NCBI RefSeq assembly: GCF_002017865.1
Contig: NZ_MTJN01000002.1
Coordinates: 4,030,001-4,094,000 of the forward strand
Source of the DNA: Rhodoferax fermentans
GTDB lineage: Bacteria > Pseudomonadota > Gammaproteobacteria > Burkholderiales > Burkholderiaceae_C
Reading direction: 5' to 3'
Length of the DNA stretch: 64,000 nucleotides
Of the stretch, positions 1 to 64,000 are shown piece by piece. Each line of letters begins with the position of its first letter. Position 1 is the stretch's first letter. Under the pieces are notes generated by a model, which saw only the letters and a program-made list of their open reading frames with translations, did no database searches and had not been told where the DNA came from. The position numbers and the translations under genes were made by a program.

Positions 1-563
1 TGCTCGGCACCCAACGGCGTGGTTTTGGCAATATCGTGGGCCATGTCAAGGGTGTGGAGAACATGGGCAGTTTGAGTGAATGGACCGCCAAACAATTTGA
101 CCCGGCCCTGAGCTGGGACGATGTCGAGTGGATCAAAAACCGCTGGGGCGGCAAACTCATCATCAAAGGCATTCAGGACGTGGAAGACGCCCGCCTGGCG
201 GTCAACTCAGGCGCCGACGCGATGATTGTCAGCAACCACGGCGGGCGCCAGCTGGACGGCGCACCCAGCTCCATCAGCGCGCTGCCCGCCATCGTCGACG
301 CCGTGGGCAAAGACATTGAGGTGCACATGGACGGCGGCATCCGCAGCGGCCAGGACGTGCTCAAAGCCCGCGCCCTGGGCGCCCGCGGCACCTACATTGG
401 CCGCGCCTTTTTGTACGGCCTGGGTGCGATGGGTGAAGAAGGTGTGACCAAGGCGCTGGAGATCATCCACAAGGAGCTCGACCTGACCATGGCCTTTTGT
501 GGCCACACCCAGATCGACAACGTGGACAAGGGCATCTTGCTGCCCGGAACCTACCCGGTGTAA
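1..563 (+). CDS. lldD: FMN-dependent alpha-hydroxy-acid (L-lactate) dehydrogenase, 3' part
   Basis: The gene enters from the left edge; the reading frame starts at base 3 and about 187 C-terminal residues are visible. It is the last half of the TIM barrel of the LldD/glycolate oxidase family, which oxidises 2-hydroxy acids such as L-lactate with FMN and passes electrons to the quinone pool. The active-site segment SNHGGRQLDG (about 225-254) carries the family's catalytic His and the substrate-binding Arg. The later DGGIRSGQDVLKA and GRAFLYGLG segments match the FMN-phosphate site. Substrate specificity cannot be fixed from this part, so lldD is the best guess among lactate, mandelate and glycolate enzymes. 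The start lies outside the window. Confidence 0.85.
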   Translation, partial: LGTQRRGFGNIVGHVKGVENMGSLSEWTAKQFDPALSWDDVEWIKNRWGGKLIIKGIQDVEDARLAVNSGADAMIVSNHGGRQLDGAPSSISALPAIVDAVGKDIEVHMDGGIRSGQDVLKARALGARGTYIGRAFLYGLGAMGEEGVTKALEIIHKELDLTMAFCGHTQIDNVDKGILLPGTYPV

Positions 564-601
564 AGCCTGGGGCGGGCTTGCCCTGCCCCAGTGACCTGCG
601 T

Positions 602-877
602 TTATTTGAGGTAAGAGCGCAGCGTTTTCACCACCTGCTCCAGGTCGTTACGACGCTGTTCCAGCGGCAGGTCGTGCGCGTCCAGGTGTTCACGCAAGTG
701 GCCCTCCAACACCTCGGCCATCAGCCCATTCACCGCACCGCGGATGGCGGCAATCTGCTGCAGCACGGCTGAGCAGTCGGTCTCTTGCTCCAGCGCGCGT
801 TCCAACGCATCGGCCTGGCCCTTGATGCGGCGGACGCGGGTCAACAACTGCTTCTTGCTTTTGATCGTATGCGGCAC
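602..877 (-). CDS. dmeR: FrmR/RcnR-family metal-sensing repressor (DmeR-like)
   Basis: A 91-residue all-helical repressor of the CsoR/RcnR/FrmR (DUF156) family. It shows the family core LTRVRRIKGQ near the N-terminus and the Cys/His-bearing segment DCSAVLQQIAAIRGAVNGL. The GTG start at 877 was chosen because it gives the usual VPHTI-type N-terminus and length; the same frame stays open upstream but runs over the dmeF promoter and coding region. The gene is divergent from a His-rich CDF exporter, and an RcnR-like operator lies in the 78-bp gap. This is the dmeRF arrangement, in which the repressor leaves DNA on binding Co(II) or Ni(II). A formaldehyde-sensing FrmR is the alternative, but no frmAB neighbour is visible. 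Confidence 0.85.
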   Translation of the reverse strand: MPHTIKSKKQLLTRVRRIKGQADALERALEQETDCSAVLQQIAAIRGAVNGLMAEVLEGHLREHLDAHDLPLEQRRNDLEQVVKTLRSYLK

Positions 878-902
878 GGTCGGTCTCTTTCTGTCGATAA
901 AA

Positions 903-923
903 GTATACTGGGGTATAGTATAT
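903..923. promoter_or_regulatory. RcnR/DmeR-type operator between dmeR and dmeF
   Basis: A perfect inverted repeat TATACT (904-909) / AGTATA (917-922) flanks a G-tract spacer (910-913). The core TACT-GGGG-N3-AGTA closely resembles the TACT-G-tract-N-AGTA sites bound by E. coli RcnR. It sits midway between the divergent starts (877 and 956), so one repressor could control both genes. Confidence 0.75.
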
Positions 924-955
924 AGACACCCCGTCAGAACAGGAAGCGTACCACC

Positions 956-1981
956 ATGCAGCCCACCCTTACCGCCGCCCCGCTGGACCACAGCCACGTG
1001 TTTGACGAAGGCAACCCGCTGGCTGAGCGGAACACCCGCTGGGCAGTGATGCTCACCGCCGGCATGATGGTGGCCGAAATCGCTGGCGGCTGGTACTACA
1101 ACTCGATGGCGCTGCTGGCCGACGGCTGGCACATGAGCTCACACGCGCTGGCGCTGGGCCTGTCGGTCATGGCCTATGGCGCGGCGCGGCGTTTAGCCAA
1201 GGACAGCCGTTTTGCCTTTGGCACTTGGAAGATCGAGGTGCTGGGCGGCTACACCAGCGCCACTTTTCTGGTGGGCATTGCGGTGCTGATGTTGTACCAG
1301 TCGGTCGAGCGGCTGATTTCACCCACGCCGATCCAGTACGACCAGGCCATCGCGATTGCACTGGTTGGCCTGCTGGTCAACCTGGCCTGCGCCTGGCTGC
1401 TGCGGGACCATCATGAGCACGGGCACGACCATGGACATGGACATGGACATGGACATGGACACGATCACCACCACGGACATTCCCATGGGCATGCCCACCA
1501 CGAGGACCTGAACCTGCGCTCGGCCTACATCCATGTGGTGGCTGATGCCGCCACCTCGGTGCTGGCCATCCTGGCGCTGATGGGTGGCAAACTTTGGGGC
1601 GCGGACTGGCTCGACCCGCTGATGGGCATCGCCGGTGCCGCACTGGTGGGTGTGTGGGCCTACGGTTTGTTGCGTGACAGCGGGCGTGTGCTGCTGGACG
1701 CCGAGATGGACGCGCCGGTCAGTGAAGAAATTCGCGAGGTGATTGCGGCCAGCCCGATCCCGGCGACCATCACCGACCTGCACGTGTGGCGTGTCGGCAA
1801 AGGCAAATACGCCTGCATCCTGTCACTGGCCACCTCCGAGCCAACCACCGCCGAGTACTTCAAAAACCAGCTGAGCATCCACGAGGAGCTGGTGCACATC
1901 ACGGTAGAAATCCACCCCTGTGGCCCGACCTGCCACCCGCAGTATTTCGGGGCAGGTGCCGCGGGTGTGTCTCCGGCCTGA
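956..1981 (+). CDS. dmeF: Cation diffusion facilitator, Co/Ni exporter DmeF type
   Basis: A 341-residue CDF transporter that exports divalent metals from the cytoplasm by proton antiport. Six membrane segments are recognisable, starting with the N-terminal motif MALLADGWHMSSHA, which carries the family's D/H metal site; the second site is HVVADAATS in TM5. A very His-rich cytoplasmic loop lies at about residues 151-182, encoded partly by a tandem GGACAT-type hexamer. The soluble C-terminal ferredoxin-like domain contains ITDLHVWRVGKGKYAC. The N-terminal HSHVF followed by ERNTRW is typical of DmeF rather than ZitB/CzcD. AGGAAG precedes the ATG. The divergent DmeR-like repressor and operator indicate metal-inducible expression. 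Preference for Co(II)/Ni(II) is inferred from the family and context. Confidence 0.88.
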   Translation: MQPTLTAAPLDHSHVFDEGNPLAERNTRWAVMLTAGMMVAEIAGGWYYNSMALLADGWHMSSHALALGLSVMAYGAARRLAKDSRFAFGTWKIEVLGGYTSATFLVGIAVLMLYQSVERLISPTPIQYDQAIAIALVGLLVNLACAWLLRDHHEHGHDHGHGHGHGHGHDHHHGHSHGHAHHEDLNLRSAYIHVVADAATSVLAILALMGGKLWGADWLDPLMGIAGAALVGVWAYGLLRDSGRVLLDAEMDAPVSEEIREVIAASPIPATITDLHVWRVGKGKYACILSLATSEPTTAEYFKNQLSIHEELVHITVEIHPCGPTCHPQYFGAGAAGVSPA

Positions 1982-2027
1982 AGTCATCCGCCAGCCCATG
2001 CCCTGCTGAGCTGCGCTTTGGCGCCCT

Positions 2028-2417
2028 TCAGTGGCTGGGTGGTGTGGGGTGTTGCGCAAAAACTTCTTTGGCCGCGAACAGGCCGTTTAATGCGGCAGGA
2101 AACCCGGCATAAACCGCCATCTGGATGATGACTTCGACAATTTCCTGCTCGGAGCAACCCACGTTCCTCGCGCCCTGGATGTGCACCTTGAGTTGAGGCG
2201 CGGCGTTGCCCAGCGCGGTGAGTGCCGCCACCACGGCAAGTTCACGCGTTTTGAGATCCAGACCGGGCCGCGAGTAGATGTCGCCAAAGGGAAATTCAAT
2301 GAGTAGCCGCGCAAAGTCGGGTGCGATGTCGCTCAGACTGTTGATCACGTTTTCACCGGCCTGGCCATCGATCTCTTTGAGCTTGGCCAAGCCCCGTACA
2401 TACCGTTCGCTGTTCAT
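2028..2417 (-). CDS. Carboxymuconolactone decarboxylase-family protein
   Basis: A 129-residue helical protein of the CMD/AhpD-like superfamily. It contains the family core [18 protein letters not shown] and the segment [30 protein letters not shown]. The single conserved Cys lies in VGCSEQE rather than in an AhpD CxxC, so it resembles gamma-carboxymuconolactone decarboxylase relatives (COG0599) rather than a peroxidase. The start at 2417 is preceded by AAGGAA; the frame stays open upstream but crosses into the divergent promoter. It is divergent from a LysR regulator, which probably controls it. The true substrate is unknown, as most members next to LysR genes are uncharacterised. Confidence 0.8.
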
Positions 2418-2490
2418 GTGAGTTCCTTGGTGTTGATAAGTGAGCGCACTGTATGTACCGATCTGTGACGCGTCCAATACCATTTCTGTG

Positions 2491-2505
2491 ATACCTTTTC
2501 GGTAT
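2491..2505. promoter_or_regulatory. LysR-type T-N11-A palindrome at the LysR start codon
   Basis: ATACC (2491-2495) and GGTAT (2501-2505) form a perfect inverted repeat with a 5-nt spacer and satisfy the LysR T-N11-A rule. The right half overlaps the ATG of the regulator itself (2504), so binding would fit autorepression together with control of the divergent gene. Confidence 0.6.
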
Positions 2506-3430
2506 GAATGATTCGATTGACCTGCGACAGCTGCGCTACTTTCTGGCGGTGGGTGAAGAACTCAACTTTGGACGTGCGGCGGTGCGATTGCACATCTCAC
2601 AACCCCCTTTGAGCAGGCAGATCCAGCAGTTGGAAGAGCAACTGGGCGTGGCGCTGTTCCTGCGGGGCAAGTCAGGCGTCACGCTGACAGAAGCTGGGCT
2701 CGCATTCCTGCCGGAAGTGCGGCTAAGCCTGCGGCAGGTGGACAAGGCGATTACGGTGGCCAGAGCGGCAACAGGTACTGAAGGAGGCCAGTTTGTGCTG
2801 GGCTACACCACGGTGTTTGACCGCAGCGCCATCCCCGACGTTGTTGACAGCCTGCAGCAGCGTTTCCCTGAGTGGCGGATCATCTCCAAAGGCAGGCACT
2901 CGACACGTCTTGTCCGGGACATCCAAAACGGCAACATGGACGCCGCCTTCATTGGTTTGCACACCCATACCGAGGGCTTGACGGTGGAGACTGTCCTGGA
3001 GGAACCGCTTGTGGTGGCCTTGCCGACCGCCCATCCACTCGCCAAAAAACGCAGGCTCGGCTTCGACGACCTTCGCAACGAAGCCTTGTTCTGGTTTGAA
3101 CGCCGCTTGAATCCCGGCTTTTACGACCACTGCCAGGCATTTTTTAACCGGATCGATTTCAAGCCCAACGTGGTCCCGGAACCACCGGACCACCACATCC
3201 TGCTTGGCTTGATTGCACAAGGACAAGGTTTTGGGCTCTTGCCTGCGTCACTGCAAAAAGTCAAACGCCAAGGCGTGAGCTTCAGGGCCTTGAAAGAAGG
3301 GGACAACAAGCTGTCGATGGGTATCGCGCTGGCCTATGCACAACACAACCCGTCGCCGGTGTTGCGTCCGTTCATTGAGCTTGTCAGGGCGAAGATCAGG
3401 ACAGCTGCAACTGGTGTGTCACCAACTTGA
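2504..3430 (+). CDS. LysR-family transcriptional regulator
   Basis: A 308-residue LysR regulator. The N-terminal winged helix-turn-helix spans about residues 8-65 ([39 protein letters not shown]). The rest is a periplasmic-binding-protein-like effector domain. It is divergent from the carboxymuconolactone decarboxylase-like gene and has a T-N11-A palindrome over its own start. The ligand is unknown; the context suggests an aromatic or peroxide-related compound, but this is speculative. Its 3' end overlaps the convergent Pat-like gene by 35 bp. Confidence 0.88.
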
Positions 3431-6083
3431 AGTCCGGGTCTTCCGGGAAGGCTTTCACCTGGAAGCCCAGGCCACGCATGAGTTTGAGCATGTTGGCGTT
3501 GTTGGCCAGCACCAGGCCTTCGATCTCGGTCAGCCCTTTTTCACGGGCAAAGTCCATGATCGAGAGCATCAGGCGCGAGCCCAGGCCCTGACCCTTGAAG
3601 TCGTCGGCCACCACCAGCGAGAACTCGCAGCTGGCGCGGTCCGGGTTGGTGATGTAGCGCGACACACCGACCACCCGTGTGGTCTGTTGTGACTGACCGT
3701 GTTCGTCCAGGCTGGTGGAGGCATGCAAGGCCACCAGCGCCATCTCGCGGTCGTAGTCGATCAGGGTGAAGCGCGACAACATCGTGGCGGGCAATTCCTG
3801 CATGCTCGACACAAAGCGGAAATAACGGCTCTCGGGTGACAGGCCGCGCACAAAGGCCTGCAGCATCAGGGCGTCGTCGGGGTGGATCGGGCGCACCACG
3901 TACTCCCCGCCACCGGCCATCGGGAACACCTGCTCATGTTGCGAGGGGTAAGGCAGGATTGCCAGGTGGTTGTAGTGGCGCACCGAAGGCGCTGCGTTGT
4001 CGATGATGATGCGGGCGTCCACCGCCAGCGCACCCGACTCGTCGACGATGATGGGGTTGATGTCCATCTCGCGCAACTGCGGCAGCTCACACACCATTTC
4101 AGACACCCGCAACAGAATCTGCTCGAGCGACTCCACATCGGCGGCTCTGGCACCGCGCCAGGCACCCAAGGTGTCGGCCACGCGTGAACGTTCGATCAGC
4201 CGACGCGCCAGGAACTGGTTCAGCGGTGGTAACTCCATCGCGCGGTCGTTGATCAGCTCGATCATGGTGCCACCCGCACCAAAGGTGATCACCGGGCCAA
4301 ACGGGTCGTCGGTGACCAGGCCCACACAGACCTCGCGGCCACGTGTCTGGTTCGACATGTTCTGCACCGTGACACCGTTGATCTTGGCATCGGGCTGCAG
4401 GCGTTTGACGTTCTGGATCATCTCCAGATACACATCACGCACACCCATGGCGTTCATCACATTCAGGGCCACACCCTGCACGTCCGACTTGTGGCTGACA
4501 TCGGGCGAGTCGATCTTGAGCGCCACCGGGAAACCCAGCTGGGTGGCGATCATCATGGCCTCATTGGGGCTGCGCGCCAGGATGGTTTTGGTGACCGGGA
4601 TGTGGAACGCCGCCAGCAAGGCCTTGGATTCCATCTCGGTCAGCACCTTGCGCCGCTCGGCCAGCACACTCTCGATCAGCAGGCGCGCACCTTCCACATC
4701 GGGGCGGGATAACTCGCTCAAGGGCGGTGGTGTTTGCTGCAGCAACAGCTGGTTCTGGTAGAAGGACGCGATGTTGCCAAAGGCGCCCACCGCCGCCTCA
4801 GGGGTGCGAAAGGTGGGGATGGCCGCGTCGTTGAGGATCTTGCGCGCGTCGCCCACCGAGGCGTCGCCCATCCAGCAGGTCAGCAAAGGCTTGTTGACCT
4901 GGCGATTAAAGCCGGCAATGGCGCTGGCGATGGCATCCCCATCCATGTCGACCTTGGGTGAATAAATCACCAGAATGCCGTCGATCTGGCTGGCCTGGCT
5001 GGCCGCCTCGATGGCAGCACGGTAGTGTTCGGGGCCAGCCTCTTCCGAGACATCGACCAGATCGCTGAGCGTGGCCAGGGGCGACAACGCAGGTTTGAGC
5101 GCCTCGATCGCCTGCGGGCTCAGGCGCCCGAGTTCCAGGTTGATCTCACTGACCCAGTCAGCCGCCAGCACACCTGGCCCACCGCCGTTGGTGATGATGG
5201 CCAGGCGTCGGCCCACCGGTTTGTAGCGCGAGGCTAGGCATTTGGCCGCCGAGAACAGTTGCACAAAGGAGCGCACCCGCACCGCACCAGCGCGGCGCAG
5301 GGCGGCATCAAACACCTCGTCACTGCCCACAATCGCGCCCGAGTGGGTCAATGCGGCGTGGTTGCTGGCCGGTTTGCGGCCCGCCTTGAGCACCACCACC
5401 GGTTTGGCATTGGCCGCCGCACGCAGGGCGCTCATGAAACGCCGGGCGTTGGTGATGCCTTCCAGGTAGACCACGATGCTGTGGGTTTTGGCATCAGACG
5501 CCAGATAGTCCAGCACCTGCGCCATGTCGACCGCCGTATTCGGGCCGAGCGACACCACGGTGGAGAACCCCACCGCGTTTTTGCGCGCCCAGTCCAGGAT
5601 TGACGAGGTGAGCGCGCCTGACTGCGACACCAGCGCCAGCGGGCCGGGTGTGCCCAGCGGCCCGGCGACACTGGCGTTGAGCTGTAAATGAGGCCGCTGG
5701 AAACCCAGGCAATTGGGCCCGAGCAGGTAGATGCCGTCGCGCGAGGCCATTTTGTGCAGTTCGGCGGCCTGGGCGGCGTCGATGCCACTGGAGATCACCA
5801 GCGCCGAGCGGCATTTGATGCGCCCGGCCAGCTCCAGCGCAGCGGCTACTTCGCTGGGGGGCAGCGCAATGATGGCCAGATCGGCATGCACACTGGCCAG
5901 ATCTGCCAAGGTGCCACTGGCATGGGTGTCCAAAAACACCAGCTTGCCCGCGTATTGCTGGGTGGTAAGGGCGCGGTGCAAGGCGCGCGCTTGCGGCGTT
6001 TGCGATTCGGGATCGCTGGCCTGGCCGGCAAAAACGGCAATGGAGCCCGGGGAAAACAGCGATGTCAAAAAATGCTTGTCCAT
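3396..6083 (-). CDS. Pat/PatZ-like NDP-forming acyl-CoA synthetase fused to GNAT acetyltransferase
   Basis: An 895-residue multidomain protein. In order it has a CoA-binding Rossmann domain (about 1-130), succinyl-CoA-ligase-like domains (about 150-430), an ATP-grasp domain (about 480-690) and a C-terminal GNAT domain (about 720-895, with VADDFKGQGLGSRLM as the acetyl-CoA loop). This is the architecture of the protein lysine acetyltransferases Pat (Salmonella) and PatZ (E. coli), which acetylate and switch off metabolic enzymes such as acetyl-CoA synthetase. A HSGAIVGSD segment corresponds to the region holding the phospho-His in true ADP-forming synthetases, so residual ligase activity is not excluded. 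The ATG at 6083 was chosen; a TTG two codons upstream is an alternative. The last 35 bp overlap the LysR gene. Confidence 0.85.
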   Translation of the reverse strand: MDKHFLTSLFSPGSIAVFAGQASDPESQTPQARALHRALTTQQYAGKLVFLDTHASGTLADLASVHADLAIIALPPSEVAAALELAGRIKCRSALVISSGIDAAQAAELHKMASRDGIYLLGPNCLGFQRPHLQLNASVAGPLGTPGPLALVSQSGALTSSILDWARKNAVGFSTVVSLGPNTAVDMAQVLDYLASDAKTHSIVVYLEGITNARRFMSALRAAANAKPVVVLKAGRKPASNHAALTHSGAIVGSDEVFDAALRRAGAVRVRSFVQLFSAAKCLASRYKPVGRRLAIITNGGGPGVLAADWVSEINLELGRLSPQAIEALKPALSPLATLSDLVDVSEEAGPEHYRAAIEAASQASQIDGILVIYSPKVDMDGDAIASAIAGFNRQVNKPLLTCWMGDASVGDARKILNDAAIPTFRTPEAAVGAFGNIASFYQNQLLLQQTPPPLSELSRPDVEGARLLIESVLAERRKVLTEMESKALLAAFHIPVTKTILARSPNEAMMIATQLGFPVALKIDSPDVSHKSDVQGVALNVMNAMGVRDVYLEMIQNVKRLQPDAKINGVTVQNMSNQTRGREVCVGLVTDDPFGPVITFGAGGTMIELINDRAMELPPLNQFLARRLIERSRVADTLGAWRGARAADVESLEQILLRVSEMVCELPQLREMDINPIIVDESGALAVDARIIIDNAAPSVRHYNHLAILPYPSQHEQVFPMAGGGEYVVRPIHPDDALMLQAFVRGLSPESRYFRFVSSMQELPATMLSRFTLIDYDREMALVALHASTSLDEHGQSQQTTRVVGVSRYITNPDRASCEFSLVVADDFKGQGLGSRLMLSIMDFAREKGLTEIEGLVLANNANMLKLMRGLGFQVKAFPEDPDFKLVTHQLQLS

Positions 6084-6249
6084 AAACAACCCACTGACGT
6101 TTGATAAACCCCGTCAAGCTTAACCTGTCCCCGCCCAAAAAGCTCTGGAATTTGTCATCTAGACAGCAGGGCAAGTGCCGGTATGGGTGGGCAAAAAGCA
6201 CCGCCTGGCGCGGTATCCTTGCCAACATGCCTGTGTTGCCCCACCCGAT

Positions 6250-7497
6250 ATGCCACCCCGCCTGATCCGTCGTATTGCCCACCTGGACATGGACGCGTTT
6301 TACGCCTCGGTGGAGCTGCTGCGTTACCCGCAGCTCAAGGGCCTGCCGGTGGTGATTGGCGGTGGGCGGCGCTCGGCCGATGACGCCTTGTTGTTGGCCC
6401 ATGCCGATGTGCCGCTGAACAAGATCCCGGTGGCGGACTTTCCACGGCTGGCCGGTTACACCGGGCGCGGTGTGATCACCACCGCCACCTACGCGGCGCG
6501 CCAGTCGGGTGTGGGTTCGGCCATGGGCCTGATGAAAGCGGCCAAGCTGTGCCCAGAAGCGATTTTGCTGCCGGTGGACTTCACCGAGATCCGGCGTTTT
6601 TCGCGCGCGTTCAAAGACATCATCCTGGACATCGCCCCGCTGATGGAAGACCGGGGGGTGGACGAGGTCTACATCGACTTCACCGAGGTGCCCGGTGGCC
6701 AGCGCGACGGTGGGCGAGTCTTGGCGCGCCTGATCCAGAAGACGATTTTTCAGCAGACCGGCCTGACCTGCTCGATCGGTGTCGCGCCCAACAAACTGCT
6801 GGCCAAGATGGCCAGCGAGTTCAACAAACCCAACGGCATCGCCATCGTGTTTGAGGAGGATCTGGAAAGCAAGATCTGGCCGCTGGCCTGCCGCAAGATC
6901 AACGGCATCGGCCCCAAGGCCGATGAAAAGCTGCAGGGTCTGGGCATCACCACCATTGGCCAACTAGCGCAACAGGAGCTGGACTGGCTGATCGACCACT
7001 TTGGCCAGAAAACCGGGGCCTGGTTGTATGCCGCCTCCCACGGCCAGGATGACCGCCCGGTGGAGCTGGAGAGTGAGCCGGTATCGATCAGCCGCGAAAC
7101 CACCTTTGAGCGCGACCTGCATGCGGTGCGCGACAAGGCCGAGTTAGGCGCCATCTTCACCAAGCTGTGTGAGCAGGTGGCGGCCGACCTGGCCAACAAG
7201 GGCTATGTCGGCAAAACCATTGGCATCAAGCTGCGTTTTGACGATTTCAAAAGTGTCACGCGCGACCAGACGGTGGAGGTGTATGTGGGTGACGCCCCAA
7301 CCATCCGCCGGATCGCGGGGCACTGCCTCAAACGGGTGCCATTGAACCGGCGCCTGCGCCTGCTGGGGGTGCGGGTGGCCTCGCTGATACGCCTGCAGGA
7401 CGCCGCAGAGATGGCATCACATCAGCCTCCAGCCCTTATGAATCAAGGGCAGAAAGCTTCCAAATCCATAGTCTCTGAGCCGCAGCTGTTTGATTAA
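6250..7497 (+). CDS. dinB: DNA polymerase IV (Y-family translesion polymerase)
   Basis: A 415-residue Y-family polymerase. The N-terminal HLDMDAFYASVE supplies the first metal-binding Asp and the steric-gate region; VDEVYID (about residues 137-143) supplies the Asp-Glu pair. SIGVAPNKLLAKMASEFNKP and the helix-hairpin-helix segment (KINGIGPKADEKL) follow, and the little-finger domain completes it. An insertion of about 30 residues after VVIGGG, relative to E. coli DinB, is, as I recall, usual in Burkholderiales. The ATG at 6250 is chosen because the upstream in-frame ATG at 6175 adds non-homologous sequence. The C-terminal tail (about 390-415) is encoded by a copy of the window's palindromic repeat and is probably dispensable. 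Confidence 0.92.
   Translation: MPPRLIRRIAHLDMDAFYASVELLRYPQLKGLPVVIGGGRRSADDALLLAHADVPLNKIPVADFPRLAGYTGRGVITTATYAARQSGVGSAMGLMKAAKLCPEAILLPVDFTEIRRFSRAFKDIILDIAPLMEDRGVDEVYIDFTEVPGGQRDGGRVLARLIQKTIFQQTGLTCSIGVAPNKLLAKMASEFNKPNGIAIVFEEDLESKIWPLACRKINGIGPKADEKLQGLGITTIGQLAQQELDWLIDHFGQKTGAWLYAASHGQDDRPVELESEPVSISRETTFERDLHAVRDKAELGAIFTKLCEQVAADLANKGYVGKTIGIKLRFDDFKSVTRDQTVEVYVGDAPTIRRIAGHCLKRVPLNRRLRLLGVRVASLIRLQDAAEMASHQPPALMNQGQKASKSIVSEPQLFD
7429..7455. repeat. Short palindromic repeat (copy 1) inside dinB 3' end
   Basis: The core at 7431-7450 is an inverted repeat (GCCCTTAT ... AAGGGC). It is translated in frame as part of the dinB C-terminal tail. It belongs to the family listed at 8191, 13021, 22232, 23516, 31514, 47014, 50050, 52511 and 53776. 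Confidence 0.7.
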
Positions 7498-7631
7498 CAG
7501 CGGTGGCCCGCATAGCCCCTCTGGCGTCACAAGAATGGCGCTTTTGCTGTAATCCGCCGGTGCTTTTTTCAACCAGGTCACGGTTCACACCGGCCTTCTT
7601 TTCCCCCACCCCATCCACCAAGGACACCACC

Positions 7632-8180
7632 ATGACCACATCGCTGTACGACATCACCCTGCGCCAAGCCAACGGCTCTGACACCACGCTGGCCGATTAC
7701 AAAGGCCAGGTGCTGCTGATCGTCAACGTGGCTTCCAAATGTGGCCTGACACCGCAGTACGAAGGCCTGGAAAAACTGTTTGAGACCTACCGCGACCAGG
7801 GTCTGACGGTGCTGGGTTTCCCGGCCAACGACTTTGCCGGCCAAGAGCCCGGCACCGATGCCGAAATCGCCAGCTTTTGCAGCCTGAACTACGGTGTGCA
7901 GTTCCCGGTGTTCAGCAAGATTGTGGTGACCGGTGACAACAAACACCCGCTCTACCAGTGGCTCACCGCCGCCCAGCCGGTCACCGAAGAACGTGCCGGT
8001 GTGGAGACCATGCTGCGTGGCCACAAGATCGACCCCACCAGCGCACCCGAGGTGGTGTGGAACTTTGAGAAGTTCCTGATCAACCGCAAGGGTGAAGTGG
8101 TGCGCCGTTTTGCCCCCGCCACCACCGCCGAAGCACCCCAGTTGGTGGAGGCAGTGAAAAAGGAACTGGCCAACAAATAA
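7632..8180 (+). CDS. Glutathione peroxidase family protein
   Basis: A 182-residue thiol peroxidase of the glutathione peroxidase (BtuE/Gpx) family. The peroxidatic Cys is in NVASKCGLTPQYEGL (about residue 37), with no sign of selenocysteine. The usual FPCNQF motif reads FPANDF, so the resolving Cys common in thioredoxin-dependent Gpx is missing at that position and the Gln is Asn/Asp-like. The Trp of VVWNFEKFL is present. The ATG at 7632 gives the normal N-terminus (SLYDITLRQANG); the frame is open upstream. It probably reduces H2O2 or lipid peroxides in the cytoplasm. The altered motif leaves the reducing partner uncertain. Confidence 0.87.
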   Translation: MTTSLYDITLRQANGSDTTLADYKGQVLLIVNVASKCGLTPQYEGLEKLFETYRDQGLTVLGFPANDFAGQEPGTDAEIASFCSLNYGVQFPVFSKIVVTGDNKHPLYQWLTAAQPVTEERAGVETMLRGHKIDPTSAPEVVWNFEKFLINRKGEVVRRFAPATTAEAPQLVEAVKKELANK

Positions 8181-8190
8181 ATAGCACCAG

Positions 8191-8210
8191 GCCCTTATTC
8201 CATAAGGGAC
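8191..8210. repeat. Short palindromic repeat (copy 2), between gpx and queF
   Basis: GCCCTTAT and ATAAGGG arms lie in the 44-bp gap between convergent genes. It may act as a hairpin transcription barrier. Flanking ATAGCACC and AGAAGCC match the outer parts of other copies. Confidence 0.65.
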
Positions 8211-8224
8211 AGAAGCCAATACGG

Positions 8225-9070
8225 CTATTGCCGCGCGCTGCGCACGTTGCTGGGCAGCGCTTGCGGAAAACTCGAGCGAAACGGGTTGATATCCAGCCCG
8301 CCACGGCGGGTGTAACGCGCGTAGACACTGAGCTTGTGTGGCAAACAGCGGGCCTGGATGTCCATGAAGATGCGCTCAACACAGTCTTCATGGAAACCGT
8401 TGTGGTTGCGAAAACTCACGATGTAACGCAGTAATCCGGCCTGGTCGATCTGCGGACCAAAGTAGCTGATCTGCACACTGCCCCAGTCGGGCTGGCCTGT
8501 CACCGGACAATTGCTTTTGAGCAGGTTGCTGGTCAACACCTCGGATACTGGCGATTCCTCAGTGGCCGAGCTCAGGAACTCGGGCGCGGGGGTGTAACGG
8601 TCACAGTCCAGGTCAAGCCGGTCCAGGCTCAAGCCGTCGAGTTCATGGATGGGTTCCTGGTCAAACAACTCGGCCGCGATCAGCTTCACACCCACACTGC
8701 TTAACACCACCGCGCCACGCCAGGCGGCCTCGGTCAAATCGGCGCGCAAACGTGCCTGCACCTCCGCTGCGTCGGCAAACCGGGTGTTGCTGAAACTGCC
8801 CAGGTACAGCTTGAACGACTTGCTCTCGATGATGTTGGCCGACTCACACGGCACCGTGATGTGGGCCAGCGCCAGCTGCGGCTTGCCACGTGTGTTGAGC
8901 CAACTCAGCTCAAACGCGGTCCACAAATCCGCGCCGAGAAACGGCAGCCGCTGGCTGATACCCAACTTCTCGCGCTGCGCGACACGCGGGATCGGGAACA
9001 GCAGGCTGGCGTCGTACTGGTCCACATACTGCGTGGCCTGGCCTAAAGGGGAATGAGCTATGGGGTTCAT
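8225..9070 (-). CDS. queF: NADPH-dependent 7-cyano-7-deazaguanine reductase QueF
   Basis: A 281-residue QueF of the long, two-domain (E. coli-type) form. It reduces preQ0 to preQ1 in queuosine biosynthesis. The catalytic Cys and Asp are in [15 protein letters not shown] (around residue 188), and HEDCVERIF gives the second conserved region. The N-terminal half has [17 protein letters not shown], the QueF motif that binds NADPH and substrate. The start at 9070 gives the normal [15 protein letters not shown] N-terminus; the open frame upstream has no homology I recognise. Confidence 0.93.
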
Positions 9071-9122
9071 GGATACTTTGCTTTTATAGCAAAAAAAGCT
9101 CTTTACACAGAAGGGGACAGCT

Positions 9123-9776
9123 TCAAAGAAGTGCCTCAATAGCCTGCAACCACCCATGGAAATGAGGGCAAGCTTGCCGTATCGCATCCAAGCCAATGTC
9201 ACAAGCGATAAGTGGGCCGTGGAAGGTCTTCTGATAGCCAGGCATAGCGGCAAGAATCCGTTTAGATGGCGCGGTCTGCGGGCCATCGTTGATGTCTTCT
9301 GGCGTACCTGCCGCAGCCAAAGCCTGCTTCAAGGCACTCACCAATGCTGCGTCATCAGACCATTGCGAAAACAAATCCGGCTGTGTGAACAACAGGGCTT
9401 CGTACTCATGCACCATCAAGTTGGCCAGAAAATTGGGTTGATTGATGTCCTGTGTAAGCTGAGCCTCGAGAAACAAGGCTTTCTGGTGACCCGTTGCGTT
9501 GGCGGCATAAGCTGGTACAGCTTTACCCGGAAAGTCTGCAGGCAAGGCATACAGGTCGAACATGGTGGTCACGTGGGCATCGGGGTCTTGCCTGCATAGC
9601 CGCACGATTTGAGGCTTGACTTTGGCATAGCTCACTACCCCCCCTTTGTAGCCTGGGCTGGTGCTGACGATGATGGGGGTCAAAAACCGCCCCAAACCCG
9701 CATAGTGCGGCACCAGCAACTCACGTACAAAAGCCTCTTCGGTCTGACCTTCAACCAGGACATAGAGGCGGCTCAT
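9123..9776 (-). CDS. DUF4276 family protein (TOPRIM-like), partner of the adjacent ATPase
   Basis: A 217-residue protein with N-terminal [20 protein letters not shown], which is diagnostic of DUF4276. The VEGQTE segment resembles the first acidic motif of TOPRIM folds (E followed by hydrophobic strands); a later acidic stretch, [10 protein letters not shown], may complete a metal site. Its ATG overlaps the ATPase stop (4 bp, ATGA), and GGGAG lies about 10 bases upstream, so the two are co-translated. TOPRIM nuclease plus SMC/ABC-like ATPase is the plan of the PARIS, OLD/Gabija-like and AbiL defence systems. A nuclease or toxin role triggered through the ATPase is inferred; no activity is shown for this family member. 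Confidence 0.75.
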
Positions 9777-10873
9777 CGTTGCGGTCTCCCACCCAAGATG
9801 TTTTTCTTCCACAAGTCGCCCAAGCTGTAATCCTGGAGCCATTCGCGCAACGCTGCTGGGTCAGGACGCTTGAAGTCCGAAGCTCCCCCCTTCTTATCCA
9901 CCACAATGAGATCTTCCACATCGAACTCATTGACCAACTCTACCGATTGCGTGGACACAATGATCTGATGTTGCTGAGAAGTGGACTTCATCATCGCCCC
10001 TAGCATAGTGATGGCAAAGGGGTGTAGCCCCAACTCAGGCTCATCAATCAGAATCGTCGCCGGCATGAAGTTTTCAGGCTGCAGTAGCACGGTGGTCAGG
10101 CAGATGAAACGCAAGGTTCCGTCAGACAAGGCGCTCGCGGTGAAGGGAGTGTCTTGGCCTGCTTCTGTCCATTCCAATTGAATTTTTTCCACATTTCCAG
10201 CATAGGGGCGAAACAGAAAATCCCCAAAGAAAGGGGCCACCATCTGAATAGACTTGACGATGCGCTGGTAATGCGCTGTGTGTTGTTCTTTCAGCCGACT
10301 AAGGAAGGCGGCAAGATTGCGAGCATCTTCACGCAAGTATTCGTTGTCGTTGAGGCCATGGACTTGCTTAACCGTGGCACTGGTACTGGTGTCATGGAAG
10401 TGGTAAACCCGCCAGCTACGCATGGCAGGCACGGTGTAATCCCAAGTGGCGCCATGTGGTCCTTTTTCTTTAAATTTAGTCTCAAAATGGCCGGCAGTGG
10501 GATGCCACTCCCCCCTCATGTTCCACCAAAGCGCCTCATGCGCAAACATCATTCGGTTGTCTTGCGTCGGTTTGAGTTTGAAACGGTAGCCGTTGTTGCC
10601 AAAGTAAAGCTCCGCACCCAGGGACTCGGTTTTCTTGCGTCCGAAATGCAAGACAGCATCAGGACCCCCAACATCTCCCACATAGACCTGCAGTTGCTTG
10701 TCCAGAATGCGGCCAATAAGCTTAAAAAAGCCGATGAAGTTGGACTTGCCTGCGCCGTTGGCACCAATGAGGACATTGATGGACCCCAATGGCAGATCGC
10801 AAGATGCGATGGATTTATATCCTTTCAAAACCAGCCGCGACAGCTGGTTTGAATTTGTCACATGTTTCACCAT
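9773..10873 (-). CDS. AAA_21/ABC-type ATPase, putative defence sensor
   Basis: A 366-residue P-loop ATPase of the SMC/RecF-like AAA_21 group. The Walker A motif is GANGAGKSN (about residues 37-45). An ABC-signature-like segment is SALSDGTLRFI, Walker B is ATILIDEPELGLHP, and the H-loop region is QHQIIVSTQS. Between them lies a 150-residue insert with no recognisable motif. The GAGGGTTC ribosome site and ATG at 10873 are good. It is translationally coupled to the DUF4276 gene, and a small ORF overlaps its start by 7 bp. Related ATPases (AriA of PARIS, OLD, AbiL) sense phage factors and release a TOPRIM effector; assigning that role here is inference from architecture. Confidence 0.85.
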   Translation of the reverse strand: MVKHVTNSNQLSRLVLKGYKSIASCDLPLGSINVLIGANGAGKSNFIGFFKLIGRILDKQLQVYVGDVGGPDAVLHFGRKKTESLGAELYFGNNGYRFKLKPTQDNRMMFAHEALWWNMRGEWHPTAGHFETKFKEKGPHGATWDYTVPAMRSWRVYHFHDTSTSATVKQVHGLNDNEYLREDARNLAAFLSRLKEQHTAHYQRIVKSIQMVAPFFGDFLFRPYAGNVEKIQLEWTEAGQDTPFTASALSDGTLRFICLTTVLLQPENFMPATILIDEPELGLHPFAITMLGAMMKSTSQQHQIIVSTQSVELVNEFDVEDLIVVDKKGGASDFKRPDPAALREWLQDYSLGDLWKKNILGGRPQR

Positions 10874-11214
10874 GGTGAACCCTCTGTCGTTCTCTCGGAA
10901 GAAATCAAATTAACTCCCAATGAATCGTAAAAACATAGTTTGTGCTGCAACTGATCGCGTTTGCCTTGCAGCGTTGTGGATGCGATGCAGCGCACTTCTT
11001 TGAATTGACCGCGCGACTCATCTCCATCTTGCAGTACATCGTCATCGGGGTATTTTCCTCTGACCAGCGAGCTGTTCAGCTGTTTGTGTTCATCTATCTT
11101 GAACTCGGTGCCGGTCCACATTCCGAATTTGAACGCAATATCTCTGGGGGCATAGGTCCCGCTATACCCAACGACTGTGGCGTAGAAACCGATGTCTGAT
11201 ACTTGTTCGCCCAC
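10867..11214 (-). CDS. Small hypothetical protein upstream of the ATPase
   Basis: A 115-residue ORF from a GTG at 11214, with an in-frame TAG eight codons upstream, so it cannot extend far. Its 3' end overlaps the ATPase start by 7 bp, as expected in a coupled operon. Residues 12-35 (FYATVVGYSGTY, AFKFGMWTG) look like a beta-rich fold, and the composition is protein-like. I recognise no family. The ribosome site is weak. It may be a third component of the ATPase/DUF4276 module or the remnant of a longer gene; the upstream sequence at 11225-11270 resembles degenerate short repeats. Confidence 0.45.
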   Translation of the reverse strand: MGEQVSDIGFYATVVGYSGTYAPRDIAFKFGMWTGTEFKIDEHKQLNSSLVRGKYPDDDVLQDGDESRGQFKEVRCIASTTLQGKRDQLQHKLCFYDSLGVNLISSERTTEGSPW

Positions 11215-11364
11215 TCTTTGACGCTGATCTTGCTGCTATTTAAATCAGCCTAGCTTCTAATTAAGGCAAATTCGCCACAATTGAAAGCGGGGTTGTAGAC
11301 CGCGTTTTCAGCCCATACACCAAGGAATCGTAGACAACTTTTTTGGCATGAAGGGCGCCTTTGC

Positions 11365-12141
11365 TCACTCAACACCACGGCGCCGGAACACCAGCCGCTC
11401 AGGTGTGGATGCGCCTGCGTCATAGGCGTAGCCTTCGGCATCAAAACCGGCCAGTTGCTCGGGCTTTTTGAGCGCGTGTGTAGCCGCAAACCGCGCCATC
11501 AGGCCGCGTGCACGTTTGGCGTGAAAACTCACGATCTTGTATTTGCCGCCCTTGTATTCCTCAAAAACACACTCCACCACCCGCGCCTTCAGGGCCGTGC
11601 GGTCCACCGCCTTGAAATACTCAACCGAGGCCAGGTTAACGATGACTGGCACTGCGTCCTTTTTCAGACAGATGTTCAGGTGCTCGGCGAGCTGGCTGCC
11701 CCAGAACTCGTACAGGTTTTTGCCACGGGCATTGGCCAGCTGGGTGCCCATCTCCAACCGGTAAGGTTGCATGTAGTCCAGCGGGCGCAGCACACCGTAG
11801 AGGCCACTCAAAATGCCCACATGCTCCTGCAGCCAGGCCAGCGCCTTGGCATCCAGGGTTTTGGCGTCCAGGCCACCATAAACATCGCCGTTGAAGGCCA
11901 GCACCGCCTGTTTGGCGTTTTTGGCGGTGAACTTGGGCGTCCAGGCTTGGTAACGCGCCACGTTCAGGCCGCTTAAGGTGTCACTCAGGTGCATCAGCTG
12001 GGCGATGTCCTGCGGCGACTTCTGGCGCAGGATCTCGATCAGCTCAGTGGACTGGGCCACAAACTGTGGCTGGGTGTGCGGCACATCACCAGCGGGAGTG
12101 TCGTAGTCGAGGGCTTTGGCGGGGGAGAGTAAAAGCAGCAT
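11365..12141 (-). CDS. yaaA: Peroxide stress protein YaaA
   Basis: A 258-residue YaaA (DUF328) protein with the N-terminal signature LLLLSPAKALDY. Conserved stretches are QAVLAFNGDVYGGLDA, HVGILSGLYGVLRPLD and the C-terminal SFHAKRARGLMARF. In E. coli YaaA is OxyR-controlled and lowers free intracellular iron during H2O2 stress. Here it sits next to ahpC, divergently transcribed, with an OxyR-like box in the 205-bp gap, which suggests joint control. Length and ends are normal for the family. Confidence 0.93.
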   Translation of the reverse strand: MLLLLSPAKALDYDTPAGDVPHTQPQFVAQSTELIEILRQKSPQDIAQLMHLSDTLSGLNVARYQAWTPKFTAKNAKQAVLAFNGDVYGGLDAKTLDAKALAWLQEHVGILSGLYGVLRPLDYMQPYRLEMGTQLANARGKNLYEFWGSQLAEHLNICLKKDAVPVIVNLASVEYFKAVDRTALKARVVECVFEEYKGGKYKIVSFHAKRARGLMARFAATHALKKPEQLAGFDAEGYAYDAGASTPERLVFRRRGVE

Positions 12142-12209
12142 GGTGGCAAGGGATAAGGGTTGGGTCGCAAACTACAGACCTGTCAGGTTTTCATTATTGT
12201 GACCGCGTG

Positions 12210-12246
12210 ATAAAGAAAGGCTATGAATAGCTTATAAACAATGTAT
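12210..12246. promoter_or_regulatory. OxyR-like binding site upstream of ahpC
   Basis: Four tetranucleotides with exact 7-nt spacing, ATAA-N7-CTAT-N7-TTAT-N7-GTAT, follow the OxyR tetramer rule ATAG-N7-CTAT-N7-ATAG-N7-CTAT (one perfect, two near, one poor half-site). It lies about 100 bp upstream of the ahpC ATG and 69 bp from the divergent yaaA start. An adjoining hairpin, TATCGT/ACGATA (12244-12259), partly overlaps it. Confidence 0.6.
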
Positions 12247-12346
12247 CGTGAAAACGATAGATCACCACTATGATTTGACCCATCGGTGAAACACACACAA
12301 CACCGAATTTTTCTTGCTTTCTCATCAACCAACCAGGAGTCCTTCC

Positions 12347-12910
12347 ATGTCCTTGATCAATACCCAAGTTCAACCTTTCAAAGCCAAAGCTTTCCACAAT
12401 GGCCAGTTCATCGACGTGACCGAAGCCAGCCTCAAAGGCAAATGGTCGGTCGTGATCTTCATGCCCGCCGCCTTCACCTTCAATTGCCCGACCGAAGTGG
12501 AAGACGCTGCTGACAACTACGCTGAATTCCAGAAGGCCAACACCGAGGTCTACATCGTCACCACCGACACCCACTTCTCGCACAAGGTGTGGCACGAAAC
12601 CTCTCCCGCTGTGGGCAAGGCCAAGTTCCCGCTGGTGGGTGACCCAACCCACCAACTGACCCGTGCTTTTGACGTGCATATCGACGCAGACGGCCTGGCT
12701 TACCGCGGTACCTTCGTGATCAACCCGGACGGCGTGATCAAGACCCTGGAAATCCACTCCAACGAAATCGCCCGCGATGTGAAAGAAACCCTGCGCAAGC
12801 TCAAGGCAGCCCAGTACACCGCTTCGCACCCCGGTGAAGTGTGCCCCGCCAAGTGGAACGAAGGCGCCAAGACCATCGCTCCGTCGCTGGAATTGGTCGG
12901 CAAGATCTAA
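12347..12910 (+). CDS. ahpC: Alkyl hydroperoxide reductase subunit C (peroxiredoxin)
   Basis: A 187-residue typical 2-Cys peroxiredoxin of the AhpC1 type. The peroxidatic Cys is in FTFNCPTEVED (about C47) and the resolving Cys is in HPGEVCPAKW (about C165). It reduces H2O2 and organic peroxides in the cytoplasm and is recycled by AhpF, encoded downstream. The ATG at 12347 has an AGGAGT ribosome site; the frame is open further upstream but lies in the promoter. An OxyR-like box precedes it, and a strong terminator follows at 12956-13003, so much of its transcription probably ends before ahpF, giving an excess of AhpC. Confidence 0.95.
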   Translation: MSLINTQVQPFKAKAFHNGQFIDVTEASLKGKWSVVIFMPAAFTFNCPTEVEDAADNYAEFQKANTEVYIVTTDTHFSHKVWHETSPAVGKAKFPLVGDPTHQLTRAFDVHIDADGLAYRGTFVINPDGVIKTLEIHSNEIARDVKETLRKLKAAQYTASHPGEVCPAKWNEGAKTIAPSLELVGKI

Positions 12911-12928
12911 GTCCCCGGTGACCTGATC

Positions 12929-13003
12929 GGCACACCTTCACCGGTGTGCCCCAAGCCGGACTGGGACAAGCTGCCCCGCGCAGCTTGCCCTCCGGTTTTT
13001 TTT
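12929..13003 (+). terminator. Hairpin plus rho-independent terminator after ahpC
   Basis: A first hairpin GGCACACC/GGTGTGCC (12929-12950) is followed by a second stem, CCGGA/TCCGG with inner CAAGCTG/CAGCTTG (12956-12995), directly followed by eight T residues (12996-13003). It sits 45 bp after the ahpC stop. Confidence 0.85.
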
Positions 13004-13020
13004 CGAACAAAATTTGCCTC

Positions 13021-13053
13021 CAGCCCTTTTAAAACGGGCACAAACAGCTATTT
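13021..13053. repeat. Short palindromic repeat (copy 3), ahpC-ahpF gap
   Basis: CAGCCCTTTTAAAACGGGC, followed by the conserved AACAGCTATTT outer part. It lies immediately before the ahpF ribosome-binding region (ATG 13080). Confidence 0.65.
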
Positions 13054-13079
13054 AAGAAGTAGCACCTAAGGAATCCACC

Positions 13080-14642
13080 ATGCTCGACCAAGACATCAAA
13101 ACACAATTAGCCGCCTACCTGCAGCGCGTGACACAACCGTTCGAGATGGTGGCCAGCCTCAATGACTCGGACACCTCGCGCGAAATGCTCGACCTGCTGC
13201 AGACCATCCAGAGCCTGCGCAGCGACAAGATCACGCTCAAAACCGACGGCAACGACATGCGCAAGCCGTCGTTCACCGTGCAACGCGTCGGTGCCAACAA
13301 CAGCCTGCGTTTTGCCGGCCTGCCGCTGGGCCACGAGTTCACCTCGCTGGTGCTGGCCTTGCTGTGGACCGGCGGCCACCCGCCCAAGGTCGAGGCCGAT
13401 GTGCTAGACAGCATCCGCGCCCTGGACGGTGACTTCAACTTCGAGGTCTACATGTCCTTGACCTGCCACAACTGCCCGGACGTGGTGCAGGCGCTGAGCC
13501 TGATGGCGATCTTCAACCCCAAGGTCAAGACCGTGGTGATCGAAGGCGGCGCCTTCCAGGCCGAAGTCAATGACCGCGAGATCATGGCCGTGCCGATGGT
13601 GTTCCTCAATGGCCAGATGTTTGGCTCAGGCCGTATGACGGTCGAGGAAATTGTCGCCAAGCTCGACACTGGCGCTGCCGCCCGTGACGCCGCCAAACTC
13701 AGCGCACAAGACCCTTATGAAGTGCTGATCGTCGGTGGTGGCCCAGCCGGTGCCGCTGCCAGTGTCTACGCCGCCCGCAAAGGCATCCGCACCGGTATTG
13801 CCGCCGAGCGTTTTGGCGGCCAGGTCAACGACACCTTGGCCATCGAGAACTTTGTCTCGGTACTGGAGACCGACGGCCCCAAATTTGCCGCCGCACTCGA
13901 AGCCCATGCCCGCGCTTATGACGTGAACATCATGAACCTGCAACGCGCCGACAAGCTGATCCCAGCCACCGAGCCGGGTGGCCTGATCGAGATCCAGCTC
14001 GCCAACGGCGGCTCACTCAAGAGCAAGACGGTCATCCTGTCCACCGGCGCGCGCTGGCGCAATGTCAATGTGCCCGGTGAAGAACAGTACAAAACCAAGG
14101 GTGTGGCCTATTGCCCGCACTGCGACGGCCCGCTGTTCAAGGGCAAACGTGTGTCGGTGATTGGTGGCGGCAACTCCGGCGTCGAAGCCGCGATTGACCT
14201 GGCCGGTGTGGTGGCGCATGTGACGCTGATCGAGTTCGACACCAAGTTACGTGCCGACGCGGTGCTGGTCAACAAACTCAAGAGCCTGCCCAATGTGACC
14301 ATCTTGGTGAACGCGCAGACCACCGAGATCACCGGCGACGGCCAGAAGGTCAACGGCCTGAGCTACAAAGACCGCGCCACCGAGGTTGTGCACCATGTGG
14401 AACTCGAAGGTGTGTTTGTGCAGATTGGCCTGGTGCCCAACACCGAATGGCTCAAAGGCACACTCGAACTCTCCAAACACGGCGAGATTGTGGTCGACGC
14501 CAAAGGCCAGACCTCGCTGCCCGGTGTGTTTGCCGCAGGGGACGCCACCACCGTGCCCTACAAACAGATCATCATCGCCACAGGTGACGGCGCCAAGGCG
14601 GCCCTGAGCGCGTTTGACTACCTGATGCGCCTGCCCGCCTGA
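13080..14642 (+). CDS. ahpF: Alkyl hydroperoxide reductase subunit F
   Basis: A 520-residue flavoprotein disulfide reductase that passes electrons from NADH to AhpC. It has an N-terminal tandem thioredoxin-like domain with the redox pair TCHNC (about residues 128-131), an FAD-binding [17 protein letters not shown], a thioredoxin-reductase-like active site CPHCDG (about 345-350), an NADH-binding [15 protein letters not shown] and a C-terminal [15 protein letters not shown]. Length and order match E. coli AhpF. It lies 170 bp downstream of ahpC, behind a terminator, so it may have a promoter of its own or be read through. Confidence 0.95.
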
Positions 14643-14658
14643 AGCGACAGCAAAACAG

Positions 14659-14693
14659 GCCACATCAACAACCGCAAGAGTTGTTGATGTGGC
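14659..14693 (+). terminator. Perfect 13-bp hairpin after ahpF
   Basis: GCCACATCAACAA (14659-14671) and its exact complement (14681-14693) flank a 9-nt loop, 17 bp after the ahpF stop. There is no T-tract, so it may stabilise the mRNA end or assist rho-dependent termination. Confidence 0.6.
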
Positions 14694-14802
14694 TTGGCCC
14701 GGCATACGGGCTACGCGTCAGCACTAATCTCAGTGCTGCACGACCAATGGAAGCAAGAGCGCAAGCGGCCACGCCGCAAAGTCGCCCTCTCAACTGACTC
14801 AG

Positions 14803-15156
14803 TTAGGCCTGCCCATACTTTTGATTGAATTTTTCATCGCTCATGGTGAGGAACAAGATGAACTCCACGAACGCAATGATGGCAGGAATGAATGTCCAGC
14901 AAAAAAGCAGGTACACGATGCCTAGCCCAACTTGACCGAGATAGAACTTGTGACCACCGAAGCCGCCCAGAAAAAAGGCAAAAAGTGCAGCAGCAATTCG
15001 GCTTTTGCCATTTGACGCGACGGGGCCAAGGTTTATTGCCGCTGGTGGGTTCATTTGCCTAACCCCGCATTTGGGACAGATTTCTGCTTTGGCTTTTATA
15101 ACAGCGCCGCACTCGCTACAAAATTTCTCATCAACGGCCTTAACTGGCTGATTCAT
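14803..15156 (-). CDS. Zinc-ribbon and TM2 domain membrane protein
   Basis: A 117-residue protein with an N-terminal zinc ribbon (FCSECG and CPKCG, about residues 13-31) followed by two membrane helices of the TM2 domain (AALFAFFLGGFGGHKFYLGQ, then a second helix ending in FLTMSD). TM2 proteins are widespread and functionally undefined. The ATG at 15156 is preceded by AGGAGG-type sequence. It appears to be a single-gene unit. Confidence 0.85.
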   Translation of the reverse strand: MNQPVKAVDEKFCSECGAVIKAKAEICPKCGVRQMNPPAAINLGPVASNGKSRIAAALFAFFLGGFGGHKFYLGQVGLGIVYLLFCWTFIPAIIAFVEFILFLTMSDEKFNQKYGQA

Positions 15157-15542
15157 GTTTTCTCCTCCTTAGAACTGATGCTGCTTAAACGCCCAGCGTA
15201 ATCTAGCCGAGCGCCTGTCCTTGCAAACCAAAGCCAGACGACACAACTAACTGAGCTATCGGATATAGAAGGGAGGACTTCATACGTCGCACTACCTCTT
15301 GCCGCCTCGTTTTGAAAGCGGCAAAAGACAGAAAACTACAGTGTCAACTTCATTCATGAGATCCCTCCCCTACATTTCCCAGTCTACCCGGTTGCAGAAT
15401 CAACTTCGGAAGGCTTTGACGTGCGCCGATACGCAGATGGCATGGCCGCAGGTTATGGTTCATGATAGACAGCGGCTGTTACCCAGGTTGGCTCGGTAAA
15501 ATCGGGCCAGTCCTCTCTTTTATTACATTGAGCGGCGCCCAA
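15157..15542. other. Intergenic stretch upstream of valS, no supported gene
   Basis: Open frames here (for example 15299-15499) have no family resemblance and no good ribosome site. The region is lower in GC than its neighbours. The only clear structure is the inverted repeat that begins at 15543. Confidence 0.5.
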
Positions 15543-15645
15543 GGTTCCATTTCAAAATCATTTGTGTCTAGGCGCAAAGCCGCTGACAGTGCACTAGCAC
15601 GGCAAGGCGAAGCAACAACGACACGGAGGATTTTGAAATGGAACC
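15543..15645. repeat. 103-bp element bounded by perfect 17-bp inverted repeats, valS leader
   Basis: GGTTCCATTTCAAAATC (15543-15559) and its exact complement (15629-15645) bound a 69-bp GC-rich interior. The arms extend imperfectly outward (GGCGCC/GGTGCC). The right arm ends 32 bp before the valS ATG. No flanking direct duplication is seen. It could be a small non-autonomous mobile element, or a hairpin affecting valS expression. Confidence 0.75.
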
Positions 15646-15677
15646 AGGTGCCGTTCGTCATTGATTGACCCACTCCC

Positions 15678-18644
15678 ATGACCGACGCACCGCAGCAACC
15701 TGGCTTGAACAGCCTGTCCAAATCCTTTGAGCCCGCCGCCCTGGAAGCCCACTGGGGCCCGGAGTGGGAAAAGCGTGGTTATGGCACAGCGGGTGCCCGG
15801 GGCACCGGCCAGCCTGATGCCGAGGCCGCTGCGCGCGGTGACAACTTCTGCATCCAGCTGCCGCCACCGAATGTGACCGGCACGCTGCACATGGGCCACG
15901 CGTTCAACCAGACCATCATGGACAGCCTGACGCGTTACCACCGCATGGCGGGCTTTAACACCGCCTGGATTCCGGGCACCGACCACGCCGGTATTGCCAC
16001 CCAGATCGTGGTCGAGCGCCAGTTGCAAGCCCAAGGCATCAGCCGCCACGACATGGGCCCGACACCGGCGGAAGCCCGCAAGAACTTCGTGAGCAAGGTC
16101 TGGGAGTGGAAGGAAAAGAGTGGCAACACCATCACCACCCAGATGCGCCGTATGGGCGACACGGTGGACTGGAGCCGCGAGTACTTCACGATGGACCCCA
16201 AGCTGTCCAAAACCGTGACCGAAACCTTTGTGCGCCTGTACGAGCAAGGCCTGATCTACCGTGGCAAACGCCTGGTCAACTGGGACCCGGTGCTGATGAG
16301 CGCCGTAAGTGACCTGGAAGTGGAATCTGAAGAAGAAGACGGCAGCCTGTGGCACATCATGTACCCGTTTGCCGACGGCCCGCAGCTGGTCAACGGCGAG
16401 ATGGCGCCCGGCCTGGTCGTGGCCACCACCCGGCCTGAGACCATGCTGGGCGACGTGGCCGCCATGGTGCACCCCGAGGACGAACGTTACGCCCACCTGA
16501 TCGGCAAACACGTCACCCTGCCCTTGTGCAATCGGACCATCCCGATCATTGCCGATGACTATGTGGACAAGGCTTTTGGCACCGGTGTCGTCAAGGTGAC
16601 GCCAGCGCATGACCAAAACGACTACCAAGTCGGCCAGCGCCACAAGTTGCCGATGATCTGTGTGCTCACGCTCGATGCAAAAATTGATAGCAATGCACCC
16701 AGTGCCTATGTGGGCCTGGACCGCTTTGCAGCCCGAAAACAAATCGTTAAAGACCTGCAGGCTTTAGAGCTGATGGTCGAGATCAAAAAACACAAACTGA
16801 TGGTGCCGCGTTGCGCCCGCACCGGCCAGGTGATTGAGCCGATGCTGACCGACCAATGGTTTGTGGCGATGTCGAAGGTGTCTGAGCAAGACCCCACTGG
16901 CAAGTCCATCACCCAAAAAGCCATCGACGCGGTGCAGTCTGGCGAAGTGAAGTTTGTGCCTGAGAACTGGGTCAACACCTACAACCAGTGGATGAACAAC
17001 ATCCAGGACTGGTGCATCAGCCGCCAGCTCTGGTGGGGCCATCAGATCCCTGCCTGGTATGCCGAGGACGGTACGGTTTTTGTAGCGCGTAACGAAGAAG
17101 ACGCCAGGGCTCAAGCCCAAAAAGCTGGTTATACCGGCACCCTCAAGCGTGACGACGACGTGCTCGACACCTGGTACTCCAGCGCGCTGGTGCCGTTCAG
17201 CACCATGGGCTGGCCAGAAAAAACACCCGACTACGACCTCTACCTGCCCAGCAGCGTGCTGGTCACGGGTTACGACATCATCTTTTTCTGGGTCGCCCGG
17301 ATGATCATGATGACCACGCATTTCACCGGTAAGGTGCCGTTCAAACACGTCTACATCCACGGCCTGGTGCGCGACGCACAGGGCCACAAGATGAGCAAGT
17401 CTGAAGGCAATGTGCTCGACCCGGTCGACCTGATCGACGGCATTGCCCTGCCCGAGCTGCTGGTCAAACGCGCCGAAGGTCTGCGCAAGCCCGAAACCGC
17501 TCCCCAGGTGCGCAAAAACACCGAGAAAGAGTTCCCCAACGGCATTCCCGCCTTTGGTGCCGATGCACTGCGCTTCACCTTTGCCTCACTGGCCTCGCTG
17601 GGCCGCAGCATCAACTTTGATGCGAAACGCTGCGAGGGCTACCGCAACTTCTGTAACAAACTCTGGAACGCCAGCCGTTTTGTGCTGATGAACTGCGAAG
17701 GCCAGGACTGTGGCTTGAACGAGCACAGCCCAGCCGAATGCGCCACAGGCGACTACCTGAAGTTCAGCCAGGCGGATCGCTGGATCGTCTCGCTGCTGCA
17801 AAAAGCCGAGGCGGATGTCACCCAAGGTTTTGCCGACTACCGGCTCGACAACGTCGCCAGCACAATTTACGACTTTGTCTGGAACGAGTTCTGCGACTGG
17901 TACCTGGAAATCGCCAAGGTGCAGATCCAGACCGGCGACGAGGCGCAAAAACGCGCCACCCGCCGCACCCTGATCCGCACGCTCGAAGTCATTTTGCGGC
18001 TGGCGCACCCGATCATTCCGTTTGTCACCGAAGAACTCTGGCAAAAGGTGGCGCCAGTTGCGGGGCGGCTAGCCCCCGCAACCTCCGAACCTTCGGGCCG
18101 CGCTGGCGCCTCAGTGGCGATTGCGGCCTACCCAGTGAGCCAACCCGAGCGCATCGACCCCGCTGCCATCGCCCACGTGGCCAAGCTCAAAACCTTGGTC
18201 GACGCCTGCCGCAACCTGCGTGGCGAGATGAATGTGTCACCCGCCACCCGGCTGCCGCTGTTTGTGTTGGCAGGCTCCCCTGCCGAAGCCGCTTTCATGA
18301 CCGAGGCCGCACCGGTGTTGCAGGCGCTGGCCAAACTCAATGAAGTTCGTGTGTTCAGCGACGAAGCGACCTGGGCCGCTGCCGCACAAGCTGCACCTGT
18401 GGCGGTGGTGGGCGAAGCACGAATCTGCCTCTTTATGGAAATCGACGTGGCCGCTGAGAAAGCCCGCCTGGGCAAGGAGCTGGCGCGGCTTGAAGGCGAA
18501 ATCGCCAAAGCCAACGGCAAACTCGGTAACGAGTCCTTTGTGGCGCGGGCCCCGGCTGCGGTGATTGATCAGGAACGCAAACGTCTGGCTGACTTTGAAG
18601 CCACGGTGGCCAAGGTCAAAGACCAGCTGGCACGCCTGGGCTGA
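15678..18644 (+). CDS. valS: Valyl-tRNA synthetase
   Basis: A 988-residue class I synthetase that charges tRNA-Val and edits Thr. The HIGH motif appears as HMGH in [15 protein letters not shown] (about residue 71), the KMSKS motif as [13 protein letters not shown] (about 571), and [10 protein letters not shown] marks the editing domain. A C-terminal coiled coil (about 920-985, [20 protein letters not shown]) completes it. Small non-conserved inserts near residues 334-350 and 800-812 may come from repeat-like DNA. The ATG at 15678 directly follows the inverted-repeat element. Somewhat longer than E. coli ValS (951). Confidence 0.96.
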
Positions 18645-18730
18645 TGTGAATGGGGGCCGCCACGCTGCGGCCATGACTGAAACTCTGGGGGCAGAGGGGC
18701 AACCACGGCCGCCCCTTGCCCCCGCCAGGG

Positions 18731-18958
18731 TCAACGGCGGCGCAGCACGTGGATGTAGGTGTCGTGCACGGTTTGCTGGTCCAGCAACTCGTTGCCGGTC
18801 TGCCGGGCAAAGGCCTTGAAGTCGCGCATCGAGCCCACGTCGGTGGCAATTACCTGCAGCGTCTGGCCGCTTTCCATGGTGCTCAAGGCCTTTTTGGCGT
18901 GCAGGATGGGCAGCGGGCAGTTCAGGCCGCTGGTGTCGATCTCTTTGTCAATGTGCAT
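18731..18958 (-). CDS. TusA-family sulfurtransferase
   Basis: A 75-residue protein of the TusA/YeeD/SirA family with the signature SGLNCPLPILHAKKAL, whose Cys-Pro-x-Pro Cys carries persulfide sulfur. The segment ATDVGSMRDFKAFARQTGN is the conserved second half. The start at 18958 has an AGGAAACAG ribosome site. The downstream position next to cysM (32-bp gap, same strand) suggests a role in sulfur trafficking. Whether it serves tRNA thiolation or another sulfur acceptor cannot be told. Confidence 0.88.
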   Translation of the reverse strand: MHIDKEIDTSGLNCPLPILHAKKALSTMESGQTLQVIATDVGSMRDFKAFARQTGNELLDQQTVHDTYIHVLRRR

Positions 18959-18989
18959 GGCTGTTTCCTGATAAATTGGGGGTCTGGAC

Positions 18990-19892
18990 TCACGCCGGGA
19001 ACACACCGGTGGACAGATACCGGTCGCCCCGGTCGCAGACAACGAAGACAATTGTCGCGTGGCGCGCGGTTTTGGCAATCTCTTGCGCCACCCAGCACGC
19101 GCCCGCCGCTGAAATACCGGCAAAAATGCCTTCCTCACGCGCCAGTGTGCGGCACATGGCCTCGGCATCTTCCTGGCTCACGTACATCAGCTCATCGACA
19201 TGGGTTGGGTCATAAATCTTGGGCAGATAAGCCTCGGGCCATTTGCGGATGCCCGGAATGCGTGAGCCCTCATGCGGCTGCACCCCGATGATCTTGATCG
19301 CGGGGTTCTTCTTTTTGAGGTATTGCGACACACCGGTGATGGTGCCGGTGGTGCCCATGGCACTGACAAAATGGGTGATCTTGCCCTTGGTGTCGGCCCA
19401 GATTTCGGGGCCGGTGGTCTCCACATGGATACGCGGGTTGTCCTGGTTGGCAAACTGATCAAGCATGCGGCCCTTGCCTTCACGTTGCATCTGCTCGGCC
19501 AGGTCACGTGAGTACTCCATGCCACCACTCTTGGGAGTGAGGATCAGCTCGGCACCAAAAGCCTTCATGGTCTGCGCGCGCTCAATCGACAGGTCCTCGG
19601 GCATGATCAGGATCATCTTGTAACCCTTGACGGCCGCCGCCATGGCCAGCGCAATGCCGGTGTTACCCGAGGTGGCCTCGATCAGCGTGTCACCCGGTTT
19701 GATCTCACCGCGCTCTTGCGCCCGCACAATCATCGAAAACGCGGCCCGGTCCTTGACCGAACCGGCCGGGTTGTTGCCCTCCAACTTGCCCAAAATCACG
19801 TTGCCGTTGAGCTGATTGACATCAGCCGCCAGCCTCTGCAAACGCACCAACGGTGTTTTGCCAATCAAATCTTCAATAGTTGGATATTTCAT
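18990..19892 (-). CDS. cysM: Cysteine synthase B
   Basis: A 300-residue PLP enzyme making cysteine from O-acetylserine and sulfide (or S-sulfocysteine from thiosulfate). The PLP lysine is in NNPAGSVKDRAAFSMI, the phosphate-binding loop is EATSGNTGIALAMA, and the later GTTGTITGVSQYLK is conserved. The KIIGVQPHEGSRIPGIRKWP segment is typical of CysM rather than CysK. The ATG at 19892 has a GAGG ribosome site. It is followed by a TusA-like gene on the same strand. Confidence 0.94.
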   Translation of the reverse strand: MKYPTIEDLIGKTPLVRLQRLAADVNQLNGNVILGKLEGNNPAGSVKDRAAFSMIVRAQERGEIKPGDTLIEATSGNTGIALAMAAAVKGYKMILIMPEDLSIERAQTMKAFGAELILTPKSGGMEYSRDLAEQMQREGKGRMLDQFANQDNPRIHVETTGPEIWADTKGKITHFVSAMGTTGTITGVSQYLKKKNPAIKIIGVQPHEGSRIPGIRKWPEAYLPKIYDPTHVDELMYVSQEDAEAMCRTLAREEGIFAGISAAGACWVAQEIAKTARHATIVFVVCDRGDRYLSTGVFPA

Positions 19893-19929
19893 ACCTCACA
19901 CTGTGCCATAATTCGGCCTCTCTCCCATA

Positions 19930-20014
19930 GCCCGGGTGGTGAAATTGGTAGACGCAGGGGACTCAAAATCCCCCTCCGAAAGGAGTGCCGGTTCGATTCC
20001 GGCCCCGGGCACCA
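19930..20014 (+). tRNA. tRNA-Leu (anticodon CAA)
   Basis: An 85-nt class II tRNA. The acceptor stem GCCCGGG pairs with CCCGGGC and CCA is encoded (20012-20014). The anticodon loop CTCAAAA gives CAA. A long variable arm (CCTCCGAAAGGAGT) and T-arm GGTTCGATTCC are present. Confidence 0.97.
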
Positions 20015-20037
20015 GAATTCTGTTTCGTAAATTGTCG

Positions 20038-20072
20038 AACCCGCACGTTGTACCAGCGTAGCGGGTTTTTTG
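20038..20072 (+). terminator. Rho-independent terminator after tRNA-Leu
   Basis: AACCCGC (20038-20044) pairs with GCGGGTT (20061-20067), followed by a run of T. It begins 24 nt after the tRNA 3' end. Confidence 0.85.
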
Positions 20073-20207
20073 TTGTCTCAGCGCTGTGGCAAGTTCTATT
20101 GAGGGACTTCAGCATGTGGTCTAGCTGGCAGATGAATGATCTGGACAAGCTGCGAATTGACGCTAGACCAAGCAGACAACCGCCAGGGCTGGGAGCAATG
20201 GCTTCTT

Positions 20208-21932
20208 TCAAACACCCTGGCCGCGAGCGGCCTGGGCTGCGGCACAAAATAGGCCCCGCATTTCCGCGTCCGTGCCCTCGCCCACGCTAAGCACTTGCAA
20301 GCTATTTGGTGTGTTGGTCTCCTGACGCTGGCCAGCCATGTCTTGCCAGATGGCGGCGATCTCCTGCCCGATGTGTTGGCTGTCATCGTCTTTGCCGACC
20401 ACCACCAGCACTTTCTCAAGAGGTGCGCGGCGTAACAAGGCCTCCAGCTCAAACCGGGTGCCAGCGCGCTGGTCGTTGTACTCACGCAGGTCAAGCATCA
20501 CCACGGCCGCCTGGTCGATCAAGGACAAGACCGTGGCCTGCCAGCTGGTGTTCGCACAGAACAACTCATGGACACGACAGCGGCCGTCGGGGTCACGCGT
20601 CTGATCCAGGGTCAACAGTGCCTGCTTGAGCGTGTCTGCGTCGGTGATGAAGCGCTGGTGCAAACTGCGCTGAAGATAGGCAAAAAACTCATCAGGCTCC
20701 AGGTAGGCGCCCGCCAGGTCGGGGCCTGCAATCATCCACACCGGGCCAGCAAAACGCCAGCGCGCCAGAAAGCGGTCGGTGAAGGCCTCTGAGCGCTCTG
20801 AGGGTTTGAACACCCTCAGCAGCAACAAAGCACCCAAGGGTTGGGGCGCGCGTCGAACGGTCCAGCGCAGGGCCACACGCTGCGCAACGCGCCATAACAA
20901 CCAAGACACCAAAATGGCAGTCCCCAGCCACTCCATGCTGTGTTGGGTGCGCTGCTCGAACGACAGCATCAACACTGCCGCAGCCACATAGGACGTGACC
21001 AAAGCCCAGTAGGCGCCCAAGGCCAATTGCTGCTCGCTGAACTTGCGTTCGGTGTACCGACGCGCCAGGCGCATCAGCATGCGCCATGAGCAGTACGCCG
21101 CGATGCCCAGCAACACCACAGAGGTCCCCCCCGCAAGCAACCAGTCCTGAAGCGTTGGCTCTGTATCTGGTGAGTCGTCAAACAGAACGAGCACCCAAAC
21201 CAGGGCACAAAACACCAGCAGGCCCACGGTGAATGCAGCGACCAAAGGCGGGCCAGCACCGCGCACCGCCGGACGCATGAATGTGACCAGGGTCAACGCC
21301 AACAACCCAGCGCAAAGGATGAAAACACCGCTGGTTAACCAGCCCTTCCCATCAAAAACCAGGCCAACACCAAAACACAGCAAAACCAAGACAAACACCG
21401 TCCAAACGCGGAACTCTCTGACGCCCGCCTGGAACGCCCAAGGCAGCGCTGCAGGCAACACAAGCATCGGCCACAACATCAGATGAACGCGCCAGGTGAC
21501 TGGATGTGCACTGTCACCGAACTCTTGACCAGTTGCGGCCGCAAAAACCGCAAGACCCAGAAAAAAAATGACGATCAGAAGCCACCAATACAGCAGGCCA
21601 CTGACAAACTGGACCCACAGCACCCATGCGCGAAGACGACGCGCAGGCCGGGTGGGGTCATCAGCCCCTGCTGGCTGGAAGGCATCTGCCGCGCACCAGG
21701 ATTGCTGCAAGTCAGCTGTCACCAGCGGCCTGTCGGTTGTTGGGGCGCCACGCGACTCGGTCGGGAGCACGATGTGGCTCACCGCTGTTTTGGCCTGCAG
21801 GTCAACCACGGCCCTGGCGTAGCGGCGCTTGATCCAAACCGCCAAACCAACAGCCAGTGGCACCAGCAGACACAGTAAAAAAGCGATCAGCGCGATCCAC
21901 TGGGTTGAGTTGAGCTCGTCATTCGAAGCCAT
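20208..21932 (-). CDS. Polytopic membrane protein with C-terminal alpha/beta (TIR-like?) domain
   Basis: A 574-residue protein. The N-terminal membrane helix (about residues 10-34) is followed by a soluble stretch and then seven or so hydrophobic segments between about 95 and 370. From about 370 to 574 it is soluble and alternates strands and helices: LLLLRVFKPSERSEAFTDR, PVWMIAGPDLAGAYLEPDEF, VHELFCANTSWQATVL, AAVVMLDLREYND, FELEALLRRAPLEKVLVVVG. This pattern resembles TIR-like or Rossmannoid domains, but I cannot name a family. The start at 21932 has a GGAGGG ribosome site. Its 5' end overlaps a short upstream ORF by 14 bp, and an Hcp gene is divergent from it about 570 bp away. A role in signalling, defence or T6SS-linked immunity is only a guess. 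Confidence 0.7.
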   Translation of the reverse strand: MASNDELNSTQWIALIAFLLCLLVPLAVGLAVWIKRRYARAVVDLQAKTAVSHIVLPTESRGAPTTDRPLVTADLQQSWCAADAFQPAGADDPTRPARRLRAWVLWVQFVSGLLYWWLLIVIFFLGLAVFAAATGQEFGDSAHPVTWRVHLMLWPMLVLPAALPWAFQAGVREFRVWTVFVLVLLCFGVGLVFDGKGWLTSGVFILCAGLLALTLVTFMRPAVRGAGPPLVAAFTVGLLVFCALVWVLVLFDDSPDTEPTLQDWLLAGGTSVVLLGIAAYCSWRMLMRLARRYTERKFSEQQLALGAYWALVTSYVAAAVLMLSFEQRTQHSMEWLGTAILVSWLLWRVAQRVALRWTVRRAPQPLGALLLLRVFKPSERSEAFTDRFLARWRFAGPVWMIAGPDLAGAYLEPDEFFAYLQRSLHQRFITDADTLKQALLTLDQTRDPDGRCRVHELFCANTSWQATVLSLIDQAAVVMLDLREYNDQRAGTRFELEALLRRAPLEKVLVVVGKDDDSQHIGQEIAAIWQDMAGQRQETNTPNSLQVLSVGEGTDAEMRGLFCAAAQAARGQGV

Positions 21933-22209
21933 GCGGGTGCCCTCCGAAGAATGTCTGCATTGTTGTCGCCGAGGTATTCCAGCCGCTGGCAAGCAACGAG
22001 GTCAGACCCTGGCGTCGGGGCTGATCTAGGTTGCTGCGCAGACCACTGATGGCAGACACCCGTTTAAGGTGGCTTGAGTGGACGACGCCATCGTACCCTG
22101 GGACCACTGCAGCGGTGTCGACCGGCTCTGGCCAAATGACGTAGGCCAGTTCATCCTGTGGGCGTTGATGAGCTTGCATCGCCTCCAGGCCTGCGATGGC
22201 ACCAGACAC
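21919..22209 (-). CDS. Short ORF coupled to the membrane protein, possibly a 5'-truncated gene
   Basis: A 96-residue frame from a GTG at 22209. An in-frame TAA lies about eight codons upstream, next to a copy of the palindromic repeat (22232-22270). Its end overlaps the membrane-protein gene by 14 bp and contains that gene's ribosome site, which suggests genuine translational coupling. The sequence (VSGAIAGLEAMQAH, LAYVIWPEPVD) looks like a C-terminal piece of a larger protein rather than a complete domain. I recognise no family. It may be the remnant of a gene cut by the repeat or by deletion. Confidence 0.4.
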   Translation of the reverse strand: MSGAIAGLEAMQAHQRPQDELAYVIWPEPVDTAAVVPGYDGVVHSSHLKRVSAISGLRSNLDQPRRQGLTSLLASGWNTSATTMQTFFGGHPHGFE

Positions 22210-22500
22210 ATCGCGATACCATTCCTGAAGTTATAGCTACCAGCCCTTACAAATCAAGGTCTAGAGGCCACTTTCATTTAACCTGACTTACCCGCCAGCT
22301 GCAGCGAGGCACGCAAAGTGGTATTGATGCGGGTTTGCCAGACATCACCGGAGGCGCACACATCGGTTGACCAGGGCTCGGGGCAGTTGGACGTTTGATG
22401 GGCGTTGAGACATAATTTTTTTGCACACAAGGTGCATTCCTCAGCCAGTCCAGGCTGACAGAGCAATCTCCATCGTCCAATCTCATAGCAGGGGAACACC
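22210..22500. other. Divergent promoter region with repeat, upstream of hcp
   Basis: Holds repeat copy 4 and presumably the promoters for hcp and the membrane-protein unit. No supported gene. An AT-rich patch (22412-22425) could be part of the hcp promoter. Confidence 0.4.
22232..22270. repeat. Short palindromic repeat (copy 4)
   Basis: TATAGCTACCAGCCCTTAC, then AAATCAAGG and TCTAGAGGCCA. It has the full outer and inner parts seen in other copies and lies just upstream of the truncated-looking ORF. Confidence 0.65.
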
Positions 22501-23001
22501 ATGGCACTGAACGCGTATTTGCGACTCAAGGGGCAAAAGACAGGTGATGTCAAAGGCTCGGTCACACAAAAAGGGCGAGAGGGAAAGATCATGGTCATTG
22601 CGGTGTCGCACAGCATCGTGTCGCCGCGTGACATCCAGTCGGGCTTGCCCACCGGCCAGCGCCAACACAAGCCGTTTGTGATCACAAAAGAGTCCGACAA
22701 GTCGTCGCCGCTGCTCTACAACATGCTGGTGACCAACGAAAACATCCTGGACTGGGAACTTCAGTTCTGGACGCCAACCCTGACGGCGACAGCGGGTAGC
22801 GGGCATGAGGTGCAGAGCCATTCCGTCAAACTCGTCAATGCGAACATCGCCTCCATCGACTTCCGGATGCCCAACAACAAGAACCCGGACTTGGCAAGGT
22901 ACACCGAGTATGAAGAAATCGCCTTCACGTACCAAAAGATTGTCTGGACGTGGAACGACGGCGGCATCACGGCTTCGGACGATTGGGGCACACGCGTTTA
23001 G
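22501..23001 (+). CDS. hcp: Hcp family type VI secretion protein (orphan)
   Basis: A 166-residue Hcp1/DUF796 protein, which forms hexameric rings of the T6SS inner tube and carries effectors. Family features are the N-terminal AYLRLKGQKTGDVKGSVTQKGREGKI, HKPFVITKESDKSSPLLYNML and the C-terminal EIAFTYQKIVWTWNDGG. A good AGGGGAACACC site precedes the ATG. No sheath, membrane-complex, ClpV or VgrG gene lies in the window, so this is an orphan hcp. The length is normal, with no C-terminal toxin extension. Confidence 0.9.
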   Translation: MALNAYLRLKGQKTGDVKGSVTQKGREGKIMVIAVSHSIVSPRDIQSGLPTGQRQHKPFVITKESDKSSPLLYNMLVTNENILDWELQFWTPTLTATAGSGHEVQSHSVKLVNANIASIDFRMPNNKNPDLARYTEYEEIAFTYQKIVWTWNDGGITASDDWGTRV

Positions 23002-23031
23002 TGCCAAAGAGGGTGTCTGCCCTCTCACCGC

Positions 23032-23973
23032 TCACGACCCCGCCAGCCCCTGCACGACCGTCGGGTAGTTCAGCCGCAGGCGCAGCTCTTTTTTGAGCCG
23101 GGTGTTGTCCATGCGCCGGGACTCACTCATGAAACTCAGCAGGGCCAATGGCAGGCGTTGTTGTGCCTCGGCGCGCGACAGGCGTTCGGGCCGGGGCAGG
23201 CCGTACAGGTCGGCGGCCAGCTCGAAGTACTCACCCATCTTCAGGCAGGTGTCGTCGTTGGTGTTATAGACCCGTTGCGGGGCGCCGCGCCACAGGGCGG
23301 CCACACAGGCGCGCGCCAGGTCGTCGGCGTGGATGTGGTTGGTGTAGACGTCGTCCTCGGCGCGCAGCATGGGTGTGCCGCGCAACAGGCGTTCACGCGG
23401 TGTGCCGCCCACGCGGTTGGGGGCGTAAATGCCGGGGATGCGCAGCACGGTGCTGGGCACACCCGTGGCGCGGCCATAGTGGCGCACCAGGCTTTCAGCA
23501 CAAATTCGCCTCTTGGCCCTTGATGTAAAAGGGCTAGCAGCTCTTGTTTCTGTAGCTACTGCACCTTCGCAGTCGCCATACACACCGCTGGTGGAGCCGT
23601 ACACCAGCGACTCGGGCTGGCTGCGCCTGCGCAGCACACGTGTCAGCGCACGGGTGCGCGGGTCGCCCGGCACACTCTCCAGCGGCGGCGCCAGATGCAC
23701 CACACGGGTCGCCAGACCGGCCAGGCGGCGCAGACTGGCCGGTTCATCCAGGTTGCCCAGCAGCGGTGTGATGCCTAGGGCGCGCAGCTCAGCCAGGCGG
23801 GTGGCGCTGGAGGTCAGCGCGAGCAGGCGCACTTGGCGGTGCATCAGGGCCGCCACGCGCAGGCCAACATCACCACAGCCCACCAGCAGCACACGTTCAC
23901 GCCGGAAACGGGCGGGCAAGGCGCCAGGGCGGGTGGCGTACAAAAGGGGAGACGTGCTTGTTAATGCGGGCAA
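23032..23973 (-). CDS. NAD-dependent epimerase/dehydratase (YeeZ-like SDR)
   Basis: A 313-residue extended SDR of the YeeZ-like group. The nucleotide-binding loop is VLLVGCGDVGLRVA; the later VYGSTSGVYGD carries the Ser/Tyr region, though the active Tyr-x-x-x-Lys is not classical. The start appears to be TTG (23973) with AAGGATC upstream, since no ATG precedes the Rossmann motif. Residues around 146-158 (TRAASPFTSRAK) are encoded by a copy of the palindromic repeat, replacing a stretch usually variable in homologues. It is divergent from the ferredoxin-reductase gene. The substrate is unknown. Confidence 0.82.
   Translation of the reverse strand: MPALTSTSPLLYATRPGALPARFRRERVLLVGCGDVGLRVAALMHRQVRLLALTSSATRLAELRALGITPLLGNLDEPASLRRLAGLATRVVHLAPPLESVPGDPRTRALTRVLRRRSQPESLVYGSTSGVYGDCEGAVATETRAASPFTSRAKRRICAESLVRHYGRATGVPSTVLRIPGIYAPNRVGGTPRERLLRGTPMLRAEDDVYTNHIHADDLARACVAALWRGAPQRVYNTNDDTCLKMGEYFELAADLYGLPRPERLSRAEAQQRLPLALLSFMSESRRMDNTRLKKELRLRLNYPTVVQGLAGS
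23516..23542. repeat. Short palindromic repeat (copy 5) inside the SDR gene
   Basis: GCCCTTGAT ... AAAAGGGC core followed by TAGCAGCT. It is translated in frame on the minus strand without disrupting the ORF. Confidence 0.65.
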
Positions 23974-24020
23974 AATGTGATCCTTCCAGTTTTGATTTCA
24001 GCGCCTAGGATAACGACAAC

Positions 24021-25091
24021 ATGAGCTCTGCCGCCACCTCCCCCGCCACTTTTCAGGTCACCATGGTGCCCAGCCAGCGCACGTTCAGCGTCGACCCTGG
24101 CGAGACCCTGCTGGCCGGTGGCATCCGCCAAGGGGTCAACCTGCCTTATGGCTGCAAAGACGGCGCCTGTGGCTCCTGCAAATGCAAAAAACTCAGCGGC
24201 AGTGTGGAACACGGCAGCTACCAGGCCAAGGCTCTGAGTGAGGACGAACAGGCTCAGGGTTTTGTGCTGACCTGCTGCGCCACCGCCACCAGCGATGTGG
24301 TGCTGGAGTCGCGCCAGGTCACGGCCGAGGGCGCGTTCCCGATCAAGAAAATGCCGACCCGCCTCAAGCTGATGGAAAAGAAGTCAGACGACGTGATGCG
24401 CCTGCAACTGCAGCTGCCCGCCAACGAAGCTTTTCAATACCACGCCGGGCAATACATCGACTTTCTGCTGCCCGGTGGCCTGCGCCGTAGTTATTCAATG
24501 GCCAACGCACCCCACACCCTGGCGGCGGGCGAAGGCATCGAACTGCACATCCGCCATATGCCCGGCGGCAAGTTCACCGACCAGGTGTTTGGCACGATGA
24601 AAGAGCGCGACATCCTGCGCATCGAGGGGCCGTTTGGCAGCTTCTACCTGCGCGAAGGCAGCAGCAAACCGATCATCTTGCTGGCCTCGGGCACCGGGTT
24701 TGCCCCGCTCAAAGCGCTGATCGAATACATGCAGTTTGCCAAAATCAGCCGCCCGGTCACGCTGTACTGGGGTGGGCGCAGGCCTGCTGACCTGTACATG
24801 GCGGACTGGGTGCAGGCCAAGCTGGCCGAGATGCCGAACCTGCGCTATGTGCCGGTGGTGTCCGACGCCTTGCCCGAGGACGGCTGGACGGGCCGCACCG
24901 GTTTTGTGCACCAGGCGGTGCTGCAAGACACCCCCGATCTGTCGGCCTACCAGGTGTATGCCTGTGGTGCGCCGATTGTGGTGGCGTCTGCCCAGCGCGA
25001 CTACCTCCAGGCCGGGCTACCGGTCGACGAGTTTTATGCCGATTCATTCACCTCCGAGGCCGACAAGGCAGCGGACGGCGCCGCTGTTTAA
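24021..25091 (+). CDS. 2Fe-2S ferredoxin-NAD(P)H oxidoreductase (AscD/flavin reductase-like)
   Basis: A 356-residue electron-transfer protein. It has an N-terminal plant-type 2Fe-2S domain (Cys in GCKDGACGSCKCKK, plus a distal Cys in LTCCATA), an FAD-binding domain (LRRSYSMANAP) and an NAD-binding domain (ILLASGTGFAPLKALIEY, ending in YACGAPIVV). This layout matches CDP-6-deoxy-delta-3,4-glucoseen reductase homologues and oxygenase reductases. In Burkholderiales such genes are often annotated ascD without deoxysugar context, and no sugar cluster is visible here. It probably feeds electrons to an unidentified oxygenase. The Bug-type gene follows after 19 bp. Confidence 0.87.
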   Translation: MSSAATSPATFQVTMVPSQRTFSVDPGETLLAGGIRQGVNLPYGCKDGACGSCKCKKLSGSVEHGSYQAKALSEDEQAQGFVLTCCATATSDVVLESRQVTAEGAFPIKKMPTRLKLMEKKSDDVMRLQLQLPANEAFQYHAGQYIDFLLPGGLRRSYSMANAPHTLAAGEGIELHIRHMPGGKFTDQVFGTMKERDILRIEGPFGSFYLREGSSKPIILLASGTGFAPLKALIEYMQFAKISRPVTLYWGGRRPADLYMADWVQAKLAEMPNLRYVPVVSDALPEDGWTGRTGFVHQAVLQDTPDLSAYQVYACGAPIVVASAQRDYLQAGLPVDEFYADSFTSEADKAADGAAV

Positions 25092-25110
25092 ACCAAGACA
25101 AGGACCTGTC

Positions 25111-26082
25111 ATGCACACCCGATCATTCCTGCTGAGTACCCTGGCGCTGGCCGCCGCCACCCTGATGCCGCTGGCGCAGGCGCAAGACAAACCGATCCGC
25201 CTGATCGTGCCCTACGCCGCCGGTGGCCCGCTGGACATCACCGCACGCGCCCTGGCCGAACGGGTCAAGGACAGCCTGGGCACGGTGATCATTGACAACA
25301 AACCCGGTGCTGGTGGCAACATCGGCGCCAGCGCGGTCGCCAAGGCGGCGCCGGACGGCCTGACCATTGGTATTGCCGCCACCGCCACCCATGCGGTCAA
25401 CCCCTGGCTGTACAGCAAGATGCCATTCAACGCCGCCACCGACTTTGCCCCGATCACCCAGATGGTGCGGGTGCCCAATGTGCTGGTGATGAATGCCGAC
25501 ACCGCGACACGCCTGAAGATCAACAGTGTGAAAGACCTGATTGCCTACGCCAAGGCCAACCCGGCCAAGCTCAATTACGGCAGTGGTGGCAATGGCAGCG
25601 CCGGGCACCTGGCTGGTGAGTTGTTCAAAAAAGAGGCCGGCATTTTTGCGGTGCACATCCCCTACAACGGTGGCAACCCGGCGCAGCTGGGCCTGCTCAG
25701 CGGCCAGGTGGATTACAACTTTGACAACCTGTCCACCGCCGCGCCCAACATCAAGGCCGGCAAACTCAAGGCGCTGGCGGTGACCACCCTGACCGCGTCG
25801 AGCGCACTGCCCGGTGTGCCACCGGTGGCCGACACCCTCAAAGGTTTTGCGGTCGACACCTGGTGGGGCCTGGTGGCACCTGCGGGCACACCCAAGGACG
25901 TGATCACCAAACTCAACACCGCGTTTGTGGCCGCGCTCAACGCGCCTGAGACCAAAACCCGCTTTGCGGCCCTGCTGGCCGAGCCGGTGCCCAGCACCCC
26001 CGAGGCGTTTGGTGCGCTAATGAACAGCGAGCGCCGCAAATACGAGTCCATGGTCAAGTCCTCCGGCGCCAAGGTGGACTAA
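25111..26082 (+). CDS. Bug/TctC-family tripartite tricarboxylate transporter binding protein
   Basis: A 323-residue periplasmic solute-binding protein. A Sec signal peptide (about residues 1-24, ending AQAQD) is followed by the Bug-family core PIRLIVPYAAGGPLDITAR and NKPGAGGNIGASAVAKA. Bug proteins are massively expanded in Burkholderiales and bind carboxylates or related metabolites, usually without a linked TctAB permease, as here. It lies 19 bp behind the ferredoxin-reductase gene, and convergent to the purine cluster. The ligand is unknown. Confidence 0.9.
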   Translation: MHTRSFLLSTLALAAATLMPLAQAQDKPIRLIVPYAAGGPLDITARALAERVKDSLGTVIIDNKPGAGGNIGASAVAKAAPDGLTIGIAATATHAVNPWLYSKMPFNAATDFAPITQMVRVPNVLVMNADTATRLKINSVKDLIAYAKANPAKLNYGSGGNGSAGHLAGELFKKEAGIFAVHIPYNGGNPAQLGLLSGQVDYNFDNLSTAAPNIKAGKLKALAVTTLTASSALPGVPPVADTLKGFAVDTWWGLVAPAGTPKDVITKLNTAFVAALNAPETKTRFAALLAEPVPSTPEAFGALMNSERRKYESMVKSSGAKVD

Positions 26083-26101
26083 ACGCCCGCACGGGGCGAG
26101 A

Positions 26102-26449
26102 TCAAGGTTGGGCCGCTGGCTCGACCTTGGCGGCGTTGAGGCGGCGGATACGCGCCTCTTTGGCCAACAGCACATCGGCCTGCGTCACAGGTTTGGGTGA
26201 TGAGACAGGGCTGACAACCGGCGCCACGGCGGGTTGCGGCGCCTGCACCACCGCGTTGGCCTGACGCCGACTCAACTGGGTGGCGGCCTGGCCCTGGATC
26301 AGCTGCTCTTGTTGCTGACCCCGCTGCTGGATCACCAGTGGCACACCACTGCCAGTGCTGGCGGACTGCGCCAACACAGCGACAGGGCTGGCCAGCAGCC
26401 CAGCTGCACCCGTCAGCACACAGGTGGCCAGGCGCAGGCGCCTAGTCAT
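26102..26449 (-). CDS. Small exported protein of unknown function, downstream of puuD
   Basis: A 115-residue protein with an N-terminal signal sequence (RRLRLATCVLTGAAGLLASP, cleavage probably after VLAQS). The mature part is rich in Gln, Ala, Val and Pro, with a charged end (LLAKEARIRRLNAAKVEP). The start at 26449 overlaps the puuD stop by 8 bp, so the two are probably co-translated. I recognise no family; conservation next to puuD would suggest an accessory role in urate oxidation. Confidence 0.65.
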   Translation of the reverse strand: MTRRLRLATCVLTGAAGLLASPVAVLAQSASTGSGVPLVIQQRGQQQEQLIQGQAATQLSRRQANAVVQAPQPAVAPVVSPVSSPKPVTQADVLLAKEARIRRLNAAKVEPAAQP

Positions 26450-27686
26450 CCACACCGGCCCCGGACAAGTACCACTGCGCAATGATCTGCCGCTCAGCTG
26501 CGGTGATGTGGGTGGTGTTGCTCATGGGCATGAGTTTGCTCACCACCACCTGCTGGTAGATGTTGGCCGCGTTTTGTTGGACCATCTGCGGGCTGTCAAA
26601 ACGCAAGCCCTTGGACTGCACCGCTTCACCATGGCACAGGTAACAACGCTGCTCCAGCACGGTTTGCAGGGTTTTGTAAGAGATTTGGCCGCTAGCCCCG
26701 GTATTACCTGGGCTACCCGCTATGGAAGACGCAGCAGCTTGCGGGGTGTTGGACTCTGGCGCAGGTTTGAGCCAGACGATCATCATGGCAATCACCACCA
26801 CACCCAGCAGCGCGTAGGGCAGCGGATTGCCATTGCGACCCAGCTTGAAGCCGTGGCGCAGCACAAAAAACTGACGGATGGCGGCACCCGCAAACATCAT
26901 CGCAATCAGCACCAGCCAGTTTTGCGGGTGGGTGTAGGTGAAGCTGTAATGCCCGCTGAGCATCGCAAACAGCACCGGCAGCGTGAAATAGGTGTTGTGC
27001 ACACTGCGCTGTTTGCCGCGTTTGCCGTGGATCGGGTCCACCGGTTCACCGGCCTTGATGGCGGCGATCACCTTGCGCTGGCCCGGAATGATCCAGTGCG
27101 CCACATTTGCACTCATGGTGGTGGCCATCATGGCGCCCACCAGCAAAAAGGCAGCGCGCCCGGCAAACCAGTGGCATGCCAGCCAGCTGGCCACACACAC
27201 CAGCACCAACACCAGCGCGCCCACGATGGCGTCACCGTTTTTGCGCTGGCCAAACAGGCGGCAGATCAGGTCGTACAGCAGCCAGAAAATCACCAGAAAA
27301 AAAATCGCCACCGTGATCGCCTGCCAGGGCAACCAGTCCATCTTGGACTTGTCGATCAGGTAGGTGGTGGCGCTCCACAGGTAGGACACGGTGAACAGCG
27401 AAAAGCCGGTCAGCCAGGTGGTGTAACTCTCCCAATAAAACCAGTGCAGGTGTTTGGGCAGCTGCGGCGGGCGCACCGCAAACTTCACCGGGTGGTAAAA
27501 ACCGCCGCCGTGCACCGCCCACAACTCACCACTGACGCCTTGTTTTTTGAGGTCTTCGTCCTCGGGCGGGGTCAGGCTGCTGTCCAGAAACACAAAATAA
27601 AACGAGGAACCAATCCAGGCAATCGCGGTGATCACATGCACCCAGCGCAGCAGCAGGTTGGCCCAATCGAGGTAATAACTTTCCAT
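26442..27686 (-). CDS. puuD: Membrane urate oxidase/hydroxylase PuuD with cytochrome c domain
   Basis: A 414-residue integral membrane enzyme that oxidises urate to 5-hydroxyisourate, passing electrons to a cytochrome c chain instead of O2. The N-terminal WVHVITAIAWIGSSFYFV and HGGGFYHPVKF motifs and about eight membrane helices form the PuuD domain (about 1-310). A C-terminal class I cytochrome c domain carries CYLCH (about residue 360) and a distal Met in SKLMPMSNTTHI. A linker at about 322-336 is encoded by a repeat copy. Neighbours (XdhC, HIU hydrolase, PuuE, OHCU decarboxylase) complete urate breakdown. Confidence 0.93.
   Translation of the reverse strand: MESYYLDWANLLLRWVHVITAIAWIGSSFYFVFLDSSLTPPEDEDLKKQGVSGELWAVHGGGFYHPVKFAVRPPQLPKHLHWFYWESYTTWLTGFSLFTVSYLWSATTYLIDKSKMDWLPWQAITVAIFFLVIFWLLYDLICRLFGQRKNGDAIVGALVLVLVCVASWLACHWFAGRAAFLLVGAMMATTMSANVAHWIIPGQRKVIAAIKAGEPVDPIHGKRGKQRSVHNTYFTLPVLFAMLSGHYSFTYTHPQNWLVLIAMMFAGAAIRQFFVLRHGFKLGRNGNPLPYALLGVVVIAMMIVWLKPAPESNTPQAAASSIAGSPGNTGASGQISYKTLQTVLEQRCYLCHGEAVQSKGLRFDSPQMVQQNAANIYQQVVVSKLMPMSNTTHITAAERQIIAQWYLSGAGVDD
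26691..26723. repeat. Palindromic repeat, variant subfamily B, in the puuD linker
   Basis: GCTAGCCCCGGTATTACC then TGGGCTACCCGCTAT. Same outline as the main repeat but with CCC(C)GG...ACCTGGG arms. In frame between the membrane and cytochrome domains. Confidence 0.55.
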
Positions 27687-27699
27687 CCACTATCCCTTT

Positions 27700-28527
27700 T
27701 TAATGTCCAGACGACGTCTGTCCGACAACTTGCAAGAGTTGTGCCGCCACCGCCACCGCAATCACCTCTGGCTGCTTGCCCACAATGCCCGGCACACCAA
27801 TCGGGCAAGTCACCTGGGCCAGCTCCTCAGCCGAGAAACCACGCGCCAGCAGGCGGTGGTTGAAGCTGGCCCATTTGGTTCGGCTGCCAATCAGGCCGAC
27901 AAACGGCAGATCGGCCTGCTGGCGCTGGCGTAACAAACAGGCTGCGACCACGTCCAGGTCCTCGGCATGGCTGAAACTCATGATCAGCACCAGCGCACCG
28001 GGTGGCAAGTCTGCCACTGCGGCCTGCACCGGTTGTGAATGTTCACACAGCACCTGGGTCGGCAACTCGGCCGGGAAAATTTCGTCCCGGCTGTCGATCC
28101 AGTGCAGGCGCAGTGGCAGGGTTTGCAACACCGCCACCAGAGCCCGCCCGACATGGCCCCCCCCAAACAGCGCCACCAGCGGCCAGCTGGCTTGCTGCGC
28201 CGTCAAACGCTGGGTCAGGGAGGGCACGTCCTTGGCACCCACGCGCTCAAATAACAGCGTCATCTCACCACCACAACACTGGCCCAAAGCTGGCCCCAGC
28301 GGATAGCGACGCAGTTGTCTGTGCTCGCCAGACAAAAACTGTGCCCGGGCGTCCTGCATGGCCTGCCACTCCAGCTGGCCACCGCCCACCGTGCCCAGGG
28401 CGTGCCCGGCAAACACGGCCATCCAGGCACCGGCCTCACGGGGCACCGAGCCGCGCGAGGTCTGCACCGTGACCAGCACCGCCTCCTGGGTGGCCAGACT
28501 CTGAATAAAAGCTGCCAACACTGTCAC
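27700..28527 (-). CDS. xdhC: Xanthine dehydrogenase accessory protein XdhC
   Basis: A 275-residue XdhC, which binds molybdenum cofactor, helps sulfurate it and inserts it into xanthine dehydrogenase. The N-terminal VLVTVQTSRGSVPREAGAWM and GTVGGGQLEWQAM segments are diagnostic; the C-terminal Rossmann part has ALFGGGHVGRALVAVL and GLIGSRTKWA. The start is a GTG at 28527. It lies 13 bp upstream of puuD. The xdhAB genes themselves are not in the window, so they must lie elsewhere on the chromosome. Confidence 0.92.
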   Translation of the reverse strand: MTVLAAFIQSLATQEAVLVTVQTSRGSVPREAGAWMAVFAGHALGTVGGGQLEWQAMQDARAQFLSGEHRQLRRYPLGPALGQCCGGEMTLLFERVGAKDVPSLTQRLTAQQASWPLVALFGGGHVGRALVAVLQTLPLRLHWIDSRDEIFPAELPTQVLCEHSQPVQAAVADLPPGALVLIMSFSHAEDLDVVAACLLRQRQQADLPFVGLIGSRTKWASFNHRLLARGFSAEELAQVTCPIGVPGIVGKQPEVIAVAVAAQLLQVVGQTSSGH

Positions 28528-28620
28528 AAATCCTTACCCAATGAGGGCCATAAAGCCTGTCAAACACGGCGTTTTTGCGGCACAGTAGCGCACCTGCACA
28601 TCCTGCCCAAAAGAGACACC

Positions 28621-29130
28621 ATGAACCTGTTCACCCCGCAACACACACGCCAAGCCAGCTGGGGCCTGGCGCTGACCTCGGCGCTGGCGGCCTTGCTGAG
28701 TGGCTGCAGTAGCCCACCCAAGGCGCCGCCTGCACCACCCGCCGCGCCGGTGGTTGTCCCACCGCCGCCCGCCGCCGCACCGGCCCTGGTGTCGCAGGCT
28801 GTGACCCCACGCGCCTACCGGCGTGACGCAGCCCAGCATCTGTACGCCAAAAACGCCGACCGCATCTACCGCGGCAAGATGCCGCCGCTGCTGTATGCGA
28901 TTGGTGTGCTGCAGGTCGAGGTGGACAACAAAGGCCGCGTCACCGGCACCAGCTGGATGCGCGCGCCCAAGCACGCGCCCGAGGTGATTGCCGAGATCGA
29001 ACACACGGTGCGCGCCGCCGCGCCCTACCCGGTGCCGGTGCGCATGGGCCGGGTCACCTACACCGACACCTGGCTGTGGCACAAAAGTGGCACCTTCCAG
29101 CTCGACACCCTGACCGAAGGGCAGTATTGA
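28621..29130 (+). CDS. TonB C-terminal-like lipoprotein
   Basis: A 169-residue predicted lipoprotein. The signal peptide ends in the lipobox LLSGC (Cys about residue 29), followed by a Pro/Ala-rich linker (about 33-60) and a TonB-C-like domain with VLQVEVDNKGRVTGTSWMRAP and the C-terminal GTFQLDTLTEGQ. Proteins of this kind are common in Burkholderiales and often named energy transducer TonB, but this one lacks the TonB membrane anchor and would be anchored by lipid. A function in periplasmic energy coupling is doubtful. It has its own promoter region, divergent from xdhC. Confidence 0.75.
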   Translation: MNLFTPQHTRQASWGLALTSALAALLSGCSSPPKAPPAPPAAPVVVPPPPAAAPALVSQAVTPRAYRRDAAQHLYAKNADRIYRGKMPPLLYAIGVLQVEVDNKGRVTGTSWMRAPKHAPEVIAEIEHTVRAAAPYPVPVRMGRVTYTDTWLWHKSGTFQLDTLTEGQY

Positions 29131-29160
29131 GGTCAACGCGTTTGCGAGCAATGCCCACCT

Positions 29161-29195
29161 CCCTCACCCCGGCCCTCTCCCGCTGCGGGAGAGGG
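29161..29195. repeat. CCCTCACCCCGGCCCTCTCCC-type hairpin repeat, copy 1
   Basis: A 21-base segment at 29161-29181, running into a perfect 10-bp stem (29173-29182 / 29186-29195), lies between convergent genes. The same 21 bases recur inverted at 61582-61602. This GC-rich hairpin is a familiar interspersed repeat of Gram-negative genomes. Confidence 0.8.
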
Positions 29196-29223
29196 TGAGA
29201 ACAGTCGCGGCGCTATTTTCACG

Positions 29224-29577
29224 TTAGGAGCCTCGGTAAGTGGAGTAACTCCAGGGGCTCACCAGCAGCGGCACGTGGTAGTGCGCAGCCGCATCCGCCA
29301 CCCCAAAGTCCAGGTTCACCTGGTCCAGAAAGTTGGGCTCGGGCAACACCACACCCCGCGCCTTGAAATACGCCGCCACCTCAAACACCAGCCGGTAGGT
29401 GCCGCGCTGCAGGCTGCTGGCGTCGAGCAGCAGGCCGTCGGGGTTGCGGCCATCGGCGTTCAGCACCAGCTGTTTGATCAGGCGCGCCGCACCGGCACCG
29501 GTGGCCCACAGCGCCACCGACATGCCTGCCGCTGGTGTGCCGTGCATGGTGTCCAACACATGTGTACTCAATCCCAT
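29224..29577 (-). CDS. uraH: 5-hydroxyisourate hydrolase
   Basis: A 117-residue transthyretin-like enzyme converting 5-hydroxyisourate to OHCU. It has the N-terminal STHVLDTMHGTPAAGM (active-site His) and the C-terminal tetrapeptide YRGS, the family hallmark, preceded by HYHVPLLVSPWSYSTYRGS. The start has AGGAAAC upstream. There is no signal peptide, so it acts in the cytoplasm. It is divergent from puuE with about 90 bp between them, ideal for shared control. Confidence 0.94.
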   Translation of the reverse strand: MGLSTHVLDTMHGTPAAGMSVALWATGAGAARLIKQLVLNADGRNPDGLLLDASSLQRGTYRLVFEVAAYFKARGVVLPEPNFLDQVNLDFGVADAAAHYHVPLLVSPWSYSTYRGS

Positions 29578-29668
29578 GGATGTTTCCTCAAAATAAGGTC
29601 AAAGTGTATGGGTCCTGAACGACGCAGCTATCATGCCAGCCAACCCTGTCTGACGCTGATTTCACACC

Positions 29669-30631
29669 ATGAGCCACTACAACAGCACCCTACCCTACCC
29701 ACGCGATTTGAAAGGCTACGGCCCCCAACCACCCCACGCCCAATGGCCCAACCAGGCGCGTATTGCGGTGCAGTTTGTGCTGAACTACGAAGAGGGTGGC
29801 GAAAACTGCGTGTTGCACGGTGACGCAGGCAGCGAGCAATTCCTCTCAGAAATGTTCAACCCGGCCAGTTACCCCGAGCGCCACATCAGCATGGAGGGCA
29901 TCTACGAATACGGCTCACGCGCGGGCGTTTGGCGCATCCTGCGCGAGTTCGAGAAACGTGGCCTGCCACTGACCGTGTTTGGCGTCAGCATGGCGCTGGA
30001 GCGTTACCCCGAGCTGGTGCAGGCCTGCCAGAGCCTGGGCCACGAGATCGCCTGCCACGGTTTGCGCTGGATCCACTACCAGAACGTCCCCGAGGCGGTG
30101 GAGCGTGAACACATGGCACGTGGCATGGAGATCCTGACCAAACTCATGGGTGTGCGCCCGCAAGGCTGGTACACCGGGCGCGACAGCCCCAACACCCGCC
30201 GCCTGGTGGCCGACTTTGGTGGTTTTGCCTATGACGCTGACTACTACGGCGACGACCTGCCGTTCTGGATGGACGTGAAAAAAACCGACGGCAGCCTGGC
30301 GCAACAGCTGATCGTGCCCTACACCCTGGACTGCAACGACATGCGTTTTGCCCTGCCCCAAGGCTACAGCCACGCCGACCCGTTCTTCCAGTACCTCAAG
30401 GACACGTTTGATGCGCTCTACGCCGAGGGTGACCCCAATGGCCTGAACGCCCCCAAGATGATGAGTGTGGGCATGCACTGCCGCCTGCTCGGCCGCCCCG
30501 GGCGCATCACCGCGTTGCAACGTTTCTTGGACCACATCGGCCAACACGAGCATGTGTGGGTGTGCCGCAGGCTGGACATTGCGCGGCATTGGCGCTCGGT
30601 GCACCCGTATGACGCGGCGGTGGTGGCCTGA
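29669..30631 (+). CDS. puuE: Allantoinase PuuE (polysaccharide deacetylase fold)
   Basis: A 320-residue NodB-fold, metal-independent allantoinase that opens allantoin to allantoate. Signatures are the N-terminal YPRDLKGYGPQPPHAQWPNQARIAVQFVLNYEEGGE (seen at about residues 8-43), YEYGSRAGVWRILREFE, HEIACHGLRWIHYQ and WYTGRDSPNTR. Length matches Pseudomonas PuuE. It is downstream of the divergent uraH and upstream of the decarboxylase/amidohydrolase fusion. Confidence 0.93.
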   Translation: MSHYNSTLPYPRDLKGYGPQPPHAQWPNQARIAVQFVLNYEEGGENCVLHGDAGSEQFLSEMFNPASYPERHISMEGIYEYGSRAGVWRILREFEKRGLPLTVFGVSMALERYPELVQACQSLGHEIACHGLRWIHYQNVPEAVEREHMARGMEILTKLMGVRPQGWYTGRDSPNTRRLVADFGGFAYDADYYGDDLPFWMDVKKTDGSLAQQLIVPYTLDCNDMRFALPQGYSHADPFFQYLKDTFDALYAEGDPNGLNAPKMMSVGMHCRLLGRPGRITALQRFLDHIGQHEHVWVCRRLDIARHWRSVHPYDAAVVA

Positions 30632-30675
30632 GATTTGCTTGCCTCCATACCTGCCTGACTGAAAGGTGTTTTTTG

Positions 30676-30705
30676 GCCTCTGGCCCTGATACCACCTGGA
30701 TTTAG
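30676..30705. repeat. Palindromic repeat, variant subfamily B, intergenic
   Basis: GGCCTCTGGCCCTGATACCACCTGG-like arrangement (given here only in outline: CCCTG ... ACCTGG arms) in the 132-bp gap before the uraD-allC fusion. Degenerate. Confidence 0.4.
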
Positions 30706-30763
30706 TGCTCTGATGGATGTAGCGTTTGGACTGCATCTGCCGCTGCCTTAAAGAACCCAAACC

Positions 30764-32584
30764 ATGCCACTCACCCTGGACCAACTCAACACCGCCACCC
30801 AACAAGAGGCCTTGCAGCTGCTCGACGGCCTGTACGAACACAGCCCCTGGATCGCCGAGGCGGCACTGCAGCAGCGGCCCTTCCAGTCGTTGGCCCAGCT
30901 CAAAGCCTTGCTGGCCGAGGTGGTCACCCAGGCACCGCGCGAGGCCCAGCTGAACCTGATCCGCGCCCACCCTGAACTCGCGGGCAAAGCCATGGTCAGC
31001 CAGAACCTCACTGCCGAGTCCACCAACGAACAAGCCAAAGCGGGCCTGACGAACTGCAGCCCGGCCGAATTTGCCAAGCTGCAGCAGCTCAATGCCGACT
31101 ACAACAGCCAATTTGGCTGGCCCTTTATCCTGGCGGTGCGCGGGCCACGTGGCACCGGTTTGAGCCGGACCGAGATCATCGCCACCTTTGAGCGCCGTCT
31201 GCACAGCCACCCGGACTTTGAGCTGCAGGAATGCCTGCGCAACATCCACCGCATTGCCGAGATTCGCCTCAACGACAAGCTTGGTCTCACCCCCACACTG
31301 GGCAACGCGGTGTGGGACCAGCAGGAACAACTCGCCGAGTTTTCGGAACCCGGTTACAAAGAAAACGGCCAGCTCACCGTGACCTACCTGACGGATGCCC
31401 ACCGCGCCTGCGCCGAACACATCCAGGGCTGGATGCTGGAAAGTGGGTTCGATGCTGTGCACATCGACGCGGTAGGCAATGTGATCGGGCGGTATGAGGC
31501 GCTTGAAAAAAACAGTAGCAGCTCGCCCTTATCCCATAAGGACCATAGCCCCAAAACACTGTTAACTGGCAGCCACTATGACACCGTGCGCAATGGCGGC
31601 AAATACGATGGCCGCCTGGGCATTGTTGTGCCGATGGCCTGTGTGCGTGAGTTACACCGCGCCGGGCGGCGCCTGCCCTTTGCGATTGAGGTGGTCGCGT
31701 TTGCAGAGGAAGAAGGCCAGCGGTTTAAAGCCACGTTCCTGGGCTCCAGCGCGCTCACCGGCAGTTTTGATGCCGCCTGGCTGGACCAGTTGGATGCCGA
31801 TGGCGTGTCGATGCTGGCGGTTTTGCAACAGGCTGGGCTCGGTGGTGCGGACAAAAGCGCCGCTCTGCAAGCCATCAACGCGCTCAAACGCGACCCGGCG
31901 CAGTACCTGGGTTTTGTCGAGGTGCACATCGAACAAGGCCCGGTGCTTAACACGTTAAACCTGCCGCTGGGTATCGTCACCGCGATCAACGCCAGTGTGC
32001 GTTACCTCGGCGAGGTCACCGGTGTGGCCAGCCACGCCGGCACCACCCCGATGAACCAGCGCTGTGACGCCGCCTGTGCGGTGGCCGAACTGGCGCTCTA
32101 CCTGGAGCAACGCGCCGCGCAGGACGGCGACTCGGTGGCCACCATGGGCCAGCTCAACGTGCCCAGTGGCAGCATCAATGTGGTGCCGGGGCGTTGTTGC
32201 TTCAGCCTGGATTTACGCGCACCGAGTGACCGCCAGCGTGATGCGCTGGACGCGGATGTGCGCGCCACCCTGGCGCAGATCTGCCAACGCCGGGGGCTGC
32301 AGTTCTCGCTGCAGGAAACCATGCGTGCCAGCGCCGCCCCGAGTGACGCCCTCTGGCAACAACGCTGGGAGGCTGCCGTGGCGGCACTGGGCCTGCCCGT
32401 CCACCACCTGCCCAGCGGCGCCGGGCATGACGCGATGAAATTGCACGAGCTGATGCCCCAAGCCATGTTGTTTGTGCGCGGCCAAAACGCCGGCATCAGC
32501 CACAACCCGCTGGAGTCCACCACCAGTGATGACATGCAGTTGGCGGTGGAGGCGTTTATGCAGCTGCTGGAGCAGGTAGTTTGA
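30764..32584 (+). CDS. uraD-allC: Fused OHCU decarboxylase / allantoate amidohydrolase
   Basis: A 606-residue bifunctional protein. Residues about 1-165 are OHCU decarboxylase (UraD), with RAHPELAGK carrying the active His and a C-terminal HRIAEIRLNDKLG. Residues about 185-606 are an M20-family allantoate amidohydrolase/carbamoylase, with LLTGSHYDTVRNGGKYDGRLGI, AFAEEEGQRF, HIEQGPVLN and the C-terminal GAGHDAMKLHELMP. UraD makes S-allantoin; AllC releases ammonia from allantoate, two steps later, with PuuE between. A loop at about residues 250-263 (Ser/His-rich) is encoded by a palindromic repeat. Such fusions occur in other Comamonadaceae, to my knowledge. Confidence 0.93.
   Translation: MPLTLDQLNTATQQEALQLLDGLYEHSPWIAEAALQQRPFQSLAQLKALLAEVVTQAPREAQLNLIRAHPELAGKAMVSQNLTAESTNEQAKAGLTNCSPAEFAKLQQLNADYNSQFGWPFILAVRGPRGTGLSRTEIIATFERRLHSHPDFELQECLRNIHRIAEIRLNDKLGLTPTLGNAVWDQQEQLAEFSEPGYKENGQLTVTYLTDAHRACAEHIQGWMLESGFDAVHIDAVGNVIGRYEALEKNSSSSPLSHKDHSPKTLLTGSHYDTVRNGGKYDGRLGIVVPMACVRELHRAGRRLPFAIEVVAFAEEEGQRFKATFLGSSALTGSFDAAWLDQLDADGVSMLAVLQQAGLGGADKSAALQAINALKRDPAQYLGFVEVHIEQGPVLNTLNLPLGIVTAINASVRYLGEVTGVASHAGTTPMNQRCDAACAVAELALYLEQRAAQDGDSVATMGQLNVPSGSINVVPGRCCFSLDLRAPSDRQRDALDADVRATLAQICQRRGLQFSLQETMRASAAPSDALWQQRWEAAVAALGLPVHHLPSGAGHDAMKLHELMPQAMLFVRGQNAGISHNPLESTTSDDMQLAVEAFMQLLEQVV
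31514..31550. repeat. Short palindromic repeat (copy 6) inside uraD-allC
   Basis: AGTAGCAGCTCGCCCTTAT then CCCATAAGGACCATAGCC. In frame, between a strand and the metal-binding GSHYDTV motif of the amidohydrolase domain. Confidence 0.65.
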
Positions 32585-32664
32585 AACTTTGGCCTTTGTC
32601 TGACTTGGCCGAACACAGCGCAGGCTGTGAAGACAGCCTTGATCCAGCGTTTTTGGCACACCCC

Positions 32665-32740
32665 GCGAGGCGGGGCCTGTGGGCAGCTTCCTCATACCGG
32701 GGTACCAGAAATCGTCAGCCACCCACAGGCCCCACCTCGC
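32665..32740. repeat. Long hairpin element H1
   Basis: A 19-bp stem (32665-32683 with 32722-32740, 18 of 19 matched) and a 38-nt loop. The loop at 32692-32713 (TCATACCGGGG, TACCAGAAATC) recurs in H2 with one mismatch. The stem sequence is unrelated to those of H2 and H3. Confidence 0.75.
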
Positions 32741-32859
32741 TCGCAGCCCAGGTGATTCGGACAACCAAGGTCACTCAGATCGAACTGGTCACCAGCCAAC
32801 TTTTTGAATTGACTTTCGGTATCCACAACCCAAGTAGAACCACCCACAGTTTCGGCGCA

Positions 32860-32925
32860 GCAGCCGGTGGGGGTGGCCGCCGATTTCTGGTACCCCAGTA
32901 TGAGGCGGACGCCCCCACCCGCTGC
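32860..32925. repeat. Long hairpin element H2 (inverted relative to H1)
   Basis: A 22-bp imperfect stem (32860-32881 with 32904-32925, 19 of 22 matched) and a 22-nt loop (32882-32903), which on the minus strand equals the H1 loop at 21 of 22 positions. AGTTTCGGCGCAGC lies at its left flank and recurs in the H3 loop. Confidence 0.75.
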
Positions 32926-33048
32926 TGCGCAGCGCGGACCAGAAACTCCGGCGAACATGCCCCCTTAAACCGCCAGACAGCGTGCGCAAAAACGTGACGC
33001 GACCCACATCACACCGCCCTAGAACATTGAACCCACCCCGAGATACCC

Positions 33049-34275
33049 ATGACCACTGAAAACCAACTCGACGCCTGGATTGACGCCCACTTTGACGAAC
33101 AGGTGGCGTTTTTGCAGCAGCTCATCCAGGTGCCCACCGACACACCACCCGGCAACAACGCGCCTCACGCTGAACGTGCCGCTGATTTGTTTGAGGCCAT
33201 GGGTCTGAAGACTGACAAACACCCGGTGCCCGCCTCGGACGTGCAGGCGGCCGGGCTGCAGAGCATCACCAATCTGATCGTGCGCCGCAACTATGGCGAC
33301 GGTGGCAAAACCATTGCGCTCAACGCGCATGGCGACGTGGTGCCGCCCGGTGAAGGCTGGACACATGACCCCTATGGTGGCGAAATTGTCGACGGCAAGA
33401 TCTATGGCCGCGCCGCCGCCGTGAGCAAATGCGACTTTGCCACCTACGCCTTTGCCATCCGCGCGCTGGAGGCGGTGGCCAAACCAACCCAGGGCCAGAT
33501 CGACCTGCTGCTGACCTACGACGAGGAATTTGGCGGTGAGGTCGGCCCCGCCTGGTTGCTCTCTCAGGGGCTGACACACCCGGACCTGATGATTGCCGCT
33601 GGTTTCAGCTACCAGGTGATCACCGCACACAACGGCTGCCTGCAGTTGGAAGTGACGGTGCACGGCCAGATGGCGCACGCCGCGATTCCCGAGTCGGGCG
33701 TGGACGCTTTGCAGGCCGCGGTGAAGATCCTCAACGTGCTCTACGCACAAAACGACCTCTACCGCGCCACGATCACCTCGCAGGTGGCGGGCATCACCCA
33801 CCCCTATCTGAACGTGGGCCTGATCTCGGGCGGCACCAACACCAATGTGATCCCCGGCAAGGTGACTTTTAAGCTTGATCGCCGCATGATTCCTGAGGAA
33901 GATGCTACACAAGTCGAAGCAGCTCTGCGCCAGTTGATTGCCGACACCGCTGCAGCCTCACCCGGTGTCACGGTCGACGTGCGGCGCATTTTGCTGGCCC
34001 AGTCGATGAAACCACTGCCGGGCAACCAGCCATTGGTGGACGCGATCCAGAAACATGGCCAAGAAGTGTTTGGTGAACCGATTCCCGCGCTGGGCACACC
34101 GCTCTACACCGATGTGCGTCTGTTTGTCGAGCGCGGCATCCCCGGTGTGATCTACGGCGCCGGGCCACGCACCGTGCGCGAGTCCAACGCCAAACGCGCT
34201 GACGAACACCTGGTGCTGGACGACCTGCGCCGCGCCACCAAGGTCATCGCCCGCAGCCTGCACGACCTGTTGTGA
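33049..34275 (+). CDS. M20-family metallohydrolase (ArgE/DapE-like)
   Basis: A 408-residue zinc hydrolase of the M20/ArgE/DapE group. Metal ligands are in ALNAHGDVVPPGEGW and TYDEEFGGEVG; the dimerisation domain has VTVHGQMAHAAIPESG, and TNTNVIPGKVTFKLDRRM is conserved. The final zinc ligand is in the segment RADEHLVLDDL. It follows the uraD-allC fusion on the same strand, so it may act on a ureido or N-acyl compound of purine or pyrimidine breakdown. This assignment rests on position only; a peptidase or deacylase is equally possible. Confidence 0.86.
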   Translation: MTTENQLDAWIDAHFDEQVAFLQQLIQVPTDTPPGNNAPHAERAADLFEAMGLKTDKHPVPASDVQAAGLQSITNLIVRRNYGDGGKTIALNAHGDVVPPGEGWTHDPYGGEIVDGKIYGRAAAVSKCDFATYAFAIRALEAVAKPTQGQIDLLLTYDEEFGGEVGPAWLLSQGLTHPDLMIAAGFSYQVITAHNGCLQLEVTVHGQMAHAAIPESGVDALQAAVKILNVLYAQNDLYRATITSQVAGITHPYLNVGLISGGTNTNVIPGKVTFKLDRRMIPEEDATQVEAALRQLIADTAAASPGVTVDVRRILLAQSMKPLPGNQPLVDAIQKHGQEVFGEPIPALGTPLYTDVRLFVERGIPGVIYGAGPRTVRESNAKRADEHLVLDDLRRATKVIARSLHDLL

Positions 34276-34335
34276 GCCGCGACGGCCGTGTCCGGCCGGG
34301 CGTTCGACATTCGTCAACTAAAATTGACAGTTTCT

Positions 34336-34364
34336 CACCTGCGGCGCCAACCGTGTCGCAGGTG
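34336..34364. terminator. Hairpin between the M20 hydrolase and the menG-like gene
   Basis: CACCTGCG (34336-34343) pairs with CGCAGGTG (34357-34364) around a 13-nt loop. No T-tract follows, so termination is uncertain; it lies in the leader of the downstream operon. Confidence 0.4.
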
Positions 34365-34417
34365 CTTGGGCCACCTGCCAGCTGCTAAGGCCAGACTTTT
34401 GCCAGACCACCGACCTG

Positions 34418-35149
34418 ATGCGCCAAGAACACGAGATCAACCACAGCTTTGGCCGCGAATCGGTCAACCCCACTGAGCGCCGCGACCGTATCCGCACGGT
34501 GTTCACCGCCGTGGCCCCGCGTTACGACCTCATGAACGACCTGATGAGTATGGGCATCCACCGCCTGTGGAAACGCAGATTAGCCCGCTCGGTGCGAGAT
34601 GTTCAGGGCCAGGTGATTGATCTGGCTGGTGGCACTGGCGACGTGGCCAGGCTGCTGCTTGCACCTGGGCGCCAAGTCACCGTGTGTGACCCCAGCCTAG
34701 CCATGATGCAGGTCGGCCAGCAACGCCCCGACATGGTCGGCATCCACTGGCTGGTGGGAGAGGCTGAACAACTGCCGCTGACAGATACCAGTGTGGACTT
34801 GCTCACCGTGTCCTTCGGGCTGCGCAACGCGACGCACCTGGAGCAGGCGCTGGCCGAAATCCACCGCGTACTCAAACCCGGTGGCCAGTTTGTTTGCCTG
34901 GAGTTTTCGCAACCCGCATTCTGGTTAGCGCCGTTTTACAACCTGTATTCCTTTTTGGTGATTCCGCGCCTGGGTGCGCTGGTGGCCCGCGCGCCGATTG
35001 CATACCAGTACTTGGTGGAGTCGATCCGGCGTTTTCCCAACCAGCAGGGTTTTGCCGATCTGATGCGCCAGGCGGGTTTCACAAACATCCGCTGGAACAA
35101 CCTGTCCTTTGGCATCGCCTGCCTGCACTATGGAACCCGCCCTCAATGA
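34418..35149 (+). CDS. UbiE/MenG-type quinone C-methyltransferase
   Basis: A 243-residue class I SAM methyltransferase of the UbiE/MenG/COQ5 family. It has FTAVAPRYDLMNDLMSMGIHRLWKR, the SAM motif VIDLAGGTGDVA, VSFGLRNATH and HRVLKPGGQFVCLEFSQP, all family hallmarks. It methylates demethylmenaquinone or an ubiquinone intermediate. Its stop overlaps the menA-like ATG (ATGA), which favours a menaquinone role. The ATG at 34418 begins a slightly atypical N-terminus. A separate ubiE for ubiquinone would be expected elsewhere in the genome if this is a dedicated menG. Confidence 0.85.
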   Translation: MRQEHEINHSFGRESVNPTERRDRIRTVFTAVAPRYDLMNDLMSMGIHRLWKRRLARSVRDVQGQVIDLAGGTGDVARLLLAPGRQVTVCDPSLAMMQVGQQRPDMVGIHWLVGEAEQLPLTDTSVDLLTVSFGLRNATHLEQALAEIHRVLKPGGQFVCLEFSQPAFWLAPFYNLYSFLVIPRLGALVARAPIAYQYLVESIRRFPNQQGFADLMRQAGFTNIRWNNLSFGIACLHYGTRPQ

Positions 35150-36051
35150 AATCTGAACAGATGCTGGGGGTGCCCTCCTCTCGCCTGCTGGTCTGGTGGA
35201 CCGCGATTCGCCCGCGCACCCTGAGCATGGCCGCCACCCCGGTGCTTCTGGGCTCGGCCTTGGCCTGGGCCGATGGCGCCGCGCCGCTGTGGCCGGTGTT
35301 TGTGGTGACGCTGCTGTGTGCGCTGCTGATCCAGATCGGCACCAATCTGCACAACGATGTGGCCGACTTTGAGCGGGGTGCCGACCGGCCGGACCGCATC
35401 GGGCCGTTACGTGTCACCGCCGCAGGCTGGGCCACACCGCAGAGTGTGCGCCGGGCAGCGGCCTTGAGTTTTGGGCTGGCACTGTTGCTGGGCCTGCTGC
35501 TGGTGTGGCAAGGGGGCTGGCCGATTCTGGCCATTGGCATCTGCTCGCTGATTGCGGGCTGGGCCTACTCAGGCGGGCCGTACCCGATTTCACACAGCGC
35601 ACTTGGTGAGTTGTTTGTGCTGGTGTTTTTTGGCCTGCTGGCCGTGGCGGGCAGCCACTGGTTGCAAAGTGAGAGCACCACATTGGCGCCCTGGCTGGGT
35701 GGCGCGGTGGTGGGCCTGCCCGCTGCGGCGGTGCTGCTGGTCAACAACTACCGCGACCACGAGGCCGATCTGCGCCAGGGCCGTTTGACCCTGGCCACGC
35801 GCCTGGGTGATGCCGGTGCAGCGCGTGCTTATGCGGTCATGGTGCTGCTGCCTTTTGGGCTGGTGCTGGCTTTGGCTTGGGCTGGGCACACCGGCGCCAT
35901 GCTGGCCTGGCTGGCGATTCCCTACGCGCTCAAACTATTGCCCCAACTACGCCGCCAGGCATCGGGCGCGCAGCTGAACCAGCTGCTGGGCGCCACCGCC
36001 AAACTGGGGCTGTTGCTGGGCTTGTTGCTATCGGTGGGGGTGTTTTTGTGA
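35146..36051 (+). CDS. menA: MenA-like 1,4-dihydroxy-2-naphthoate prenyltransferase
   Basis: A 301-residue UbiA-superfamily prenyltransferase with eight or nine membrane helices. The first Asp-rich motif reads NLHNDVADFERGADR and the second NNYRDHEADLRQGRLTLA; AYSGGPYPISHSALGELFVLVFFG (in part) is typical of MenA rather than UbiA. It joins an isoprenoid chain to dihydroxynaphthoate in menaquinone synthesis. It overlaps the methyltransferase stop (ATGA) and its own TGA overlaps the next gene's GTG. No other men or futalosine-pathway gene lies in the window. Confidence 0.85.
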   Translation: MKSEQMLGVPSSRLLVWWTAIRPRTLSMAATPVLLGSALAWADGAAPLWPVFVVTLLCALLIQIGTNLHNDVADFERGADRPDRIGPLRVTAAGWATPQSVRRAAALSFGLALLLGLLLVWQGGWPILAIGICSLIAGWAYSGGPYPISHSALGELFVLVFFGLLAVAGSHWLQSESTTLAPWLGGAVVGLPAAAVLLVNNYRDHEADLRQGRLTLATRLGDAGAARAYAVMVLLPFGLVLALAWAGHTGAMLAWLAIPYALKLLPQLRRQASGAQLNQLLGATAKLGLLLGLLLSVGVFL

Positions 36052-36917
36052 ACCCTGCGGTGGTGCAGACCCTGTTGCCACTGGCGCTGGCCTTCATCAT
36101 GTTTTACCTGGGCCTGACCCTGGTGCTGGCCGATTTCCGCCGGGTGGCGCAGCGGCCCAGGGCGCTGCTGGTGGGGCTGGTCGGGCAGATGCTGCTGGTG
36201 CCGCTGGCGGGTTTTGCCGTGGCCACTTTTGCCGGGCTGGACCCGGTGATGGCCGTGGGCCTGATGGTGCTGGTGGCCTGCCCGGGTGGGGTCAGCTCGG
36301 GCCTGCTGACACATCTAGCGCGGGGTGACACCGCGTTGTCGATCTCACTCACTGCGGTGACCAGCCTGGCCTCGATGCTGAGCTTGCCGCTGATCATCAA
36401 CGCCGCGCTGCATTTTTTCATGGGCAGCAGCCTGACAGCGCAATTGCCGCTGTTCCCGATGGTGCGCAGCATTTTCTTGCTGACCACCCTGCCTGTGCTG
36501 CTGGGCATGGCGCTGCGCTGGCAATTTCCGAAGCTGGTGGCGCGGCTGGAACCGGTGGCGTCCAAGTTGGCCACCAGCTTGTTCCTGCTGATTGTGCTGG
36601 CCACCTTCTGGGACCAGCGTGCCGTGTTGTGGCAACACCTGCCCACGCTGGGCCCGGCCACCTTGCTGCTCAACGCGCTGATTCTGGGCGCGGCCTACCT
36701 GCTGGCCACGCAGGCGCGGCTGCAACATACCGACCGCATTGCCATCGTCACCGAATGTGGTTTGCAGAACTCTGCGCTGGGCATTTTTGTCTGCCTGCAA
36801 TTGCTGGCCTCACCCGCGATGAGCGCCCCCAGCGTGGTTTATGCGCTGCTGATGAATCTGGGGGCGATTGTGTTTGTGCTGGTGATGCGCCAGCGCCGCA
36901 GCACGGCACCCGCTTAG
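36048..36917 (+). CDS. BASS-family (bile acid:Na+ symporter-like) transporter
   Basis: A 289-residue membrane protein with about nine or ten helices and the BASS signature GLMVLVACPGGVSSGLLTHLARG. The second conserved region is TECGLQNSALGIFV. Bacterial members carry organic anions with sodium; substrates vary. The start is a GTG at 36048 overlapping the menA stop (GTGA), so it is translated from the same transcript. Why a BASS transporter is coupled to quinone genes is unclear. Its last 4 bp overlap the convergent RND gene. Confidence 0.85.
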   Translation: MNPAVVQTLLPLALAFIMFYLGLTLVLADFRRVAQRPRALLVGLVGQMLLVPLAGFAVATFAGLDPVMAVGLMVLVACPGGVSSGLLTHLARGDTALSISLTAVTSLASMLSLPLIINAALHFFMGSSLTAQLPLFPMVRSIFLLTTLPVLLGMALRWQFPKLVARLEPVASKLATSLFLLIVLATFWDQRAVLWQHLPTLGPATLLLNALILGAAYLLATQARLQHTDRIAIVTECGLQNSALGIFVCLQLLASPAMSAPSVVYALLMNLGAIVFVLVMRQRRSTAPA

Positions 36918-39900
36918 TTGGGTGCGGCGCGGCGGCCGTGCCCAAACAGCCGTTTCACCCAGTCACCAAAGTCATCCACCACGGTGAACACCGCCGGGAT
37001 CACCAGCAGGCTCAGCACGGTGGAGGTCATCAGGCCACCAATCACCGCCACCGCCATCGGGCTTCTAAAGCTGGCATCGGCACTGCTCCAACCCGCCGCA
37101 ATCGGCAACATGCCTGCACCCATGGCCAGCGTGGTCATGACAATCGGGCGGGCGCGTTTGTGGCAGGCGTCCAGCAATGCGTCCACCCGGCTCATGGGCG
37201 CCACCACCGGGTGGCCGTCGCTGCCGTCATGGCCACGGCGCGCCACGATGGCGTACTCCACCAACAGGATCGAATTTTTGGTGGCAATACCCATCAACAT
37301 GATCAGACCAATCAGCGAGGGCATCGAAAAACTCTTGCCCGTCACCAACAGCATCACAAACGCACCACCCAGCGAGAGCGGTAGCGCCGTCAGGATGGTG
37401 AACGGGTGCAGGAAGTTCTTGAACAGCAACACCAGCACGATGTAGATGCACAACACCCCCGCCAGCATGGCCAGGCCAAAACCGGTGAACAGCTCACCCA
37501 TCACCTCGGCATCACCCAGCGCCAGCTGTTTGACACCCGGTGGCAAGGCACGGATCGAGGGCAGCTGGTCCACCGCAGCGGCCACATCCCCCAGCGGCAC
37601 GCCCGAGAGTTCGATGTCGAAGTTGATGTTGCGCGAGCGGTTGAGCCGGTCAATCGCTGCCGGGCCGTCGGACAGCGTCAGGGCGGCCACCTGGCTCAGC
37701 ATCACCGGGCCATGGGTGCCGGGCACACTCAGGCGGCCCAGCAGGGCCAGGTCTTGCCGTGCCGCATCGGTGAGCTTGACCACAATCGGCACCTGGCGCT
37801 GGCTCAGGTTGAGTTTGGCCAGGCCCGAGTCGTAGTCGCCCGCCGTGGCAATGCGCAGGGTTTCACCAATGGCGCTGCTGGTGACGCCCAGGTCGGCAGC
37901 GCGGGCAAAGTCGGGGCGCACCACCACCTCGGCACGCACCAGGCTGGCACTTGAGGCAATCTGCCCCAGGCCGGGAATGGTGCGCAGGTCTTTCTCGACC
38001 GCGTTAGCCGCTATCGCCAGCGCCTGCGGGTCGTCGCCGCTGAGCACCAGCTGGAACTTCTCGCCACTGCCACCCAGGCCGACCTTGCTGCGCACACCAG
38101 GCAGCTCAGCCATGGCCGTCCGGATGTGGTCCTCAATACCCTGTTTGAGCGGGCGGTGGCCGCGCTCGGTCAACAACACGGTGAGTGTGGCCTTGCGTAC
38201 CTCCGCCGCGCTGCCACCCTGGAACGGGTCGGCACCGGCCGACCCACCGCCAATGGTGGTGTAGACACTTTTCACATGCTCCACCTTCATCAGCAGCAAG
38301 CGCGCAGTCTCTGCCGCCGCACGGGTCTGCGCCAGGGTGGCGCCCGGTGGCAGCTCCAGGCTGACCTGGGTCTGTGAGTTGTCGTCCGGCGGGATAAAGC
38401 CCTTGGGCAAGAGCGGAATCAGCAGCAGCGAGCCCACAAAAAAGACGCCCGCTGCCGCCATGGTGAGCCAGCGGTGATTCAGCGCCCAGGCGCTCCATCG
38501 CAGGTAACGCGCCATCCACCAGGGGTCTTTGTGGGCACGCGGGCTGGGTTTCATGATGTAGGCGGCCATCATCGGGGTCAGCATACGCGCCACCACCAGC
38601 GAGGCAAACACCGCCAGCGCCGCTGTCCAGCCAAACTGGCGGAAGAACTTGCCCACCACCCCGCTCATGAACGCGGTGGGTAAAAACACCGAGATCAGCG
38701 TGAAAGTGGTGGCAATCACCGCCAGACCAATCTCATCAGCGGCTTCCATGGCCGCCTGGTACGGCGGTTTGCCCATGTGCAGGTGGCGCTCGATGTTCTC
38801 GACCTCCACAATCGCGTCGTCCACCAGCACCCCAATCACCAGCGAAAGTGCCAGCAGGGTGACGATGTTCACCGAAAAACCCAGGTAAGCCATGCCAATG
38901 AACGCGGGCAGCACCGACAAAGGCAGCGCCACTGCCGATACCACGGTGGCGCGCCAGTTGCGCAAAAACAGCCAGACCACCACCACCGCCAGAATGGCGC
39001 CTTCGTACAACAGCACCATCGAGGCATCAAACTCCTCGGACACCGGGGTGACAAAGTCAAACGCTTCGGTCAGCTCCATGTCGGGGTGCTGGGTCTTGAG
39101 TTCTTGCAGCGCCAGCTGGATCGCCGCGCCCACCTCCACCTCGCTGGCGCCCTTGCTGCGGGTGACTTCGAAACCGACCACCGGCACACCGTTGAGCAAA
39201 GCAGCTGAGCGTGGCTCGGCCACGGTGTCGCTGACCTCGGCCACCTGATCGAGCCGCAGCCGCCGACCGTCACTGAGTGAGATCTGCAACTGCGCCAGCT
39301 CAGCCGCTGTTTTGACACTGACCACGGTGCGCATCGGTTGCTCGCCGCCACCCAAGTCGGCGCGGCCACTGGCGGTGTCTTGCTGCGTCTGGCGCAACTG
39401 GCGCGAGATCTCGGCCGCCGTGGCGCCCAGCGCCTGCAGCTTGATCGGGTCCAGCGCCACCGTCACCTGGCGCGTGACCCCACCCACCCGGCTGATGGCA
39501 CCCACGCCTTTGACCGACAACAGGCGGCGCGTCAGGGTGTTGTCGACAAACCAGCTCAGCGCCTCGTCGTCCATGCTGGGCACCCGCACCGCAAACGCCA
39601 GAATCGGCGAGCTGGCCAGATCCATCTTGCGCACCACCGGGTCGTTGACCTCGGTGGGCAGGTCGGCACGGACACCTTGCACCGCAGAGCGCACATCGTC
39701 CACCGCTTCCTGCGTGGGCTTTTCCAGATGGAACTCAACGGTGATCGACACACTGCCGTCGTTCACTTTGGTGTAGATGTTTTTGACACCCTGCAGCGGG
39801 GCCACGGCGTTCTCGAGTTTGCGGGCAACCTCGGTCTCCAGCTGCACCGGTGCGGCCCCCGGCAAAGCGGCAGAGACGATGACCATGGGCAAGTCCAGGT

Positions 39901-40015
39901 CGGGCATTTGCTGCACCTTCATGGACCGGAAAGACAACAAACCGGCAACACTCAGCAGCACAAACAACATGGCTGCCGGGATCGGGTTTCGGATGGACCA
40001 GGCGGAGACGTTCAT
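36914..40015 (-). CDS. RND efflux pump, inner-membrane permease (HAE1 family)
   Basis: A 1033-residue RND transporter with the usual two-fold repeat: 12 membrane helices and two large periplasmic loops. The proton-relay Asp pair is in VIGVLVDDAIVEVENIERH (TM4). The N-terminus IRNPIPAAMLFVLLSVAGL resembles the MdtB/AcrD-like and acriflavine-resistance branch rather than metal CzcA. It exports drugs or other amphiphiles using the proton gradient with the MFP and outer-membrane factor encoded upstream. The gap to the MFP stop is 12 bp. It lies last in a TetR-headed operon. Confidence 0.93.
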   Translation of the reverse strand: MNVSAWSIRNPIPAAMLFVLLSVAGLLSFRSMKVQQMPDLDLPMVIVSAALPGAAPVQLETEVARKLENAVAPLQGVKNIYTKVNDGSVSITVEFHLEKPTQEAVDDVRSAVQGVRADLPTEVNDPVVRKMDLASSPILAFAVRVPSMDDEALSWFVDNTLTRRLLSVKGVGAISRVGGVTRQVTVALDPIKLQALGATAAEISRQLRQTQQDTASGRADLGGGEQPMRTVVSVKTAAELAQLQISLSDGRRLRLDQVAEVSDTVAEPRSAALLNGVPVVGFEVTRSKGASEVEVGAAIQLALQELKTQHPDMELTEAFDFVTPVSEEFDASMVLLYEGAILAVVVVWLFLRNWRATVVSAVALPLSVLPAFIGMAYLGFSVNIVTLLALSLVIGVLVDDAIVEVENIERHLHMGKPPYQAAMEAADEIGLAVIATTFTLISVFLPTAFMSGVVGKFFRQFGWTAALAVFASLVVARMLTPMMAAYIMKPSPRAHKDPWWMARYLRWSAWALNHRWLTMAAAGVFFVGSLLLIPLLPKGFIPPDDNSQTQVSLELPPGATLAQTRAAAETARLLLMKVEHVKSVYTTIGGGSAGADPFQGGSAAEVRKATLTVLLTERGHRPLKQGIEDHIRTAMAELPGVRSKVGLGGSGEKFQLVLSGDDPQALAIAANAVEKDLRTIPGLGQIASSASLVRAEVVVRPDFARAADLGVTSSAIGETLRIATAGDYDSGLAKLNLSQRQVPIVVKLTDAARQDLALLGRLSVPGTHGPVMLSQVAALTLSDGPAAIDRLNRSRNINFDIELSGVPLGDVAAAVDQLPSIRALPPGVKQLALGDAEVMGELFTGFGLAMLAGVLCIYIVLVLLFKNFLHPFTILTALPLSLGGAFVMLLVTGKSFSMPSLIGLIMLMGIATKNSILLVEYAIVARRGHDGSDGHPVVAPMSRVDALLDACHKRARPIVMTTLAMGAGMLPIAAGWSSADASFRSPMAVAVIGGLMTSTVLSLLVIPAVFTVVDDFGDWVKRLFGHGRRAAPN

Positions 40016-40027
40016 CTTGAATACTCA

Positions 40028-41242
40028 TTAATTGCTAGCTGCTTGCCCTGGTGCTACCTGGGCTGGTGTGCTTTTTTCTTTGGAAAGCGTGGCGCTGGCA
40101 TCCACCACGCGCACCAGGTCACCCTCGGTCAGGAAACTCACACCACTGGCCACCAGCCGATCCTCCGCCGCAACGCCAGCCAAGATCTCGACCTGCTCAC
40201 CCAGCCTGCGGCCGGTTTGCACCTTGCGCTGGCTGATCTTGTTGTCGGCCCCCACACGCATCACGTAGCTGAAGCCGTCACGCACCAGCACCGCACTGTG
40301 TGGCAGGGTCATGGCGCTGGAGCTGCCCAGCGCAAACTCGCCCCGGGCAAACATGCCGGGTTTGAAACTGGCCGCCACACCTGTCGCCGCATTTCCGGCG
40401 CTGCCTCCCTTGGGGGCCGCCAGGTCCACATACACCAGGCCATTGCGGGTCTGGGCGTCCACCGTGGGTGCCACCATGCGCACCCGGCCCTGGGTCTGGG
40501 CGCCGCCCGGGGCGGTGACCAGCACCGGGGTGCCCACGGCCACTTGACTCAGTTCGCTGGAGGTCAGCTCGGCGCGCCACTCCAGACGACCCTGGCGGAT
40601 CAGACGGAACATCTCGGTGCCCGCGCCCAGCACCGCCCCCACGGTGGCGCTGCGGCTGGAGATGATGCCCGCATCAGGCGCCAGCACCCGGGTGTAGCTC
40701 AGGCGCAGCAGCTGGGTGTCGAGCTGGGCTTTGGCCGATTCCACGCGGGCCTTGGCGGTGAGCTCCTGCGTCAGGTAAACGTTGATCTGCTGGGCGCTCA
40801 AGGCACCTGTGCCTTGCACAGCGCGGGCGCGGTCCGCATTGGCGGCGGCCTCTGCCGCATTGGCCGTGGCTTCACTCAAAGCAGCACGCGCCAGCGCCAC
40901 CTCGGCTTGTACCGGCTCGGGCGCAAACCTGGCCAGCAGCTGCCCGCGTTGCACACGGTCACCCACCTGCACCAGCAGCTCTTGCACCCGCAGGCCACTG
41001 GCCTCGGCGCCAATGCTGGCCTCTTGCCAGGCCGCCAGGTTGCCATTGGCCGTGAGTTTGATCGGCAGGGTGCCCGCACGCGCCTGGGTCAGGGTTACCG
41101 TGAGCGCGGGTTTGCTGGTGGCGCTGGGGGCGACGGCATCGGCCGCAGCGGGCTGCAGGGCCAGCAGCACCAGGCCACCGGCAACCAGCAGACAAGCGGC
41201 CATCAGGCCCAGGGTGAGGGGTTTGAGTTGGATGAGCTTCAT
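40028..41242 (-). CDS. RND efflux membrane fusion protein
   Basis: A 404-residue periplasmic adaptor. An N-terminal membrane anchor or signal (LGLMAACLLVAGGLVLLAL) is followed by a lipoyl half-motif (IGAEASGLRVQELLVQVGDRVQRGQLLARF), an alpha-helical hairpin rich in Ala/Glu/Arg (about 115-175) and beta-barrel domains with the second lipoyl part. The start at 41242 gives the normal signal region. The extreme C-terminus (APGQAASN) is encoded by a variant repeat copy, as in other genes here. It bridges the RND pump and the outer-membrane channel. Confidence 0.92.
   Translation of the reverse strand: MKLIQLKPLTLGLMAACLLVAGGLVLLALQPAAADAVAPSATSKPALTVTLTQARAGTLPIKLTANGNLAAWQEASIGAEASGLRVQELLVQVGDRVQRGQLLARFAPEPVQAEVALARAALSEATANAAEAAANADRARAVQGTGALSAQQINVYLTQELTAKARVESAKAQLDTQLLRLSYTRVLAPDAGIISSRSATVGAVLGAGTEMFRLIRQGRLEWRAELTSSELSQVAVGTPVLVTAPGGAQTQGRVRMVAPTVDAQTRNGLVYVDLAAPKGGSAGNAATGVAASFKPGMFARGEFALGSSSAMTLPHSAVLVRDGFSYVMRVGADNKISQRKVQTGRRLGEQVEILAGVAAEDRLVASGVSFLTEGDLVRVVDASATLSKEKSTPAQVAPGQAASN
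40032..40066. repeat. Palindromic repeat, variant subfamily B, at the MFP gene 3' end
   Basis: TTGCTAGCTGCTTGCCCTGG then TGCTACCTGGGCTGG. It supplies the last codons and the stop of the MFP gene. Confidence 0.55.
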
Positions 41243-41290
41243 GACAAAAATCGTTGAAATACAAAAAGACGGTGACCGGAACAACGCCGC

Positions 41291-42736
41291 TTACAAGGCG
41301 GTGTGGGTCGTTGCGGGGCTTGGTGTTGGGCTGGGGGTGGACAAGCGGTCGGGCTCGAACCCGCCACCCACAGCGCGGTACAAGGCCACCCAGGCCTGCT
41401 GGCGCTCCAGCGCCAGGGTCAAGACGCTGGATTCGGCGGCCAGCGCGCTGCGCCGGGCATCCTCCAACTCCATCAGGCTGGCCAGGCCTTGGTCAAAGCG
41501 CTGCTGGGTGGCGGCCAGTGCCTCGGCATACCCTTGGGTGGACACCTCGGCATCCCCCTGGCGGGTCTGCACACTGCGCAGGGTCAACATGGCCTCTTCC
41601 ACCTCACGCACGGCTTGGCGCACCTTGGCCTGGTAGGTGACCACGGTCGACTGGTAGGCTGCGTAGGCCGCCTGCACATTGGCTGCGCGCTGGCCACCGT
41701 CAAACAGTGGCAGGCTCAACGCCAGCGGGCCAAACGACCAGGTCGACACCTCGCTGGTGCCGGCGCCGCTGCGCACACGCAGGTTGCCAATGCTGCCATT
41801 CAGGCTCAAACGCGGCCACTGCTGCGCTTTGGCGCTGCCCACCTGGGCGCTGGCCAACACCACATCACGCTCGGCCGCAAACACATCGGGGCGTTGTGAC
41901 ACCACCTGAATCGGCAAAGACGATACGGAAAACATAGCTATCTGCCCTTGTTTCACCTGGGATAGAGCCAGTTTTTGCCTCAAATCAGGCTCAGGCACCG
42001 CTGTCAGCGCCACCAGGGCTTTGACATCGAGTTCACACAAGCGGGTTTGCTGGGTCAGGCGGCTGTTGGCCTCGGCGGCGCTGGCGCGGGCTTGCGCCCC
42101 CACCGACGGTGCGACAAACCCGGCCTGGGCGCTGATGGTGGTCAGTCGCGCGGTTTCCAGCCGCGAGGCCGCGTCACGCTCGGCCACACCCAGCTGGCGA
42201 GTGCAACTGGCAAAGCTGTAATAGGTGTTGGCCACCTCGGCGGCCACCAACACCCGGGCGTCGTGCCACTGGGCCTGGCTGCCTTCCATCTGCGCCTGGG
42301 CTGCGCGACTGACCGCGCGGTTGGCGCCAATCAGGTCCAGCTCCCAGGCGGCTTGCACACCAAGCTGCGAGCTGGTGGCCACCGGCACATCGGGCTGGCT
42401 GACACCCCGGCTGCTACTGGCCTGGGCGCTCAGGTTCGGGATCAGCGCGGCATTGGCGGTGGCCTGGTTGGCGCGGGTAGTGGCAATACGACTCACGGCC
42501 TGCGCCACCGACGGGCTGGCGGCTTGTGCCGCTTCAATCAGCTCGACCAGCAGCGGGTCACCCTGCTGCTGCCACCAGTTCGACAAAGAGGACACGGTGC
42601 CCTGGTGCGGCAACGGTGCCTGCCAGGCAGGCGCCACCACCATCGGCACCTGGGCCGGTGGCATCAGGTTGGCGCAGCCAGACAGCGCCAGCACGGTGAG
42701 GGACAGGCTGGCAAAAGGCTTGATTCTGAAATTCAT
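41291..42736 (-). CDS. RND outer-membrane factor lipoprotein (NodT/TolC family)
   Basis: A 481-residue outer-membrane channel. The lipobox LALSGC (Cys about residue 19) marks lipid anchoring, as in OprM-type factors. Two outer-membrane efflux repeats follow, with characteristic WWQQQGDPLLVELIEAA and AAWELDLIGANRAVSRAAQA. The start at 42736 overlaps the tetR stop by 4 bp (ATGA). A copy of the palindromic repeat (41934-41970) encodes a short segment (IAMFSVSSL region) near residue 262. The order OMF-MFP-RND is unusual but known. Confidence 0.92.
   Translation of the reverse strand: MNFRIKPFASLSLTVLALSGCANLMPPAQVPMVVAPAWQAPLPHQGTVSSLSNWWQQQGDPLLVELIEAAQAASPSVAQAVSRIATTRANQATANAALIPNLSAQASSSRGVSQPDVPVATSSQLGVQAAWELDLIGANRAVSRAAQAQMEGSQAQWHDARVLVAAEVANTYYSFASCTRQLGVAERDAASRLETARLTTISAQAGFVAPSVGAQARASAAEANSRLTQQTRLCELDVKALVALTAVPEPDLRQKLALSQVKQGQIAMFSVSSLPIQVVSQRPDVFAAERDVVLASAQVGSAKAQQWPRLSLNGSIGNLRVRSGAGTSEVSTWSFGPLALSLPLFDGGQRAANVQAAYAAYQSTVVTYQAKVRQAVREVEEAMLTLRSVQTRQGDAEVSTQGYAEALAATQQRFDQGLASLMELEDARRSALAAESSVLTLALERQQAWVALYRAVGGGFEPDRLSTPSPTPSPATTHTAL
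41934..41970. repeat. Palindromic repeat, variant subfamily B, inside the outer-membrane factor gene
   Basis: ATAGCTATCTGCCCTTG, TTTCACCTGGG and ATAGAGCCA show both outer and inner parts of the repeat. In frame. Confidence 0.55.
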
Positions 42737-43545
42737 GGTGAGGGGGAAACAGGCTGAGGCAATGGACGGGTGGCAGACTCTGCCGTAGTGGCTTGGCAGC
42801 TTGATGACATGGGGGGTGAGGCAGCGGTGGCACCCTGGCGACGCCTGGCCTCGGCCTCCACCATGGCCATGCCATAGATGACCAGGCGGTCGCAATACAC
42901 ATCGATCGCCTGTGGTGTGGCCAGCAGCGCGGGCCGGATGGCGGCCACCACGTCGCCCGCCACATGCGGCGTGGTGCCCAGACCCATGAACGTGAACACG
43001 AGACGATGAATGTCGTCATCCGCCTCGGCGACACCCAAGTGCTGGCACAGTGCCGCCATCAGCGCCGCGTGCGTCGGTTTGAAGTCGGTCTCGATCTCTT
43101 CGGCCCACAAACCGGTGGGTTCCAGCATTTCGCGGAAATGCAATTTCATACAACGCTGCATCGCCTCACCCAGTTTGAGGGGTGCCATCACCCCCCGCAA
43201 CATACCTTGCAGCGCGGGCTCCAGACCACGCTCGGCGCCGTCCAGAATGTCATTGGTCAACTGGGGGTTGGTGCGCTGATCAAAGTACACGGCACGGTAC
43301 AGACCGGCCTTGTCACCAAAGTAATAACTGATGGCCGCGACATTGGCGTGCGCCGCCAGGGCAATCTCCCGGATCGATGTCTTGGCATAACCCTTGTCGG
43401 AAAACAGCACCAACGCCGCATCCATCAGGCGCTGACGCGCCTCAATGCCATCACTGCGCACGGCGGTGACAGCTGTGGTTGCTGGCGGCGGTGTCCCGGC
43501 AAGCCGGGTGTCGGGTGAGTCAGGTGCGTGTTTCATGCAGGGCAT
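42733..43545 (-). CDS. TetR-family repressor of the RND efflux operon
   Basis: A 270-residue TetR regulator. After a roughly 35-residue Pro/Ala/Thr-rich N-terminal extension comes the HTH: RQRLMDAALVLFSDKGYAKTSIREIALAAHANVAAISYYFGDKAGLYRAVY (quoted in pieces: LVLFSDKGYAKTSIREIA, ISYYFGDKAGLYRAVY). The C-terminal ligand domain resembles the DUF1956/CerR-like type. The C-terminal tail is Ser/Pro-rich. The start is set at the ATG at 43545, with another ATG at 43536. A perfect palindrome sits 11 bp upstream, so autoregulation with the efflux genes is likely. Confidence 0.88.
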   Translation of the reverse strand: MPCMKHAPDSPDTRLAGTPPPATTAVTAVRSDGIEARQRLMDAALVLFSDKGYAKTSIREIALAAHANVAAISYYFGDKAGLYRAVYFDQRTNPQLTNDILDGAERGLEPALQGMLRGVMAPLKLGEAMQRCMKLHFREMLEPTGLWAEEIETDFKPTHAALMAALCQHLGVAEADDDIHRLVFTFMGLGTTPHVAGDVVAAIRPALLATPQAIDVYCDRLVIYGMAMVEAEARRRQGATAASPPMSSSCQATTAESATRPLPQPVSPSP

Positions 43546-43555
43546 TGTAGCCAAC

Positions 43556-43575
43556 TAAATCAAACGTTTGATTTA
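43556..43575. promoter_or_regulatory. Perfect 20-bp palindromic operator of the TetR/RND operon
   Basis: TAAATCAAAC followed immediately by its exact complement GTTTGATTTA (43556-43575), just upstream of the tetR start. AATCAAACGTTTGATT-type palindromes are typical of CerR/AefR-like TetR operators. Confidence 0.8.
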
Positions 43576-43628
43576 ACTAGGTTGCCAGCAGGGTGAAGGT
43601 TTTCCGTTGAGCGGACGCGCTTTGGGGG

Positions 43629-43727
43629 GCAGGAGATGGGTAGGGGCGGCGGCCTCATACTGTCAAATGCGCAGAAAACGAAGTTTCGGCGCAGCCAAAT
43701 CGGCCGCCACCCCTACCCATCTCCTGC
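43629..43727. repeat. Long hairpin element H3
   Basis: A 26-bp stem (43629-43654 with 43702-43727, 25 of 26 matched) and a 47-nt loop. The loop begins TCATACTG and ends AAATC, as do the loops of H1 and H2, and contains AGTTTCGGCGCAGC, which in H2 lies at the stem flank. Confidence 0.75.
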
Positions 43728-43780
43728 TGGCGTGCGAGGTTTGAACTCGATACAAGGAACCCAAAGGCAAGGAGAGGCAG

Positions 43781-43858
43781 ATGACCGAGATGCAGCGGGA
43801 GCGGTCCTTCACCGTTATCCCCCAAACAGGGGATTTCAAGCGCATATCGGTGGTGTGA
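43781..43858 (+). CDS. Possible 25-residue ORF
   Basis: ATG at 43781 preceded by AAGGAGAGG at ideal distance, giving 25 residues ending KRISVV and a TGA. No homology recognised. It could be a leader peptide or the tail of a lost gene. Kept only because of the strong ribosome site. Confidence 0.25.
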   Translation: MTEMQRERSFTVIPQTGDFKRISVV

Positions 43859-44015
43859 GAATTGCTCGATGGTCAGATAACCCTGCTACGCAGGCACTGC
43901 CGGGCTTTTTGCTATTTTTAGTGGAGCGAACTACTCATATGGAACAAGCGCATGTGCTGGGTTTTGTGGTGAAAGCAGCTACGTTGTATCGCATGAATTT
44001 GCGGTCAATATTACG

Positions 44016-44330
44016 ATGACAATTTCAATGAAGCTTGGCATTCAGTGGAAACTTGGACGGCAAGACTGGCTGATACTGATCGCAATATCAGCCCTGCCAT
44101 TAGCTTACGTGCCACTCCGTTCGCATTACGGTGAGGGTGTCGCCGTGCTTGTGATGACACCGACCTTGCCATTTGCCCCCATCGGCTGGTTCTTCGCCGA
44201 AATGGCCAGCACATTAGCACCATCGCCAGAAATGAAGCCTTGGTTTTATGGTGTTGGTTTCTCGCTCGGCGTGTTGGTCTGTGCTTACATATGCCTAGCC
44301 AATTGGCGCTATCACCACTCAAGGAAATAA
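44016..44330 (+). CDS. Cassette gene 1: small membrane protein of unknown function
   Basis: A 104-residue protein with three predicted membrane segments (WLILIAISALPLAYVPL, VLVMTPTLPFAPIGWFFAEM, FYGVGFSLGVLVCAYICLA). GC content is visibly lower than in flanking genes. The TAA ends 3 bp before an attC site, which is the layout of an integron gene cassette. The ribosome site is weak and the second ATG (44028) is an alternative start. Cassette arrays often carry such orphan membrane proteins; no function can be assigned. Confidence 0.65.
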   Translation: MTISMKLGIQWKLGRQDWLILIAISALPLAYVPLRSHYGEGVAVLVMTPTLPFAPIGWFFAEMASTLAPSPEMKPWFYGVGFSLGVLVCAYICLANWRYHHSRK

Positions 44331-44333
44331 CAT

Positions 44334-44390
44334 GCCTAACATTGCGTTCGTGTGGGACGGCTTCGCCGCCCCACAATTTCAACGTTGGGC
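44334..44390 (+). repeat. Integron attC site 1
   Basis: 57 bp bounded by R'' GCCTAAC (44334-44340) and R' GTTGGGC (44384-44390), both fitting RYYYAAC/GTTRRRY. The interior folds as a hairpin (GTGGG ... GGCttcGCC ... CCCAC), with the extra unpaired bases typical of attC. Confidence 0.8.
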
Positions 44391-44396
44391 CTCTAC

Positions 44397-44876
44397 ATGA
44401 AGCATCCTCGACCATCGCCGCCGTCAGACGCTCCACCTGGGACGGTTACGCTGGGTGGCCCTATTGGTTGGTTCTCTGCGGCCCTCCATGTCACGGCTAA
44501 CGAACTCCACCCCGAAGAAGTTTCACGGTTGTTTGGAGTGGAACCGACTGCGTGTCAAACCAAAGATGTTCCGTTGCAACGAGAAGACGGAAGCACAAAG
44601 AGAGTGCCAAAGTTTGGTCGCTGGACACATTTACTGAAGTCGGCCCAAACCGATGAATGGGACATTGAAGCAGCAATCGAAGAGCTTCTTGGCCGCCTTC
44701 CTCGGGAACTTGAGGTCTGGCGCCAAGTTGCAACCCTTGGTGCACTTCGCATTTCTGTTGGCCTCTCCCTATCTAGCGGGAATGAAGAGTTTGAACTTGG
44801 CCCCAAACTCATGCAGTTTCTGGGTGAGCGGAACGTCGGCATCTATTTCGATGTTTATGCAGAGAATGAAGACTAG
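44397..44876 (+). CDS. Cassette gene 2: DUF4279-like protein
   Basis: A 159-residue protein that starts 6 bp after attC 1 and ends 5 bp before attC 2, as expected of a gene cassette. Segments such as AALHVTANELHPEEVSRLFG, GRWTHLLKSAQTDEWDIEAAI and ISVGLSLSSGNEEFELG match DUF4279, a family of unknown function found in cassettes and in proteins near toxin-antitoxin or immunity loci. There is no signal peptide, so it is probably cytoplasmic. Confidence 0.75.
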   Translation: MKHPRPSPPSDAPPGTVTLGGPIGWFSAALHVTANELHPEEVSRLFGVEPTACQTKDVPLQREDGSTKRVPKFGRWTHLLKSAQTDEWDIEAAIEELLGRLPRELEVWRQVATLGALRISVGLSLSSGNEEFELGPKLMQFLGERNVGIYFDVYAENED

Positions 44877-44881
44877 CCAAG

Positions 44882-44949
44882 GCCCAACCCATCATTCGAG
44901 CGGACCTGCGCGAAAAGCCGCGCAGTCCGCTCAATTCAAACGTTGAGGC
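44882..44949 (+). repeat. Integron attC site 2, abutted by an IS element
   Basis: R'' GCCCAAC (44882-44888), a long hairpin arm (GAGCGGAC ... GTCCGCTC with inner GCGCG/CGCGC) and a right end AAACGTT (44938-44944). The right core reads GTTGAGGC, one base longer than GTTRRRY, because GAGGC is also the first part of the IS terminal repeat. Confidence 0.75.
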
Positions 44950-46707
44950 TGTAAAAAAAGTGTTTCTGGCACGACGTTTGCGATGAATCCTAGGAAGGAG
45001 ATCGCGACCCCATGGCCCGCTACAAACCCCAAGATCACAACAGCCTGCTGCTACCAGTTGTCTTGTCTGAACAAATTGTCCCCGGCAGCTTTGCCTTCGC
45101 ACTGAACTAGCTGGTAGACAACGAACTTGACCTCAGCGCCCTGGATGCGCGTTTCAAGAACGATGAAATCGGAGCCAGTGCCTATGCCCCGCGTGTCATG
45201 CTCAAGATCGTCTTGCTGGCCTACAGCCAGGGCCTGATCTCCAGCCGAGTCATTGCGCAAACTGTGCACGCAACGTCCAGTTCATCGCCATCAGCGGCGA
45301 CAGCCAACCCAGCCACACCCACATCGCCAAGTTCGTCTGCAGCCTGAGTGAACAAATCAAACCCCTGTTTGCCCAAGTCCTACTGACCTGCGACGCCCAA
45401 GGCCTGATCGGGCGCAACATGTTCGCCATCGATGGCATCAAGCTCGCCTCCAACGCCAGCAAAGAACGCAGCGGCACCCATGAAGAACTGCGCCACCGCG
45501 CGGATCGCCTGGAGCAAGCTGCCACCAAGATATTGACCCTGCACCAAGCCCAGGACAAGCAAGGCAGTGAACAGACGCTGGAGCCAAAGCGCCAAGCCCG
45601 TATTGACGCCCTGCGCAAAGAGGCCGCACGCACGCGGGAGTTTCTTGCCACGGCGCCCAAGCGTCTGAACCGCAAAGGCCAGGAACTCAAGACCAACATC
45701 ACCAACCCTGAGAGCGCCAAGATGGCCACTAGCAAAGGCGTCATCCAAGGCTATGCGGCTCAAGCCGCAGTTGACAGTGCAAACCAGATCATCATCGCAG
45801 CTGATGTCATTGGCTCAGGCTCCGAGCAAGCCATGCTGCTACCCATGATTGAGTAGGCCACCCCATTTCGCACGCCTGACACCTTGGTCACAGCTGATGC
45901 GGGCTACCACAGTGATGCCAATGTGCAACACCTCATGGCGCACACCATCCCCGCATTGATAGCCGACAACCAGATGCGCAGCCGCGATGAGCGCTTTGCA
46001 AAGCAAGACAAATACAAAGGCAAGCCAGACCCGTTGTCGCAGAAGAAAGCAACCGGGCAACCCAAGCCAATCAAGAAGTTTCAACCCAAAGACTTCACCT
46101 TCAGCGACAACACCGCCGCCGCCTGCCCAGCAGGGCAACTGATGAGCAGCCCAGGCACCATCTACTTATCAGCAAAGGGGTTGCCGTACCAGACCTACAC
46201 CGCCAAAGCGGTGGATTGCAATGCCTGCGTACTCAGTGACCAATGCCTGAGGGGCCCCATCAAACCCAATGATGGACGTGGCCGTCAAGTCACACGCTTC
46301 GAAGCCAAGGCAGTAGACAACACCCACCCCAGTGAGCGCATGCGCCAGGCCATTGACTCACCTCGGGGCAGGCAACTCTACAGTCAACGCTTTGGCACGG
46401 TGGAGCCGGTGTTTGGCAATATCCGGCACAACAAGCGCATGACCCGCTTGAACCACCGAGGGCGTGCCAAGGTCAACACGCAGTGGAATCTTTACTGCAT
46501 GGTGCACAACATTGAGAAACTGGCCAAGACGGGGTTGGGGCAGACAAGGTGTCAATAGGGTGGAAGGGCCTCGAAAGTGCCGTGAGGCGCAAACCAAGGG
46601 CAAATTGCGGCACACTGCAGTCAAGATCTCCCACGCCACAACTTTCGATTTGCCCGCGCTGCTGTACCAGCGGGTGGCGCGTGGAAAACGTGTTTTTTTA
46701 CAGCCTC
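44945..46707 (+). mobile_element. IS1182-like insertion sequence (degenerate)
   Basis: The element is about 1.76 kb, bounded by exact 15-bp inverted repeats GAGGCTGTAAAAAAA (44945-44959) and its complement (46693-46707). GTT flanks both ends (44942-44944 and 46708-46710), possibly a 3-bp target duplication. It carries a single broken transposase gene. Confidence 0.8.
45012..46558 (+). pseudogene. IS1182-family transposase, inactivated
   Basis: The reading frame opens with a good GGAAGGAG site and ATG at 45012 and gives a typical N-terminus (FKNDEIGASAYAPRVMLKIVLLAY region). It is broken by a TAG at 45108, a frameshift near 45260 (after SSRVIAQ) and a TAG at 45854. The remaining blocks are intact: MFAIDGIKLASNASKER, VTADAGYHSDANV (DDE Asp) and FGTVEPVFGNIRHNKRM (DDE Glu), ending at 46558. 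Three lesions make a functional enzyme very unlikely. Confidence 0.88.
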
Positions 46708-47061
46708 GTTACAGCGCAAAACCATAGTATCTGGATGACCGCTGTCTGGAAATATGGAAGTCAGCTATCAGCCTCAAGCTGACTTTCCCCACCCTCAACG
46801 CATCCAAAACTGTTGAAGGCGGGTGGTGGGCTAACCGGGCGCAGAACCCATTCGCGTGGTGAGACTGGCGGCGCACCACCCTCATCAACAACACCCCAAC
46901 AAACGCCCCACCAACACCGTCTCCCGCGAGGGGGCCGGAGAACGGTTACCCCGCCGTCCGCCTGGCGCCACGCGAACCAGCGGTTCAAAACACTACAGAA
47001 AAGTTAGCAACCCGCCCTTATAAAACAAGGGCGAGAGAGCATTTTTTCATGCAAGCAAGAA
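46708..47061. other. Intergenic region with imperfect inverted repeats and repeat copy 7
   Basis: No supported gene. GTTGAAGGCGGGTGGTG (46812-46828) is roughly complementary to 46874-46889, and TTCGCGTGG (about 46851) to CCACGCGAA (about 46970). A short palindromic repeat follows at 47014-47035, next to the aldehyde dehydrogenase 3' end. Confidence 0.5.
47014..47035. repeat. Short palindromic repeat (copy 7)
   Basis: GCCCTTATAAAACAAGGGCG core, 27 bp beyond the aldehyde dehydrogenase stop, where it could serve as a hairpin barrier. Confidence 0.65.
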
Positions 47062-48483
47062 CTACCGGATCAAAAACGCCAGCACCTTGTCGGCGAACTT
47101 GCCATACGGTGGCCAGAGGAATTTGAGCGTGCTGAAACGCGTCTGGTAGAACACCGGGCGCATTTTGGAGAAGGTCTCAAAGCCTTCATACCCGTGGTAG
47201 TGGCCCATGCCCGACTCCCCTACCCCGCCAAACGGCAGGTCGTGCTGGCCGACATGGAACAGCGCGTCGTTGACCGAAACACCGCCACTCATCACATGGT
47301 CGATGATGTGCTGCACTTTGGCTGCGTCGTAGCTGAACGGGTACACCGCCAGCGGGCGCGGGCCAGCGTTGATGCTGCTGATCACCTCGTCGAGCCGGGT
47401 GTAGCTGCGCAGCGGCAGGATCGGGCCAAAAATCTCGCGTTGCAACAGCAGGCTGTCGGCGGGTGCGTTGAGAACAATGTGTGGCGCGATTTTGCGTGTG
47501 GCTCGGTCAAAGGCCGGGCCGTCCAACAGCGGCAGCACCTGCGCGCCCCGGCTGCGGGCATCATCCAAGGCGGAGAGCAGCCGCTCAAAAGCACGCTGGT
47601 CGATGATGGATGTGTAGTCGGGGGAGTCCAGGCGCGGGTAACGCTGGGCCACCAGTCCACGCGCCAGGCTCACAAAGGTCTCCACCTTGGCGGCGGGTAA
47701 CCAGGCGTGGTCCACCGTGGTGCAGATCTGGCCCGCGTTGAGCAGCTTGACAAACAAAATGCGCTCGGCGGCGAGTTGGAGCGGAAAGTCGTCACACACG
47801 ATGGCAGGCGCCTTGCCACCCAGCTCCAGCGTGACCGGGCACAGGTTTTGCGCGGCAGCGGCCATGACCGCTTTGCCGGTCTGGCCCGAGCCGGTGAACA
47901 GCAGGTGGTCGAACTTGAGTTTGGAAAATTCCACACCCACACCGCCGGTTTCGTCAAAAAAATGCAGCTTCTCAGGCGGGAAATAGGCCGGCATGTGCTG
48001 GATCAGGTAAGCCGCCAGATGGCGCGAGTTTTCGCTCATCTTGACCATCGCCCGGTTGCCTGCGGCAAAGATGTAAGACAGCGGCACCAGGCTCAGGTTC
48101 AGCGGAAAGTTCCAGGGCACGATGACACCCACCACACCGAGAGGCTGCAGGATCACCCGATTGCGCGCGCCCAGAAAGTTGCGCCAGTCCACATGGCGGC
48201 GTTGTGGCCGCATCCAGCCACGCAGGTGTTTGAGGATGTGGTCAATGCCATCCACCGCCGGGAACACCTCGGCCAGCAGGGTCTCGTGGCGCGAGCGGTG
48301 GCCGTAATCCAAGCTGATGGCCTCACACAGCGCGTCCTGGTGCTCGCGGATGAAGCGCTGCAGCGTGCGCAAATCTCGCTGACGCTCAGCCAGGGTTGGC
48401 ACAGGATGGGCCAGATAGGCTTGGCGCTGCAGGGCCAAGGTGTCTTGCAGCGGACTTGGCTGGGGGGTGTCAGGGTCGGTCAT
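47062..48483 (-). CDS. Coniferyl-aldehyde-dehydrogenase-like aldehyde dehydrogenase
   Basis: A 473-residue ALDH of the class 3/coniferyl aldehyde branch. It has the PLGVVGVIVPWNFPLNLSL loop, the NAD-binding FTGSGQTGKAVM, the general base Glu in VTLELGGKAPAIV and the catalytic Cys in NAGQICTTVDHAW. The long C-terminal tail (KFLWPPYGKFADKVLAFLIR) resembles the membrane-associated tail of fatty aldehyde dehydrogenases, so it may act on hydrophobic aldehydes at the membrane. It oxidises aldehydes to acids with NAD(P). It is a single-gene unit. Confidence 0.87.
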   Translation of the reverse strand: MTDPDTPQPSPLQDTLALQRQAYLAHPVPTLAERQRDLRTLQRFIREHQDALCEAISLDYGHRSRHETLLAEVFPAVDGIDHILKHLRGWMRPQRRHVDWRNFLGARNRVILQPLGVVGVIVPWNFPLNLSLVPLSYIFAAGNRAMVKMSENSRHLAAYLIQHMPAYFPPEKLHFFDETGGVGVEFSKLKFDHLLFTGSGQTGKAVMAAAAQNLCPVTLELGGKAPAIVCDDFPLQLAAERILFVKLLNAGQICTTVDHAWLPAAKVETFVSLARGLVAQRYPRLDSPDYTSIIDQRAFERLLSALDDARSRGAQVLPLLDGPAFDRATRKIAPHIVLNAPADSLLLQREIFGPILPLRSYTRLDEVISSINAGPRPLAVYPFSYDAAKVQHIIDHVMSGGVSVNDALFHVGQHDLPFGGVGESGMGHYHGYEGFETFSKMRPVFYQTRFSTLKFLWPPYGKFADKVLAFLIR

Positions 48484-48558
48484 GGTTTGGCCAGTTTAGG
48501 CCGCAACGTCATGCAAGGGAATGACGCGCGACCGGTTTTGAACGCGTCGCTCTAACGA

Positions 48559-49245
48559 CTATTTGGCAGCCAGGTCGCCCCACAGCTTGCTCAGGCGCGC
48601 ATCACGCCCGCAGCTGCTGCGGTAAAAGGCGTAACGCACCGCGTTTTTCTTGTAGTAGTCCTGGTGGTAATCCTCGGCCGGGTAAAACTCGCTGGCCAGA
48701 AGAATCTGGGTCACGATGGGCTCCTTGAACGGTTTGACCTTGTCCAGCGCCGCTTTGGAGGCTTGGGCCTGGGCCAGCTGGGCGCTGTCCAACGCAAAGA
48801 TGGCGGTGCGGTAGGGTGTGCCGTGGTCGCAGAACTGGCGGTCTTTGGTGGTGGGGTCGATGGTGTGCCAGAAGTGGTCCACCAGCTGGCGATAGCTCAG
48901 CTTGGCCGGGTCAAAAACAATTTTGACCGCCTCGGCATGGCCGGTGGTGTGGCGGGACACCTCCTCATAACTCGGGTTGGCAGTTTTGCCACCGGTGTAG
49001 CCCGAGGTGGTGGAGATCACCCCGGGCAGCTTGTCAAAGTCAGCCTCCACACACCAGAAACAGCCCCCGGCAAAAATGGCCACCGCCTGGGCAGCTGTCG
49101 GAGTAGACGGCGCCGGGGATTGCGCCTGCGCCCGACCGGCACACCACACAGCAGCCCCCAGCAGCAGACAGTTGGCCAGGGTGTGCCAGCTGCGGCGGCG
49201 CAGCAGGTGTTGCGGGGCATAGAAAACGCTTGAAACAGGTGTCAT
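48559..49245 (-). CDS. msrA: Periplasmic peptide methionine sulfoxide reductase A
   Basis: A 228-residue MsrA with the active-site motif FAGGCFWCVEADFDKLPGV, where the first Cys is catalytic, and HPGHAEAVKIVFDP-type segment (HTTGHAEAVKIVFDP). The N-terminal 42 residues form a signal sequence (LANCLLLGAAVWCAGRAQAQ, in part), so it should repair oxidised methionine in periplasmic proteins. YKKNAVRYAFYRSSCGRD near the C-terminus holds a resolving Cys. The start at 49245 was chosen to include the signal peptide. Most MsrA proteins are cytoplasmic; an exported one needs a membrane electron donor. Confidence 0.9.
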   Translation of the reverse strand: MTPVSSVFYAPQHLLRRRSWHTLANCLLLGAAVWCAGRAQAQSPAPSTPTAAQAVAIFAGGCFWCVEADFDKLPGVISTTSGYTGGKTANPSYEEVSRHTTGHAEAVKIVFDPAKLSYRQLVDHFWHTIDPTTKDRQFCDHGTPYRTAIFALDSAQLAQAQASKAALDKVKPFKEPIVTQILLASEFYPAEDYHQDYYKKNAVRYAFYRSSCGRDARLSKLWGDLAAK

Positions 49246-49431
49246 GCCAGGTCTTTCCGCAGGCCGAACAGGTGCCGTCGGCATCAGCGTCTGGAAGATA
49301 CCCGTTTGAAACACCGGCGTGGTTTGTGCCACCCAAAGGCCGTGAGCTGCTGCTGGCTTTGGCCACCAAAAGCCCGGCCGGGCGCCGGGTTTCCAGCACA
49401 ATGCGGCCTTCTTTTGGCCCACACACCGCGT

Positions 49432-49890
49432 ATGACTGCTTCTGCCCCCCAATCCCCCTGCCCCACCCTGGTTGCCTGGCTGGGTTATGGCGGGCTGATC
49501 CCGTTTGTGGCGCTGGCCGCTGCCAGTTGGCTGGACCCGGCCCATGTGGCCACCTGGGTGCCGGGGCTGCTGGCTTACGGCGCAGTGATTCTGAGTTTTG
49601 TGGGTGCGCTGCACTGGGCGTTTGCCATGACCCACCCGCAGCTGCAGGATGCACCCAAACACGCGCTTTACCTGTGGAGCGTGGTGCCCTCGCTGCTGGG
49701 CTGGCTGGCCCTGATGATGGTGCCCAAGGCGGGCGCCTTGCTGCTGATCGCCGGGCTGCTGGCGCACTACCGGCAAGACCTGCGCCTGGCGCGGGTGATA
49801 TCGCTGCCCGTGTGGTTTTTGCCACTGCGCCTGCGGCTGACGGTGGTGGCCTGCCTGTGCCTGGCGGTGGTGTTTGTCACCGCCCGCTGA
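49432..49890 (+). CDS. DUF3429 membrane protein
   Basis: A 152-residue polytopic protein with four or five membrane helices and the DUF3429 features WLGYGGLIPFVALAAAS, GAVILSFVGALHWAFAM and the C-terminal RLRLTVVACLCLAVVF. DUF3429 is commonly next to photolyase/cryptochrome genes, and here it heads such a cluster. The function is unknown. The ATG at 49432 fits the start of homology. Confidence 0.83.
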   Translation: MTASAPQSPCPTLVAWLGYGGLIPFVALAAASWLDPAHVATWVPGLLAYGAVILSFVGALHWAFAMTHPQLQDAPKHALYLWSVVPSLLGWLALMMVPKAGALLLIAGLLAHYRQDLRLARVISLPVWFLPLRLRLTVVACLCLAVVFVTAR

Positions 49891-49921
49891 TGAACTCTCA
49901 TCTGACCCGAAGGAGCCCACC

Positions 49922-50128
49922 ATGACCACCGACACACGCTGCTGCGGCACCGGCACCTGCCTGATCAATCCCGAGGGCCTGTGCTGGTGTGGCCAGCGCT
50001 GGAACGGTGACCAGATGTGTGGCCCTGGCTCTGAGCCAAATCAGCCTACAGCCCTTATAGATCAAGGGCAAACAGCTGCAGAAGTTGCAGCAAACCAAAC
50101 CACCAACACCATCACCAGTCCAGGCTGA
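49922..50128 (+). CDS. Small Cys-rich protein in the photolyase cluster
   Basis: A 68-residue protein with AAGGAG upstream of the ATG. The N-terminal half holds six Cys (TRCCGTGTCLINPEGLCWCG, MCGPG), suggesting a small metal site. The C-terminal half (ALIDQGQTAAEVA) is encoded by a palindromic repeat copy and is probably dispensable. It ends 5 bp before the first photolyase gene. I recognise no named family. Confidence 0.7.
   Translation: MTTDTRCCGTGTCLINPEGLCWCGQRWNGDQMCGPGSEPNQPTALIDQGQTAAEVAANQTTNTITSPG
50050..50079. repeat. Short palindromic repeat (copy 8) inside the small Cys-rich gene
   Basis: CAGCCCTTATAGATCAAGGGC followed by AAACAGCTG (core 50050-50070). In frame near the 3' end. 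Confidence 0.65.
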
Positions 50129-50133
50129 CGCCC

Positions 50134-51711
50134 ATGGCCTACAGCCTGGTCTGGTTCAAGCGTGATCTGCGCCTGCATGACCACGCGGCCTTACACGCCG
50201 CCAGCCAGCGCGGGCCGGTGCTGTGCCTGTTTGTGATTGAACCCAGCCTGTGGGCGCAGCCCGATGCCGCACACCAGCACTACGCTTTTTTGCTGGAGAC
50301 TTTGCGTGAGTTGGCGCGCGACCTCAAAGCCCTGGGCGGGCGCCTGCATGTTCGCACCGGCGAGGTGACCGAGGTATTGGCCCAGTTGCACACGTTGGCA
50401 CCGTTTGAGCACCTGTACTCGCACGAAGAAACCGGCAACGCCGCCACGTTTGAGCGTGACAAAGCCGTGGCGCGCTGGTGCCGCGCCCAAGCTGTCACCT
50501 GGCAAGAGTTGGCGCAATTTGGGGTGGTGCGCCGCCTGAGCGACCGCAACCATTGGCTGCGCCATTGGCAGGCCCACACCACCGCGCCGCAGCTGCCCTG
50601 CCCCGAACCCGGCGCGCTGGCGTTTTGGCCCAGCCCCTGGCCCACACAAGCGGTGCCCAGCGCACACGCGCTGGGGCTGGACGCCTGGGACCCGCCGCAG
50701 CGCCAGCGCGGTGGCCGCAGCATCGGCCAAGCCGTGCTGGACGACTTTTTGAACCAGCGCTGCCGCCAGTACCGGGGCGGCATCTCGTCACCATTGTCGG
50801 CACCCACGGCCTGCTCGCGCCTGTCACCCTACCTGGCGCTGGGCGCCTTGAGCCTGCGTGAGGTGGTGCAAGCCACCCAACACAAGATGCTTCAACTCAA
50901 GGAGCAACAAGCCTATGCGGCAAAAGGGCTGGAGGCCTTTTTGAGCAGATTGCACTGGCATTGCCACTTTATCCAGAAGCTCGAATCCGAACCCGAGCTG
51001 GAGTGGCGCAACCTGCACCGCGGCTACGACGGCCTGCGTGAGCACGACGTCAACCCCGCGCATTTTGCGGCGCTCACCGACGGCCGCACCGGCTGGCCGA
51101 TGGTGGATGCCTGCGTGGCCATGCTGCGCGAGACCGGCTGGCTCAACTTTCGCATGCGCGCTTTGCTGGTGTCGGTGGCCAGCTACCCGCTGTGGCTGCA
51201 TTGGCGAGAAGTGGGCCAATGGCTGGCGCGGCAGTTTCTGGACTACGAGCCCGGCATCCACTGGAGCCAGATGCAGATGCAGGCCGGTACCACCGGCATC
51301 AACACCACCCGCGTGTACAACCCGGTCAAACAGGCGCAAGACCACGACCCGACGGCAGTGTTTGTGCGCCGCTGGTGCCCGGCGCTGCGTCGTGTGCCCG
51401 ACAGCTGGGTGCTGGAGCCCTGGCGCATGCCCGAGAGTGTGCAGCTGGCCTGCGGCGTGACAGTGCGTGCCGATGCACCTGCCGGTGCACCAGACGCCTG
51501 GCCGCTGCCGCTGGTGGCACTGGACAGCGCCACCCGCCGCGCCAAAGACCGCCTGCACAGCCTGCGCCAACAGCCCGAGGTGCGCGCCGCCAAGGCCGCG
51601 ATTGTGGACAAACACGGCTCGCGCAAAGAGCGTGATGGCCGCCCGCCCAGCCCCCGGCGGCGCTTGCCCCCGACCCCGGCCAGCACCCAACTGAGCCTCG
51701 GTTTTGATTGA
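50134..51711 (+). CDS. Photolyase/cryptochrome-family flavoprotein A (FAD-binding)
   Basis: A 525-residue protein of the photolyase superfamily. The N-terminal alpha/beta antenna domain starts with [16 protein letters not shown]. The helical FAD domain includes [17 protein letters not shown], a central [11 protein letters not shown], the core [31 protein letters not shown] and [30 protein letters not shown] (quoted in parts). The tail after about 485 is basic and Pro-rich. It resembles the FAD-binding class I/cryptochrome-like group with DUF2256 next door; whether it repairs CPDs or acts as a light sensor is not decided by sequence. Confidence 0.85.
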
Positions 51712-51730
51712 GGCAACAACAGGACCACCC

Positions 51731-51898
51731 ATGAAAATGCGCAAAAAGTCCGACCTGCCCAGCAAACTCTGCCCGGTGTGTGGCCTGCCGTTTGCCTGGC
51801 GCAAGAAGTGGGCGCGAAACTGGGATCAGGTGGTCTATTGCAGCGAGCGCTGCCGCCGCTCAGGGCCGACCACACCGGGCGGCCCTGGCACACGGTGA
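51731..51898 (+). CDS. DUF2256 zinc-finger-like protein
   Basis: A 55-residue protein with Cys pairs [21 protein letters not shown] and YCSERCRR, the DUF2256 hallmark. The gene is almost always found beside photolyase/cryptochrome genes, as here, lying between two of them. It is short, basic and probably metal-binding. A partner or cofactor role for cryptochromes is inferred from co-occurrence only. Confidence 0.88.
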
Positions 51899-51929
51899 CT
51901 TGGCGCGCCATTACCAACCCAGCCCCCAC

Positions 51930-53339
51930 ATGCCACCCCTGATCTACTGGTTTCGCAAGGACCTGCGCCTGACCGACGCCCCCGCGCTGGCGCACGCCAT
52001 GCACTTGGCGCAGCGTGATGGGCAGCCGCTGCTGCCGGTGTTTTGCCACGCGCCGCCCAGCACCACACGCTGGGGGTTTGCGCGTGTGGGGCCGCACCGC
52101 CAGCGTTATGAACGCGCCACGCTGGACGACCTGGCCGCCAATTTGCAAGCCTGTGGCAGCCGTCTGCTGGAGCTGGCCGGCCCGGCCGCAACCACGCTGC
52201 AGGCGCTGTGCCAAACAGTGGGTGCCAGCCACATCGTCTGCGAGGACATCGCCGCGCCCGAAGAGCAGGCCGAGGTGGCCGCCTTGCGTGCCGCCGGTTT
52301 GACCGTCCAGACGCTGTGGCAGTCCAGCCTGCTGGCACCAGAGCAGCTGCCGTTTGCGGCGGGTGACTTGCCCGATGTCTTCACCCGCTTTCGCCAGCAG
52401 CTGGAAAAGGCCGCTGTGACACCCCCCGCGCCGCTGCCCCAACCCACCACACTGCCTGCCCCGCCCCGGCTGGAGACACCGGCGTGGCAGCTGTTTTACA
52501 AGCAATATCAGGCTTCAACCCTTATCCATCAAGGGCCAACAGCTATCAAAAATGGTGTGATCGAGGCACGCTCGTCCTACCCCTACCACCTGCCCGACTG
52601 GGCCGGGGGCGAAAGTGCCGCCCTGGCGCACCTACGCCGCTACCTGGCCAACCAACAACCCCACAGCTACAAAGCCACACGCAACCAGCTCAGTGGCACC
52701 GGTTTTTCCAGCAAGTTTTCACCCTGGCTGGCCTGCGGGGCGCTCTCGGCACGCACGGTGTACGCCGAACTCAAGGCCTTTGAAGCCGAATGGGGCGCCA
52801 ACGAGGGCAGCAACTGGCTGTGGTTTGAGCTGCTGTGGCGCGACTACTTTCGCCTGCTGCACCACAAATACGGCGTGCGGCTGTACCACGCGCAGGGCTT
52901 GCGTGGGGCGCAGACAGCCCAGGCGGGCGCAGGTGTCGGAGCAGGTGTCGGTACAGCCTGGCGCCCGCACAACCCGCCCCCGCCGCGCGCCACCACCGCT
53001 GGGTCGCCTGAGCTTGCACGCTGGTGTGCCGGGCGCACCGGCACACCGCTGGTGGATGCCGCCATGCGCGAGCTGCGTGCCAGCGGCTACCTGTCCAACC
53101 GCCTGCGCCAGGTGGTGGCGAGTTTCTGGCTGTTTGAGCTGGGCGGCGACTGGCGCGCGGGTGCGGCCTGGTTCGAGTCCCAGCTGGTGGACCATGACGT
53201 GTACAGCAACACCGGCAACTGGCTCTACATCGCCGGCCTGGGCACCGACCCGCGCGGTGGCCGCCTGTTTGACGTGGCCAAACAAAGCCGCGAACATGAC
53301 CCCGAGGGCAGCTACCAGCGGCTGTGGTTGGCGGACTGA
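51930..53339 (+). CDS. Cryptochrome DASH
   Basis: A 469-residue DASH-type cryptochrome. It opens with LIYWFRKDLRLTDAPAL and carries the FAD-domain motifs KATRNQLSGTGFSSKFSPWLA, NWLWFELLWRDYFRLLHHKYG, TGTPLVDAAMRELRASGYLSNRLRQ and DHDVYSNTGNWLYIAGLGTDPRGGR. DASH proteins bind FAD and MTHF and repair CPDs in single-stranded DNA. A Gly-rich low-complexity insert (AGVGAGVGTAW) lies near residue 333. A palindromic repeat encodes the linker around residues 194-206, between the antenna and FAD domains. Confidence 0.9.
   Translation: MPPLIYWFRKDLRLTDAPALAHAMHLAQRDGQPLLPVFCHAPPSTTRWGFARVGPHRQRYERATLDDLAANLQACGSRLLELAGPAATTLQALCQTVGASHIVCEDIAAPEEQAEVAALRAAGLTVQTLWQSSLLAPEQLPFAAGDLPDVFTRFRQQLEKAAVTPPAPLPQPTTLPAPPRLETPAWQLFYKQYQASTLIHQGPTAIKNGVIEARSSYPYHLPDWAGGESAALAHLRRYLANQQPHSYKATRNQLSGTGFSSKFSPWLACGALSARTVYAELKAFEAEWGANEGSNWLWFELLWRDYFRLLHHKYGVRLYHAQGLRGAQTAQAGAGVGAGVGTAWRPHNPPPPRATTAGSPELARWCAGRTGTPLVDAAMRELRASGYLSNRLRQVVASFWLFELGGDWRAGAAWFESQLVDHDVYSNTGNWLYIAGLGTDPRGGRLFDVAKQSREHDPEGSYQRLWLAD
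52511..52547. repeat. Short palindromic repeat (copy 9) inside cryptochrome DASH
   Basis: GGCTTCAACCCTTATCCATC, then AAGGGCCAACAGCTATC. In frame in the interdomain linker. Confidence 0.65.
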
Positions 53340-53397
53340 TCGGGCACCATGGCCCGCACCCACTGCCCGGTTTCAACCCCAATACAAGGCTAGCCAC

Positions 53398-54966
53398 ATG
53401 CCCACCACCGCCAACCCGCCAAGCACCCACACCCTGCGCCTGATCCTGGGGGACCAGCTCAACCCGCAGCACCCCTGGTTTGCCCAAGTGGACGCTGGCG
53501 TGGTCTATGTGCTGATGGAAATTCGCCAGGAAACCGACTACGTCTTGCACCATGCGCAGAAGATCATTGCCATTTTTGCCGCCATGCGTGCGCTGGCACG
53601 CCAGTTGGCGCAGGCTGGCCACCGTGTGCACTACCTGCAGATCAACGACCCGGCCAACCAGCACAGCCTGCCCGCCAACCTGGGCGCGCTGATTGAGCGC
53701 TACCAGCCCCGGCAGTTCGACTACCAAGACCCCGATGAATACCGGCTGGACCAGCATTTAAAAGACTTTTTTGCCTCTAGACCTTATGCAGCAAGGGTCA
53801 ACAGCTCTCAGGTCGATAGCAAACATTTCTACACCCAGCGCCATGAAGCCGCTGAGTTGTTTGCCCAGCGCAAGCAGTGGCTGATGGAGCACTTTTACCG
53901 CCACATGCGCCTGCGCCACCGGGTGTTGATCGACGGGATGGACAAACCCGCAGGCGGCCAGTGGAACTTTGACGCCGAGAACCGCAAACCCTGGAAAGGT
54001 GCGCCCCCCGAGCCGCCCGACCTGCGTCCGCGCCATGACCACAGCACCCTCTGGGCCAGCATCGAGGCGGCGGGTGTGCAGAGTTTTGGTGAACCCAGCG
54101 CTGACAACTTGCGCTGGCCGCTCAACCGCACTGAGGCAGTGCAGCAGCTGGAGCACTTCATCTGCCACGCCCTGCCTCACTTTGGCGACTACCAGGACGC
54201 CATGAGCCGCAAGGCCTGGCGGCTGTTTCACAGCCTGCTGTCGTTTGCACTGAACGTGAAGATGCTGAACCCGCGTGAGGTGGTGGAGCGGGTCGAAGCC
54301 GAATGGCGCGCGGGCCGCGTTGAACTGGCGGCGGCTGAGGGCTTTGTCCGCCAGATCATCGGCTGGCGTGAATATGTGCGGGGCATTTACTGGGCGCAGA
54401 TGCCGGGTTACGACCAGCACAATGGCTTTGAGCACAACACGCCGCTGCCCAAGTGGTTCTGGACCGGCAACACGCGCATGAACTGCCTGGCCGCGAGCAT
54501 CACCGGCTCGCTGCAACACGCCCACGCGCACCACATCCAGCGGCTGATGGTGATTGGCAACTTTGCCTTGCTGGCCGGGCTGGACCCGCAGGCGCTGCAC
54601 CGCTGGTACCTGGGGGTCTACATCGACGCGTTTGAGTGGGTGGAGCTGCCCAACACCCTGGGCATGAGCCAGTTTGCCGACGGCGGCCTGCTGGCCACCA
54701 AACCCTATGTGAGCAGCGCCGCCTACATCGACCGCATGAGCGACTACTGCAAAGGCTGCGCTTATGACAAAAAGCAGCGCCTGGGTGAGGCCGCTTGCCC
54801 GTTCAACGCGCTGTACTGGGACTTCTACCAGCGCAACGCCGACCCACTCAAAAAGAACCCGCGCATTGGCATGGCCTACCAACACATCGCGCGCATGGAC
54901 GCTGACACACTGGCGGCCTTGCAGGCTCGCGCCAGCCAGATCCGTGGGCAGCTCGACGCCTTATGA
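53398..54966 (+). CDS. FeS-containing bacterial cryptochrome/(6-4) photolyase (PhrB/CryB type)
   Basis: A 522-residue FeS-BCP family protein. The N-terminal domain (LRLILGDQLNPQHPWF) is the cryptochrome-related antenna fold. The C-terminal half has PLPKWFWTGNTRMNCL, YCKGCAYDKKQR and EAACPFNALYWDFYQRN, whose four Cys match the ligands of the 4Fe-4S cluster in Agrobacterium PhrB and Rhodobacter CryB. This family repairs (6-4) lesions and binds FAD and a lumazine. A palindromic repeat encodes residues at about 127-137 (PYAARVNSSQV). Confidence 0.92.
   Translation: MPTTANPPSTHTLRLILGDQLNPQHPWFAQVDAGVVYVLMEIRQETDYVLHHAQKIIAIFAAMRALARQLAQAGHRVHYLQINDPANQHSLPANLGALIERYQPRQFDYQDPDEYRLDQHLKDFFASRPYAARVNSSQVDSKHFYTQRHEAAELFAQRKQWLMEHFYRHMRLRHRVLIDGMDKPAGGQWNFDAENRKPWKGAPPEPPDLRPRHDHSTLWASIEAAGVQSFGEPSADNLRWPLNRTEAVQQLEHFICHALPHFGDYQDAMSRKAWRLFHSLLSFALNVKMLNPREVVERVEAEWRAGRVELAAAEGFVRQIIGWREYVRGIYWAQMPGYDQHNGFEHNTPLPKWFWTGNTRMNCLAASITGSLQHAHAHHIQRLMVIGNFALLAGLDPQALHRWYLGVYIDAFEWVELPNTLGMSQFADGGLLATKPYVSSAAYIDRMSDYCKGCAYDKKQRLGEAACPFNALYWDFYQRNADPLKKNPRIGMAYQHIARMDADTLAALQARASQIRGQLDAL
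53776..53806. repeat. Short palindromic repeat (copy 10) inside the FeS-BCP gene
   Basis: TCTAGACCTTATGCAG, then CAAGGGTCAACAGCT. Slightly degenerate, in frame. Confidence 0.6.
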
Positions 54967-54990
54967 GGCGACCACGGGCGCCGTGCCGCA

Positions 54991-55254
54991 CTAGCGGGCG
55001 CGCCGCTGCTCTCGCAGCATGAACAGGTACAAGCCTTCGACCTTGTCGCGCGCCCAGGGGGTTTTGCGCAAAAACTTCAGGCTCGACGACACGCTGGGGT
55101 CCAGCGCAAAACACCGCACTGGAATACGCTGCGCCAAGCCGTCCCAGCCGTAAAACTCGGACAACTGGGTGACCATCATCTCCAGGGTGATGCCGTGCAA
55201 GGGGTTACGTGTTTGCGCCGGTGGCGCTTCAGGTTTGGAAGAAGCTTGATTCAT
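54991..55254 (-). CDS. VF530 family (DUF2132) DNA-binding-like protein
   Basis: An 87-residue protein. [31 protein letters not shown] (in part) and the C-terminal [21 protein letters not shown] are the VF530 signature. Members are small, compact and resemble DNA-binding folds; the function is unknown. The start at 55254 was chosen to match homologues. It is convergent with the FeS photolyase gene. Confidence 0.87.
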
Positions 55255-55331
55255 GTCAGTATTTTGACGGGTCTTGGTGCTACAATGCCTGCCCATTGAC
55301 GTTGGACACACCATACCAGAGGCCAGGTGAC

Positions 55332-56456
55332 ATGAAAGCATTCCGCTGGGACCCCTGTTTTTTAACGGGCCTGCCCACCGTTGATGAGCAGCACCACTAC
55401 CTGATCGACATCATCAACCAGTTTGGCGACGCGCTGATGCGCCCTCAGGGTGCCAGCGCGGGTGAGATCGAGTCGCTGTTTCAAGAGTTGCAACGCTACA
55501 CGGTCTACCATTTCCGTGAAGAAGAAGCGCTGATGGAGAGTTCGGGGGTCTATCCCGGCCACATCACCCACCACCGCCAGCAACACGCCCAGTTTTTGCA
55601 GGATGTGATGCACATGCATGCGGGCATGGCCGGTGACAACCGCGAGGCCGCCTCGGCCCTGCTGGGTTTTTTGTCCAACTGGCTGGCCTTTCATATCCTG
55701 GGCACCGACCGTCTCATGACCTGGCTCATGGATGCGGCCCGGGCTGGCACCCCGGCCGAAGAGGCGCTGGAAGCCTTCAAAAAAACGCGCGACCCCGCCA
55801 CACAAGCGCTGCTTCAGGCCATGAGCCAGCTGGTCAGCCAGGTGTCCGAGCGCAGCCGCGCCTTGTATGAGCTCAACCAGTCACTGGAAGCCCGGGTGGC
55901 GCAACGCACGCAGGAGTTGTCAGAGTTGAACCAGCGGCTGGAGACCCTGGCCATGACCGATGTGTTGACCGGTCTGCCCAACCGCCGGCTCGCCATGCAG
56001 GTGCTGGAGAGCGAATGGCAGGCCGCGTCTGAACACGACATGTCGCTGTCCTGCATGATGATTGATGCCGACGGCTTCAAAACCATCAACGACAGTTTTG
56101 GCCACGACGCGGGTGACGCGGTGTTGCGCCACTTGGCGCGCACGCTGCAGCACTCGATCCATACCGACGATCTGTTGTGCCGCCTGGGTGGTGACGAGTT
56201 CCTGATCATCTGCCCCCACACGCCGCTGGCGGGTGCCTTGCAAACCGCCGAAAAACTGCGCCGCAAAGTCTCTGCACAACGGGTGACCGCCGGAGATGGC
56301 ATCTGGCACGGCAGCATCAGTGTGGGCGTGGCCGCGCGCCAGGCCGACATGGGCCAGGCCCATGACTTGCTCAAAGCGGCTGACCAAAGTGTGTATGCCG
56401 CCAAAGCCAAAGGGCGCAACTGCGTGGCCAGTGTGCAGTCGGTGGCCGTTGCGTGA
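55332..56456 (+). CDS. Bacteriohemerythrin-GGDEF diguanylate cyclase
   Basis: A 374-residue two-domain signalling protein. The N-terminal hemerythrin domain (about 1-145) has the diiron ligands spaced as in bacteriohemerythrins: [29 protein letters not shown] and HILGTD. A coiled coil (about 180-215, [20 protein letters not shown]) links to a GGDEF domain with [13 protein letters not shown], so c-di-GMP synthesis is likely. No EAL domain is present. The protein would sense O2, NO or redox state through its diiron site. It is soluble. Confidence 0.92.
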
Positions 56457-56510
56457 ACAAATGGCCTGAAACCGGCCCAAACCAACTCTGATCAGCGCCA
56501 GTGCTTGGCC

Positions 56511-56810
56511 TCAGACTGGTGGCGCATCAGCGCCGTCGTCCGCTGCCACAGCGGCCTTGCTGACCAGGGTGAACACCGGGTGCTGGTTGGTCAGCAGCAG
56601 AAACATGGCAAAGATGGGGCCTGGCATGTTGCGTGGGTCAGTGGCACTCTCCAGCGCCTGCCAGGTGCGCGATTGTTGGCCGCCCCGACTGCCCGGCTGC
56701 ACCGGGTAAGCCATCAACAACGCGGCCTCGACCTGGCTCAAGCCGGCCCGGGTGCGCGCCGCCTTGAGTTCTTCACCTGTGGGGTCGGGCATAAGAAGGG
56801 GCTGGGTCAT
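56511..56810 (-). CDS. Small HTH-like regulator
   Basis: A 99-residue protein with GEELKAARTRAGLSQVEAALL near the N-terminus (seen at about residues 12-32), which fits an XRE-type helix-turn-helix. The remainder includes RTWQALESATDPRNMP and a hydrophobic AMFLLLTNQHP. GAGGAAAC precedes the ATG. It stands alone between a c-di-GMP gene and a DsbA-like gene. Its target is unknown. Confidence 0.65.
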   Translation of the reverse strand: MTQPLLMPDPTGEELKAARTRAGLSQVEAALLMAYPVQPGSRGGQQSRTWQALESATDPRNMPGPIFAMFLLLTNQHPVFTLVSKAAVAADDGADAPPV

Positions 56811-56935
56811 GGGTTTCCTCTGTGAATAACTGGGGTGGCGTAGCCGGTGGGTGCGGGCCCTGCAAGCACCTTGGCCAAGTCAGGATGACGTGGCGCCCTG
56901 CGCACAAGCAGGCCGATTGTGTTAAACCTACGGCC

Positions 56936-57598
56936 ATGAACGCTACCATCAAAATTGATTTTGTCTCCGACGTGTCGTGCCCCTGGTGCGCGATTGGTCT
57001 GAAGTCTCTCGAAACCGCGCTGGACCGCCTGCAGGATGAGGTCCAGACGGAGATCCACTTTCAGCCGTTTGAACTCAACCCGGACATGCCGCCCGAGGGC
57101 CAGGACATCACCGAGCATCTGAGCCAGAAATACGGCTCCACACCCCAGCAGCTGGAACAGGCCTCAGAGGCCATCCGGCAGCGCGGCGCTGACTTGGGTT
57201 TTGAATTCGGCATGGGCAAACGCGATCGCATCTACAACACCTTTGATGCCCACCGCCTGCTGCACTGGGCCGCGCTGGAAGGGCCAGCGGGCTCGCAACA
57301 CGCGCTCAAGATGGCGCTGTTTTCCGCCTACTTCACCGAAGGCTTGAGCCCGGCTTCCCATGAGGTGTTGTTGCAAAAGGTGGGTGAAACGGGGCTGGAC
57401 ACCGAACGTGCTCAAGCCATTCTGGCGAGTGATGAATTTGCTGCCGAGGTGCGCGAGGCAGAACACTTCTACACCAGCCACGGCATCCGCTCGGTGCCGG
57501 CCATCATCCTCAATGACAAGCATCTGATCTCGGGTGGGCAACCACCCGAGGTGTTTGAACAGGCCTTGCGGCAAATCGCCGCAGAGTTGGCCAGGTAA
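56936..57598 (+). CDS. DsbA-family (FrnE-like) thiol oxidoreductase
   Basis: A 220-residue FrnE-type DsbA-fold protein with the CPWC active site in VSDVSCPWCAIGLKSLE (about residue 16-19) and cis-Pro in GIRSVPAIILNDKHLISGG. It lacks a signal peptide, so it is cytoplasmic. FrnE proteins are disulfide isomerases or oxidoreductases linked to oxidative stress resistance in Deinococcus. The ATG at 56936 gives the normal start; the open frame upstream is unrelated. Confidence 0.9.
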   Translation: MNATIKIDFVSDVSCPWCAIGLKSLETALDRLQDEVQTEIHFQPFELNPDMPPEGQDITEHLSQKYGSTPQQLEQASEAIRQRGADLGFEFGMGKRDRIYNTFDAHRLLHWAALEGPAGSQHALKMALFSAYFTEGLSPASHEVLLQKVGETGLDTERAQAILASDEFAAEVREAEHFYTSHGIRSVPAIILNDKHLISGGQPPEVFEQALRQIAAELAR

Positions 57599-57648
57599 GC
57601 TGCCCCGCCGCAACCAGGCCAGGTGCTGGGCTGCGGTCTGGCACCCAC

Positions 57649-57993
57649 TCACACAGCAGCGGTCACCACCACCTCGATTTTCCACGCCGGGTCGGCCAGC
57701 GCCGCATGAACGGTGGCACGCGGCGGTGTGTGACCGGGTACCACCCAGGTGTCCCAGACTGCGTTCATGCCAGAGAAGTCGGCCAGGTCCGCCAGGAAAA
57801 TCTGGGTCATCAAGATCTTGCTCTTGTCACTGCCAACACGGGCCAGCAGCGCATCCACAGCGGCCAGAACCTGCGCCGTTTGCCCCTGGATGTCCAGGCT
57901 GGGATCGGTGGGTACCTGGCCGGCCAGGTAGGCCGTGCCATTGTGGACCGCCACCTCTGAGAGGCGACTTCCAACATCCAGACGTTTGATCAT
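57649..57993 (-). CDS. RidA-family protein
   Basis: A 114-residue YjgF/YER057c/UK114 (RidA) protein, with AVHNGTAYLAGQVPTDPSLDIQGQTAQVLA (in part), ILMTQIFLADLADFSGMNAVWDTW and PPRATVHAALADPAWKIEVVVTA. The catalytic Arg (PPRATV) of the enamine/imine deaminase is present, so it could hydrolyse reactive enamines. GGAGAAAAC precedes the ATG. It is a single gene between FrnE and the chemoreceptor. Confidence 0.9.
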   Translation of the reverse strand: MIKRLDVGSRLSEVAVHNGTAYLAGQVPTDPSLDIQGQTAQVLAAVDALLARVGSDKSKILMTQIFLADLADFSGMNAVWDTWVVPGHTPPRATVHAALADPAWKIEVVVTAAV

Positions 57994-58097
57994 GTTTTCT
58001 CCATAGGTGCTTGTTTCAAAACACCTGGAGTTTATTCATTGGTCCAACTGCTGCTGGGTCTGAGCCAGGGGGTGCTGATCAACAACCTGCATCCGAG

Positions 58098-59861
58098 TCA
58101 AAACGTTTCCCAATCCGACTCCGCCCCAGCCGCCGCCTTGGCAGGCGCCGGGTTGTTGCCCAGCGCGGGTTTGGGCGCTGTAGGCTTGCCAGCTGCCGGT
58201 TTGACCGAGGCCGCCAGCTTCTTGGGGGCGGGTGCCGCCGCTGCTGCCTTGTGCCCCAGCGAGGGCGCACGTGGTGTGATGTCACGTGGCGGGCGTTGGG
58301 CCATGGACAGTGCCTGGCCATCGGTCTTGAACACCGCCACCGCTTGTGCCAGCTGTTCGGCCTGATCACGCAGGCTCTCGGCAGCGGCCGCACTTTGCTC
58401 AACCAGTGCTGCATTTTGCTGGGTCATCTGGTCCAGGTTGCCGATGGACTGGTTGATGCCCGAGATCTCACTGCTTTGTTCACCCGAGGCGGCGGTGATC
58501 TCGCCAATCACATCGGCCACCTTGCGCACCGATTGCACGATGTCGTTCATGGTGCTGCCCGCGTCCGAGACCAGTTGGGTGCCGGAGGCCACTTTGGTGA
58601 CCGAGGTGTTGATCAGCATCTTGATCTCTTTGGCGGCTTCGGCACTGCGCTGGGCCAAAGAGCGCACCTCGCTGGCGACCACCGCAAAGCCTCTGCCCTG
58701 TTCACCAGCACGTGCGGCTTCCACCGCCGCGTTCAAGGCCAGGATGTTGGTCTGGAAGGCGATGCCGTCGATGACGCCGATGATGTCGCTGATCTTTCGG
58801 CTGCTGTCGTTGATTTCTTCCATGGTGCTGACCACCTGGCGTACCACCGCCCCACCACGCTCGGCCACGCTGGAGGCGTTGGCGGCCAGGGAGCTGGCCT
58901 GGCGGGCGTTGTCGGCGCTGAGTTGCACGGTCTGGGTGAGGTGGTCCATGCTGGAGGCGGTGGCCTGCAGGTTGCTGGAGGTTTGTTCGGTGCGTTGGGC
59001 CAGGTCGTTGTTGCCTTGGGCGATCTCAGAACTGGCGGTGGCGATGCTGTCGGTGCTGTGGCGCACCTGGTTGACCATGGTGCCTAGCGAGGCGTTCATG
59101 CTCGAGAGCGATTTCATGAGGTCACCAAATTCGTCACTGCGGCTGGTGTCGATGGCCATGCTGAGGTCACCCTGGGCGATTTTGGCCGCCAGGTCGTTGG
59201 CAGTATCCAGCGGTTGGCGGATGGAGCGGATGAGCCAGGCGGCACCCACCAGGATACCAACCACCAGCAGCAGCATCATGGCACCGGTGAGGTAGATCAG
59301 GTTCTGGGCGCGGTGGGCAAACTCTTCTTCGGTGGCCAGGAAGGACTTTTCTTGCAGGGTGACAAAGTCGCGCTGGGATTGCTGGTAGGCCTGCATGGCG
59401 GGCTGGAAGCTGTCTTTCACAATGGCTGCGGCCTGTTCGGGGCGGCCTTCGGAGCGTTCCTTGACGGCAGCCGTGCGTGCCTCGATCATCTTTTTGCGGT
59501 TGGCCGCGATGACTTTCATCTGTTGGCGGTCGTCATCGGTGAGTTCGTCGTCTTCGATGGTTTTCTGGATCTTGCTGATCTGGGCGGTGGTGTCGGCCAT
59601 CGCTTCTTTGAGGCCCGCTTCGAGTACCGGGTCATTGCTGAGCATGAGCGCCTGAGTACGTGCGGCATTGGTTTGCGTCAGACCGGCCCAGCGCAAGGAG
59701 GCTTCGATCCGGCTATTGAGTTTGTGGAGCACCTGCGCGCTCTGCGCGCGGTCTTCGGCGGTGCGGTAGGCCGTGTAGCCCACCACTGTCACCAAGGCCA
59801 GCACAATGAGCAACACCGACAGCCACAGCTTGGTGGTCAGGCGCAGGTTTTGAAGGTTCAT
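58098..59861 (-). CDS. Methyl-accepting chemotaxis protein
   Basis: A 587-residue transmembrane chemoreceptor. TM1 (LSVLLIVLALVTVVGYTAYR) and TM2 (about residues 190-212) bound a four-helix-bundle periplasmic sensor; a HAMP domain and the signalling hairpin follow, with the tip DGIAFQTNILALNAAVEAARAGEQGRGFAVVA. The Ala/Pro/Lys-rich tail ends in DWETF, a pentapeptide tether like NWETF that binds CheR/CheB. Ligand unknown. No che genes lie nearby. Confidence 0.94.
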   Translation of the reverse strand: MNLQNLRLTTKLWLSVLLIVLALVTVVGYTAYRTAEDRAQSAQVLHKLNSRIEASLRWAGLTQTNAARTQALMLSNDPVLEAGLKEAMADTTAQISKIQKTIEDDELTDDDRQQMKVIAANRKKMIEARTAAVKERSEGRPEQAAAIVKDSFQPAMQAYQQSQRDFVTLQEKSFLATEEEFAHRAQNLIYLTGAMMLLLVVGILVGAAWLIRSIRQPLDTANDLAAKIAQGDLSMAIDTSRSDEFGDLMKSLSSMNASLGTMVNQVRHSTDSIATASSEIAQGNNDLAQRTEQTSSNLQATASSMDHLTQTVQLSADNARQASSLAANASSVAERGGAVVRQVVSTMEEINDSSRKISDIIGVIDGIAFQTNILALNAAVEAARAGEQGRGFAVVASEVRSLAQRSAEAAKEIKMLINTSVTKVASGTQLVSDAGSTMNDIVQSVRKVADVIGEITAASGEQSSEISGINQSIGNLDQMTQQNAALVEQSAAAAESLRDQAEQLAQAVAVFKTDGQALSMAQRPPRDITPRAPSLGHKAAAAAPAPKKLAASVKPAAGKPTAPKPALGNNPAPAKAAAGAESDWETF

Positions 59862-60283
59862 GATTTTTCCTTAACAAATGAGGGATGGGCTGCACAAAAC
59901 CCCTGACTGGCACGCAGATGCTGTCATGGCAACTTGGCCCTTTGAATAAAGCACACGACCAGCAACTCGCGCGTCCGTGAAGTCAGTACTGTGGTACGGC
60001 ACGGTGACTGTCTGATGCATGTACTCACCTCTTTTAAAAACTACAAACATTAATATTTGTCAAAATTATACATAAATTGTAATTTTTTGCTTGCTGATTA
60101 GATTTTTGAAGGGCGTTCAACACCCCAAGGGGTATGCAACAGACACGACGCCCCATACGCCACAAGGCGTATTTCCCAAAGCCGCAGGCTTGCCTAAAGT
60201 CCAACCATCGCTGCAGAAAAGCCCGTTTTGTTACGTAGGCCAACCACAGCGACAACGGTTTCATCAACTTTGGAGTAGCCCAC
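59862..60283. other. Divergent regulatory region between the chemoreceptor and urtA
   Basis: No gene. It contains an AT-rich segment (about 60030-60110) with a near-perfect palindrome ACAAACATTAATATTTGT (60043-60060), a palindrome ACCCCAAGGGGT (60122-60133) and a perfect hairpin ATACGCC/GGCGTAT (60155-60172). I could not find a convincing sigma-54 -24/-12 pair. The urtA ribosome site is GGAG at 60272-60275. Confidence 0.55.
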
Positions 60284-61555
60284 ATGTCACTTTTGAATTC
60301 ACGTCGTTTCACCCTCAAGGCGCTGTCGGTCGCCGCTGCGTTGTCGACCCTGTCTGCCCTGCCCGCACTCGCAGCTGACACCATCAAGGTCGGTGTGTTG
60401 CACAGCCTCTCAGGCACCATGGCGATTTCTGAAACCGTGTTGAAAGACACCGTGCTGATGGCGATTGACGAGATCAACGCCAAGGGCGGCGTGCTCGGCA
60501 AGAAGTTGGAGCCCGTGGTGGTGGACCCGGCCTCCAACTGGCCGCTGTTTGCCGAGAAGACCAAACAACTGCTGGGCCAGGACAAGGTCGCTGTGATTTT
60601 TGGCTGCTGGACCTCGGTGAGCCGCAAGTCGGTGTTGCCGGTGGTCGAAGAAATGAACGGCCTGCTGTTTTACCCGGTGCAATACGAAGGTGAAGAGCTG
60701 TCCAAGAACGTGTTCTACACCGGTGCCGCACCCAACCAGCAAGCTATCCCTGCCGTGGACTATTTGATGAGCAAAGACGGCGGCGCTGCCAAACGCTGGG
60801 TGCTGCTGGGTACCGACTACGTCTACCCGCGCACCACCAACAAGATCCTGCGCGCCTACCTCAAGAGCAAGGGCGTGGCTGACAAAGACATCGACGAAAA
60901 ATACACCCCGTTTGGCCACTCGGATTACCAAACCATCGTGGCTGACATCAAGAAATTCAGCGCTGGTGGCAAAACCGCCGTGGTGTCCACCATCAACGGT
61001 GACTCCAATGTGCCCTTCTACAAGGAACTCGGCAACGCTGGCCTGAAAGCCAAGGACGTGCCAGTCGTCGCCTTCTCCGTGGGTGAAGAAGAGCTGCGTG
61101 GTGTGGACACCAAGCCACTGGTGGGCCACCTGGCCGCCTGGAACTACTTCATGAGCATCAAGAACCCGACCAACACCGAGTTCATCAAGAAGTGGAGCGA
61201 CTACGCCAAGGCCAAGAACCTGCCCGGCTCTGACAAACCTTTGACCAACGACCCGATGGAAGCCACCTACATCGGCATCAACATGTGGAAACAAGCGGTC
61301 GAAAAAGCAAAGTCCACCGATACCGACAAGGTGATTGCCGCGATGGCCGGCCAGACCTTCAAGGCACCAAGCGGCATCGTGAGCAAGATGGACGAGAAGA
61401 ACCACCACTTGCACAAGTCGGTGTTCATTGGTGAAGTCAAGGCCGACGGCCAGTTCAACGTGGTCTGGAAAACACCCGGCCCGGTGAAAGCCAAGCCATG
61501 GTCTCCGTTCATTGAAGGTAATGCCGGAAAACCGGATGAGCCTGCTAAAAAGTAA
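60284..61555 (+). CDS. urtA: Urea ABC transporter substrate-binding protein UrtA
   Basis: A 423-residue periplasmic binding protein of the UrtA/AmiC-like group. A signal peptide (about 1-28, ending PALAADT) precedes TIKVGVLHSLSGTMAISE. The conserved KVAVIFGCWTSVSRKSVLPVVE, LFYPVQYEGEE and FSVGEEELRGVDTKPL segments are highly characteristic of UrtA. It delivers urea (or short-chain amides) to UrtBC. It is highly expressed in nitrogen-limited cells in species studied. A hairpin follows before urtB. Confidence 0.95.
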   Translation: MSLLNSRRFTLKALSVAAALSTLSALPALAADTIKVGVLHSLSGTMAISETVLKDTVLMAIDEINAKGGVLGKKLEPVVVDPASNWPLFAEKTKQLLGQDKVAVIFGCWTSVSRKSVLPVVEEMNGLLFYPVQYEGEELSKNVFYTGAAPNQQAIPAVDYLMSKDGGAAKRWVLLGTDYVYPRTTNKILRAYLKSKGVADKDIDEKYTPFGHSDYQTIVADIKKFSAGGKTAVVSTINGDSNVPFYKELGNAGLKAKDVPVVAFSVGEEELRGVDTKPLVGHLAAWNYFMSIKNPTNTEFIKKWSDYAKAKNLPGSDKPLTNDPMEATYIGINMWKQAVEKAKSTDTDKVIAAMAGQTFKAPSGIVSKMDEKNHHLHKSVFIGEVKADGQFNVVWKTPGPVKAKPWSPFIEGNAGKPDEPAKK

Positions 61556-61569
61556 AAAAGGCAAAAACT

Positions 61570-61602
61570 CCCTCTCCCTCAGGGAGAGGGCCGGGGTGAG
61601 GG
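61570..61602. repeat. CCCTCACCCCGGCCCTCTCCC-type hairpin repeat, copy 2, in the urtA-urtB gap
   Basis: Inverted copy of the 29161 repeat: 21 identical bases (61582-61602 on the minus strand) and a tight CCCTCTCCCT/AGGGAGAGGG hairpin (61570-61590). A partial third copy lies at 61645-61661. It may trim or stabilise the urtA message. Confidence 0.8.
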
Positions 61603-61712
61603 CAGGCATGACAAGGCACACAACGAAGTGAAAGCCACGCGTCAACCCTCACCCTCTCAGGGAAATTGCAGCGTGGGCATGGGCCACCGTGCCCACTCTA
61701 CAGGTTCTGACC

Positions 61713-63284
61713 ATGTTCAAAAAAATACTCCTATCCACTTTACTTTTGATAGCTGGAAGCGCTTATTCCATAACGGCTGAAGAGGTCAAAAGCATCACAA
61801 TCGGCGAAACCGACAGCCGCGTCGAGGCACTGGCCAAAGCCATGCTGGCGGCCGACGACAAGACAGCAGCCTTTCTGCAAGCCCTGTCGGACGACGCTGT
61901 CAAAGTGGCAGGCGACAAGATTCTGGTGATCCAGGGTGACAAGGTGGTGGATGCGGTCACACAGGCCGAAGTCCCCCTGCCCGATGACGCCGAGGACGTG
62001 ATCAACAACAACCGCATGCGCGGTGAAATTGACTCAGCGCTGGCGGCGCTCAAGTTGTTCTCCAAAGACGATAAGGTCCGGGCGGCGGCGGTCAAACAAT
62101 TACAAAGCGACGCGGACGAGACCAAGCTGCCGCTGATCGAAAAAGCCTTGGCCACCGAGTTAAACACCAGCATCAAGGACCAGCTGAATCTGGTGCGCGC
62201 TGCCGCTCTGCTCGGTAGCGCCGATAAATCAAAACGCCTGGAAGCCGCCCAACTGCTGGCCACCAGCGGCCAGGCAAATACCAAGACCATGCTGCTGGCC
62301 CGGCTGGAAAACGAAACGGATGCCGAGGTCAAGGCCGCTCTGGGTGCAGCGCTGCGCCAGGTGGAATCTGCCCTGGCCTGGGGCGACAAGCTGGGTGCAC
62401 TCTTCAGCGGCATCAGCCTGGGCTCGATCCTGCTGCTGGTGGCACTGGGCCTGGCCATCACCTACGGGCTCATGGGTGTGATCAACATGGCGCATGGTGA
62501 GTTGATGATGATTGGCGCCTACGCCACCTATGTGGTGCAGGGCCTGTTTCACACCTACCTGCCCGGCGCTTTTGACTGGTATCTGTTGGCGGCGGTGCCG
62601 GTGGCGTTTATGGCCTCGGCGCTGATGGGCGCGCTGCTGGAACGCAGCGTGATCCGTTTCCTCTATGGCCGCCCGCTGGAAACGCTGCTGGCCACCTGGG
62701 GTATCAGCCTGATGCTGATGCAGCTGGTGCGCAGTGTGTTTGGTGCGCAAAACGTGGGGGTGGAAAACCCGTCTTGGATGAGTGGCGGTGTGCAGGTGCT
62801 CGGCAACCTGTCTCTGCCCTACAACCGGCTGATCATCATCGGTTTTGCCATTTTTGTGCTGGGCAGTGTCGCCTGGCTGATTGGCAGGACACGCCTGGGC
62901 CTGTTTGTGCGTGGTGTCACCCAGAACCGGCCGATTGCGTCCTGCATGGGGGTCAATACCGCAAGGATTGACACCTACGCCTTTGCCCTGGGCTCGGGCA
63001 TTGCCGGGCTGGCTGGCTGTGCGCTGAGCCAGGTCGGAAATGTCGGCCCAGACCTGGGCCAGGGCTACATCGTCGACGCCTTCATGGTGGTGGTGCTGGG
63101 GGGGGTTGGGCAACTGGCTGGCACCGTCTACGCCGCACTGGGTCTGGGCATTCTGAACAAGTTTCTGGAAGGCTGGGCCGGTGCAGTGCTGGCCAAAATC
63201 GCGGTGCTGGTGTTCATCATCATCTTTATTCAAAAGCGTCCGCAAGGGATTTTTGCGATGAAAGGCCGCTCAGCGGAAGCTTGA
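61713..63284 (+). CDS. urtB: Urea ABC transporter permease UrtB
   Basis: A 523-residue permease with an N-terminal secreted/periplasmic extension (about 1-215), including a signal region whose end (AGSAYSITAEEV) is encoded by a palindromic repeat copy, and a branched-chain-type permease domain (about 235-515), with GVINMAHGELMMIGAYATY, ERSVIRFLYGRPLETLLATWGI and SCMGVNTARIDTYAFALGSGIAG. The long N-terminal extension is usual in UrtB. It forms the channel with UrtC. Confidence 0.94.
   Translation: MFKKILLSTLLLIAGSAYSITAEEVKSITIGETDSRVEALAKAMLAADDKTAAFLQALSDDAVKVAGDKILVIQGDKVVDAVTQAEVPLPDDAEDVINNNRMRGEIDSALAALKLFSKDDKVRAAAVKQLQSDADETKLPLIEKALATELNTSIKDQLNLVRAAALLGSADKSKRLEAAQLLATSGQANTKTMLLARLENETDAEVKAALGAALRQVESALAWGDKLGALFSGISLGSILLLVALGLAITYGLMGVINMAHGELMMIGAYATYVVQGLFHTYLPGAFDWYLLAAVPVAFMASALMGALLERSVIRFLYGRPLETLLATWGISLMLMQLVRSVFGAQNVGVENPSWMSGGVQVLGNLSLPYNRLIIIGFAIFVLGSVAWLIGRTRLGLFVRGVTQNRPIASCMGVNTARIDTYAFALGSGIAGLAGCALSQVGNVGPDLGQGYIVDAFMVVVLGGVGQLAGTVYAALGLGILNKFLEGWAGAVLAKIAVLVFIIIFIQKRPQGIFAMKGRSAEA
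61746..61782. repeat. Palindromic repeat-like segment in the urtB signal region
   Basis: TTGATAGCTGGAAGCGCTTA, then TTCCATAACGGCTGAAG: GCGCTTATTCCATAA with the outer TGATAGCTG. It resembles the Comamonadaceae repeat and falls at the start of the mature protein. Confidence 0.5.
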
Positions 63285-63286
63285 TC

Positions 63287-64000
63287 ATGAGTGCCTCTAT
63301 GAAACCTGTTGTCTCCTTGCCCTCCCCTGCCCCCTTACTCAGTCGCACCGGCTGGGCAGCCTTTCTGGTGGCGTTGATCGTTGTCTGTGCGGTGGCGCCG
63401 GTGCTCAATCTGCTGGTGCCAGCAGGCAGTCTTTTCCACCTGAGTGACTACGGCGTTGGGCTGGTGGGTCGCATCATGTGTTACGCGATCTGCGCCTTGG
63501 CGATGGACTTGATCTGGGGCTTTACCGGCATCCTGAGCTTGGGCCATGGTCTGTTTTTTGCACTGGGTGGTTACGCGATGGGCATGTACCTGATGCGCCA
63601 GATTGGCCTGGACGGCAACTACAAGAGTGAACTGCCCGACTTCATGGTGTTCCTGGACTGGAAAGAACTGCCCTGGCACTGGACCTTTTCCGACAGTTTT
63701 GTCGCCACCCTGTTCCTGATCATCGCGGTGCCCGGGATCGTGGCTTTTGTGTTTGGCTACTTTGCCTTTCGCTCGCGCATCAAGGGGGTTTACTTTTCGA
63801 TCATCACCCAGGCCATGACCTTTGCCGCGATGCTGCTGTTTTTCCGCAACGAGACCGGTTTTGGTGGCAACAATGGCTTCACCGACTTTAAACGCATTCT
63901 GGACATCCCGGTGGCCACACCCAGCATGCGTATGACGCTGTTTGTGTTGACCGGTATCACACTGCTGGGCTTCTTTTTGATGGCACGCTGGTTAATCAAC
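63287..64000 (+). CDS. urtC: Urea ABC transporter permease UrtC, 5' part
   Basis: The gene starts 2 bp after the urtB stop and runs off the right edge with 238 codons visible. Motifs are MDLIWGFTGILSLGHGLFFALGGYAMGMYLMRQIG (in part), PDFMVFLDWKELPWHW, SRIKGVYFSIITQAMTFAAMLLFFRNETGFGGNNG and TDFKRILD, all typical of UrtC, including the insert between the first helices. Several membrane segments are seen. The ATP-binding genes urtDE are expected beyond the window. Confidence 0.93.
   Translation, partial: MSASMKPVVSLPSPAPLLSRTGWAAFLVALIVVCAVAPVLNLLVPAGSLFHLSDYGVGLVGRIMCYAICALAMDLIWGFTGILSLGHGLFFALGGYAMGMYLMRQIGLDGNYKSELPDFMVFLDWKELPWHWTFSDSFVATLFLIIAVPGIVAFVFGYFAFRSRIKGVYFSIITQAMTFAAMLLFFRNETGFGGNNGFTDFKRILDIPVATPSMRMTLFVLTGITLLGFFLMARWLIN

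Follow-up and report, generated by a model that had tools for sequence, protein, structure and literature searches.

A genome-wide palindromic motif in Rhodoferax and the length of the proteins that carry it

Copies of the motif in the window and the genome

The window, a stretch of 64,000 nucleotides of the Rhodoferax fermentans genome (contig NZ_MTJN01000002.1, positions 4,030,001 to 4,094,000; this genome is "own" below, with other genomes given as G numbers and loci as L numbers), holds copies of a palindromic repeat between and within its genes. A first-pass annotation had listed a palindrome of roughly 35 bp at 15 places, and a copy was present in every one. The repeat itself is thus real, but 35 bp covers only the core of a conserved unit of about 66–70 bp carrying about 46 bits of information, with a dyad-like consensus that runs from an AT-rich flank through GGCCTC, TAGCCCTTAT..AAGGGC and AGCTAT to a second AT-rich flank. 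With a profile threshold of at least 16 bits, the window gave 18 matches and the reversed sequence none; of the 18, 16 count as good copies, 10 of them within genes:

7406..7475, + strand: inside dinB near the C-terminus (49 bits; IMS family gene, 6175-7497)
8166..8235, - strand: between the convergent ends of a GSHPx gene and queF (44 bits; genes by Pfam)
12997..13066, + strand: intergenic, upstream of a Pyr_redox_2 gene (55 bits; identity to G397 1.00)
22218..22287, - strand: outside tested genes (48 bits; coding signal absent on both sides)
23490..23559, + strand: antisense in an SDR/epimerase gene, length unchanged (51.5 bits)
26669..26738, + strand: CCTGGG variant, linker of the Urate_ox_N protein (uricase; 39 bits)
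30657..30726, + strand: intergenic variant (34 bits)
31500..31569, - strand: UraD-AllC linker (36 bits)
40020..40089, - strand: variant at the C-terminus of an HlyD-family protein, extending beyond the stop codon (41 bits)
41919..41988, - strand: variant inside an OEP outer-membrane efflux gene (55 bits)
46989..47058, - strand: intergenic, downstream of an aldehyde dehydrogenase gene (52 bits)
50025..50094, + strand: intergenic, common to R. ferrireducens A7 (54 bits)
50886..50955, - strand: inside a DNA photolyase gene, length unchanged (40 bits; 39 with the noncoding-only profile)
52492..52561, + strand: variable linker of CRY-DASH (58 bits)
53754..53823, + strand: inside the DPRP (FeS photolyase) domain (54 bits)
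61734..61803, - strand: N-terminus of UrtB (37 bits)

The other two matches, at 17092 (24 bits, in ValS) and 43933 (22 bits), fall in the background range; in loci assigned to other families or left unclassified, background maxima were 26 bits for the first profile and 21 bits for the noncoding-only profile, and we regarded matches below about 30 bits as unsafe. About ten intragenic copies had been claimed. By Pfam and position, nine of the 15 listed copies are intragenic (DinB C-terminus, SDR/epimerase, uricase linker, UraD-AllC linker, HlyD C-terminus, OEP, CRY-DASH, DPRP and UrtB N-terminus), an unlisted photolyase copy at 50911 makes the tenth, and those at 8191, 13021, 22232, 30676, 47014 and 50050 are intergenic or overlap gene ends only. 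The two arm types described earlier do exist, yet the common profile scores the CCCTG/ACCTGGG variants at 34–55 bits, and they therefore belong to one family with the other copies.

Across 554 kb of unique sequence, the profile found 108 unique matches scoring 25 bits or more, and extrapolation gives about 870 copies per genome. Even spacing was rejected, as counts in 20-kb intervals were Poisson-like (mean 3.55, variance 4.05). An apparent bias in orientation relative to the replication strand in the first listing shrank in later listings and in sampled stretches, and the orientation bias with GC skew was weak (p 0.02–0.03). An RNA family was rejected: the Rfam search at gathering score matched nothing but one tRNA. 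In the Rhodoferax genome papers searched, the passages retrieved concerned CRISPR alone, and elsewhere the terms sought did not occur.

For the intragenic class we required an open frame as called by a codon-usage scorer rather than by annotation; the scorer saw dinB, DASH, HlyD and UrtB from one side only, and matches less than 200 nt from the end of a stretch were excluded. Two frames account for 17 of the 24 unique confident intragenic cases (two of the 24, L031:17917 and L038:11711, drop to 18 and 21 bits and are to be discarded), and coding constraint therefore filters the copies. In orientation, 14 of the 24 are antisense and 10 sense. Outside this class, one of 109 matches had the same frame on both sides with a stop, and seven of 109 had the same strand in different frames; these may be gene ends or broken genes. 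Hosts outside the window were named by eye from their peptides, and ten of them were afterwards checked against solved structures; further hosts appear from their peptides to be AlaS, HsdM, BenE and others.

Protein length at coding copies

Length was measured as own minus solved homologue at the motif, which was possible at nine of the ten coding sites, the solved homologue of LdcA having failed to align at the motif site:

QOR: 0 aa
MutL: -2 aa at the last residue of the motif, a further -2 just after
PepN: +1 aa
SelO: -3 and -2 aa
TruB: +4 aa
FolC: +4 aa
GuaA: +7 aa
DapF: +11 aa, of which 5 or 2 immediately precede the motif
MurU-like: +14 aa, with 4 more some residues after (18 if counted)

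A whole copy would add 22–23 aa, a difference never seen at the nine sites, where the range is -3 to +14 aa. Coding copies in conserved genes thus leave the protein without a gain as large as the copy itself, and the proposal that the repeat is inserted and contributes additional peptide as long as itself was not supported; MutL and SelO homologues are 2–3 aa longer than own at the motif. Alignment to homologues, which had been suggested as the check, gave at several sites the result named there as refuting the proposal: motif-free proteins of equal length with aligned residues at SDR, photolyase and QOR. The own QOR copy drops to 28 bits by the noncoding-only profile, little above its background maximum of 21. 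At the SDR site, the spacing is 43 aa in 118 of the 120 listed homologues (two were unmatched), and G396, G399 and G433 are motif-free yet equal in length. For photolyase, 28 of 42 aligned homologues are ungapped with motif scores from 44 to -79, and 14 have 1–12 gap codons. Length is likewise equal at the DPRP site in L073 (motif score -1.8), and the motif occurs at equal length at the OEP site in G397, G366 and G428 and at the UrtB site in L074, the sole relative aligned.

Variable linkers or loops are longer by 5–14 aa in UraD-AllC, uricase, DapF and the MurU-like protein; therefore either partial additions occur or such loops tolerate both. Motif-free relatives are shorter by 5, 9 and 13 aa in the uricase linker and by 12–13 aa in the UraD-AllC linker, where G416 and G366 are longer than own. 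These two linkers, longer where the motif is present, and the 24 unique copies in open frames with two frames dominant are what one would expect of a mobile segment that adds in-frame peptides, as in the first-pass annotation and as with the RPEs of Rickettsia, which are described as insertions that encode an extra peptide and also have TruB as a host in R. conorii (PMC2229807). Rhodoferax copies resemble RPEs in lying in open frame inside proteins, TruB included, but differ in that protein length changes little. With differences between -3 and +14 aa across the nine measured sites, no change at SDR and in most photolyase homologues, and contradictions at SelO, MutL, QOR, photolyase and SDR, we consider an RPE-like segment highly improbable. 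Of the earlier alternative, an insertion mechanism or strong filtering, filtering by coding constraint stands and whole-copy insertion at testable sites does not; judged from these alignments, intragenic copies seem to be substituted into existing sequence.

Site, spelling and transposase gene across genomes

Across Rhodoferax, the net length change was 0 at the TruB site in 30 of 30 genomes (the best 30 of 52 with a match; motif scores +69 to -37) and at the SelO site in 30 of 30 (the best 30 of 51; 62 to -32). Site score followed genome motif count (Spearman 0.85 for TruB and 0.87 for SelO), and the motif states of the two genes agreed in 17 of the 18 genomes common to both. Different species carry the motif at the same positions, and whether these two unlinked genes have it tracks the motif load of the whole genome. 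The parsimonious history of the TruB site has the motif in the genus ancestor with three losses, so a relative of the same length may hold a copy that has decayed there; the case for in-place gain comes from other genera, at photolyase, MutL, QOR, SelO and PepN. Against G397, which is 92–96% identical, all 21 anchored own sites were found (19 of them score 30 bits or more in own; 21 of the 42 matches had no usable anchors), and high-information columns changed less (31 of 418) than low-information columns (47 of 286), some tandem copies being paired repeatedly. Downstream of DPRP, G416 has an intergenic copy of 70 bits that own lacks, with a gap of 69 nt; by eye, L075 and L073 lack it too.

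Arm spellings, read with an arm-blind profile and in agreement with exact patterns, are species-specific. CCC/GGG arms prevail in own (78/112), G397 (21/31), G416 (19/28) and, more weakly, G437 (5/13); CGC/GCG arms occur in G415 (12/22) and G366 (5/16, most right arms being GCG); and 16 of 21 copies in G438 combine CCC with GCG, a mismatched pair, so that the arms need not be complementary. Coding copies mostly obey the spelling of their genome. By eye, the TruB right arm follows it in 7 of 7 arm-typed genomes, whereas the TruB right arm in G423 and the SelO right arm in G437 depart from the main spelling of the genome in which they lie. Core pairing in own was 0.752 against a maximum of 0.751 in 300 shuffles, and double changes numbered 45 (shuffle mean 31.8, maximum 46); this slight excess may reflect some arm covariation.

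Such covariation, together with the one intergenic presence/absence difference, would suit a REP/REPIN-type hairpin element mobilised by the one RAYT-like Y1 transposase, whose insertions would be ancient and followed by adjustment of length within genes. Own has one match to Y1_Tnp, the RAYT-like gene was matched in 52 of the 60 Rhodoferax genomes searched, and in 11 of 20 loci its 3′ end directly adjoins a motif copy of at least 43 bits (4.5–22.7 bits in eight, -9.4 in one). The gene is, however, also found in genomes poor in the motif, G396, G399 and G433 among them (G400, G413, G422, G434, G440 and G446 are motif-poor too), and in all 20 loci it is followed by a different repeat, TCTGACCC. 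The stretch between RAYT residue 200 and the following conserved motif measures 149–153 nt in 19 of 20 loci and 161 in the other, regardless of motif score. In 8 of 20 loci, own not among them, an inverted GGGTCAGA lies upstream, and these flanking repeats recall the TIR-flanked transposases with GGGGWSAS repeats in the relevant part of PMC3733652. That source also reports intragenic REPs, and in the passages concerned, REP hosts include TruB and a photoreactivating enzyme (PMC3733652, PMC3116915). The Rhodoferax motif is similarly palindromic, with hundreds of copies that are mostly intergenic but in part lie in genes, and a Y1 transposase in the genome. It departs from the REPs and REPINs of those passages in its lack of insertion-sized length change, 22-aa additions being absent at nine sites, and in having neither GTAG nor CGTC as a tag at the stem's 5′ foot; there the consensus of one strand is GGCCTCTA and that of the other resembles ATAGCTAnnA, with a weak GTAG 3′ of the stem. 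None of the 21 anchored sites is new between the 92–96% identical genomes, and non-complementary arms in one species, G438, disfavour a hairpin-based element. On balance, we judge a REP/RAYT origin rather unlikely, while giving it real weight.

A candidate signal written in place

The best reading, to which we give an even chance of being right, is a DNA recognition motif that is gained, kept and lost in place and behaves like DNA-uptake sequences. Copies would arise by overwriting existing sequence rather than by adding to it. A putative factor that reads the double-stranded sequence would maintain the motif genome-wide, and the motif would decay in lineages that lose this factor. The most likely process is drive via DNA uptake or recombination, as for DUS and USS: motif-like alleles would be preferentially taken up and would replace the resident allele at unchanged length, and coding constraint would then confine the motif to permissive loops and largely stop-free frames.

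The main alternative for the putative reader is a chromosome-binding protein, in which case the motif would serve as a binding site for a nucleoid protein or one that organises the chromosome, and selection would act in place at numerous sites. The in-place and spelling evidence would serve this as well as an uptake-like reading, and genes carry copies in both orientations (14 antisense, 10 sense); irregular spacing, the weak orientation bias with GC skew and the presumably high cost of separately selecting about 46 bits at hundreds of sites make it improbable.

For an uptake-like motif there are published parallels. According to the sections cited, DUS and USS reach thousands of copies in the genomes quoted there and show species dialects; stop codons limit their intragenic copies, which favour permissive regions, and a recombination origin has been argued for many and drive proposed (PMC3630211, PMC2397512, PMC1939737). 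The Rhodoferax motif compares with these accounts in its hundreds of copies with dialects (three arm spellings) and in occupying existing sequence without indels at most sites, the exceptions being linkers and one intergenic site. It differs from their core of about 10–12 nt in spanning about 66–70 bp with two half-sites, and its uptake role is putative. Among the papers searched, none brings together "DNA uptake sequence" and "Comamonadaceae". Statistically found spaced motifs of Comamonadaceae are reported in the part consulted of PMC5217627, with GCTTAT(N)5AAGCG in A. ebreus (114 copies, 5 in genes) and the most motif pairs (140) in R. ferrireducens T118, their function being left open there. 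The A. ebreus motif fits the GCG-arm form of the Rhodoferax motif, and the P. naphthalenivorans motif is possibly a relative; in that part of the paper the motifs come without the full element, species-specific spelling or between-species site comparison given here. BRE, the Bordetella/Polaromonas repeat, is likewise betaproteobacterial, and some Rhodoferax copies too lie in coding sequence; its description in the portion consulted (about 90 bp, 69% GC, tandem in variable number, at most 29 copies per genome and 4 in R. ferrireducens T118; PMC3110155) sets it apart.

Tentatively, and with more doubt than confidence, we propose a genome-wide signal for uptake or recombination, not recognised before, in Rhodoferax and probably in other Comamonadaceae. 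It would span about 66–70 bp and be written in place into conserved genes such as truB, selO, dapF and mutL, and residues in a loop of these proteins would change with the species spelling (Lys-Gly to Ser-Ala in TruB). Palindromic repeats within genes have so far been interpreted as mobile DNA whose insertion contributes peptides. Here the motif sits in conserved housekeeping genes without a gain of its own length and tracks genome load and spelling, and loop protein sequence would therefore be partly dictated by a DNA-level signal. This suggests that protein length should be checked before REP-like copies within genes elsewhere are labelled insertions. If the motif is an uptake or recombination signal, such systems would extend to another large bacterial family.

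Extent, abundance and placement of the motif

The repeats named in the first-pass annotation are present in the window, and the 35-bp palindrome is real, but its conserved length is larger, at about 66-70 bp, when 55 matches to the core, taken from the window and 20 sampled stretches, are aligned by orientation. A 70-column profile gave 18 matches of at least 16 bits in the window (C2:4030001-4094000 of the 4.47-Mb genome). A further 75 came from 400 kb sampled elsewhere, and the reversed sequences of the window and the 400-kb sample held no match at that threshold. At a threshold of at least 25 bits, the enlarged sample held 109 matches (108 unique), which extrapolates from 554 kb of unique sequence to approximately 870 copies in the genome; the background maximum was 4.0 for reversed sequence of the same genome (1.12 million positions) and 26.1 for loci assigned to other families or left unclassified (0.79 million positions). 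Two of the 20 sampled 20-kb stretches, L035 (C2:880001-900000) and L043 (C2:2640001-2660000), had no copies of at least 25 bits; at 54.6%, the GC content of L035 is the lowest of the 20, and this stretch is possibly foreign DNA. Core matches on the small contig C1 resemble those at C2:3.300-3.308 Mb with different spacing, so C1 may duplicate that region or represent an alternative assembly of it.

Pfam domain and position put ten of the window's 16 good copies inside genes. In the sample, 24 unique copies were confidently intragenic, with the frame open through the motif, according to a codon-usage scorer built for this analysis in which an open frame is part of the definition of this class; two frames, sense-1 and anti-0, account for 17 of these 24. 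Outside the class, one match had agreeing flanking frames interrupted by a stop, seven had the same strand with different frames, and three had different strands. The mean score was lower for intragenic copies (44.4, n=24) than for the others (52.8, n=84). Under a profile trained on 80 other copies only, intragenic copies still reached 28-66 bits, the background maximum being 21.0; two exceptions dropped to 18 and 21 bits. Both dinB and mutL carry a copy, as do these window genes:

50134-54966: three photolyase-type genes in tandem (photolyase, CRY-DASH and DPRP/FeS type), one copy each; judged by relatives of the CRY-DASH protein, the genome belongs in Rhodoferax, near Rhodoferax sp. U11-2br (95% over residues 222-519)
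30764-32584: fused UraD-AllC protein, an OHCU decarboxylase plus an M20 peptidase domain

Protein length at motif sites

The first-pass annotation had proposed that the repeat was inserted in frame and supplied peptide segments; the expected gain from a whole copy is about 22-23 aa. Nine of ten coding sites could be measured against solved homologues (the exception, LdcA, gave no alignment there), and the R. fermentans protein differed by -3 to +14 aa instead. At the motif itself, the difference was 0 aa for QOR, +1 for PepN, -3 or -2 for SelO, +4 for both TruB and FolC, and +7 for GuaA; MutL had -2 at the motif's last residue and a further -2 just after, DapF had +11, of which 5 or 2 lay just before the motif, and the MurU-like protein had +14, with 4 more some residues beyond.

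For the photolyase at 50911, 28 of 42 homologues of at least 50% identity aligned without gaps, the remaining 14 having 1-12 gap codons. Among the ungapped homologues, motif scores were 44 (L076), 35 (L074), -5 (L073) and -36 to -79 for the other 25, all of which, apart from one Rhodoferax MAG (L078), belong to other genera. The SDR at 23516 equals in length those of three motif-free Rhodoferax genomes (G396, G399 and G433), and its 43-residue spacing recurs in 118 of the 120 homologues listed (2 without a pattern match); the 46-residue spacing of TruB recurs in 114 of 120 listed (6 without a match). DPRP is equal in length to its motif-free counterpart at L073, with 4-6 gap codons in the eight more distant relatives listed. 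Relative to motif-free relatives, the UraD-AllC linker is 12-13 aa longer and the uricase linker 5-13 aa longer, indicating that variable linkers gain some length. The observation of a motif within many genes stands, enlarged; its reading as an insertion fails.

Site conservation and motif load across Rhodoferax

The close relative G397 is 92-96% identical to R. fermentans over the main collinear blocks. From 42 matches, 21 lacked usable anchors; G397 carries the motif at all 21 sites anchored on both sides, of which 19 score at least 30 in R. fermentans. Differences between the two fell at 31 of 418 positions in high-information columns versus 47 of 286 in low-information columns, some tandem copies being paired more than once. 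For R. ferrireducens A7 (G416), 10 of 13 anchored sites had a motif of at least 30 bits. Two of the three exceptions score at most 24.4 bits in R. fermentans, and the third is a coding site (36.7 bits there versus 18.3 in A7) aligned without gaps. In the reverse direction, 11 of 12 anchored A7 sites carry the motif in R. fermentans, and a 70-bit intergenic A7 copy is missing from it, leaving a 69-nt gap.

Two other elements were seen in the window. A different dispersed palindrome (CCCTCACCCCGGCCCTCTCCCGC...GCGGGAGAGGGTGAG) at 29128-29225 is missing from the collinear G397 contig and is a presence/absence insertion. The intergenic stretch 32586-33029 has long inverted parts (ACCCCGCGAGGCGGGGCCTGTGG..) that recur elsewhere in several Rhodoferax genomes, and is shorter in G397.

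Across 60 Rhodoferax genomes, the core pattern occurred 0 to 419 times per genome with both strands summed, versus up to 7 matches for a backward control pattern. TruB and SelO were each compared in 30 genomes, which are the best-matching ones among the 52 (TruB) and 51 (SelO) where a match was present. Net protein length at the site was unchanged in all 30 for both, with motif scores ranging from 69 to -37 (TruB) and 62 to -32 (SelO). Site score followed genome motif count (Spearman 0.85, p 3e-9 for TruB; 0.87, p 3e-10 for SelO; uncorrected for relatedness), and motif states at the two genes were concordant in 17 of the 18 genomes compared for both. With the motif region left out of the TruB tree, presence required three parsimony changes, whereas shuffled labels needed 7.2 on average and at least 5, making loss the simpler direction within the genus at TruB; gain in place we infer from other genera.

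Arm spelling, the RAYT gene and a candidate mechanism

Exact GGG-arm versus GCG-arm patterns numbered 257 versus 2 in R. fermentans, 0 versus 78 in G366 and 0 versus 95 in G415. With a profile that ignores the arm letters, CCC/GGG (left/right) accounted for 78 of 112 copies in R. fermentans, 21 of 31 in G397, 19 of 28 in G416 and 5 of 13 in G437, CGC/GCG for 12 of 22 in G415 and 5 of 16 in G366, and the non-complementary pair CCC/GCG for 16 of 21 in G438. Read by eye, the TruB right arm is GGG in R. fermentans, G397, G416 and G437, and GCG in G366, G415 and G438, which changes the loop residues Lys-Gly to Ser-Ala. There were two departures: TruB carries GCG in G423, a genome with 52 GGG versus 5 GCG patterns, and the SelO right arm of G437 is GCG. 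Arm covariation is slight: core pairing in R. fermentans copies was 0.752 versus 0.751 for the highest of 300 shuffles, and double changes numbered 45 versus a shuffle mean of 31.8 and maximum of 46. Judged by arm spelling and this slight covariation, the motif appears to be read chiefly as double-stranded DNA carrying two half-sites, not as a hairpin.

One Y1_Tnp match, a 234-aa protein, was found in R. fermentans, and such matches occur in 52 of the 60 Rhodoferax genomes searched; motif-poor genomes retain this RAYT-like transposase gene. The motif 3′ of it scored at least 43 bits in 11 of 20 loci and 4.5-22.7 in eight, with none in one. Independent of that score, 19 of 20 genomes had a distance of 149-153 nt from RAYT residue 200, near the gene's 3′ end, to the next conserved motif, and the remaining one had 161 nt. 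All 20 loci have a TCTGACCC repeat downstream of the gene, and eight, R. fermentans not among them, have an inverted GGGTCAGA upstream; TIR-flanked transposases with a GGGGWSAS motif have been described (PMC3733652).

A motif listed for Acidovorax matches the GCG form, its function having been left open (PMC5217627). Non-exhaustive searches of open-licence literature on Comamonadaceae palindromic, REP or DNA-uptake repeats, and on Rhodoferax, Polaromonas and Acidovorax palindromes, found no fuller description of the motif. Copies of 52-60 bits in Acidovorax, Giesbergeria and Simplicispira loci (L080, L083, L085, L086) indicate that the family is wider than Rhodoferax. Its behaviour appears most like that of uptake sequences; since the motif is much longer, we do not claim membership in that class. 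The best mechanism would be maintenance in place of a DNA motif by a putative sequence reader.
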